Assembly: GCA_949126835.1 (NCBI GenBank)
Contig: OX421509.1
Location: forward strand, 9,816,920 to 9,880,919
Length of the DNA: 64,000 nucleotides
Origin: Anisus vortex
Lineage: Eukaryota; Mollusca; Gastropoda; Planorbidae
Reading direction: 5' to 3'
Part shown: positions 1 to 64,000 of the stretch, piece by piece
Position numbering within the stretch: the stretch's first letter is position 1
Layout: the number at the start of each line of letters is the position of its first letter
Made by a program: the position numbers and the translations under genes
Notes under the pieces: generated by a model
Told to the model about the DNA's origin: nothing
The model's input: the letters and a program-made list of their open reading frames with translations, nothing else
Database searches by the model: none

Positions 1-249
1 AAAAAGAAAAATGAAATGCCCGTTAGCTCCGGATAAGCAAAAAAAAAAAAAGCTTCAATAAGTTTAAAATATTAAAAACAATAGTAGCACAGTAACAAAT
101 CAAATTGACTATAAAAAACAACAATGATTAATGTAACATACATAGAAAACAAGGACAACTGTGCAAGCTGTGATAGATGAATATGGTGGTTGAGACAAAA
201 CAGCCAACCCTCCCCTGGATTAAACACAGACACATGACCCGTCACTTAC

Positions 250-367
250 TCGTGGATAGACTGGTGGGGGGAGAACACTTCGTCCAAGTGGTCGTGGGCC
301 GCGGGCATGAAGTCCGGCCGGTCCCTCCAGCCATCGTCCCTGTCGCTGTAGTAGCCGTCGCGGTGAC
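250..367 (-). CDS. TJP1: ZO exon, linker, last coding exon in the window
   Basis: 118-bp exon, acceptor TTGTGGACGCAG, donor GTAAGT, phase 1 in and phase 2 out. It reads [19 protein letters not shown] and later [13 protein letters not shown]. Same Asp/Arg/Tyr-rich character as the preceding linker exon. The gene continues to the left of position 1. Confidence 0.78.
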
Positions 368-3300
368 CTGCGTCCACAAGGGGGGATAAAAGCGTAAGGA
401 GTGCGTGAGTGGTGCGCGTGTGTAAGTGTGTTTAAAGTGTTGCGTGTTGTTTCAATGCTTGTACTAATAAAGCATCCTTTCCAGACCAGACCCACAAAGC
501 TACTTTGGCCACAGCATGCAAGGGGATTGTGTGACTAACTTTAACAATTGCTTAATGATAAAAAAAATGTAAGGTACAAGTATTTAAAAAAAAACAACTA
601 ACATAACAAACCATAACTATTTGAAATATAATGTTGACAAATAGTATATATCAATTTTTAATATAAACATTTTTATTACATGCTATATTGATAAAAAATA
701 ATAATTTTAATGTCATCTGTAGAAAAAATTTAATAAAAGTAAAAGTACCAGTCAAACCAAATTGATCCATAGGACCGGTGAAGCAGCGTTCACCAGTTTC
801 TGTGGCCACGGCATACTTGGTGATTGTGGAGCCAGCACTATGCCCAGCCGCCTTTACTTTACCCTAACTAAAGTCAGGTACTGGGTAGACTCAGGGACAC
901 CCTCCAGACCCGGGGAAAAAATCCTAGCCTACACCAGGATTCGAACTCAGGACCTTCGGTATTCCAAACAAAAGTGATGTTGCACAGCCAATGTGCCCCC
1001 ATTTTAAAGATGTCTGCTACAAATTTTTATAGTTAAAATATTATGATTTGAGTAAGTAAGATAAATTTTGAAATTCACTTTCCACTTCTGCATTTAACCC
1101 CAAAGTGTGGCAGGCAACTAGCTTACTATTATCCAGAGGGCGGGAAGGTCGTCCAGGCAGGTCATTGTCCAACACATAGTGCCCATCGTAGCGAGTGTTC
1201 TCCGAGTTCGGATAGGCCCCGGGGGGCACTGGGTGTCGCTGAGACGCAGGGTCCTTCATGTACACCTCTTCCTCCGACCGGACGCTAGGCCTGTAGATGT
1301 TGACGTCATCCTTGTCTCTGGCCCGTGCTGGGAAGTAATCTGATGAAATAGGGAAATACTTTTTAATTTTAGTTTGAGGTGTCAAAGTTACTCAGAATTT
1401 TCTTTGCCGTTCAGAATATATGATGATTTCCCCATATATATATTGCTCTCTCCCTGTTTGTTTATAGGGGCTAGTGTAACAGAAATCAGATTAACCCTCA
1501 CAGTCCCAGGCGCGTATATAGCGGAACTGAAGGCAGCACAGATAGAAGTAGGTCGGTACGGGAAGGGTTAAGTGTAGCCACAGTGTACACTGGGATCCTG
1601 TAACCATCATAACAACCCACTGCCTTCACTTTCCTAAAAAAAAATAACTGAGGAGCTTTTTTGAGCTGGGCCAGGGTTCCTACTCTAAAACGATTTCAAA
1701 ATTCACAAAACTTTTCAGAAGCTATGCATAGCATCTCTTACTTTACCACAACTAATGTCATCACAGCTGGGTAGACTCGGGGACACCCTCGGGGACACCC
1801 TCAAGTCTCGGGAAAAATCCTAGCCCCGAACCTAGGCCCTTCGGATCGCCAGTCAAACGCCCTGCTGCTTGGCCGCGGGTATGAAACGTGTTTCAAGCAT
1901 TACTGTGTCAGACAAAACCAAAATCTTAAAAACGTGATTACAGCTGACAACCTGTTGTATATGTGTGATTACAGCTGACAACCTGTTGTATATGTGTGAT
2001 TACAGCTGACAACCTGTTGTATATGTGTGATTACAACTGACAACCTGTTGTATATGTGTGATTACAGCTGACAACCTGTTGTATATGTGTGATTACAGCT
2101 GACAACCTGTTGTATATGTGTGATTACAGCTGACAACCTGTTGTATATGTGTAATTACAGCTGACAACCTGTTGTATATGTGTGATTACAGCTGACAACC
2201 TGTTGTATATGTGTGGTTTTAGACACGCACTGCATCCAAGCATTCCCTCCCTCAAATGCCATTAACAGTGTTCTTACTCTAAAATCATTACAATAATTTC
2301 TAAGACTTTTCACAAACTTTATTATAAACAAATTCACAAACCAATTTAAAGCTGGTCTGTCCGGTAGTGTAAGTTGACATTTTATTTGTTAATGATTGTT
2401 CATTTTTTTCATTCAACACGTATGCCAATAATTTTTAAATAAAATGCAATGTGCATTAAAGAACACTTAGCGTAACAATATCATTATTATTATTGTTCCC
2501 AAACCGTTTGAACCCTCGTTAAAGTGTACCAAAATCCAGACCTGCATCGTTGCCCACCGCTCCGGCAGGTTGGCTGGGCACAGGAGGGTAGGACGACCGC
2601 TCCTCGGACTGCCTCTCCTTGTTGACAATCAGCTGCAGCCTGTCCTTGCTCTTGTCAATGAGCTTCCTGGCCTCTGGAAGGGAGAGGTTCTCCACTGGGG
2701 TGTTGTTGATCTGTGGAGTATAGAGCATATTTGCTTTCCCCTGTACATAGGCCTGACATTGGTGGAGAAATATGTGTGTGTGTGACGGGATTGAGGGCCA
2801 AATGTCCATTTTCAAATTGATGGTAAAAAAATTAAAATCAGACGGTGATGTAACAAATATTTTGTAAGGGTACAGAATATGTAAAAGTACCCAAATTGAT
2901 CCATAGGGCCGGTGAAGCATTCACCAGTTTCTTTGGCCACGGCATCCTAGGCGATCGTGTGGCCAGAACAATGCCCAGCCACCTTTATTATACCCTAAGT
3001 ATGGTCAGGTACCCATCAGAGTTGGGTACACTCTGGGACACCTTCCAGACCCGGGGAAAAAATCCTAGCATTCACCAGAATGTAAACTTGGGACTTTGGT
3101 ACACTACCGGCTTGAGCAATAAGTACCATACTGTATGAGCTTTAGTACTTTTTACCTTAAGTACTACGTCTCCTTCTCGTAGAGTGTGTTCACTGGATGC
3201 TAATGAGTTTGGCAAGACTTGCTTAATGTATAATTTACAACCAAGAACTATGCCAAAGTCTGAAATTAAACAAAAAAACATACATTGGTTTAAAAAAAAA

Positions 3301-6300
3301 CAATACCATAATAATCTGTTTGTGAATACTGTTTTCCCGCTGTAATAATCTATTTTATGTAAATTGTTTTCCTTCAATAACAATCTATTTCATAAATAAT
3401 GTTTTCCTTCTATAAAAATCTATTTCATAAATATTGTTTTCCTTCTATAACAATCTATTTTATAAATATTGGTTCCCTCCTATAACAATCTATTTCATAA
3501 ATATTGTTTTCCTTCTATAACAATCTATTTCATAAATATTGTTTTCCTCCTATAACAATCTATTTCATAAATATTGTTTTCCTTCTATAACAATCTATTT
3601 CATAAATATTGTTTCCCTCCTATAACAATCTATTTCATAAATATTGTTTTCCTTCTATAACAATCTATTTCATAAATATTGTTTCCCTCCTATAACAATC
3701 TATTTCATAAATATTGTTTTCCTTCTATAACAATCTATTTCATAAATATTGTTTTCCTTCTATAACAATCTATTTCATAAATATTGTTTTCCTCCTATAA
3801 CAATCTATTTCATAAATATTGTTTTCCTCCTATGACAATCTATTTCATAAATATTGTTTTCCTTCTATAACAATCTATTTCATAAATATTGTTTTCCTCC
3901 TATAACAATCTATTTCATAAATATTGTTTTCCTCCTATGACAATCTATTTCATAAATATTGTTTTCCTTCTATAACAATCTATTTCATAAATATTGTTTT
4001 CCTTCTATAACAATCTATTTCATAAATATTGTTTCCCTCCTATAACAATCTATTTCATAAATATTGTTTTCCTTCTATAACAATCTATTTCATAAATATT
4101 GTTTTCCTTCTATAACAATCTATTTCATAAATATTGTTTTCCTTCTATAACAATCTATTTCATAAATATTGTTTCCCTCCTATAACAATCTATTTCATAA
4201 ATATTGTTTTCCTTCTATAACAATCTATTTCATAAATATTGTTTCCCTCCTATAACAATCTATTTCATAAATATTGTTTTCCTCCTATGACAATCTATTT
4301 CATAAATATTGTTTTCCTTCTATAACAATCTATTTCATAAATATTGTTTTCCTTCTATAACAATCTATTTCATAAATATTGTTTCCCTCCTATAACAATC
4401 TATTTCATAAATATTGTTTTCCTTCTATAACAATCTATTTCATAAATATTGTTTTCCTTCTATAACAATCTATTTCATAAATATTGTTTTCCTTCTATAA
4501 CAATCTATTTCATAAATATTGTTTCCCTCCTATAACAATCTATTTCATAAATATTGTTTTCCTTCTATAACAATCTATTTCATAAATATTGTTTCCCTCC
4601 TATAACAATCTATTTCATAAATATTGTTTCCCTCCTATAACAATCTATTCTATAAATATTGTTTCCACCTCTATAAGAATCTATCAGGGAGACAAATCAT
4701 ACAAACCATCTTTTTTGTTCCTTTTGCTCAGAGTTATCTTGTAAGGGGGAGCACCGGATCTGTCTGAATGTGAAACTGGCAGGAGTGTTCTCCTCCTGAC
4801 CACCTGCACAGAAAGACTTATGGCATTAAAACCTTTCCAGCTTTACATACTGGCGGATCACATTCCAAACTAGTTAAGACAAGCCCAACCGAATGTTAAG
4901 ATGTGCAGTTCTGGTAATACAAGTCTCACTATTCAGGGTTCTCACATTTTTTCTTTAAAAAAAATCAAGGCTGTTTCCAGACTGTTTCAAGGCTATAAGA
5001 GCCAAATTCCAGGCTGCTGGCGCACGTTATTTGGAAAATGGTCACACGTCTCCTCCCCCAAGTGACCTAAATATTGCGTGAATGAGGTATTAATCTAAGG
5101 CTCGGTCAATGGGGCGTTTATGGCGTATAAAAATGGGATTTTATCTGATTTTCATTTTTATAATAAATTTAGATATAAATATACATTTAGATAAATTTCC
5201 AGGCTGACAGGCTATTTGTACAGGCTAAAATGCCAATATTCAAGGTTGTCCAGGCCTTGATTTGTTTGTTTTTTTAAATTCCAGACTTTTCCAGACTGTG
5301 TGAGAACCCTGACTATTATTATCATGCATTATCATTTTGAAATATTAAAACTGTTTTGAATTTGTTTTTTAAATAAAGTAGTTTTACTTTCAATAATTTT
5401 TTGTTTAAACTAGGTTCTAGAGAAAGAGATGCTGAAACAGCAGTTCAATTTGTTTTAATATGAGGACTTTCGCTAGATGCAGAATAACGTGCAATATTTT
5501 TGCTTTTTTTGTTACTCTGTAGACAAAACGATTCAATGTATCCATGGAATTACTGTTTATGCTAGTAAAATTGCCTTTAAAGACCATTTTTTGTTGGACA
5601 GAACTGGTTAAGCTTAATTGGGGTCAACGTTGGCAGCCCTGGCATTATGGGGAATCTGTGGACAGCACAATGCCAGGTCAACTTTATTAACCCCCCCCGC
5701 TCCTAAATTGAGGTTGCGCACAACCCCATCTGACGTGAGCAGACTCGGGTACATCGAAAGCGCCAGTAAACTATAACTTGGCTATTAGCGAGTTTGGAAC
5801 CGAGGACCTTTAGGATTGTCAATCAAACACTAAGCCACTGAACCAATGGAACTAACAAAAAACTAAATTAAAGCCATGAGCGAAACCGTTTCATTTGATA
5901 TTCAAGAAAGAAAACTAACAGAAATTTATGATTTAATAACTTATTAACCCCAATGAGCTGGACTCAGTTGTGTGTCTTCTAACTACACCTTAAAATTATG
6001 CTGTCATCCACCCTACTCATATAGAACATGTGAAACTTGTAAAAAAGTATGATCCTAATAGAAATAAAATTAGTAGATATAAGTATTCAGAGATGGACAA
6101 TTGTTTGCCTGATGTATTGAGGACTCTATAAAGATATATTTGTATCATTTCGAGCTAGTTTAAGATTTGTGGATAAAGGCTGATTTTTACTGCACTGTTT
6201 ATACTATGTTATTTATGGTTTACTGTATTGTTGAACTGTGTGAATAAAGCAATATATATATATATGCCATCAACTATATTGCTAATTAAATTGAGAGGAT

Positions 6301-9300
6301 CTATCCTGGTGTAAACATACAAGTCACAATTAAGATGTTAAAAAACTAACATCACAGGCGTATTATCTGGGCTGCAATGGGCAAGCAAAACAAAAAAATC
6401 ACAACATAGACACATGACCACGTTACAGAAAGATGGACACTCACCAAATTGACACTGTTCCCGCAGTCACGCAATACGTTGATGGCCGTCAAATGGTCAA
6501 CATTTTCCAAGGAAATGCCATTCACTGACACGATGCGATCATTGATCCTGGTCAAGCAGAGAACAGACAGTGACAGTTGGAATGTAAGTAGACAAAAAAA
6601 TAAAAGCGGTTAAAAAGGCTTTGGAATATGATTGAGTTTGAACAATATATCGCAAAAGAACATTTCACAAAGACACAGATTCATTGACTCACTGTAGCTT
6701 GCCCTCAGCGGGCCCAGCCTTCAAAACATCAGATATCGCCACTGATGGATCCCCGTTGGCAAAATGTGGGCTGTCCCTTCCACCGCTGACCGCAATTCCG
6801 AATCCGAAGGTGGGAGCCTGTGGACAAGACAAGAAAGACAACCTTTATGTCAATTTCCATGACCATTATAAACAACTCCTATAGCACTGAACAGCTTAGC
6901 GGTCAATGAGGGGAGCCAATGAACACTGCATGTCCATTAGTTCTTTCAGTGGGCTTGGTAGACTTGGCGGTGCCCATCTCCTCTCCAAGTCGACTGTGGA
7001 TTTTTTTATTTCTAATTGTCTGCACCGTGAGTAGAACCCATGATGTCAAGCTTGTGAGTTTGTGCCCTAGGTCACCAGAGAGATCAATTAGAAGTGGGTT
7101 CCACAACCTGTCCTGTTTAAAACTGGCAAGAGGGAGGCAAACAGGGAGGTTATGCTCCTCTGCTTCCTTATCTTCTCTACAGTGCCAGCAACTTAAATCA
7201 AAGTGAGCCTTGAAACTGGCAGAGTATGGTCAATATCTAGTTATGAAATTAGACACACTGTGGCGCCACAATGGTTCAGCGAGGTTAGAATTGGCCCATA
7301 TGCTACCAGACCCCTTACGCAGTCATCTGACGTCGTTTAAACTCTCATTCAGTATAGCCTTTTACCTGGCCCTAATTGGTATTCAATTAGATTATTTTGT
7401 TTCCTCCTCTAAAACCTCCATCTAAATTTCTACACCTTGCAAATCTCCAAGTGTTATTTAAGAAATGTTAACCTCAACGAACTATTTAGTCTTCTGGCCC
7501 CAGAAAAAGCTTCACATGTGGCAATCATTTTAAAAAAATCAAAATAAACATCAAAAGCAATATACCTTATGAAGAGTTACTTGGTGGGTCTCCCAGACAA
7601 CATTTGGACCATTCTGAAATTTGAAGACAAACAAAGAGAAATAAATTAAACAACAAAAAGAGGGCCAGATTTAATGTTTGGTCAGATTTACTTCTTTTGC
7701 TTAGTCAACTGGTGTGTCTTTGGTAAATCTGCCAATTTATATTTTGCATAGCCGCCAGATTTATTTTTCATTATGTACCGAATCGCTAGAAGGTAACTGT
7801 CTATCGCCTCCCGCAATCCAATTTAGATTTTATATCAAATTACACATGCCTTTTAACAAAGTGACCAACTATGTTCATTTTTTCATGCTTCAATTGAATG
7901 CATGCTCTGTGGTTGAGTGTAAACATTAAAACTAATCTGTAGCCATTCAGATTAATAGTTAGTTCTATCATGAAAAAAAAATAAAGCACATAAGGAAAAT
8001 ATTTGTCAGAGTTACGGCCCCTTCAAGGAAGAATGTGAAAGTTACGACTAATGTTGTATTTTAAATAAATTACATTTATAAGCAAATGTGTCACCCTGGT
8101 CTAGAAAATTTTTATTTCATTATGTACCGAATCGCTAGAAGGTAACTGTCTATTGACTCCCGCAAAGCAATTTATATTTTATATCAAACAAGCTACATTG
8201 CCCGGCGTTGCCCGGGTGAAAAAAAAAAGGACTAAACTACACTTACTGAATACTTTTAGGAAAGTAAATAAATATTGTAATAGGGTAAAAAAAATAGTCA
8301 AATATTTTTATTTAACAAAATCTATATTGCCTATAGATTTACAATGTCTTTTGTTTTTAAAAGTTTGAAAAATTAATTGTCGAAAAAAAAAGTATAGTCT
8401 AACTGGAGAATCAAACCCTGGTCGCCCGTATAGGAATCCACTACGTTTACCACTGAGCTATCGAAGACACATGTCCGATGTGAAAAATTATTAGACGGTA
8501 TATTGGGCTAGGCCTAGATAGGTCAGTGACACACGTGTTTTCAAATTGACCAATGGGGATCCTCGCGGGGCTTAACACTGTCTTTTTATATATATAGATT
8601 ACACATGCCTTTTAACTAAGTGACCCACTATGTTCATTTTTTCATGCTTCAATTGAATGCATGCTCTGTGGTTAAGTGTAAACATTAAAACTAATCTGTA
8701 GCCATTCAGATTAATAGTTAGTTCTATCATGAAAAAAAAAATAAAGCACATAAGGAAAATATTTGTCAGAGTTACGGCCCCTTCAAGGAAGAATGTGAAA
8801 GTTACGACTAATGTTGTATTTTAAATAAATTACATTTATAAGCAAATGTGTCACCCTGGTCTAGAAAAATTTAATTTTATGTCCCTTTATTACATTTTTA
8901 GCACTGGTCTATTAATACATTAGTGGCTGTCAGGCAGGGAAATTATTTCAAGAATATTCATAAGCATTAACACACAAACAATATCTTAACCTTTCCAGGA
9001 CTAAATGAGCAGTATATATGATACAACCAACAAGTATATAATCTAAACCTTTCAGGACATGGTAAAGTATATAATACACGAGAAAAAAAAAAGTTCTTTA
9101 GTCTTTTCAGTACTAATTGGTGATTTCTTTAGAATAGGAAATAGTATTAATAGCTACAGATTAAAAATAATAGTTTTTGCAGAATAAATGTTTAGATAAT
9201 AAATTGTCAAATTAGCAAAAAAGACTTTTTGAAGAACATATCTCTGTAGAATATGTAACTATGTATGGAAGCTAATAAATATAAATAACCCTGTATGACT

Positions 9301-12300
9301 TGCGTAGGAAGCAATAATCTTCTTTATAGAAGGAGCGTCTGTAATGTATAAGAAAATACTTATAATACAACCATGACACAAAGCACTTCATCGCATCATA
9401 TAAAGGTTATGTGTTGGGCAAGGGAGTGAAAAATGATCCAGATATAACGAGGTGTGATATACACATTCTGACTCAATGTTTCCTGCTTTAAATACATGTG
9501 TTTGTAAAAAAAAAAATCAATACTGGTACATATAACAGAGCTCAATAAACCTTTTCCAATCTCATAAAACATTTTCTAAGCTCTTAAACACTTTTAAAGT
9601 ACAATGGTATACATTCCATAATATATCTAAAGAAAAGAATGCAGCACAGGTGCTGGAGATCTGTGTTATATATATGTATGCTATTTTAATTTAATATTCT
9701 TTGAATTTATTTTAATCAAAGATATTTTTCAACTATATTTATTTTTGTTTTAGATTATAAAATGTTAGAAAATGCTTTTTTTACTATATATAAAAAAAAT
9801 TAAAATAATACACATAATATAAAGCAGTAAGTAGAGTATCCCGTCGAACCAAACTGATCATAGGGCTGGTGAAGCAGCGCTCACCAGTTTCTGTGGCCAC
9901 GGCATACTAGGGCAGGGGTTGGCAACCTTTTGAAAATGGTGTGCCAAACTAGGATTTCTAAATCATTCAGCGTGCCAACAGTCTAAATTTAATGTCAACC
10001 TGCTCTATTATACTTGTTTTATTATTTTTTTATAAGACCATTAGTTTAACTCTGTGATAAGAACAAGGTCAAAGGCAAAGGAAATGTATAGAGAAAATCC
10101 TTAAAGCGTTTTAATATCTAAAAAATTAACGTGTTAGTGATTATCGTCCTTTTAATTTGCATTCATACCAAATACAATATTTTATTACTAAATTTTCACA
10201 TTTATGGTAATTATTTTGTAAACATTATTATTTGGCTGTCAAGATGAGGATCTAGCAACTGTTTGTATAGTCTAGATTTTATTAAATTTATTCAACCCAA
10301 TGGAATATAAAACATGCACTATCATTAAGTGGAATTGATACCTAGTAATCACAGAGACTGGGTAGTTAATGTAATGTTTAAGAATGTGCATATAATTCTT
10401 TAGTAACATTGCTTAAGAATGGGCATATAATTCTTTAGTAACATAATATTTATATAATTTTCAAATACTTTTTACAGTTTGGTCATTATAAAGTTATAAG
10501 TTGTCTTCTAGTCTTTTATAAAACAAAATATCAGAAATATTAGTGCAAATAAAACGGGCTAATTATTTCCCTTTAATTAAAATACAGTTTCTAAATTTCC
10601 TTCAATAGTGATGCCAAACAAGTAATGTTTTGTAATATAAAAAATATTACTGACTATTACTGACTAATTATTATTTCTTTATATAATTCCACCATTATGG
10701 TATTTATTACAAGATTTAATTAGAGAGATACAATTAATTTATGATAAACAGTTGTAAATAAACATTCCATGCATTAATTGTTTGTCCATTTAACCATAAG
10801 GAGTTTATCTTTTTAACATTAGCCTAATAATGACAACTGCATTTTATAATGCTATTAAAAAGTCTCTTATATTTATTAAATTAATAAAAACAAATTTTGT
10901 TTTATAATAACTAATTTGTATGTTTAATTATAGAAGATAGGCATACAAACGCTTATAATTAGTCTGTATCAATTAATGAGCGCCTTGTCTTAAATGCTCT
11001 TTGCTAACTTATAATGGCAGATACATATTAGTTATTTCTGAGTAGTAAAAGTGTAAGTGACCTCTTTGAATGCCAGCTTTCATGTGCAATAAAAACTATT
11101 CACAAGTGTAAGTTGAACCAAAAGTTGAAAGTAAAAGAATGATAGCAAATGACTTTCAGATTTCCCCGCAAATGGGCACATTTCGGTGCCCATTGTTTTT
11201 GGATGTATAAAATCGTCAATATCCCACAACTTAAAATACATCTACATCTAAGAAGGTTGTTGTAAGATCAAGCAAGTTAGGCTTGATGAGGTACGAAACA
11301 ATGATTCCATGAATTTGAAAGTCTTGCCTTTGTTTAAAAAACTCCGCTTTGAGTGCTTCAAACTATATACTAAAAAGCCCATCTATATATCTTAATATAT
11401 GCCTTAATAAATGGAAGTACATATAGTTAAATGTTTAAAAATTGATTTCACTCAAGATGTAAGGAAATCCATTTCAGTGATCTAACTGGTCAAGTGCTGT
11501 TTGAACCCGTCCTTGTCAATGCGTTCAACTCACTTTAATGTGTCGTTATGTCATTCAGAAACATCGGCTTCAACAGTCAGTTTTCCTAATTCAGAACTGG
11601 AAAATCTATTTTAAAAAAAACTCTTAGATTAAAGGTCTCTCGCATGCCATTGAAAATCGCTCTGCGTGCCAAGTGTGGCATGCATGCCTTAAGTGGCTGA
11701 CCCCTGTACTAGGGGATGTGTGGCAAGCACAATGCCCAGCCGCCTTTACTTTACCCCAACTAATGTCAGGTAATCATCCAAACTGGGTAGAATCAGGGAC
11801 ACCCTCCAAACCTAGCCTGCAATAGGATTCTAACATAGGTCCTTCGGTAACCAGCCGAAGGTGCTTCCACACGGACACTGTGCCCAAACAATTGACATAA
11901 AATTATGGTATTATCATGCCATCAGGTGCCCCAAATAGACCATGATATCACACACACACACAAAGGCAATACACACAGAGAGGTGAACTTTTCCTCCTAA
12001 TAGTAATAGCTGGATCCCAATAGCCTCTTTCAGAATTCTGAAATCTCCATTATGAGTATAAATCAGCATATAGACCTACCATTGCTCCACGAGGCGTTGG
12101 TGCACGTAGCTTGGCTGCACGGGGCGGGGCTTTAACGGGTGCCATTCGGTCGAGAGAAACGGAACTACCCCCGCCTGGGAAAGGCAGGCGAGCGGGCAGG
12201 GAGGCAGTGGAGGAATGCCAGGAGGTGGTGGACAGCCTCCTTGCAGAGTGGCGCTTCTTCTTCAAAACTGCCATTTTTTTACGTCCATGCGGAGCACCTT

Positions 12301-15300
12301 GAAATCCTGGGGCTTAAATCCTAGGAGTGTTTTAGTGTCTCACAGCTAAGTGTGTAACACAGCTGTGAAATGAATTGTACTAACAGGCAACAGAAGCAGG
12401 CTAAATAAATACTTTAACAATCCTGTTAATCAACCTGCTTCTAGAATGAAAATTTCACTGAGTTCATGTAGCAAACATCCAAATTGAAAAAGTGTTGCTG
12501 TCCATTAAAGGAACCTGCAACAGACCACTACCAAACACAAAAAGACAGGTTAAACTTAGCTCTTGGCACCATCCTATGCCAGACAAGTGTCAGGGAGACC
12601 AACGCCCCCATTTAGGGTTATCAAGAAGCTTATCTCTTGTGCTCATGTTTCAAATATACAATGGCACCAACGCAGAGGGTTCTCACATCATAGGTTATGC
12701 CGACTTCCTTTAAAGCATTTTTTTTTACTTAGAATAGCAAAGGTGCTGAAACAGATTAAGAATAGTTTATAATCACTGCATTTTAAGCTATTTTGTACCC
12801 ACAGCCAAACATAAGTTTGTAATGCAAACCTCAAAAAAAGACAATGTTACACTGCATTACAATTTATCAAAAGAACTCATTAGTAATTGATTCATTCCAC
12901 TCAAAAAAAAGTTTATGCCATGTTAGCTCAACCAGCTCAAAGATTATCCGTAAGTACAAGGATTTTATACTGACTGAGCTAGGCATTTTGGGTAGATGTG
13001 GTGGCGGTAGAGAGTTTCAGTTGCAAGGGAAATAGTTAACACAAATATTTCAAACACACCAATAAATCTCTAAATGGTTGATTTAGCTATATATATATAT
13101 AACTAAATGATCTCGGGAACATTCTTAATAACTACATCCCAAGCATTAATAAAGGAACTGCATGAGGTCACCCCAGTACTGTTGGGCACCAGACAACAAG
13201 TCAAATGACAGGGATCTTATCTTATACATTACAGACGCTCCTTCTATAAAGAAGATTATTGTGCCCTACGCTCATCTGTGAGTCACAATCCCTTAAAAGC
13301 TTTAGCTACAGAAAAAAATCCACCCTATTATGATTTGAACAAAAATAAGCAAAACATCACACACAATCCCTTCAAAAAGGGCCACACAATCGTTTAGCCA
13401 TAGAAAGTTATGAATCTCAATATGACTAATACATAACAACAAAACAAAAAACAAAGCACAATGACAAGTTAGGCCTCATGTAGCTAACTGGAGCACTTTT
13501 GGCTAATAAACAAAAACAATAGCCAGTGGCCAAAATCAATATCTCAATAGAACAGCTGGATAGATTAGAGATAGATTAGAGATAGACACAAAAGGTAAAT
13601 AAATGTACAACAGCCTGCTCACACCAACAAAGTGTCGTTCTCACCCAGGCTCAACAGTTGATCAAAATCTATACACGTTTACCTCAACAACAACCATTGG
13701 TCGGGTGCGATAAACCTGCGGCACCATTCAAGATCTATCAGTATCATTAGGGAAACTTGTTTTGGTCTTGTTGAGCGGTATATGACCACATTACCACAAT
13801 GTTGTTGACATATAATATGTTGAAGTGAACAAATATTATAGTCATATCTGACCAGATTAATATCGTTATTATCATATGTGGCCAGATAAACATAATAAAA
13901 CAGCCAGATTACCACAATTTTTTAAGTAAAGTAGAAAAAAGTATTCCCATTTGACCAAATTGATCCATAGGGCCAGTGAAGCAGCGTTCACCAGTTTCTG
14001 TGGCCTTTGGCATGCTTGGTGATTGTGTGGCCAGCACTATGCACAGCCACCTTTACTTTACCCCAACCAAGGTCAGGTACCCATCAGAGCTTGGTAGACT
14101 CAGGGACACCCTCCAGACCCAGGGAAAAAATCCTAGCCTGCACCAGGATTCGAACCCAGAACCTTTGGTACGCCAGTCGAATGCGCTGCCACATGCCCCC
14201 TCCACAAATGTATGCCCAGGCCATATTAAGAAAAAAAAAGTCAATGCTAACCTGAACCATGAGTTAGTAAAGCTGGGGTGGGTGGTGTAATACACACAAG
14301 CTTCAACATGCATTAGAACCATACTACTCCTGGCGTACAATATTGGGTTATGATATTTACGTGGCACACCCAGATCTGAGTCAGTGTTAGTTATGCCAGC
14401 TGTTTTTTTTTATGCAAGCGAGGGGTGGGATCTGCTGCTCCCTGCAACAACCTGCATGTTAAAAGTCACCCATTACACACAAACCCTATGTAGCAGCCCC
14501 ATAAAAGACCACACACACATAAACACAGACAAAAAAAAAACAAAGGTATGCATCTTAAAAAGTCGCAGCACCAGATGAAACAAATATAGTGGGAAAAATG
14601 TGTTAGAGGACTGTAGGCCAGTTCATGCAGTTTAAAATCTTTAAAAAATCCAAAGATAACAAATCTTACCTTGTTATTTGGTAAGAAAGAACTAGTGAAT
14701 CTTAACTGAAATTTGGTGACAAAAGAGTTGGAGTTAACCAGACAGTGTGTGGTTGCATTAAAAAAAACAACAACACTATATTCTCATTTGGCTGAGGGAG
14801 CACAGAGCATTCTCAAACAACAGATATTTTAAATTCATACCCTTACAAAGCTTTAGATTCTAAAATTTTAAACTGAGAATAAGTGAAAATTAAACACAAA
14901 AGGATTTAGGAGCCTGAATGCTCGCTAATGCTTCTCCAAGTTACTATTTCTCGTGGAGGCTGAGAATAATCTCATAAGCTTACAGCACTAACATGAAGTA
15001 TTATGAGCCAAACTTGAATTGTGATCTTGCTCTCTGATTAAATAACTTTTTTAATTCACCACGTTTTAAAACTTTTCTTCTCAACAACCAGCTCACTTCA
15101 GCAGAGCATTGTTCGGTGCATCCCACTCTTTGCATAAGTACGCAGACAGTCTACGGTATAAATTGCTAACCTTGACAAAATTAACCCAACTTCTGACACT
15201 TTTAATTACTTATTGTAACTCTTGTGGCAACGTCTTCGTTGCTAATAATTGCCTATGAATCGCGCAGTCAGTTCTGATTACTTTTGTTGACTCATTCAGT

Positions 15301-18300
15301 ACCAAACGTGGGAATCCAGACCGAACAGAATCTACACTAAGTTCCAATATCTTCATGAAGTGTCGTTTTACCGCCAATACCGCAGCTATCAACAGAAAGA
15401 TGCTTTTAACACAGCCAATCTCAACACAAGTGTGACTGGTCCACATACATACATACATTATGGCACTATTCATGTGGGTGGGCCCGCTTTGAGAGGATGA
15501 GCGGTGTCTCGGTTCCTAAAGGTTGGGAACTGCTGCTCTATATTATGAGCCATCATACAATTTTCTCTCTTTATTGCAGGAAGATTGCAAAATATAATTA
15601 TTTTATTAAAAAAAGCTAATTAGCAGCCAACTGTCAATATGCTCACAAAGGAAAAGGTGAGCTTTTTAAACATTGGCCTCTTACAAGTTTTAAAAAAAAC
15701 ACTATATGACAAAAACACAGACTTATTTACTGAGCATTACACATGTGCACAAGAAAAGAGAGAGATAAATAGCTAAAGAGAAGAAAAATATGTCACACTG
15801 AATAAAAAATCAACTACAATATCAACAAAATGCTTGTTTTTCATTTTCAATATGCAAGGTTAAATTCAGTCAAGCAGGGCATACCTCTTCATAGGCTAGC
15901 TCAGTCTCCATGACAACAGGTCTATCCTTCATTAATCTGCTCCCTGTCCTGTCCAAAGTTGACATCCCACTATAAAGACAACAAGAAAAAAAAATAATTT
16001 TGAAAATAGTTGTACACTATTTCAACTGTGAATAAAAGTGACTTTCAACAGAACCTAAATCAAACACACACACATTTACAATGTGCATTCCTACAAAAAA
16101 AAACAACTTAAAGAATGAGATGCCTTAGAGAATTCCAAAGTGTCACCTTCAGAGAAGTCCTGCTTCAGTATAACAGGACAGACCATTAGACCATACAACC
16201 ACCTCCTGACAATAATGTTTAACAAACAAACTTGCAAAAATGGTGCAGGGTCTTGTGACAGGGTGGAATTTACAGGGCCCAGCGCTTATGCAAAAATTTC
16301 TTTTAAAAAATTCCTAATTATAGATACATTCATGCTAAATTTAAGAAATAATCTAGCGATATATACAAGGATTGTTTCCAAGGCGGTGGCATAAAGGTGG
16401 CCTATTCTGGAATGGGATTGTGCAGTCAGAAAAATGCCCAGACACCTTTTATTTCTCCAACTGGTGGAAGATGCTGGTGATCACTGACACTTCTGTACTC
16501 ATAGGCCTCAAACGGGAAGTGTAAAATGGGAAATGTAAAAACCGATTATATTATATGTTCCCTTTAGGAGTCTACCGATGGGCTAATGCAAGGGGGACAA
16601 CCTCTATTGCACGTCCGAGAATCATTGCCCTGTTAAGAGGCTCTGACACTCAGTGGGGAGGAAACAATGAGCGCAAAAGCATGTCTCGACCCCGCCCTGG
16701 TCCCTGGATATCCAGACCTATTGTGTGGGATTTGTGCTACCGGGCGCCAGTGCAGGTATATGAGCAAGCCACCACGATAACGATCCAAGGGGAACTCTGC
16801 AAGTGTGGGGAAGTGTAGTGCATATACAGCTGAGACCATACCCTTTATGTGTTTACCACAGCACTCTGAGACAGGAAAAGTTCTGCCACGACAGATCATC
16901 AACTATCAAATACTCACTCCGCCTGTCTACCAGACTTGTAGGTTTCCAAGCTGGACAGCGCCTGGTCCCTTTCCCTCTTGGTGGCCTCCAGCTGCCTCAG
17001 GGCCTCGTCCCTGGCTTCCTGGGCCCGGACGTTCTCTCGCAGCACGGCATCCCTCTCCTTCAGTGCCAACTCAAAGCCCAGCTGCAAGGCCTGTGTGGGA
17101 GGTGGGTTGTCTTCAATACCCGAGTCTGGACCTGCAAGATGTAAAAGACAAGAGTTTTCATCAAAATTATTTGGCCCTAAAGAGTTAAAAACCTTAAGAA
17201 GCTTTAACATTCTTCGCTCAACTAATGCATATTAGTAGACTCTTTTTTCCCAAACTAAGAATGTTATTCAAAATGACCTTGTAAACAGTATTTATAACAA
17301 CTCAACACAGATGATGATGGCTTAGGTTTACTGAAAATAAATACAACCAATTTAATGACTCTAGTGATAAGTCAAATGAATAACATTTATTGTATTAAAT
17401 GCATATGCAGGACCAGACTCATACCGGGAATGAGCGTAGGACGCAAGAATCTTCTTTATAGAAGGAGCGTTTGTAAGATATAAGATATCATAATATGATA
17501 TCTGGTTATGAAAATCAAAGTCTTCTTTTATCAAATAGATTAGCATAGCCGCCCTATCTGCCAAGTCAAATTCTTATCAATTCCTCCCTTCCCCATAAGT
17601 TCTCTACGTTTTTCTCTTAAAACCTCTTCAACTATTATACCCCTCTACAGTCTAATACTTGACTACTTAGTGTCAGACAATGATTTCTTTTATGATAACT
17701 TAGGAAAACTATAAATACCACGAATTTATCTCTTCTTGTCACTTTTAATCCTGCACAGCAACAGTTTAAGCATTTCAGAGTTGCTTCTCTTTGACACTCT
17801 TCTATCAATGAGGCTATAGGGAAGACTGTCTCGCCTGTATACATGCAACATAAAGCTGAATGTGGCCCGCGACATAGAGCTGAATGATGGGAATGTGGCT
17901 CGCGGCATAAAGCTGAATGTGGCTCGCGACATAAAGCTGAATGTGGCTCGCGGCAAAAAGCTGAATGTTGCTCGCGGCATAAAGCTGAATGTGGCTCGCG
18001 GCATAAAGCTGAATGTGGCTCGCGACATAAAGCTGAATGTGGCTCGCGACATTAAGCTGAATGTGCCTCTCGACATAAAGCGGAATGTGGCTCGCGACAT
18101 AAAGCCAGCCAACTTATGTCAGGTAACCATCAGAGCTTGGTAGACTCATGGACACCCTCCAGACCCGGGAACAAATCCTAAACAAGAACTTGAACCCAGA
18201 ACCTTTAATACGCCGGCCAAAACCCGCTGCCTCACGACCACCGTTCCCGCTAGAGTTGATATTATCTTTCAAACTCTTCTCTCAATGAGGCTGCGGAAAG

Positions 18301-21300
18301 ATAGTCTTTTCTGTATCCACGGGACATCAAAAAGTTCCTACATGTACTATTTCAACAACGATGCCTCTGTAAAGTGGGGAAAAATACTCAAAGATAGCAT
18401 GCATCCACTTCACAACAACTACGTAAAACATACACGTAGTGGCCGACCCCTGTCAATCAGAGCCCGAACTGAAAGGTACAAGAACTCCTTGGTTCCTTAT
18501 TCTGTGAGACTGTATCAACGCTGCCCCTGACTAAAGCATAATCAAGAGCCAGATGCGTGTTTGGCAGATTTCAAGATTAATAGTGTGTATGTGTGTGTGT
18601 GTGTTATATTTGTTCAGGTTGTTGTGCTTGTGTTCTTGTAATTGTAATACTGCAATGTAATTAAACCACATTTAATTTTTGGATCAATAAAGAAATCTTA
18701 CCTTATAAAGCTGGACGTGGCTAGCACCAACGTCTTTTCCCTATGCCCAAACTAGTGCTGCCCGGCACCTTTTAAAACTGGGTAATAAACAAGGGCCCCA
18801 CAGAAAATATATAAATATATCTATAAAAATGAAAAAAAAATAACGTTTTTTGTTTACCTGGAGTTCGAACCAGGGACCTTTGCAATGACAAGCAAAAGCG
18901 CTGCCAAAGTAAAACGGTGCCCATTCAAACTGCACACTTTTACTCAAGAGAAACTAACTCCTAAATCCTTCTAGCTTCATATAACATTACAACTTAAGGC
19001 CCCTCTGTTTTTGGCTCAAAGAAGCAGACTCACGGTGTGTAAACCACCGAATGTTTTTAAAATATAAGTAGGGAAATGTAAACTTCCGCAACATGTACAA
19101 TGGCTGGGGGGGGGGGGGGGGGCGCTGTGGTTATGGGGTTGGGGAGAGGTGGGGCATTTGAAAAGAAAAACAAAAACAAAAACGGTAGAAACAATAAAAC
19201 AATTGGCATTCCATTAACACTTAGCTGAGATGAAGGTGTGTGTTTGTGGGTGGAGGAAAGAGAGTGGAGGGTGTAACGCAGACGCGCTAAACTTACAGCT
19301 TGCAACAATACTATCATAATACGGTAAGTAGAATAAAACGAAAGAGAAAAAAAAAATAAACTACAGTATTCAGAGTAGGGTTGTTACAATTCCTGGCCCA
19401 CAAACACAAGAATACGTATGGCCGCTGAATACACATAAAAATATCTATTCACATGCAAGTATCGAAACATATTATTTTTAGACTACAGGGCTTGACATAG
19501 GGCCTATTATTTAAAAAAAAAAACAATATTATTAAAGAAATACATTTTACTTAAATTATGTTTTAATTAGGCCATATAAGATAGATTATTAATAAATATA
19601 TATTTTTACTCCCTTTATTTTAAGTTGCAATGTCTGCAATCGTCGTGCAAAACTTTGCTTCAATTTTTCGACCACTTTCCGTGGTCCAATCGAGCTGAAA
19701 TTTGGACATCAGATTTGTGGCGCCTAACAATACATCCTATCAAATTTTCGGTTAAAACGACTTAATAATATTACACTTATGACAATATTCATTTCTTAAA
19801 AGGAAAGTATAAGAAATATTTTAATTTCGCGTTAAAAATGCCTGTGCAACTTTTTATAGTTTTTCGGCGCAAAGCTAGAAAAAAAATATTATGCGCTACG
19901 ATTATTTTTAGAACAATTCATACGGAGTAAGGAGATATTTTTGAGATTTGCGACACAGATATTTTTTCTGTACGTTTCATTTGCAGTAGTCAATCAATTA
20001 TTTAATTACATGATGGTAAACTTAGTTTGCAAATAAAGGGAGTATAATGAAAACTTTGTTTTTATGGTTTTCTTGTTATTACTCCCTTTTTAGTCCCTTT
20101 ATTTTAAGTTGCATTTTCTGTCTGTCTGCAATGGTGCAAAAATTGGCTTTGATTTTTCGACCACTTCCCGTGGTCCGATCGAGCTGAAATTTGGACAGCA
20201 GACTTGCCCCAACTAACAATACATCCTATCAAATTTTCAGTTAAAACGACTTAATAATACTACATTTATGACAATATTAATTTCTTAAAAGGAAAGTATA
20301 AGAAATATTTTGATTTCGCGTTAAAAATGCCTGTGCAACTTTTTATACTTTTTCGGCGCAAAGCTAGAAAAAAAATAATGCGCTAAGATTATTTTTAGAA
20401 CAATTCATACGGAGTAAGGAGATATTTTTGAGATTTGCGACACAGATATTTTTTCTGTACGTTTCATTTGCAGTACTCTATCAATTATTTAATTACATGA
20501 TGGTAAACTTAGTTTGCAAATAAAGGGAGTATAGTAAAAACTTCGTTTTTATGGTTTTCTTGTTATGGTTTATGATAGGCCTAGGCTATTTTTTTAATTA
20601 GTCATAAAACTAGATTAATCTTATTAGTTTATGATTTCTGAAATAGGCCTACACATATTTTAACCCTTACAGTCCCGGGCGCGTATATAGCGGTACTGAA
20701 GGCGGCATAGATAGAAGTAGGTCTGTACGGGAAGGGTTAACAACCCGATACTTCTTTAAAAGTACTTTAAGAGATAAGGTTTCATATGAATGATTTCCCT
20801 TATTCTGCTTACAATTCTTGATTCAAACACACATATCATTAAATTTAATAAAAGATCTAATCGTTAGCGCTGTACCGGCCACACAATCCACGCGTAAGAC
20901 AAACGGCTATCAAAGCTGAATGGCGGCGAAGATTGAAAGAGAGAGATAGAGAAAGAGACAGATACATGCGGCTGCATAACACACACAAAAGAGAGAGGGA
21001 GAGAGAGAGAGAAAGTGCATGAAAGACATACAAGTTAATAATAGCTTGGGGAGAATGAAACTAAAACGTGAACTCACCAGAAAGGATTGAAACCAATACC
21101 GGTAACTCTTTAGTCAAGGGACACAACCAACACTCGAGGAAAACAATCGCCCCCACGTAGCAGGCAAGTGTTGAGGAAAGAGCTAGACAAAAGGTTTCTG
21201 CTATCAACAATTTCACACACACACACACACTCACCCCCCCCCCCCCCCTTTTGTATGTAGCCGGTTTTTTTTTTACCTTCCCGTGTCAGTGTGGTCAAGG

Positions 21301-24300
21301 GGTTGAGGGGTGGGAGTATCTAAAGGTCATACCGGCGCAGTTAAAGCACGACCACAATTGGGGGTCTGCTGTTGGTCACTCCACCTATGCCGGACTCCCC
21401 ACACAAAAAAAAAGATAAGAAAGAAAACGCACATACACACCCATAAAAACATTGTAACATGTAAATCTATTCTAACGAGGCTAGGGAAAGGGGTAGGGGA
21501 GGGCGCAAGCGCTTTACAATTACAACCTCACCTCGCCTCCACGCTTTATTCGTGCGTGTGTGTGTGTGTGTGTGTGGCATTCAACGACACTAGGGCAAGG
21601 GCGCGATAAGAACTAGGAAATTAAGAATATCGCACCCCCTCCCTCCCACTCACCCACTAGACCAGACACAATACACACCGATACGTCTGGCTTCATGGCC
21701 ACGTCCTAAATAAACAACAACGGAACTTCCATAAGTAAAAGATATCCCACACTATAAGTAGGCCTACTCTTTCTTCTCGAACAGGCATTAATTCGGACAT
21801 GGAATGGGTTGCCTGAACAAACCAGGAAAAACAGGAACTTAACATCATTTAAAACGCTAATAAAAATGCAAGACTAGACACGTACCACGGAAGAGCGTAG
21901 GACGCAATAATCGTCTTTATAGAAGGATCTTCTCTAATATATTAGATAAGACGAAAAACACTAGAGGATAGACGGACAAAGAGTAAAAAAAAAACAGCAA
22001 CAAAACTTCCCTAAGTAAAAATTATCTCACACTAAACCTAGAAACACCAGTAGAGAGACTGACATAGAGTAAAATAGTGATTAGTACTTACTGAATGCAT
22101 CAACTTCTAGCATGTTACAACACATATTACAATGCTCAGATGAACATAAGGACAAAAACAATATTCTTATCCCACAATCGAGAAAAAAAAAGCATATAAG
22201 TAGCCTACTCTTTTTCACCGAGTGGCATCCGGGCATGTACGGGGTTACCTGAACTAACCAAGTAAATCAATAAATTAAACATCATGTAAAAACACTAATC
22301 AAAATGCATGACTAGATTCAAGCCCACAGATAAGCGTAGGACGCAATAACCTTCTTTATAGATGGAGCGCGTCTGTGAGATGTAAGATTAAAGAAAACAA
22401 ATTATTATACAGTGCCATTGTATTATATTAACATACAGTTAAGATTTGTCCCTTCCTTGACGATTTTTGTAGTAGTTTTTTTTTCATTGTCCCCGCCACA
22501 ACTCTTGCCCCCTCTCCCTTTTTTTTTCCAGACAAGTCTCAAGTAACCCAGTGCATATTAAATACTATACTAATAATAATGAATAATATATGGGAGAAAT
22601 ATACAGAAGAAGGCGGTGAAGCAATACGTTTTAGTTTCATCCCCCCTCCCCTACCAAATAATGATATGAAAAACAACAAAAATGATGTATATTGATTCCT
22701 ATAAATCGAAGAACTATCGAACAGGGGGTGTTGGACAGAGATCATTCCACTGGAACACGATTATTCTTCTCGCACGTAATCGAGATAAGTCGAGAGAGAG
22801 ATAGCCCTTACTTTGTTGTACTACGTAATAATAATAATAATAATAATGAGCACTTTTTTAGCGCAACTATCCATGCTATAATAGCATGCTCTATTATTAT
22901 TATTATGTATCTCTATTATTATTATTCACTATGTGCCTATCTATATATATAAAATAAGAGTGTTTGTCCGCATACGGATCCCCATTGGTCAATATGAAAT
23001 CACGTGAGTTTGTGTCACTGGCCTATTTAGACCCAGGCCCTAAGTCACATTGGAGAAACAAGAAGTAAAAAAGAAAAGTTCAGAATCATCATCATCATAA
23101 TGTGCCATACCGGGTGGTGTTATCGATCATGTCTTTGCACGTATGGTTTCTTCTGGCAAACTCTAGCATTTCTGTTGCTTTTGCCATGGCATGCCATTCC
23201 GTTAGATCATCTAGTATCTCTCGTCTCTGTCTTCCTCTGCGTTTCTTTCCCTCTAGCTTTCCAGTTACTATGATGTTTTCTATGTCTTCTTTTTTCTAAT
23301 AATGCGGCCTACTAACGTTGATTTTTTTAAAAATGATCTTTACAATTATTTTGACATTTTGACCACCTCCACATTAGATATTTTCTATGTCCATGCAACT
23401 CGTTGCATTCTTCTAATGAGCCACATCTCTGCACTTTCCAAATATGCATAATTCAAATTCAGAAAAAAAAACTAACGAGTCCTCCAAGGGGACTTAACCT
23501 AGCGACAAAAGGGGGAAGTAATTTTCTACATTCTAAATTCTCTCTCTCGTTGACTGTGAAGCGTCTTGACTTGGGCTATAAATCAAGCGGAGATAACCAT
23601 GTCACTGACAGCAATGAAATACAGGCAAACTCTTGTTCGTGGCAGGATGTAAAAGATGAACGAACATTTTATTGGCAATTTGGTGGTTTGGACCCTAGGA
23701 AGTTTAAACAAAAAAGAAAAGGAATGTTGCTCAAACGCCCCACCCCGCCCCTGTTCTCCAAAACCACCAGGGCTCCGTAAAATTTGATATTATGGGGATC
23801 TCTTAAGGAGCTCAAAGAATAGGGGAGTCGAAATGTTGGACAAGCAAACGTGCGGATGGGGCCGAAGACCGAGACTGGGGCCGCACTAATTTTAAAGCGG
23901 AGTGATTATTCGCACAGTTCTTCATATAACGTTAAGCGTTATATGAAGATTTCTAGCTGCAGATAACGCTCGGCGTTATTCAAAGATTCGCACAGGTCTT
24001 CATAATCGGTTGTCTTTCCCCATTGGCCTATATATACTGTTTATTGTTAGAGTTGAACAAGATTTCGTGGCCTAATGATTAGTGCTGTCAGCTGGCAACC
24101 GTCGGTCGCAGGTTCGACCCCAGCCATCTCCACTTTTTTTTTTTAATTTATTTATTATTATTATTATTCAATTTGAGTACAACGGGATACGTATAATATA
24201 CGGTAAATACATGAATATTTTGGTTGTAAGTAACCTTTAGTCATTGTCAGCCTAAAAATACAATAGGTGACTCGACCTAATAGGCCTACTAAATACTAAA

Positions 24301-27300
24301 TGATACTCTTTCTTACGATAAATGATGGTATGATAGGTCTAGTCACAGGCCTAGTGATAATAATAATAGTTCTAAAGTGTGTGCAAATGTCTATTTCAAA
24401 AGACAATTGTGCTTGAGTACAAATGGTTATTTAATATTGTTTTAAGTGTGCCGAAAGACAGAAATAATGAAATCAAGTAGCCTAAATTTCCATTTATTTG
24501 GATCAATAAAGTACCGGTAATCTTATTTTTTTTCTTATAAGTTTACAGACGTTCCTTCTAGATAGAAGATTATTACGTCCACTATGCCCAAAACTCCTGC
24601 AGAGCGACAGGGATCCGTCGGTTGCAGGGATAGAACCCGCGACGTGTCAGTTGGTTTTTGGTTGACAGTCCGGTGAACTAACCGCTGGACCAGCCGGCTT
24701 ATCTAATACCGCGGGCCACGGATGAGCGTAGGACGCAATAATCTTCTTAATAGAAGGAGCATCTGTAATGTATAAGATAAGATAATTAATTCAAACAAAA
24801 GGTTAGGCCTATTTAGCCTAGATGTTAGTATTAGTAGGATATTGTTAGGGTCGAAAGGCCTACTTCAAGTCAAATTCAAATAGGGTTAGTTAGGCCCTTG
24901 CTATGAAGCCATAAAATAATATATAGGTAGTAACTATATTAATAATTAAAAAGTCGAAATAAAACCCATTTTTGGATATTAAGAAAACCTATATCGGAAG
25001 TAGATATAGTTAAGTGACGGTCCATGCGGTCGGCAGTCTTTTCTCATAACTCACAAGGAACGCAGGCATTATTTTAGACTCAGGATAAATAAATAAAATT
25101 GTGTATTATGTTGATACTATAAAGCTATATTTGTTCATTGGATGTGAAGTGTCAACTGTTAATGAATTGTTATTAAATAATATGCTGCAATAAGTCGTTC
25201 TTTTATTATTTACAAGTTTGGAAGTTATATTGTGGTGATGTCGTCCATTTTGATGTTCAAATCAATCAAATAATTCAGCTACTGCAACTCAAATACTCTG
25301 AGAAGACTGGTGGTAATGTTTGATAGTCCAATAATAATAATAGGACATCAACAGGTTTGGTGGCAGCTAACGGAGAGAGAAGCTGAAGGATATAATATTA
25401 TGTTCAAATTCGAAACTTTTTGAACTTTTTGAAGACGTACTACAAACCACATGGAAAATTATGTGAGTACCAGTTTTTGATCAAAACTGAAGCCTGAGTC
25501 AATTATTTCAAATACATATACTATTTATATGATTGAGCACTATAATAGCTCTAAGAAAATATAACGTTTGTACACCGATGACAAATATTTCATCATTGGA
25601 AAATTCGATACATAAAATCGAAAAAAAAGTGACTATACGTAGATCATTATTTGCAACCGGAAAAAGTTTCGTTCCCACATGTTATCAACAAGGAACCTAA
25701 ACTATATACATATGTTCAAGTCCGATGTTCAAATCCGATGTGACACAACCATGTGTTGAATTTTATGTAGCCTACATAACCATATGTTCAAATCCGATGT
25801 GACACAACGATGTGTTGAATTTTATGTAGAATAACCACATGTTCAAATCCGATGTGACACGACCAGGTGTTGAAATCTGATGTGTTGAAGTCCGATGTGC
25901 TTATCGGAAGATAAATAAATAACATTAAATAACTTTAAATATAATTAATATTTAATCTGTATACCAAAGACTTTGACATTAATTTTAATTAATGGTATAC
26001 ATTTTTTTCTTGTGTTCATTCTAAAATTGGATTATACCATACTGAAGTGGAAACTTGAAGCAACTCAACTTGATACAGTGTGAACATTCATTGGATTATT
26101 AAATAATTAATTAAGTTTCTTCTTGATTTCTACTCTGGATTTACATTGCAGTAATTTCATACAGTGAATGTGTTTTCATTTGGATTATTAAGTAATCTTT
26201 AATTTAATCATATTTTTTACATTCATTAGTATGAATTATATATATATATGTATTATTTATGTATAAAGCGGGCTCTGGTTGGCGGGACTTTCTAAAATAA
26301 ATCTCTTGTCTATTCTTATTCTGTCTATCATCTATTTCTATTTCTTAAAAGAGATTGATTAGAAATGATTCTTTGTTAGGGTTATTTCTGTTAGTTGTCT
26401 TGACTTTGTTTGTTATTGTTAAGAATTATTAAAGTAAAATTACTATAGTCTTGTCAATGTTATACATGTTGTGATTCTTTGTCAAAAATTCCTCTATCAT
26501 TTGTGGTCCAAGCAGCATTAGTGTATTGTGATTGTGTTTTTTTTTCTATTGTTACTTGATATAATTTTTTTGTTGTGTATTTTTTGAGATATCATTAATA
26601 TGCATTGGTTAGTTTTTGCTCTCTGAGTATAATGGTCTATGGTAAGAACATTAACAATAATAAGTTCACCTAGATAATAATAATATCAATATTCACATTC
26701 ATAACTATATAATTTAAGTAGTGCCCAATTACATGTAACTACAATTAACAAAATAATAATTGATATCTAATACATGTAACTATAAATGTACAAAATATTC
26801 ACAATATAACAGGTAAAATAACCTAAATAAAAATAATATTGTGCTTTGCAGTGCTACTGTAATAATATTATCTAGAATTTACATTGCTATTAATTATAGT
26901 AAAATTATTGTGTATTGGCATTAATGAAAATGTACTTCCAGTAATCACAATGAAAATGTACTTCCAATACTGATAATAATTACATCCATTTCAATTGCTC
27001 ATAAGAATAATATCATAGTGGCTTATGATAACATTAATCTAATTGTTATATGCCATCCTCAATAATAATAATAATATTGTATATGTGCTACCATTGGTAA
27101 TAATAAGATTGTACTTTGCTTTGCGGAAAATATTTGTGCAACCTATATAGTAATAATAAGTCACAATAGTAAAAAGTGACTTGCACTTGCTTTAAACTCT
27201 ACTATAAAATTGCTAATAATAATAAAATAAACAAGCCATAATTGAAAATGTGTCTTGGCTTAGCATACTTGTTGACATTCTAGCATTTTGCATTCTGAAT

Positions 27301-30300
27301 TATAAACATTTTACTACAGCATAGGATTAAAAAAAAAAAAGTTGCTGTGATATTATATGACTGCTCATTCTGTATTTAATAAATATTGTCATTCAGTAAT
27401 ATAAAAATGCTCATTCAGTAATTAATAAATATTGCCATCCAGTATAGGAATAAAACATTGCTGTACTATAAAAATAGTGCATTATAATAATTGTACTGTA
27501 CTATAATATAATAAATCTTGACATTCATAATAAATAATAATGGAGTCAAAGGTTCAATTACTCTATGATGAGGCTAAATTGTTAGCAAAAAAATATGGTA
27601 TTACTGATAAGAAGGAATATCAGGAATTTGTTGAAAATAAAGTTAAACAATTGAAAAAAGAATTAGCAGATAAGGAAAGAAATGAGCGAGCAGAATTAAG
27701 AGCTCATGAAATTAAACAAAAAGAACTTGATAATGAAATTAAACAAAAAGAACTAGAAATGAATAAAGAAAAAGAATTGAAAGCACTAGAATTAAAAGAA
27801 AAAGAATTACAATTGAATAAAGAAAAAGAAATTCAATTGAAAGAAACTCAACTAAAATTAACTCATGAATTGGAGTTGGCTAAGTTGCAAAATACTAAAG
27901 TTGAGCAAACAAATAATGAAAAATCAAAACATAGTGTAAGATTTAAAATGCCTCCTTTTGATGGAAAAGAGAAAATTGTTGATTTTCTAAATTTATTTGA
28001 AGCAACATGTAAAGGATATGGGATTCCCATTTCAGAATATTACATTCACCTTATCCCACAATTGAAAGATAAGGGTAGGGAAGCACTATCACATATTGAT
28101 AAAGAAATAACTGATTATGCCATTATCAAAGAACAGTTAATAAAATTCTTTATCCACTCTGAGGATTATTACAGACAAAAGTTTCATAACTTTATCTTAA
28201 CAGACAAGATAGAACCGAGAGCTTTTGTGTCTGAAGTGAAAACATTTTTACTTACCTGGTTAGACTTAGTAAAAATAGATACCAAAAATCCTAATGAGAT
28301 TATAGAAATCATGGTTGTTGATAAAGTATTAGAACAAGCTTCTAAACCATTGTTTACTCACATTATGGAAAGAAAAGTTAAGACAGTTGAGAGTTTGATA
28401 GATGCAATCTCAAATTTTAAGGATAGTCATCCTAATGTAGAACTGACTAAACAAAATCAAACAGTAAATACAATTCAACATAGAAGAAGGAGCTATTCAC
28501 CTCCTAGGTCTAGACATAATCAATTTGGCAATAGAAAAAAATTTGGTAATCAACCAAAATCTAATAATTATAGATGTATTTTTTGCAATGGTACAAACCA
28601 TTCATCAGAATATTGTTACAGAAATAACAATGCAAGAGGTAGAAATTTCAATCCAAACTTCAATAGATCAAATGTTGATCATAGAGGTTTTTCAAATCAA
28701 AATTTTTCTAATTTTGATAATAGAAACTTTCCAAATCAGAATTTTTCAAATTTTGGAAACAGAAATATGCCAAATCAGAATTTTTCCAATAACACTGTGC
28801 CAAATCAACATGTTGGAAGACAAGATTTTCCTAATACTCAAAACAGACCTCAATCAAATTTCCAAAATAGAACAAATAGAGGAAAACTTAACAATTCCAC
28901 ATCTCAATCTAATAATGTCATATTTGAAAACAGGGGTCAATTAATACTTTTTCCTGCTTATGTGGAAGGAAAGACCACTTACTGTCTAAGAGACACCGGA
29001 AGTAGTATAATATGTATAGATGAAAGTATCATTCCAAATCAGAAACCCACCAATATAATAAGAGTGGATACAATAAAACTTGCAAATGGTTCCACAATAA
29101 ATTGTCCTGTCACTATAATAGACATTGATTGTCCTTGGCTCACTGGAAAAGCAGAGGCAGCCATAATGAAAAACTGTGTTGCACCTTTAATTATTGGTAA
29201 TTCTTTCAATGTCAAACATGATAATAGTTTTGACATTTTTCAAAAATGGATGAATGAAAAATCCAATGACTTGAATTTGAAACCTGTTCTATTGCAAAAT
29301 GAGAAGTTAGTAGATTTACCAGAACAAGAATTTTACCCTGCTCTACAAACTTTTAATTTCTTACAAACCATAGGAAAGTCAGAAAATAATATTCTCTATG
29401 AGACACCTAATATTGACTTATCCATAAATAATGAAAAGGATAATCCTATTCCCAAATGGAATGGAACAGAAAAACTAGAACAGTATGTAAGCAAATTTGA
29501 AAATCAATGTGAAATAAACAATGTACCAAAAGAATTACATGCTATTTCATTATGTAGACATTTAGAAGGTCATAAACAAATATTCAACATTGCTAAAAAT
29601 CAAATATCTGATTTTACTAAAATGAAGAGTGAGATATTATCATACATTGATAGTCCTCATAAAAAGGAAACCCAAATGAAAAAAACAGAAAATATCACTT
29701 TAATAAACATGCCTTTTGATGAGCTAACTCTAAAACAAGAACAGAAAGAAGATCCATACATAATTAAAATGGTATCAGAAATTGAAAAAGGTCAGGTTAA
29801 AAATAAAAACATTGAAATAATAAATGGAATTCTCTGTAGAAAGGACACTAAATTAGATGTAACTCAAATAGTTATACCTAAAACATTAACTGTCAAAGTA
29901 ATGCAAATTTCGCACAACAATGCATTGTCAGGTCATTTGAGTAGCAAGAAAACAGTTTGTAAACTTAAAAAGAATTTCTGGTGGCCTAAAATGGAAAAAG
30001 ATTTGAAAACATTTATTAAAAGCTGTGATACCTGTCTTAGACATAATAAAAAAGATTCTAAACATAAGGCTCCAATACAAATGACCGATACCATAAACAA
30101 ACCTTTTTACAAGATAGCAGTTGATATCAAAGAAAATATTCATAAAAACATGAGAAAACTGGAACTGGAATATTTGCCAATTGGCAGTGGCAATACTATG
30201 GAATGGAGAGGACCTTTTGAAATAATACTTAAGCTATCTGATGTATTTTACAAGGTTAACATTAATAACAAAGAGAAAATTGTTCATTTAAACAATTTGA

Positions 30301-33300
30301 GAACTTATGAGGAAAACAAAGTTTTTGAAAATAAATCAGAAGATGATTTGATAATTGAAAATAAATCAGAAGATGATATCAATAAATCAGAACATGCAAA
30401 AATGACATTAAATAAATGTTGTTCAATATTAAAAAGCTATAATAGGGAAAATAAAAGCAAAATAATTGAAATTGAAAATAAACCAGACAATGATATTAGT
30501 AAATCTGAACATAGAAAAATAACATTGAGAAAATGTTGTGAAATTCTAAAGAATTTTAGCAGAGAACTCACGTATAATCAATAAAATTATATATAGGAAT
30601 AACTAAATTTATGAAAAAGGATATGATATTTTCAGTAACGAGTATAATGACATGATAACATTTTTTTTTCTTTTGTAAAGAACAAATATGTAAATATGGA
30701 TACTGCTGTAAATAATTTAATTGATGAGATATAATCACCACTTGCAAAACTGAATAATCTACAGTGTTGAATTATAAATAGCTGAGCTGATAAAAATAAT
30801 AATTGTCAGTTGGAATAATTTTTTTTATGTAGCCTCTGAACAGTTTGGTAAGACTGTTAAGCACATAAAATTTTGTGGCCTCTGAACAGTGAATCTGTTA
30901 TGCCATATGTTAACATTAATATGCCTATGTAAGTCTTTAAAAAAGCATTAGAGGAATTGAAATAAGAATGATATAATAATGTAATGCCTATGTAAGACTC
31001 TAAAGTCAGAGCATTAGATGATAATATTGTATTGTATTCATGTAAGACTAAAGATAGCATTGAAGCCAATAAATAAATGATACATATAAGACTCACAGGA
31101 AGATGAGCAGTGTAATATAAATATATAATTGAAGGGAAGACTTGAATAACTTGTGTAATATTTTATTGTAAACTAAGATGGAAGATAATCATGTTACATT
31201 GTAAGTAATGTTATTGAGAATATCAATCAATAATAATCAAAAACAATCAATAATAATCAAGAATAATCAAGAATATCAATTCAAAATAAATATTATGAAG
31301 ATATATATTCATAATAACCATTATGAGAACTTCAATACAAAATGACAATTAAAAAAACCGACATTAATATTATGTTAATCTTATTGTATAAAATAATAAA
31401 TGTTGTATGAAAAAATTTTTTTCATAGAATCTTTATAGATTTTGTGAGATAAAGATAATAATCTCGACAGCCTTGATGAGTATTTAGCATAATAATTATC
31501 GATACACATCACTGATATCCAATAGTTTATCTCAGTGTTACTGAAGTTGATTAGACAATACCTAAAGATAGTTGTCTATGACTAATTGTCATATTAACAT
31601 TAGACATTATTCTTTGTGTCTTTTGTTTATATTTCTGCTTATAAATATGTTTTTTGATTGTTTGTACATATATTAAATGAATTTTTTTTTTTTTCTCTAT
31701 GTATTATTAAATGAATGATTATATGCATTAATTAAGATTAAGATAATTTTTTTCATTATTGTAAACATTTTTCGTATCAAAAATACCCCCCAACCACAGA
31801 GAAAAAATAATAATTTATTATTATTTTTTCTCTGTGGTTGGGGGGTATGCTATGAAGCCATAAAATAATATATAGGTAGTAACTATATTAATAATTAAAA
31901 AGTCGAAATAAAACCCATTTTTGGATATTAAGAAAACCTATATCGGAAGTAGATATAGTTAAGTGACGGTCCATGCGGTCGGCAGTCTTTTCTCATAACT
32001 CACAAGGAACGCAGGCATTATTTTAGACTCAGGATAAATAAATAAAATTGTGTATTATGTTGATACTATAAAGCTATATTTGTTCATTGGATGTGAAGTG
32101 TCAACTGTTAATGAATTGTTATTAAATAATATGCTGCAATAAGTCGTTCTTTTATTATTTACAAGTTTGGAAGTTATATTGTGGTGATGTCGTCCATTTT
32201 GATGTTCAAATCAATCAAATAATTCAGCTACTGCAACTCAAATACTCTGAGAAGACTGGTGGTAATGTTTGATAGTCCAATAATAATAATAGGACATCAA
32301 CAGCCCTGTTAGGTTAGGGCTTTATTTTTATCAATAAATAGGCCTACCTCCTTCTAGCTAGGAATATGATCCTAAATAATAGACTTTAGGTCACTTTAGG
32401 TAAGTTTAGGCCTATCTATAGATTAGTAGGCCTATAGGCTACTATAACTATAACTATATCTATAAGATAATAAGTATAGGCCTAAGTTAATATAAGTCAT
32501 AAGTATAGGCCTAAGTTAATATAAGTCATAAGTAGGCATATAGCCTAACTCTCACAATTGTTCGAAAATTTGGGTCTGCCGTTAACACTCGGCGTTTTTC
32601 GAAAATTTGGGTCTTCCGATAACGCTCGGCGTTATTCGAAGATTTGGTTCTTCCGATAACGCTCGGCGTTATATGAACAGTTCTTCGAATAACGCTTCCC
32701 ATTTTAAAGTGTCAGGGGGGGGGGGGGGGGGGCACATTTATGGTTTTACTACAGAGAGAATAGTAAACCTATTAGGTGGGGGGGGGGGCACATTTATTGT
32801 TTGACTAAAGAGAGAATAGTAAACCTATTAGGTGGGGGGCACATTTATTGTTTGACTACAGAGAGAATAGTAAACCTATTAGGTGGGGGGGGGGGGCACA
32901 TTTATTGTTTGACTACAGAGAGAATAGTAAACCTATTAGGTGGGCCCGCCTGAGTCACCACCCGGCGGTTTACCCTCCCCGCCCTTAAACTCCGGAGATG
33001 TCCAAAAGGTTGTGGGAATATTTCTATGCGTGTATGTATTCTCGCGACAAAATGAAAAGTTGGCAATACGGTGTAAAATAAGAATAGCTAACTACATGGC
33101 GTCCAAAGAGGAAGTCACCTTAAGACTTGAGAGGAAGCCTTTAAACTAATTTGAAGATTTTTTAAATATTTACACAGTAAAATTCGAACACTTTTAAAAA
33201 ACAAGAAGTGTCAAGGTAATTAATGCTTCAGCTGAATATTTTTTCAGAACAAATTATTAGTAGTCCGCTTTAAAAAGAAATGTGAAGTCCACTTTTGTGT

Positions 33301-36300
33301 GTGTGTAAAACTAGTGAGGATCCCCACTGTCTTCCAGAATATATGTGTTTTTTTATACGCTGATCTTCAATCTTCTAAATGTAGTAGTTATTATAATATA
33401 TTTGATTGAAAACACCGAAGGGCAACGCAAAAGGTTGCAAACAATTGCGAGGTAAAAAGTCAAAATTATGTATTACAACAAACAGTTTTGAAATATACAA
33501 ACCGCCACATTATGTGGTGTAAAGAGGACGAGCCCTTAAAGTTATAGTACATCAATAACAAACAGAACTAGAAGATCTTTTCTCGATCCGATTAAATAGC
33601 AAAGACCAGGGTTCGACAACCATTTGATAACAAAGTGCCTAAGTGGGATTTCTAATTCAATCAGCGTGCCAACAGCCTAAAAGTCATCCTGATGTAACAC
33701 TCAATTTCTTGTAGAAGAGACTTTTAAGGCTTCTTCCGCATGTCATTGAAAATCCATCGGCGTGCCAGTTTGGCAAACGTTTCGTACGTTGCCGATCCCT
33801 TGCATAAACAATTAACCCCCCCCCCCCCCATACCCCCAACTACAACTCCTTCAACTTTTAGCACAAGAAGTGTTTGAGACGATTTAAAACTTCAGCGTTT
33901 TATATGTTTGTGTTTAAAACGTGACACAGACCCCCATCCTCCCCCACTTGCGGGAGCGCCGTGTGTGCGTTCCAGACTAGTTAGTACCCCCCCCCCCCCC
34001 CACCCCGGTGGGAACTAGGCAATGTCGGGTAGTTAGTTTTAAGTTCACGCCTGGCTCAAATCAAAGGGACTCTATTTTAGGACCCAAGTATTTCTTTAAA
34101 ACGTTTTATTTCATTTCACACCCTCACCCTCCTTTTCTCAACATTTCGGTGGTGGTGTGGTGTGTGTGTGTGGGGGGGGGGGGGGGGGGGGGGGTCTGGC
34201 TATAAAGTTGGCATACAGCGCAACGGTTGATCGTGATGTTTCAAATGCATATAATATTTTTTCTTCGTTCTCATAGGGTAATGAATACAAGGGAAGTGTC
34301 AGGACAGTAGTACTCGGCGTATGATGTAGAAAAGGTAAACAGTTCAAATCTGATACCGTCCTATTTAAAAATTACCGGTAGGCTACCCAATTTGTTGGTC
34401 TAAACGGCCATATTATAATTGTCTCAATTTTAAAAAAAAAAGGACGAGCCTTCGGCGTAACGATGTTCAGGAGTGAACCGAGGGAGACACATCAAAGTTC
34501 TAGCCAGGCAGTGTAATTTAGGGGTTCGATTACCATCACCACATGCACTATTTTCTCCCGCCGCGCAGTTCCCCTCGGATCATTATCGTGGTGGCTCTGT
34601 CACCCGGTAGCACAAATCCCACACTAGAGGAATGGGCATCCAGACACCAGGGCGGGGTTGCGGTGGGAATGATGCGCTCATCGCTTCCTCCCCACCGAGG
34701 CTCGGGGTTGCTCGGCGGAACAATGAGACCTCGGACGTGCATCGGGGTCTGTCCGCCCTGCGATAGACCACCGGTGTGCTCTTGATGCAAGCGTACTTGC
34801 ACACTTGCACGGTGGTTTCCACACTTCGCCAGCGATGAGGCCCATGGGTGCAGAAGTCTAAACGGCCAGTAAAGGGCGGGCAAAGATTGGAGAACTGTCT
34901 GAGGCTACGACAGGATACTTCTTGCATCATGTTAAATAGCCAAAACGTTTCTCAAACTGTCCCCCAAACTTACAAAATAAAAATTTTCACCGGCATTTAT
35001 GACATTTCCGAAGTTTATCTGCCAGTGTATATAGGTAGTCCAAATGTAAAACGTTTGATAATGTTAGGTCACTTACCATTTTCAAATAAGACAACACTTT
35101 AATTTTTAAAATGTGCGCCGCGCATTGAATTCCCCCACACTCCAAAAAAAAAAACCCCAATCTTTTCACAATTCAATTCATCCGTCGCCACATCATGAGT
35201 CACGCACCAATCATGCGTAACTTACAAGTAAAGCTGCAGTAAGTGAATTTCCCCCACCGAAAACATACGCAAAAATATGTCATACGTAACAGCTCATACC
35301 TACAAATAGTTTGACACGGCCGGTCGGCTTAATGGAGCGCGCAGGGGATGGGGGTGGGCGGGGTGGTGTCAACGATTGGATATCGATTATGGAGCTTGGG
35401 CTCTCACGGGAGGGAGGGGGGGGAGCACTGGCTATGACCTGCGTGTTGGAATGTGTCAGTGGATGTGTCACTGACACATTCGCACACACACATACCAACA
35501 AACGCGAATAACAATACAAGTAGTAAGAGGGTCGACTTTACCAGAAAACAAACGTAAGCAGGTTATCAACTTTAGCAGGCGTGTGTTGTGCCGTATAACT
35601 CTACTCTGGGGAGTAGATGCTGAACATTGGGTCTAGCATTTAGCATTCCCACCCAAATACACCGACCCACCGCGCCTTGTTAAATTTCATTGACACCGAC
35701 ACCCTAGTACCTGCCATAAGCTGACAACACAATTTAATTGTCTAAGCAAAGACTATAAAAAGACGGTCCGCTTGCTTTAATATTTCTGTTATTTGATGAC
35801 TCAAATGATTTCTTTTTTCGGAATTCCCGCGATTCCCTTTTGCACTGTACACTTCCGTTTTATTTAATCGCTACGATTTTCTCAATGAAAAATTTAAATT
35901 AAAATCGAAAGTCGTATACAGCAGAAACCTTTAGGCAAACGTAGGAGCGTAGAAGTCATTTAAGACAGCGTTATTGGATGCGTACAGAAAAAGAAAATAA
36001 TATAAGCTTTAAAAATAGATCAAGCGGTCAACATTATTATAGTCTTTGGTCTAAGTCTAAGCAATTACGCTACATCATAAACATTCATTTGTGTATGTGT
36101 GTGTGTGTTACAGATATCGAAATAAAATGGATGCCGTAACTTCGTCTGCGTTCCCAAAAGTTCGAAACATATTTTAATTTATCTAACCAATTTGAAAAAG
36201 CACTTGAATAAACGAGACCAAGTTGTTTTTTTTTCAACGTTGACAAAAATTTCCGGGTTATAAATACGGTAAAATTATATCCTAAAGAAATAGAGCAATA

Positions 36301-39300
36301 TCCTAAACTATACATTTTTTTTCCTTTGAGCTCTTTAACCATTCCCGTACCGACCTACTTCTATCTATGCTGCCTTCAGTTCCGCTATATACGCGCCCGG
36401 GACTGTAAGGGTTAAGACAGTTTTCTTTTATGTATTAAAGAGACCACGGAACGTGGCGGTTATAAGGGCATTCACGTCTACATAGGAATTACACGCATAA
36501 CCCGTATATTTGTCTTTAAAGAAAAATAACAACAGCTTTTGAATGAAAATAAGTGAACATAGTTCATAAGTTCTTAAGACAAGCGATGCTGGTGGTTTAT
36601 CACACCAGCTGGTATGTTATGCTGAAGGTGCCCGGTTCAAATCTTAGTAGGACCCCCCCCCCCCCACTGCTTCTCTCTCTCACCCCTTTCTCTTTCAGTA
36701 TCTGCATCACATCTCTCTCTCTCTCTCTCTTCATTTTTTTTAGAATCAGAGGGTATCATTGAAAGATAAGTGATGCGGTGGTTTATCACGAGAGCTAGTT
36801 CGTTATACTGAAGGTGCCTGGTTCAATTCCCCACTGCTTCTCTCTCTCTCTGTCTCTCACACACACTCTCTCTTCCTGTATCCCATCTCTCTCCTTCTCT
36901 CTATTTACTCTCTTGAATTTGTTTGTTTTTTCGGTGGTCTTCGCGTGTTTTTAAAAATCATCCCTCTTCGTGCCAAGTGTGGCACGCGCGCCGTAGGTTG
37001 CCGACCCCTGCCTTACACAATATGACTTTTACTGCATTGTTTCTTTGTTTGGTTGTTCTCACGGCATCATTCTTCTCTGTATGCGCTCATTGTTCTCTAC
37101 AAACTGCACGTACACAGTGACGTGAACTATTGAAAATGCCACTGGGGCGGGGGTCGTTATATTAACACCTAGGCCATACAAAGGTTTCATTTATTAGTAA
37201 GCTAACCGTACGTAAACAGTTAGAGTGTGTCATCCTATTCAAAACTTTGGCACCTGGGCGGGCGCACCCTTCGCACAGCACCCTTTTCTACTTACGCCCC
37301 TGCATGTAGGCCTACAGTAAAGTAAGTAGAGTACCACTCGGACCAAATTGATCCATAGGGCCGGAGAAGCGTTCGCCAGTTTCTGTGGTCACGGCATACT
37401 AGGTGATTGTGGGGGCCAGCACGATGCACAGACGCCTTTACTTTACCCCAACTAATGCCAGGTACCCATCAGAGCTGGGTAGACTCAGGGACAGCCTCCA
37501 GACCCGGGGCAAAAAAGTCCTAGTCTTCACCAGGATTCAAAATCGAACCCTACCTTCGGATCGCCAGTCGAACGCGCTGCCGCTCGGCAATCGTGCCAGC
37601 CCTACACACGTGTATAAAAAAAAAACACTAAAAAAAAACACCTACCGCCTTTAAACCTCAATCCAAGTCAAGAAACAAATCCACACAAGATATAAACAAT
37701 AAAAAGCTCTTGGATTTCTATATCCCAGTATGGATCTAATCCACTTTTAAATCCACTACGCATGGAGTAACACATAAAACTCGGTCAGGCACGCTGACGC
37801 AACACCCGAAGGCACACACACACAAAAACCACTTTCGATTACTATCTTCCCCTTGGCCCCTTGTGTCATAATATATTTACTTATGCAGTCTAACGGCGAA
37901 TGTGGCAAGCTAAGAGAGCCACCGACCCCCCCCCCCCCCCCCCCCCCCCCATCATGTTCTTTTTGCTCCTTAACAAGTATTACTTTTTTTGTTCTGACGC
38001 TGGGTAACACAATAGCCCCCCCCCCCCCCCCCCCCCCGTAGAGGTAGGGGGTGGGGGGCAGGATCAAGACATAAATTAAATTAATCTCTCTTTCTCCTAC
38101 ACACATACACGATCTCTCTCTCCTTTTCTCTCTATCAGACTCTATCTCGGAAAAGTCAGCGTGTCGTATCGTTGCGAGTGTCAACGATCCTACACTGAAA
38201 GAGCGACGTAAAGATAACGCAAATACCCACACAGGTGGAGCAGAGTCAGCAGAGACTGTAGAAGGAATACGAATTTAAAAAAAAATCAAACGATTTCAGT
38301 TAGGCTGTATTACTATTTTGATTATTTGTATGGTGCTAAATCAGATTGCTTGCAACAGTCTTCGTCTTGGGCCGTTTAATTAATTTGCCACGGCATCTTA
38401 TCTTATACATTACAGACGCTCCTTCGATAAAGACGATTATTGCGTCCTACGCACATCCGTGGTTCGAGTCCTGCGTTTCTATTAGTGTTTTAGATGACGT
38501 TACGTTACTGTTTTTCCTTGTTTGTTCAGCCAACCCATTCCATGCCTGGATGCCACTCGGGAACCGAGTTATTTTAGAAAAAAAAATTGGAAAACTAAAC
38601 ATCTCAAAAAACTTCACAATTAATTGAAAAAAAAAAATAATTTAAAAAATATAGGCAAAGTATAGAGTCTAGCAGTAGCTTGAGTTAACAGCTAGGATCA
38701 GACAAAGGCAGAATAATTAAATTCTGCCCCTCACCCCCCCCCCCCCCCCACCACCACCGACCCGTTCTTTTCACGTTGACACGCGTTCACTTATGAAACT
38801 TATGGATATCTTTAAGAGACGGTAAGATTCTAAAAAAAAAAGTGGCACAGTGCATTCATTAACGGTGTTTTTAAATAAGAAAACAAAATAATGTGTGGCT
38901 GAACATAAACTGTTGCGACGGCCTTTCCGGTCATCATCTCATCATAATGACCATCGTCTATCCCAGGGATCGGCAACCTTTCGATAAAAGCGTGCCAAAG
39001 TTGGATTTCTAATTCATTCAGCGTGCCAACGGACTAACAGTCACCTTTCTGTGGCACTCAATTTCTTGTAGAAGAGACTTGAATTGCCTTTTGGGAGTCC
39101 TTTCGTGCGCCATTGAAAATCATTCTGCGTGCACGCGTGCCTTAGGTTGCCGACCCATGATCTATGCCATAACCCGAGTGAGGGCCGTTGGGGCACCATT
39201 TTTTTTTTTTACTTTTGGACGAGTGTTTGCCACTTGTCTTAGTCCTGCGACGCCCTATCAGAAAATCCACAAGAGACAAGCCGGCCCACAGAATAAATAT

Positions 39301-42300
39301 AGAACAGAATGCGCAATCGCATTTTTTTTCTGTTTCCGGAAGTAATACCGACGCCATACTGTTTAAACGCAGCGGTCCTAGTTACACTATATATTTATGC
39401 TTATTTACAATGTCTTTTTTCATCAAATCTACAATTTCGAACACCGAAAGCTAATGTTTCAGGCAAAAGGTACAGAGGCTGCTGTGTAATAAACTGCAAC
39501 AATTATTCGAAAACGATAGATTATCATACAAATAAGCATGTTAAACTACATGGCTTTCCTGACATCGTAAAGGATAAACAACGGAAAGTTGTAACCTCAT
39601 ATTACTTAATATTAGTAGCCTTGCTTCAGTCCTAAGCTTGCTAAAACTAGATATCATTAATAAATTAAGCCTTTCTCATTTTACGATAGTAGCGTCTCTA
39701 GTGACCGCTGCCTTCAATCAAAAGAAAATGGTGGAAGCCGAGCTTCACTTTTAGTGACTGTGCGTATAAGGATTGCGCATTCTGTTCTATACCTATTCTG
39801 TGAGCCGGCCCCACTCCCTGATGTCATCCTCCCCATTGTCTCTTCTGTCTGCCTCTCTTTCTTCCACCCTGCACTGTGCCCTGCAGGGTGGTTTCCGCCA
39901 GGCCTTCGGTGGATCTTGCCACATGCACGCATTCCGGTCAAACATAAAAAAAAAACACAACCCTGTTTTCCTGTACGAGACACAAACTGACCTACTTCAC
40001 TGTGACAGGAAACACACATTCAACTGCTCAGGCCATTTATAAATGTTTCAACAAAACATGTCAGAAATTGAATAGACGGCCCTCGCGTGTGCCAGTGTGA
40101 CACCTTTAAATGAGAAATGGTGTGTGTGAGGGGGGAAGGGAAGCAACTGATTAATGTTACGTTGTTGTTTTTTTTTTGCGTTTGCAGTTGTCTATTTTAC
40201 CGCGTGTGCATAAGTGTCAGTGCCAAGTGGCGTATTTCAATTGTAGTGTTTCCACACAAAGGCGCCAGTGGGATCTTTGTGAGTGTGTGCAGGTGTCATT
40301 TAGGGTTTGGTGTGTGGGAGGGGGGGGGGAGAGGCTGTATGAGCTCAGTCTGTCCACTTACAGTCTGGAAGACTTTCTTGGATAATTAATGTTACTTAAA
40401 AACTAATGTACTTTAAGACATTTTCTACTGTCTTAAAATTTTTAGATATATATATATAGGTACTCATATCGCACTGATAACATTAAAAAAATATTCTTTA
40501 ACGAAATATAGATCTACAACTCCAGTAGCCTACACACGATTAAAAAAAAAAGACATACATCGCTCTGTTCGGACAACGGTAAGTTAAAACGAGTCAATTG
40601 TGCGATCGAAGAAGCATTGGAATTAGAGAAGGGATCGGAAACCTACGGCGCGCGTGGCAAGACTTGGCACGTGTATAACAACATTCAATGGCACGCGGAA
40701 GACCCACCAAAAAACGGCAATAGCAAGTCTCTTCTGCAAGAAACTGATTGATTGCGCAGGTTGAATTTTTAAGTCTGTTGGCACAATTAGAAATTCTCAA
40801 TTTTATCAAAAAAAGGTTTTCGACTCCCTGGAGCAGAGGATCAAAATCAGTGGTTGTCAGTGTCACAGTTCTGGATTAAACTATGACTTATTAGCACTAA
40901 TGTAGATAGATAGTAGAACGCAAGATCATAGATTAGCGTATAAGTTTAGAATAGAAAGGAGGAGAGCGGTCTGACGCCATAAAACATCTCTATCTCACTC
41001 AACTGTAACACTCAACACTTTTCCTTAATCTTCACTACACTTTTTATTCCTAAATTCAGAGGTTACTGACTTATGCTACCGAGATGGTACACAATTTTGA
41101 ATGAATGAGAAGTATGTGTGTCAGATATGTGAATTCCTTAATGTATATATTTATGTCATGTCAATAACTATACTATTATTCTTATTACTACTGTATTGGC
41201 AGCGTGTCTACCTAGACCATCACACCTTCCTTCCCATAACTAACTCTTGTTAATTAAGTCCCCGGTGAGGAGTGATAAATCGACCCCCCCTCCCTTGACA
41301 CCTTGACACCCATTGTGCTGGCTGTATTAGTGCCTTCATGTACACCCGCCTAAACCCCCCCTTTTTTCTCCCCTAGTGAATCATCGTGTCATTCCATTGT
41401 CTATGGATACCTTCAAACCAGCCAATGAGAATCAGATGTAAATGAAAGTAATTAAAGGATTAACCAACCAAATTGAGCGGGAGCACGTGATTTTAGATAG
41501 AGAAGGGTTAGCGGGCATTTTTGGACAGTCTTGGTTTGACTAGCAGAGAGACTAGTCTTGGTTTGGGAGCGGTGTGGACTAGTCTTGTTTTAACCGCACA
41601 GCCTGTAAACTTGCTTTTAGCTGTATATTTCGACATACATATTGTACCATTGGATTATTGAATGAAAATAAATACTAGAACTGTATCCAGCGTTTGTTTG
41701 CATAGCTTAGAACTGTCTGTTTGTGTGTTTAATAACATCTAAACGAGCCAGTAGAGAACAAATAAATATTCCAGGTCAACTACAGCATCGGCACCTCATA
41801 CCTCTAAGACAACCAGCCATTATTACCCCCTCTCAATTGCCACATCGTGACAAAGTGGGACCTCGTGTCCGGGATTATCTGAACTCCAAGCCGTTCAGCG
41901 CACTGTCAACAGCAACAACCCGAGGACTACGCCGATTCTGAAACCGACCCTGGATGGGGGCTCATCTCTCTACAACACAAAGACTCTAAGCCAGCAACCA
42001 GACCCGTCATCCCAACGCCAGCAACCAGATCCATCAACCCATCAAACCAGGCTCGCCACTTTACGCAGCCTACGCCACCCCAGCCTACGCTTACGCCACC
42101 CCAGCCTACGCCTACGACACCCCAGCCTACGCTTACGCCACCCCAGCCTACGCCTGCGACACCCCAGCCTACGCTTACGCCACCCCAGCCTACGCCTACG
42201 TCACCCCAGCCTACGCACCCCAGATACGCCAACCTAAGCCACCCCAGATTCGCCACTCCGAGCAATCTACGCCACCCCAGCTCGCCACACTACGCCAGCC

Positions 42301-45300
42301 TACGTCACCCCAGACACACCAGCAACCAAATTTGCCACCCCAGTACGCCAGATTTGCCGCCCCAACCGCCAGGTCGCCACCCTCTGGCCCCGCATCAACG
42401 TACCGGCACCCGAGACGTCAGCAGAGAGACCCACCGCCGCCGCACCAGCCTGCCCGACAACTAGAGACCGCCGAGAACCCGACAACTGCCCTGTCAACCT
42501 CCCCGTAGGAACCCGCCGTAGTTCCCGGTATCCAAACCCGGAAAAATAGACACTAACATTAAACGCTAATCCAGTCCCGGCACGGGGAAAGAGAATTCCT
42601 AACCAGCCCGAAGTTATCTGCACCAACAGCGCCGAGCGCCATATAAACGATAACTTTATGATTGGATATACGTGTGTTAGTGTATGTGTGTAAAATTCCG
42701 GAATTGCTGTCTGGTGAGTACCATTTTGAGTTGTATTACGTTAGCTAAACTCTGAACCCCAACACCCCTCCTATATTTTCCTTTCTATCTCGCTATACCT
42801 CTGTCCGCCTCTAGTATCTTAATCTCGCCTCACTCTGTTACTATGGCGGAAGGTGTACTATTGCGTAAGCAGTTGAGAGAAGAGGCTATAGCTATAGGCT
42901 ACATTGACTCAGACATCACTAAATACGTAGTAGAGCAGGTAGCGGCCCATGAGGCCAAGACAGAGAGACTTAGATTAGAACAGGTGGCTAGAGAGGAGAG
43001 AGCAGAACAATTAGAAAGAGAAGATAGGCTTAGAGTAGAACAATTAGCTAGAGAGGAGAGAGAGAAACATAGATTAGACGAGGAAGCACGCAGGGCACAC
43101 GAATTCAGATTAGCTGAATTAGCAGCAAGTGTTAGGGCCCCCGATAACAACGACAACCCAAGCTCCCCCTCATCATTTAGTTCAGCCACCCCCAACCATC
43201 CCCTCCCCAGACATGCTTCTCTATGGACCGACGTCCACGACCCCCGTTTAGAACAGTTTGACATCTACCTCCGGCGGTTTAGCGACTGCATGGAGTTGAA
43301 TGAGGTCCCCCCAGAATTGCATTGTAGGATCCTCGTCTCCACTCTGAGAGGAGAGGACTACGAGGCTTACTGTAAACTGGCCCCAGAAGACAGGGAGTCA
43401 TGCGCTGCACTGAAGAACGCGCTGTTAAACCGGCACCAGTTGCACGCGTCCCACTACCAGAAAAAGTTTCGGTCGTCCACGCTACGACCAGGGGAGAACT
43501 ACACCCGATTCGCGGAACGAATACAATCCTACCTTCTTAAGTGGGTTGAGTTGGGAAATATCGAGCAGTCATTCGACGGTATGGTCACCCTCCTAATGAC
43601 TGAGCAGGTAGAGTCACAAATGACACCTAAACTCAAGGCTTTCCTGATACAACACGGGATCGAAGGGTTACCCTCCTCCCTACAAAGCGCAGATAGATTT
43701 CTGCAAGCCAACAAGGTAGAATCGTCCCACCCCCGGGAGAAATCTCTCTCACATCCCGCTTCCCGACCGGAAAATGGGAGGTCGACACGGCCACCGGGCC
43801 ATCTGTCCCCCCCGGGTCACCCACAGTCACCCTGGAATAACTGGGACAACCACCGCACCAACCCTCCCCCACTAATCAGCCAAACCAGCTTCCCGTCGAC
43901 CCGACCGGGTCCACCCCAACCCAGACCCCCCCCCCCCCCCCGCCCCCCTCAAGACTCCCGACGTGCGGGCCAACCATACCAACCGACCAGGGCACAAACC
44001 GGCACCGGGCAAACCCAATCGACTCGACGAGGTAACTCCACTGGGCAACAGCCTAATGCACATACCGGCCCTAATCACTCCCAGAACCCCCCCCCCCCCC
44101 CGAGGAGTATACACCATCACCCTTTGCCCTGCGGACACCCCCCGGACGCACGACCCAGAAACCGACACCCCCCCGCTTACACCCTCCGACAAACCGGAAA
44201 CCAAGACAGAAAGAAATATAGAGATCAACTCTAAAAGAGCCAGGGCCCTTCTCGACTCAGGATGCCAGATCGATGGGTTCGCTAAGACCTCCTTCGTGAG
44301 TCCCTCCGATTACACCGGCGAGTCAATCCAATATAGAGTGGTAACGGGAGAAGTTGAGTCCCTCCCAACCGCCAAGGTTCACATCAAGTCACAACCATAC
44401 ACTGGCACGGCTACCTTAGCAGTCCGAGCCAAATTACCCTATGACGTCATCCTGGGGGAACGATACGTCAACCTTGCCGATGTCCCCCTCCCTCCCCTAG
44501 CCTCAGTGGCCACACGCGCGCACCCTGACCCTGTTCCCCACCCTCTCGAGGAATCCCCCACGGCCCACGAATTCCTGCGGGCCCAACAGGAAGACTCGAC
44601 CCTGGCCCCACTGTTCGCTAAGGTCGGTCAAAACCCAGACCCCCCGAAACCCCACTCGTTTATTCAAAAAGGGAAACGACTGTTCCGACGGTCCAGCCTC
44701 CCTGACGGATCGGTCAGAGACCAGCTCATCATTCCCGGTCCCTACAGTAGACAAGTAATGGAGGCGGCCCACGACTCAACCCTGGGTGGTCACCAAGGGC
44801 AAGGGTCCACAATCAACAAAATCACCCATTATTTCCACTGGCCCGGCATGCACAATGAGATCAAACGATTTGTAGCGTCATGCCACCAATGCCAGCTCAT
44901 GTCCAAGGCCCACCACACTAAACCAGTACCGTTAGGTAAACACCCGGTGACCGACACACCCTTTCAGCGGGTGTCAGTAGACCTCGTCGGGCCACTTCCC
45001 ATAACACGTAAGAAGAACAGGTTCATACTCTGCGTGATATGTCAGGCCACCAATTGGCCGGAAGCGGTAGCGTTGCCGAAAGAGGACGCGAAACACGTGG
45101 CCGAGGCACTGTTTACCATTTTCACGAGAGTGGGGTTTCCCGAAGTCCTACTCTCCGATAACGGGCCCCAATTCACCGGTACACTGATGAGAGAAGCGCT
45201 GCACATAATGAACACCACCCACATCCGATCCTCCCCCTACCACCCTCAATGCAATGGGCTAGTCGAACGTTTTAACCAAACTTTAATCGGGCTGTTAAAG

Positions 45301-48300
45301 AAAACCGTCGATGGCCCTCTGGATGAGTGGGACACACTCTTCCCCACAGCCTTATTCGCATATCGGTCCACCCCCCCCCCATTCTACTCTAGGCTACACT
45401 CCCTATGAGATGTTATTCGGTTCCCAACCCCGTGGGCCTCTAGAACTCCTCAAGCGCGCCTGGACCAATCCTTCCCCACATCCAGAAGAACTCTCCGTCC
45501 ACGCCTACATCAACAACTTAAAGGCTAGGCTTAAAACTGTCCACACTATTGCCTCAAAACACTTAGCCAAGGAAAGGGAGAAACAGGAGAAACTATACAA
45601 TCGGCGGGCCAAAGAACGCTCTCTGGCTCCGGGCGATAAGGCACTACTGCTCCTCCCCTCCTCTTACAACAAACTCCAGTTAGCATGGAGAGGCCCCTAC
45701 CCAGTTACAAAAAAGCTCTCAGGCACTAACTACCTCATCAAAGTCGGAAACAAAGACAAACTGTTCCACATCAACCTGCTAAAACAATACCTCGAACGCC
45801 CACTCGACGATACGCCCCTTGTAGCAACCGCCATCGCGGAAGAAACAGAAGCCGATGACTCACTGACCGCGTTTCCCTTACATAAGGGAGAAACCATGGA
45901 TGACGTAGGAATCTGTCCCCTCTTAACCCCTGAACAGATCAAAACAGTCAAAAACTTACTTTCCTCACACTCAGATGTGCTAACTGACACCCCAGGACGT
46001 ACTAACTTAGAGACGTTCACCATGAAAGTCACGGACCCGCGACCCATTACGGTCAAGCCATATGCTATGCCCCACGCCAAACTGGACGTCATTGAGAAAG
46101 AAATCAATTATCTGTTAGCCCATAACATCATCGCGAGTTCAACCTCCCCATACAATGCGCCGATAGTATTAGTAAAGAAATCAGACGGATCTCACCGCAT
46201 GTGCGTAGATTTCCGCCGGTTAAACGCAGTCACTGAATTTCAAGTCGAGCCCATGCCAGACCCTGATTTACTATTTTCAAAAACTGAGCAACGCTCAATA
46301 CTTTTCCAAGTTTGACCTTAGCAAGGGGTTCTTCCAAATAGAAGTGGAAGAGAAGTGCCGCCCTTACCTCGCCTTTACCACCGACCAAGGCCACTTCGAA
46401 TTCCAAACCGTCCCCTTTGGCCTAAACAATTCCCCCTCCGTGTTCACTCGCATGATGCGAAAACTGATCCAGCCAATTGACCGACCTGGGATCACCCACT
46501 TCGTGGATGACATCTTGATAGCCACGCCCACCTGGGCAGAACATGTGGAAACGATAACCGCTCTACTAGCTAGACTCCGCGAAACCGGCCTAACCGCCAG
46601 GCCGTCGAAATGCATGGTAGGTTTCAATAAACTGAAATTCTTAGGTCACATGATCGAAAAGAACAAAATAATGCCAGACAAAACCAAAGTTGAGAAAATT
46701 AAGTTAGCCCCTCAGCCCACCACCAAATCAGGTATAAGGTCCCTCCTAGGATTAACAGGGTATTACCAAAAGTTCATACCGCAATACAATAGCATCGCGG
46801 CCCCTTTAACAGACTTGACGCGGAAAAACCTCCCGGAAAAAGTCACCTGGTCAACAGAATGCCAGCTAGCGTTCGACCAGCTGAAGGCTGCTCTCACTAG
46901 TAAACCCATACTCCGTCTGCCTGACCCGACCCGCCCCTACGTATTGAAGTGCGACGCTAGTGGACGCGCCGTCGGCGCGGCCCTGCTACAACCCGACCCG
47001 GAGCATGATAATATGCTGTTTCCCGTAGCTTATGCCTCGCGTAAGCTCAACGCCACCCAAATGAATTACGGTACTTCTGAGCTAGAATGTTTGGCTCTTG
47101 TGTTTGGAATTGAGAAGTTCCACGTGTACCTATACGGTCGGCATTTCATCCTCCACACAGACCACCAACCCCTCACGTTTCTCGCATGCGCAAAAAACCT
47201 AAACAGAAGGTTAATGAGATACTCTCTCACCCTGTCACAGTACAGCTTCCAGACCATCTACCAGTCTGGGAAGGAACACCATCTCGCAGATTTCCTGTCA
47301 CGGTACTCCGATTCAGACCCCAGCCCTGACTCGGGACCCACTGACACCCCTCAGACCCCTGCCCCAGACACAGTAATTTAGGTGAATTTACTCCTAGAGT
47401 AAATTCCCAAGTTGCCCGGGCGAATGTCACAGTTCTGGATTAAACTATGACTTATTAGCACTAATGTAGATAGATAGTAGAACGCAAGATCATAGATTAG
47501 CGTATAAGTTTAGAATAGAAAGGAGGAGAGCGGTCTGACGCCATAAAACATCTCTATCTCACTCAACTGTAACACTCAACACTTTTCCTTAATCTTCACT
47601 ACACTTTTTATTCCTAAATTCAGAGGTTACTGACTTATGCTACCGAGATGGTACACAATCTTGAATGAATGAGAAGTATGTGTGTCAGATATGTGAATTC
47701 CTTAATGTATATATTTATGTCATGTCAATAACTATACTATTATTCTTATTACTACTGTATTGGCAGCGTGTCTACCTAGACCATCACACCTTCCTTCCCA
47801 TAACTAACTCTTGTTAATTAAGTCCCCGGTGAGGAGTGATAAATCGACCCCCCCCTCCCTTGACACCCATTGTGCTGGCTGTATTAGTGCCTTCATGTAC
47901 ACCCGCCTAAACCCCCCCTTTTTTCTCCCCTAGTGAATCATCGTGTCATTCCATTGTCTATGGATACCTTCAAACCAGCCAATGAGAATCAGATGTAAAT
48001 GAAAGTAATTAAAGGATTAACCAACCAAATTGAGCGGGAGCACGTGATTTTAGATAGAGAAGGGTTAGCGGGCATTTTTGGACAGTCTTGGTTTGACTAG
48101 CAGAGAGACTAGTCTTGGTTTGGGAGCGGTGTGGACTAGTCTTGTTTTAACCGCCCAGCCTGTAAACTTGCTTTTAGCTGTATATTTCGACATACATATT
48201 GTACCATTGGATTATTGAATGAAAATAAATACTAGAACTGTATCCAGCGTTTGTTTGCATAGCTTAGAACTGTCTGTTTGTGTGTTTAATAACATCTAAA

Positions 48301-51300
48301 CGAGCCAGTAGAGAACAAATAAATATTCCAGGTCAACTACAGCATCGGCACCTCATACCTCTAAGACAACCAGCCATTATTACCCCCTCTCAATTGCCAC
48401 ATCGTGACAGTCAGTACTGAAAGGTTTACCATTTACCAGCAGAGAATTCGGGATACGGCCAGTAAGACAGAAGATACAAGTTTTTAGATCTTCGCGAATA
48501 CAATTTTAGATAGCCTATAGTAGAAGTAAAATAATCTTGTTGGACCAAATTGATCCATAGGTCCGGTGAAGTAGCGTTCACCAGTTTCTGTGGCCACGGG
48601 CATACTAGGGGGATTGTGCGACCAGCACTATGCGCAGCCGCCTTTACTTTACCCCCCAACTAAAGTCACGTACCCATCAGAGCTGGGTACACTCAGATAC
48701 ACCCTCCAGACACCTGGGGGGGAAGCCTAGCATGCACCAGGATTCGAACCCATGACCTTCGATATGCCAGCCGAACACGCCGCAGAACGGCAACCGTATG
48801 CCCCCCCCCCCCCCCCGGAAGTATCTGCAGCGAAACTTTTTGCACTTTCAATCTTTCGCTGACTGACAAGTTCCTCTAATGCCAACAAAAAAAAATATGC
48901 CCCGCGGCATAATACAAAATGTATATTAATAAAAAAAACGTACCAAATCATGAAGATACATTTAAATCTAACATCATGGTAATGCGAGGTTGGGGGGGGG
49001 GGGGGTATACAAATTTAGTAGGGATGTGTGTGGAGAGGAGATGTGTAACCGTGACGGTATGGGCCGTTGACCTTACAGGCGACATCCAGGTTGCATATTT
49101 AATAAGAGAACGCATTGTGTTCTTTATACAAAAAAAAATAATTATTTAAAAACCGTGTGCCTGTTTTAGCGACGTATTCCTTTGAAATCCAAGGTGAAGC
49201 TATAAATAATATAGTTATAAATAGACCAGCCCCGGTTGGTGCTTGTTACTATAATTAACCGCTGTTATATCCAAATTAGTTACTACTAGCTGGTTAAAAG
49301 GACACGGCTCTTACCTTTTTTTCAAATTTCAACAAAACCTTTGTAAAAAAAAAATGAGCAAACATTCACAAACCAGTATAGGGCAGCAGTGTATATTTTG
49401 TTTTTACAAATTTAACAGCCGCAAGTTTAAACACAATTTATACGGATGGTCTTGGCTGATGAAAGGCTATAGAATCAAATCCAGAAGAATATTTAAAAAA
49501 GTCTGAAGCTGGAGGCAAAACATACTGCCACGCAATTCTCAATGAAAATATATCGGCCGACTTTGTATATTTTTGTAAAAATACTATTTCTAAACACTTG
49601 ACATCAAACCGTCTGAAGTGTACGAAATCCAAGACGTCCAAGTTATCCCGTGGTAGGCAAGGGAGTTTTTAAGCACTTTAGAATAACTTAAGCAAATCGG
49701 ATTTAAAATACAACCTTTTTTTTTTTGTCGCTTTGTCATATAATTAAGATACTTTTCGGACCAAATTGACCCATAGGAGGGCCGGTGAAGCAGCGTTCAC
49801 CAGTTTCTGTGGCCAAGGCATACTAGGTGATTGTGTGGCTAGCACAATGCCCAGCCGCCTATACTTTACCCCAACTAAGGGCCAGGTACCCATCAGAGCT
49901 GGGTAGACTCAGGGACACCCTCCAGACCCGGGAAAAAAATCTATTCTTAGTAATAAAATAATGTTATATTATGTCACCGACCATCTGTAAAAATAGATAA
50001 GTGGCAGCACTCTCCCCCCCCCCTACCCTGTAGCATGTGCACATGCGCCATTTGTTTACGATAGCCGATGCTGATCGGCCGTCATGCATGCGCGCTCTAT
50101 CCAGTCTACTATATATATATTTTGTACACGTATTTGTGTACAAAGTCTAACCAACTGTATCGTTACACAAAATGAAATTTTGGTTAGTAGTGACGGCCTC
50201 AAGGGGGAACATTTTAACGCACGGAAGAGATATTAAATATACATCCCAGTAATAAGGCAAGACACAAAGGCGTACCGGAAGTCAAGATGGCCTCATGACC
50301 ATGGCAAAATGCAAAAAGTCCCCTCCCCCCATCCCTTCGCTTTGTTTCCTTCGCGTCAAACATAATCGATAAGAAGTCAAGTACTTCGTATATAGTTTTA
50401 TGCCACAAAAATGAAAAATGAAAAACCCTTTTTTTTATGTTTGTGACAAAATGGTCTTCCATAGAAAACTGTTTGGATCAAAACAAAACAACGTTAGATT
50501 TAATTTTAGGATTTTATTAAAACGCCAAAATAAAGACTAGTGATTTGGTATAGAAAAGAGAACACCGACAAACCTTTGCGCTGTTCTGGAATTTAGAAAT
50601 GTACTAAGTGGCGGGAAAAAGGTCTTAAAGGTTGTACATCTAAGAAAAAAAAAAAAACACGACCCAGCTAGCGAATGCGGAATGAAAAAAAAAGCATACG
50701 ATTATCTTATATATTATTACAGCCGCTCCGCTCCTTCTGTAAAAGAAGATGATTGCACCATACGCTCATCCGTGGTCCGAGTCTAGTCTTGCATTGTTAG
50801 TATTGTTTTAAATTATGATAAGTTACTGGTTTTCCTGTTTTTTTTCAGGCAACCCATTCCATTCCCGGGTGCCACAAAGTAACAATTTTACAACATAATA
50901 CTAACTGTCATACTTATGTCAGATAAATGGAAAGCAGTGACGCTGGACGTTTCTATTTTTGGCAGTCTGCGATGCCCTTGGTAATTTCGTTCTTCTCATC
51001 ATCCACACAGCGCGGGCATTAACCCATTTCCTGCAGCTATGAATCCAACGGATGGATGCACACAGGCATTAATTGGCAACGAGAAATAGAACACCGTTAG
51101 AGGACACACACAAGAGTGATATATTATATAAGTGACACGTACAGTGTACTTTTTAGCACTCGGCATGATAGCACTGCACGCTTCAATGATGCTCCCTGTA
51201 TGCTAGCACTGCGAAAGTGAATTATGCTCTCTATGTGCTAGTATTGCTATGTTGAATAAAACTCCCTCCGTAATAAATTCATTAGTTTTGAATGGCATTT

Positions 51301-54300
51301 CAAATGCAAGGGGGGGGGGGGGGGGGGGGGGAAGCTAAAATGGCAAAAGACCTAAGATTCTCCACAAAGATCTTTCTCGGATTTGACACGGACCGCTGCG
51401 CACTTTGCTTCCTCCCCACCGAGGCTCGGAGCTTCTCGGCGGTGCAATGACGCGCAGCAGGGACTGCCCCCCCCCCCCCCCAGGGCGTTCGCACGCCGGT
51501 GTATTCTCAATGTGTACGTATCGGCGGTTTACACGCTCCGACCGTCTTTGAGACCCATAAGGACCCTCTAAGACCATCTCGCACGGGGAAGGTAAAAGGA
51601 AACAAATTATGATTTTTAAAACTCCGAAACAAAACTTGGGATAGTGAGTGTGTTGGGGGGAGGGGGTATTTTAGTGAATAAAAGACGGAAAGTGTTAGCT
51701 TGTGAGTTTTTTTTATCGATAGTCATCGTCACATTAATTAGTCTAACCTGTCTGTTTTGCAGTTCCATGTGTCCATTAACTTGTGTCAACACCTACTCAC
51801 AGGCCGTCAATACCAACAAATTACCAACAAATTACGGTATATAATGTCAGCAATACAATCAATACAAATTTGTATCAATACAACACAACAATTCAATCAT
51901 ATTGTAACAGGGTTCTCACATTTTTCCTGAAAAAATTCAAGGCTGTTTCCAGACTATTTCAAGGTTATAAGAGCAGAATTCCAGGCTGCTGGAACACGTT
52001 ATTTGGAAAATGGTCACACGCCTCATCCCTCTAAAAGACCTAAATATTGCGTGAATGAGGCATGAATCTTAAGGCTTGGTCAGTGGGCATTTATGACGTA
52101 TAAAAATGGGATTGGCGTTTTTTGTCTGACCTTGATTTTTATAATAAATTTAGATATAAATTTAGATAAATTTCCAGGTTGACAGACTATTTTTCCAGGC
52201 TAAAATGCCAATATTCAAGGTTGTCCAGGCCTTGATTTGTGTTTTTGAAAATCCAGACTTTTCCAGACTGTGTGAGAACCCTGTGTAACTCCACTGTCAA
52301 CACTACAATCATAATAAGTCGTTAGCACTACATACATATTTTGTTATCATATATATATATATATATCCTATATAAATAACGAATATAATAATATGAATTT
52401 TTTTTTACAAACGCAACAGTATAGGAAAGGACAACACTAATTCCAAAAGAACTGGAAATCCAAGACTAATCACATCAACAACAAAAGAGCTCTGGGCAAT
52501 AGGTCACATCCGTGGACAACAAGGCTGGGCAATAGGTCACATCCGTGGACAACAAGGCTGGGCAATAGGTCACATCCGTGGACAACAAGGCTGGGCAATA
52601 TGCCCTTCTAAGACTAACTGAAAGCGAAACGAAAGCCTGAATTCTGGGTAATTTTGATCTGGTCAACTGAACTACCTTGTGCTATTGTCCAGGTTAAGGG
52701 TCACTTTAGGCTACAGTGGTTGTGTAAGAAGACCTCCAGATTAATTTCAAATAATAAATTCAAACTATAACCCAAATCTATCAGGGTCACGGTGCTCATG
52801 ATTACAGAGAATGATATATATATAATATATCCTAGAACCTATATATCCTAGAACCTATATATCCTAGAACCTACATATCCTAGAACCTATATATCCTAGA
52901 ACCTATATATCCTAGAACCTATATATCCTAGAACCTATATATCCTAGAACCTATATATCCTAGAACCTATATATCCTAGAACCTATATATCCTAGAACCT
53001 ACATATCCTAGAACCTATATATCCTAGAACCTATATATCCTAGAACCTATATATCCTAGAACCTATATATCCTAGAACCTATATATCCTAGAACCTATAT
53101 ATCCTAGAACCTATATATCCTAGAACCTACATATCCTAGAACCTATATATCCTAGAACCTATATATCCTAGAACCTATATATCCTAGAACCTATATATCC
53201 TAGAACCTATATATCCTAGAACCTATATATCCTAGAACCTATATATCCTAGAACCTACATATCCTAGAACCTACATATCCTAGAACCTATATATCCTAGA
53301 ACCTATATATCCTAGAACCTATATATCCTAGAACCTACATATCCTAGAACCTATATATCCTAGAACCTATATATCCTAGAACCTATATATCCTAGAACCT
53401 ATATATCCTAGAACCTATATATCCTAGAACCTATATATCCTAGAACCTATATATCCTAGAACCTATATATCCTAGAACCTATACATCCTAGAACCTATAT
53501 ATATATCCTAGAACCTATCACAACTGTCAAAGTGTGGGCTCTGCCTTGCAATGGGAAAATGAAAAAAAAGCTATTCAATCAATCACCAGGAGTTCAGCTA
53601 AAATCAATCAGCATGATTTGAAAGTGTCTACTGCTCTGGTATTTTTTACCCTTACAGAACGATCACACTAGCAGTACTGACTAATTTTGAAAACAAAATT
53701 TGGATATATTCCACCTGTTGCAGTGTTAGATCCAATGTTATTAGACAAAATCAGTTAAAATGTCTTTATTTTGAGACCCTTTAAAATCAATCCCTCAAAA
53801 ACAACCATCGAATTAGTTTTATTAAATAAGAAAATAAATAAAAAATTGCAAAAATCATAATAAGTTGTGATGAGCTAAATATTACACAAACATATTGATC
53901 TGATTGTTTTGTTGTTTTTTTTGGTATTATCTTTTTTATATGCACATATTCACATATAAACCATTTATTACTCAAACAAAAAATGTACAAATCGTTAAGT
54001 TATAATTTTAATCTGTCAACTCAAGTTATAGGCTATAGTATAGTTTTGTGCAAGAAAGGATTTAACAGTCTTTTTAAAGACTTTTTGTCAAAGTTCCCTA
54101 ACTGCAAGTTGCTTTTCAGAGTTAGGGCCTACTTATAAAATATATGAACATTTCTTCTGTATCCGTGTTCATTTTTATGGCCATGTGGAAAGAATGGACT
54201 CATTGACTAGCCTAAAATGCTTAATGGACAAATGACAAAAGAAATGCACAGACTCATCATTGACTCTGTACCGTAGTACAATTTGAAGAATCTTACAATG

Positions 54301-57205: not shown

Positions 57206-57953
57206 CTTTGATGCTTCGTTCGTAGGGATACATTTTATAATTTGTTAAATAAATATTCAGATCCATAAAAGCCATACTGTGAAATTTATTATAACCGTAA
57301 CTACAAAGTACATGCGTTTTATATTTTGAATGCAGGTATTTTTGCAATCGGAAAAAATATCAATAAAAAATGTAACAGTGTTATTCAAACAACCAAAAAT
57401 AACTAACACATTCCTGACGATTTTAATTTTGACCTAGATTTTTCACGGGTCAAAGTTGATGTTGTTTTGAGTGTATGTGCCAGATTTATTAAGCTTTAAA
57501 ATGTATTTTTTATTAGTCACAAATATAAAGCCGAATAGATCGACTTTAAAAATAAATTAAATAAGGTTTATCAAAAATATTATTTTGTATTAATTATTGT
57601 TTTTGTCTTTTATATCATTTTATTTTTACGGCTGCATTATATGCACGAACAAGGGCATACCATGTCAACATTCCATTACAATCAAGGTGAAGACAAGCAA
57701 GATTTTCATAATCACCTTGAAAAGGTGATTCATCTACTATCATCAAGGCATATTAATATAATATAGGCCTACTCGTGTAGGCCAAAATGATGTAGGCCTA
57801 ATATATACCGGTAATTGTGCAGGCCGATTTTGGAAATAAATGAGCGGTCTTATTGTTCTGTTATAGATTCACGCAGAAGATACGCTGGATAAAAAATAAA
57901 TGTTTCAAATAAAATCCATCCAAATCGGCCGGTTCTACGTAGCCCTATAACAG
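57206..57953. promoter_or_regulatory. Candidate promoter/5' UTR region of the CARD isoform
   Basis: About 750 bp between the CARD exon ATG and a hAT insertion. AT-rich; no TATA box or CpG-rich block stands out. If the CARD exon is the first exon, the transcription start should lie here or beyond the transposons to the right. Confidence 0.3.
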
Positions 57954-59610
57954 TAGAGATGGGCAAAACCGTTCACCATGCTGATCGCCGCTCAATTGAG
58001 CGCTCACTAAAAAGATACGGATCCGTTGAACGGTTCCACGGATCACTTAGTAATTTACCCTCCCCCCTCCCCCCCCCCCGCCTCCCTCCATAATTTTATA
58101 TGTTGGATGTCAAGGGGAGAGAAAAACAACTTGGATCCCTTGTTGAAACGCCGTTTTTTTTGTTACTTAAAACATTAAAAAATATAAATAAGAAATAATT
58201 GTTCTCAATAGGGCGTTTGCAATCCCGTGACAAAAAGCACGTGATTTGTGTTTACTTTGAGTAATGGTGTACAATTAAATATGGCCGCTGTATTAATAAA
58301 GTTTCATATAGGCTCGAGCTTTTTTAAAATGATGTGTTGTGTTTTAAGTCTTATTAAGATTTAAGCTGTATTATGTATGTTAAATAAAATAGGCTATTTT
58401 ATTATTATCATAGACATAGATCATAGACGATGTGAGCCTAATAGTGACTTGACTAGATAGCCTATTCACCAACAATATCACTTGACATCGTAGCCTATCC
58501 TACGAAACATTAAAAGTGTAGGCCTATAAAGTGAAATTGAAAGTGTAAATAGGTCTAGCCGGCCCTAGCATAATCACATTAATCAATTAATCTACAGTAC
58601 TACTATTTACCTCCTTATTTTTGAGTAGGATAGCCAATATTCAGATGTGAATTTTGCATGATAAAGAAGTACTTCACTTTCACCACGTTTGGTTTGTACC
58701 TCAAGTGGGTTCTATATTTACACAAATACGTCACTTAATTTACACACAAAAACTTAAGCTCCGCCTACTGGGAACGCTCTATTGTCTAGTTGTAGGCTAC
58801 TAAACTAATTATAATTAAACTTTTGTTTTCAAGCTATAATTCCTTTTTTTTCACCTAATAATCTACTAATAAGTAAAATTAAAAGGGTAAATGTAAAATA
58901 CTGTAATCATATTGGCTAATTATAATGCAAAAATGGTATCATCAACATTATTTACAATTGACAGCAATTGTACGATCACTCGCATTCGAAACCAGCATAT
59001 CGAAATGCAGAACGGGAACCGATCAGTACAGACCCATTCAGTACTGAGCGGGCCTGAGCCGATCAGTACTGAGCGGGTCTGAGCTGATCAGTACTGAGCG
59101 GGTCTGATCCGATCAGCACAGACCCATATCAGTACTGAGCGGGTCTGAGCCGATCAGTAATGAGCGGGTCTGAGCCGATCAGTACTGAGCGGGTCTGAGC
59201 CGATCAGTACTGAGCGGGTCTGAGCCTATCAATACTGAGCGGGTCTGATCCAATCAGTACAGACCCATATCAGTACTGAGCGGGTCTGAGCCGATCAGTA
59301 CTGAGCGGGTCTGAGCCGATCATTACTGAGCGGGTCTGATCCAATCAGTACAGACCCATATCAGTACTGAGCGGGTCTGATCCGATCAGTACTGATCGGG
59401 TCTGATCCGATCAGTACTGAGCGGGTCTGAATCGGTCTGATCCGGGTCAGATCCGGATTCTAAGTGAACTATGGAAACCAACACATCGAAATGCAGAACG
59501 GGAACGGATCAGTACTGATCCGGGTCTTTTGACAGTGATCGGCTTTCGGATCCGTTCCTTTAAAAGACCCGGATCAGTTGATCAGTTCTTTAGTGAGCGA
59601 CCCATCTCTA
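57954..59610. mobile_element. hAT element with TAGAGATGGG ends, 1657 bp
   Basis: Ends TAGAGATGGGC and GACCCATCTCTA, flanked by an exact 8-bp duplication TATAACAG (57946-57953, 59611-59618). No transposase frame; the right third is a dense array of GATCAGTACTGAGCGGGTCT units. It inserted over the left terminus of the next hAT. Confidence 0.88.
59020..59430. repeat. 25-bp repeat array inside the hAT element
   Basis: Units of CCGATCAGTACTGAGCGGGT CTGAG, with periodic CAGACCCATATCAG inserts that are partial inverses of the unit. Flanked on both sides by ATCGAAATGCAGAACGGGAA, a direct repeat. Confidence 0.9.
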
Positions 59611-59615
59611 TATAA

Positions 59616-61225
59616 CAGTGATGGCGCACCTTTTTGAGGCCGCGTGCCCAAAATGCAATACAACTTATTTCTTTCAACGTGCCAACACAGCAATGATAAC
59701 AAAAATACTGAGGTTTTACTTTAGAAAAAAAACAAAAGCTCATACAGTGTCCGAACTAATTAACATATTTTGTCCAAAAAGAACAACAAATTAACAGATC
59801 ATTGAATGATACACTTTTTTTATAGGCTACAAAAAGACATGAACTGTAGTAAATGAAAAAATCATTAATTTATTCCAATTACACAATTACAGTTATTACA
59901 GTTAACTGTATGCATTTGGCATGATTTTGCATAGTTAATGAGATTTTTGATGATGTGTGCATACTGATAATTTGTCAAGCCTTGACTCATACTCCGTATT
60001 TGCAGCACTCAGGACATCTGTCAGTCTGTTTCTGGTATCAGATTTGATATAGTTTAAAGTTGAAAACATCTGCTCACACGTAAACAAAGTAAGAAGACCA
60101 ATCCCAAGTGCTTTCATCGACTTGAAAGAATTCCACACTATAAGGATTTCATCGTCAGAGGTACCAACTGTGCCGTCCTTTGCCATCCTTTCACACTCAA
60201 TCTTCTCAAGTGTTTCACGTAGATCATAGAATTTATTTTTCCAGATGCAGCTTTCTTGAAATTCCAATAGCTCCATTTCCAGATTTCCTATACCTAACCA
60301 CAATAAGCAGGAAAGATCAAGTTCTTCAAATTTGGCTTTATCTGGGGCAGTAAGAAAACAGAGGGTTGTGTCCATCTTACAGAACGGTAGGCCTACAAAT
60401 CTATTACTGAAATTCTCCTTTGCAGCTGCTACAAAACTAGCAAATTCCGTGTAGATTTCCCGATGGCTTGTAGGATTGTCGGTAAATGTTATAGTATTTT
60501 GTAAATATACTTTTACATTTGGAAAATATTTCAGCTGCCCACTTTTGAGGTCCCTTTCAAAAACATGCAGATTTCTTTCAAATGTTCTGATATCACAAAA
60601 CATCATTTCTACTGTTTTTCCAGAACCATGCAGTTTTATATTCAGTTCATTGAACTGTGCTATTAAATCTGTAAAAAAAAAACATGAGGTTGGTAAGCCA
60701 GACCATATCAATGAGCTTTTGATAATCCTGCCCCTTTTGAATCCTAAACAGCCTAATTTCATCCAAGCATGCTACAAATCTCTCCGATACTCGTCTCTGC
60801 TCAGCCACCTGACATTATTGTACATAAGTAAAGTTTTATACTGCGCCTTGTAAAATCATTAAAAAGGTAATTACTACCAGCCAACATGGCCGTTTTCAGA
60901 AAATCCACATCAAAGAGGGGCTTTCCATGTTTTGCTATGCAGAGTGACATTTGAAACTTTGCTTCAGCAGATGATTTGTTTGAGAAAGATACTTACAAAA
61001 ACTATCCAGACTGGGAGTGAGTGGGAGTGATATTTCCTCAATTTCTCTTGAAGAAACTCTTTCCTTTCATCGCCGATCCGACAAAATGGCCGTTTTAAAT
61101 CACGATACCATCCCTATTGGTATGGCCATAACTAAGTTGTTTTATTTTTGGTAAATGCTCGCGTGCCCACAGAAATGGCTCTGCGTGCCAGCAGTGGCAC
61201 GCGTGCCATAGGTTCGCCATCGCTG
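59616..61225 (-). mobile_element. hAT element with CAGTGATGGCG ends and partial transposase
   Basis: Ends CAGTGATGGCGCACCT and AGGTTCGCCATCGCTG. The right flank is CCCTTTAA. The matching left flank, CCCTATAA, is found at the far side of the younger hAT (57943-57950), consistent with nested insertion. Encodes a transposase C-terminal part. Confidence 0.85.
59935..60762 (-). pseudogene. hAT transposase C-terminal fragment
   Basis: 275-aa frame. It contains LIAQFNELNIKLHGSGK and ends with LLTLFTCEQMFSTLNYIK then SDTRNRLTD, the hAT C-terminal dimerisation block (CEQ-FS-...R-RLTD). The frame changes near an A run at about 60672-60680 and the N-terminal catalytic part is not recovered, so it is a remnant. 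Confidence 0.78.
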
Positions 61226-61924
61226 CCCTTTAACCTTAGACTATTAGATCTATGATGTAGGTTTGTAGGCCTATCTTATGCCAGGTATATAGGCCGCCTA
61301 GGCGAACCATATAGGCCTAGATCGATGCTTGGGGCACCCAGTGGGCCTATCCAGTGGAGTTGTAGGCGCTAGAAGGAGCGGGTGCAGTGGGGTCAGGTGC
61401 ATCCCCCCCCTCCCACATCCTCTACCAATAAAAACACTTTTGTTTGCGCACCAATTCTATATCTTAGCCTGCTATGCCCCCTCGGATCCCCCTCCCCGCC
61501 CCCATTCCACAACTTTGAAATGCATAATCAAAAAGAAATACAAGCAAGCCAAAAGTGTTCCTACTAAGCTTATTGTTTAGACTTCTAGACCATATATTAT
61601 ATAGGACTAGTCTATTATAGTAGGCCTATACATAACTTTGTTTTGTTGTTTGGCTTGCAGTGCCGAATCTCACCTTTACCACAATAACCTAACTTAGAGT
61701 TTATGAATGCTACGTTTATTCTGGGCTGTCGTCGACATGCTACTGTTTAAGCTAGATTATTATCACAAACACATTTTTTTATCGTCCAGAATTGTTCCAA
61801 AAACAATAACAACATTTGTTATAGGCCTAGTTTAGATATAGGCTATATACATGACTTATCGTAGGCCTATTATTAAAAACTTCTGGTTTTCTTTTATAGT
61901 AGTTTCTATTACTAGAATTCATCA

Positions 61925-62215
61925 TCATCATCAATCGCATGACCGTTGTGATCGTTGTGGGTGAGCGAATGGACACCATGGCAGTCACCATTCTCCATTT
62001 TTTGCCTATCTTGAGCGGTTGTCAATAGACGAGTCAACTGCAGCCCTGTCCAATAATGTTGTCGAACCAGCATCTCCGCTGACGACCTTTCCGACGTTCA
62101 TCTTTTACAGTGCCTTGGAGGATTGTTTTTGACACAAGTTATTATGCTGCAACACACGACCAAACAATGTCAGTTTGCGCCGTTGGATTGCTGTCATTAT
62201 GTTTTATTGAGGGCC
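61925..62215 (-). pseudogene. LINE ORF2 C-terminus remnant
   Basis: Minus strand has RRKLTLFGRVLQHNN, then KDERRKGRQRRCWFDNI and a broken WRMVTAMV segment followed by stop. This is the usual LINE tail pattern (R-L-FGH...GRQR--W-DNI...W). Stops interrupt it. Confidence 0.65.
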
Positions 62216-62236
62216 TGCAATTGAGGATGTTCTGTG

Positions 62237-63043
62237 CAGTGGCGTAGCTAGGTGTTGGTGCTAGGGGAAGCGATCTTTTAAGAAAAAGGCTCCGCTTTAA
62301 GCACTTTTTCTAGATTAACAGAAGAACTAAACATTCGTACGTATCAAGTCTTACAAGAGTACCACGTGCCTCGGGGTAGGCTACGTACTCTGTGTATTAC
62401 TGTAGTTTTTATTTCACGATTCTTTTCCGAGCTAATATTAGTAACGGAAAATTTGGTAAAATTGATTGATACTACTGATTTCCAAGATGCACATATATTA
62501 TTTAAAAAAATTAGAACAAATTCAGAAAAGAGCTGCAAGATTCATTACTAGCGAATATTTACAACTGGCAAAAGTAACACCAATAGTTAAATTAGAAACT
62601 CTAGAGCAGGGGTGGCAAAGTTGGCACGCAGAGTGATTTTCAGTGCCACGCAAGATACCTCCAAGAACAGTGCCGTTGCTAGGGATTTGGGGGCCCGGAG
62701 GGCGTGGTCTCTTAGGGGCTCTTGCATTTTGACATTCGACAATACGAGATGAGAAAAAAAAACTCGGACACTTCTTTGGGGGCCCCCCTCAAGCAGGGCG
62801 AAGCCACAGGGGGGGGGGGCTGAAGGGGGCTAAGCCCCCCCCCCCATGAATTAAAAAAAATTATTATTTTCAACTGATTATTTAAAAATATGTACTAAAT
62901 TCGCTAAAAATTTGATAAATATTTGTCACGCGAATGTTCAGCCCCCCTGGAATCAATTTCTGGCTTCGCCCCTGCCCTCAGGTAGGGGCCCGGGGGAACT
63001 TTAGAATTTGGAACTCCCCCCCTCCCCTAGCTACGCCACTGTC
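62237..63043. mobile_element. Region bounded by CAGTGGCGTAGCTAGG ends
   Basis: CAGTGGCGTAGCTAGG at 62237 and CCTAGCTACGCCACTG at 63043 are exact inverse termini, a pattern known from hAT-type elements. The flanks do not repeat, so it may be one decayed element or two partial ones; a further hAT fragment (CAGGGGTGGCAAAGTTGGCA) lies inside. Confidence 0.5.
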
Positions 63044-64000
63044 CAAGAAGGAGATTTTTAAATGCAAACTCTGCAGGTGGAATGCTTTTCTCAACTGCTG
63101 GGAATTCACTCTACTTTCAGCATTTAGTTCAGCCGTTAAAGATCACTCAATGACAAGGCGCTCATCAATTAATACAAACTAATTACATTTAAAATAGTTT
63201 TTAGCCCTAAGCTCCTCTTCTTTGATTAAGCATAAATATTACCTAATCAATTCTAAAAGATTTGTTTTATTATTGTAATAAATATAAGAGGCTTTTATGT
63301 TAGCTATATATTTTGTAATTGTTGTTATTGTAAATTGTAATTATTAATGTGTAAAAAAATTCAAAATCGACCTAAACAATTATGCAGGAAATGTTTATTT
63401 ACAACTGGCTAGCGTAAATTAAATGTAGGCTACAACACTAATTACTATATAGCTGAAATAAATACCACGATGCTAGATTGGAATAAGGAAATATAAATTA
63501 ATAAGTAATGTTATTTACAATACAAAACATAACTTGTTTGGCATCACTAAAGAATAAAATGTGGAAACTTTCATTTAATTAAAGGGAGATAATAACCCCT
63601 TTTTTTGTGTTTTAATGTTTATGTTCCAAATGTTTTCTTTTTTTTTCTTTATAAAAAAATTAAAAGCTTAAAAATTAGAGTCAATATCAATACAATTAAA
63701 AATTATAAAATATAGTTGAAAATTATATAAACATTATATGACTTGGAAAACATATCTAAACATTACATTAACTACCTACTACGTTTGATTACTACGTAAA
63801 TATACCGCTTTGGATTACATTGCGTCTTTGGATTGTGTCTTAAAACTTAAAACACTTATGAAAATCTCAGTTATGATGAGATAAAAAAAAATGGAATTTT
63901 TAGCAGTTGCTAGAAATGTTTTCTTGACAACGTTTTTAATACATTTTTAGAAATTAACATGTAGTGTGAAAGTTTATTAATGAATTTTTTAAATTGTAAT
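63044..64000. other. AT-rich sequence, nothing recognised
   Basis: No coding frame, repeat family or RNA gene seen up to the window end. Confidence 0.5.

Follow-up and report, generated by a model that had tools for sequence, protein, structure and literature searches.

In the freshwater snail Anisus vortex, a gene of the ZO/TJP family almost certainly begins with a CARD: as read from its exons, the encoded protein would run CARD, short coiled coil, PDZ1-3, SH3, GUK and ZU5. The exons of this front end lie on the minus strand of the 64,000-nucleotide stretch of DNA analysed here (the window; Table 1). The initial annotation had proposed a CARD-coiled coil-PDZ-PDZ layout on a ZO scaffold; this domain order was found, and its N-terminal part is laid out like DLG5 and the CARMA proteins. 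We assign a probability of about 70% to the reading as a whole, in which the CARD front end would belong to ZO, would be made as an isoform and would serve in assembly at cell junctions.

Table 1. Coding exons of the ZO front end, and its first intron, in window coordinates
Feature	Position	Strand	Evidence and remarks
First coding exon: initiator Met and complete CARD, 93 aa	56926..57205	-	phase-1 donor; Pfam CARD, six-helix model, Biomphalaria ZO-1 identity
Intron 1, 39.8 kb	17132..56925	-	contains two LTR retrotransposons and a 16-bp minisatellite
Coiled-coil exon, phase 1 to 2	16918..17131	-	putative coiled coil, called by eye from heptads
Exon 3, linker (GMSTLDR...ELAYEE), phase 2 to 0	15885..15969	-	splice sites, Biomphalaria identity
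36-nt microexon, phase 0/0, possibly alternative	14670..14705	-	acceptor atttcag, donor gtaagatt; Biomphalaria identity
Exon 4, start of ZO PDZ1 region	7566..7613	-	splice site, Biomphalaria identity
PDZ1 exon (ends ...GKLQ)	6692..6817	-	tblastn with Biomphalaria ZO-1 and human TJP1; single genome match
PDZ1, second part	6445..6543	-	boundaries approximate; Biomphalaria ZO-1/human TJP1 matching
PDZ1 end / PDZ2 start	4708..4803	-	boundaries approximate
PDZ2 core	3144..3260	-	boundaries approximate
PDZ2 end and linker	2543..2713	-	boundaries approximate
Inter-PDZ linker exon	1125..1343	-	boundaries approximate
Linker exon preceding PDZ3	249..377	-	PDZ3, SH3, GUK and ZU5 continue outside the window to C18:9769244

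Exons and splice sites of the front end

The minus strand carries all three exons proposed initially (CARD, coiled coil and linker), and their splice sites follow the consensus. The donor of the CARD exon (ATCAAG/GTTAGT after 56926) faces the acceptor of the coiled-coil exon (cttgcag before 17131), whose own donor (GGCGGA/GTGAGT after 16918) is followed by the exon 3 acceptor (tttatag before 15969); the exon 3 donor reads GAAGAG/GTATGC after 15885 and the exon 4 acceptor atttcag before 7613. Exon lengths of 280, 214 and 85 nt lead to phases 1, 2 and 0, so that the claimed match of splice phases stands. As evidence, however, it is weak and alone insufficient, because nearly all other CARD exons of the genome also have phase-1 donors (42 of the 44 in which the donor could be called, among 58 control exons). 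The claimed join from 15885 to 7613 has both of its splice sites, but a 36-nt microexon, missed in the initial annotation, intervenes at 14705-14670; its Biomphalaria counterpart is LRFTSSSLLNNQ. The exon joins are supported, since protein models of other snails span them. Identities between the window and Biomphalaria amount to 82/93 residues in the CARD, 58/70 in the coiled coil, 20/28 in exon 3, 9/12 in the microexon, 16/16 in exon 4 and 41/42 in the first PDZ1 exon.

Several repeats were seen in and around these exons. The two LTR retrotransposons of intron 1 (24899-32147 and 40861-48157) carry their frames on the plus strand, and their insertions look young, because the 300-nt LTR samples that were compared show 100% identity. 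In the element at 40861-48157 the integrase frame precedes the RT/RNase H frame, an arrangement opposite to the one usual in Gypsy elements and found in Gmr1-like ones. The minisatellite extends from 52681 to about 53650, with units that are 98-100% alike in its middle part, and a 31-bp tandem repeat at about 1940-2185 appears as shifted copies of one translated frame of the minus strand. Above the CARD exon, an open reading frame of 278 aa (59938-60771, minus strand) has at least 146 listed matches in the genome and no Pfam hit; as these matches are spread over the genome and most are broken by stops, we regard it as a dispersed repeat and not as a neighbouring gene.

The CARD

In the Pfam check proposed with the initial annotation, the 93-aa exon scored 52.2 bits against the CARD model. 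The curated cut-off is 23.9 bits, and the structure predicted for the exon is a six-helix model (pLDDT 87.7); by its score and its helical bundle we classify it as a CARD. A structure comparison, made as a second look at the top 183 PDB chains from Foldseek, likewise had CARD structures in its top rows.

CARDs are expanded in this genome. There are 59 CARD matches, most of them of one type (MSRGKLKPED...CIQ.NYVYLKENLDALDIVDYLFQ) and concentrated on contigs C15 and C18, with C86 also listed.

Identity of the ZO gene

Searched against the 863-Mb genome at E <= 0.001, the CARD, coiled-coil and PDZ1 exons each match a single place. Beyond the window, the gene continues on C18 to C18:9769244 with PDZ3, SH3, GUK, ZU5 and a ZO-type C-terminus. 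Human TJP1 and Biomphalaria ZO-1 both recover three PDZ domains, SH3 and GUK in order on one strand, as in a ZO/TJP MAGUK, and the ZU5 domain with the conserved end (here VSILVDHF) at C18:9773327-9769244 marks the gene as ZO/TJP. With the Biomphalaria ZO-1 model (P0001, 1836 aa), which starts with the same CARD, we obtained a chain of 26 same-strand segments covering 1486 residues (1534 with overlaps), where segments had to be in order, on the minus strand and at least 55% identical. In this chain 24 of the 26 segments have E-values of at most 1e-7; the other two have 1e-5 and 3e-4.

The putative coiled coil

An 18-residue stretch of the coiled-coil motif is invariant in an alignment of nine sequences from snails, scallop, clam, octopus, chiton, brachiopod, amphioxus and nemertean. 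After the motif, an ERD/ARD unit, read by eye in the window sequence, recurs every 14 residues and might form a short coiled coil. The best match of the coiled-coil profile in the PDB had an E-value of only 0.13.

Among the 132 proteins collected in our searches (see below), the exact 14-residue motif occurs in 22 and a looser form in 26; the latter are all 26 non-vertebrate proteins of the set, and the looser form is confined to them. A longer, 19-residue motif is found in 17 of the 132, Mytilus being without its second half. All 106 vertebrate proteins that retain the CARD are without the motif. That 22 of 26 non-vertebrate proteins, including those of amphioxus and molluscs, preserve it exactly suggests a conserved partner.

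Distribution and age of the front end

A collection of 5.8 billion proteins was searched three times, using the N-terminus from the window (19 proteins), an amphioxus N-terminus (28) and a killifish CARD (106); together these gave the 132 distinct proteins. Many of these are isoforms of one species, so that the counts are not independent, and the related models are mostly computed predictions. Precomputed Pfam annotation places a CARD in 127 of them; the other five come from a nemertean, a hemichordate, a spider, Bulinus (a partial model) and Nucella (a model that seems to start in the wrong place). On rescanning, the spider protein (Larinioides ZO-1, P0024) scored 24.1 bits for CARD against the cut-off of 23.9 and was found to have a variant coiled-coil motif; it may represent an arthropod that retains a diverged CARD front end.

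Among the matches listed, CARD-bearing ZO proteins come from gastropods, bivalves, cephalopods, a chiton, a brachiopod, two amphioxus species, bony fish including sturgeons, and one Xenopus. Amniotes, insects, annelids and cnidarians do not appear among the listed cluster representatives, in a search that reaches only sequences with exact short words in common and thus leaves their absence unproven. The same CARD front end is present in the ZO-1 models of other molluscs; over the first 200 residues, the window query is 79% identical to Biomphalaria, 69% to Physella and 68% to Lymnaea. Throughout the invertebrate ZO-1 models (Biomphalaria, Lymnaea, Pecten, Lingula, Octopus, Branchiostoma and others) we find this CARD, the coiled coil and the ZO body, with differences by sequence divergence only. 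The snail query leads to amphioxus and the amphioxus query to fish. From this distribution, the CARD front end is probably ancestral to Bilateria and at least as old as the split between spiralians and chordates. The vertebrate forms found appear to be devoid of the coiled coil, and the listed matches include no CARD-bearing amniote.

The initial annotation mentioned, with some uncertainty, that CARD-bearing ZO homologues had been noted in invertebrates, and such homologues do exist: they occur in invertebrate models, in fish models and in zebrafish (PMC10703405). Among the matches listed in the literature we searched, there is no report of a CARD on an invertebrate ZO, and the accessible text of PMC10703405 is the only one to place a CARD on any ZO. 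A conserved N-terminus of this kind is thus already on record, in print for one fish isoform and in gene models open to the public; what would surprise a specialist is its evolutionary depth, its coiled coil and its parallel in DLG5.

According to the accessible parts of that paper, zebrafish tjp1b has three start sites, and the CARD is found in ZO1b-Alpha alone. This form is expressed mainly outside neurons, was not found at electrical synapses and bound Cx34.1 in the same way as the CARD-less forms; the clones of its specific exons were made from genomic DNA instead of cDNA. The same parts are silent on the function and the evolutionary depth of the CARD (PMC10703405). Snail ZO shares the N-terminal CARD with ZO1b-Alpha, where it comes from its own upstream first exon. 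In contrast to snail ZO, fish ZO-1 models (from fish other than zebrafish) have no coiled-coil motif between CARD and PDZ1. In our CARD tree the ZO CARDs group together (87/88, not starred), which identifies the snail domain as an orthologue of the fish ZO-1 CARD. By analogy with zebrafish, the snail would, with somewhat better than even odds, also make a separate CARD-bearing ZO isoform.

Relation to CARMA, CARD9 and DLG5

The CARD tree had 41 rows and 95 columns, with a bootstrap that was not fully settled. It contained 19 ZO CARDs, eleven named non-ZO CARDs, all human, and, from the snail's own genome, 10 hand-picked CARDs of the 57 non-DLG5 ones fetched plus L050. The human CARMA/CARD9 CARDs (CARD9, CARD10, CARD11 and CARD14) form one group (99/99) without ZO. 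Constraining ZO to CARD10/11/14 without CARD9 made the tree 15.8 log units worse (p-AU 0.054). A placement of the ZO group beside the CARMA/CARD9 group was not rejected (p-AU 0.368). The suggestion that the ZO gene bears on how CARMA proteins arose thus found no support here: this grouping and the cost of the constraint speak against derivation of the CARMA CARD from ZO, if short of formal rejection.

The wider union of ZO, DLG5 and CARMA/CARD9 was not rejected, and neither was any of five control unions; a union of ZO with DLG5 alone was not rejected either, nor were these same controls, with APAF1, CASP9, BCL10, CRADD and the snail CARD family (p-AU 0.24-0.52). Since the controls pass too, 95 columns are unable to settle the ZO/DLG5/CARMA union or the sister of the ZO CARD, and we do not claim kinship to DLG5 from a tree that equally allows all five controls. 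In a profile comparison that included all 58 fetched CARDs of the genome, a snail CARD came first among the non-ZO matches (41.7 bits), followed by human DLG5 (36.4), CASP9 (35.3), APAF1 (34.9) and CARD9 (34.2 bits), so that none stood out clearly. Human CARD9 had no match in the snail genome at 1e-3, in a search without positive control.

DLG5 of the snail is a separate locus (G000:C3:31950900-31965432, minus strand; L050, L083 and L084). The best DLG5 matches are there, so the gene in the window is not the DLG5 orthologue. Upstream of the DLG5 exons, which follow one another in order, is a CARD encoded in one exon that has its own ATG and a phase-1 donor; position and strand link it to them. 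DLG5 and snail ZO share the order of CARD, coiled coil and PDZ, the coiled coil of DLG5 being much longer, and the DLG5 family is not known to have a ZU5 domain. CARMA1-3 (CARD11, CARD14 and CARD10) also share with snail ZO the outline CARD-coiled coil-PDZ-SH3-GUK, but have one PDZ domain and no known ZU5, and differ in the grouping of their human CARDs with CARD9.

The accessible parts of three earlier studies bear on these relationships. A 2007 survey found a CARD in CARMA; for Dlg5 it reported DUF622 or a CARD in mouse and human, and neither in the remaining species that it covered (PMC1978500). In a 2010 survey, ZO and CARMA are sisters, with DLG5 next, and a CARD-PDZ-SH3-GUK protein of the sponge Amphimedon, sister to DLG5, ZO and CARMA together, is proposed as the ancestral form; as described there, this protein has a CARD on a MAGUK, like snail ZO, but is not a ZO (PMC2859873). 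A 2018 proposal has CARMA arise in jawed vertebrates, by fusion of a CARD9-like protein to a ZO-1- or Dlg5-like MAGUK (PMC5978004). The presence of two CARD-coiled coil-PDZ MAGUKs in one invertebrate fits the 2010 idea of an ancestral form without proving it.

Possible role and alternative explanations

The CARD-bearing form would be made by transcription from a distant first exon, some 40 kb ahead of exon 2, much as ZO1b-Alpha arises from its own start site. The CARD would add homotypic CARD-CARD contacts to the scaffold and the coiled coil would add pairing, by which a CARD-bearing ZO could cluster more strongly at cell junctions or dock a CARD protein there. Judged by the predicted fold and by what CARDs do, homotypic assembly on the junction scaffold would be the likeliest role of the domain, and a tie of ZO to death-fold polymer signalling, as suggested initially, is plausible from the fold. 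We give slightly less than even odds to such CARD-driven assembly actually taking place at junctions.

Two alternatives concern origins. The CARD exon could be part of another gene, joined to ZO by eye, given its distance of 40 kb to the next exon, the mobile elements between them and the large CARD family, partly on the same contig as ZO. We find this scarcely credible: the ZO-1 models of Biomphalaria, Physella and Lymnaea bear this CARD too and likewise start with MAGKSGIAR, a relative is present in amphioxus and fish models, and the exon matches the genome once and is unlike the expanded family. The in-order Biomphalaria ZO-1 chain on the same strand also counts strongly against it. Vertebrate CARMA, for its part, could descend directly from a CARD-bearing ZO that kept its CARD, and not from the fusion of a MAGUK with a CARD9-like protein. 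A CARD-coiled coil-PDZ ZO shows that the raw material existed, and ZO and CARMA are sisters in the SH3+GUK tree of the 2010 survey, some nodes of which are weak according to its authors (PMC2859873, in its accessible part). Set against this are the common group of human CARMA and CARD9 CARDs, the cost of separating them and the fusion proposed in 2018, and we consider direct descent improbable.

The other two alternatives concern function. By a CARMA-like route, the ZO CARD would nucleate BCL10 and activate MALT1/NF-kB from the junction. The CARD fold is present, and molluscs are reported to have Bcl10 in the accessible part of PMC5978004. At the basic-patch positions of CARMA1 (R35, K41, K69 and R72), the window has Q, K, P and R, matching two of four, and the 19 ZO CARDs are basic in 10, 15, 2 (in a column adjoining an alignment gap) and 16 cases; human CARD9, human CARD14 and the snail DLG5 CARD have three of four. 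CARD9 and CARD14 use BCL10 even so. The R72 column says little, because it is basic in five of seven other human CARDs, the remaining columns being basic in one of seven each. The missing R35 is the residue whose loss hurts BCL10 binding most among the basic residues of CARMA1, according to the accessible text of PMC3411838, and ZO CARDs fall outside the CARMA/CARD9 group. MALT1_Ig had no match in the snail genome, nor in any control genome, and is uninformative. On this soft evidence the BCL10 route appears unlikely for snail ZO and is not favoured. Slightly less likely still, the CARD would be regulatory only, folding back on the scaffold or acting as a decoy without forming assemblies. An autoinhibited CARD-coiled-coil dimer of CARD9 has been solved (entry 6n2m), and the ZO coiled coil closely follows the CARD in a similar arrangement; since the 106 vertebrate matches keep the CARD without the coiled-coil motif, an obligatory lock of this kind is not general.

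Implications

Textbook knowledge of the junction scaffold ZO-1 comes largely from mammals, and the matches listed include no mammalian CARD form. If animals from snails to frogs make CARD-bearing ZO, a death-fold assembly module would be part of the original tight-junction scaffold, and such proteins would offer a concrete test of the relationship between DLG5, ZO and CARMA, and of junctions seeding CARD assemblies. More tentatively, the CARD-coiled coil-PDZ layout may predate the split of DLG5 and ZO, junction scaffolds having begun as death-fold assembly proteins; bilaterian ZO would have kept this layout, with loss of the coiled coil from vertebrate ZO-1 and of the CARD in amniotes. A living CARD-bearing ZO would then give a direct view of the pre-CARMA link between junctions and immunity, one that the amniote loss of the CARD would have hidden from mammalian cell biology.
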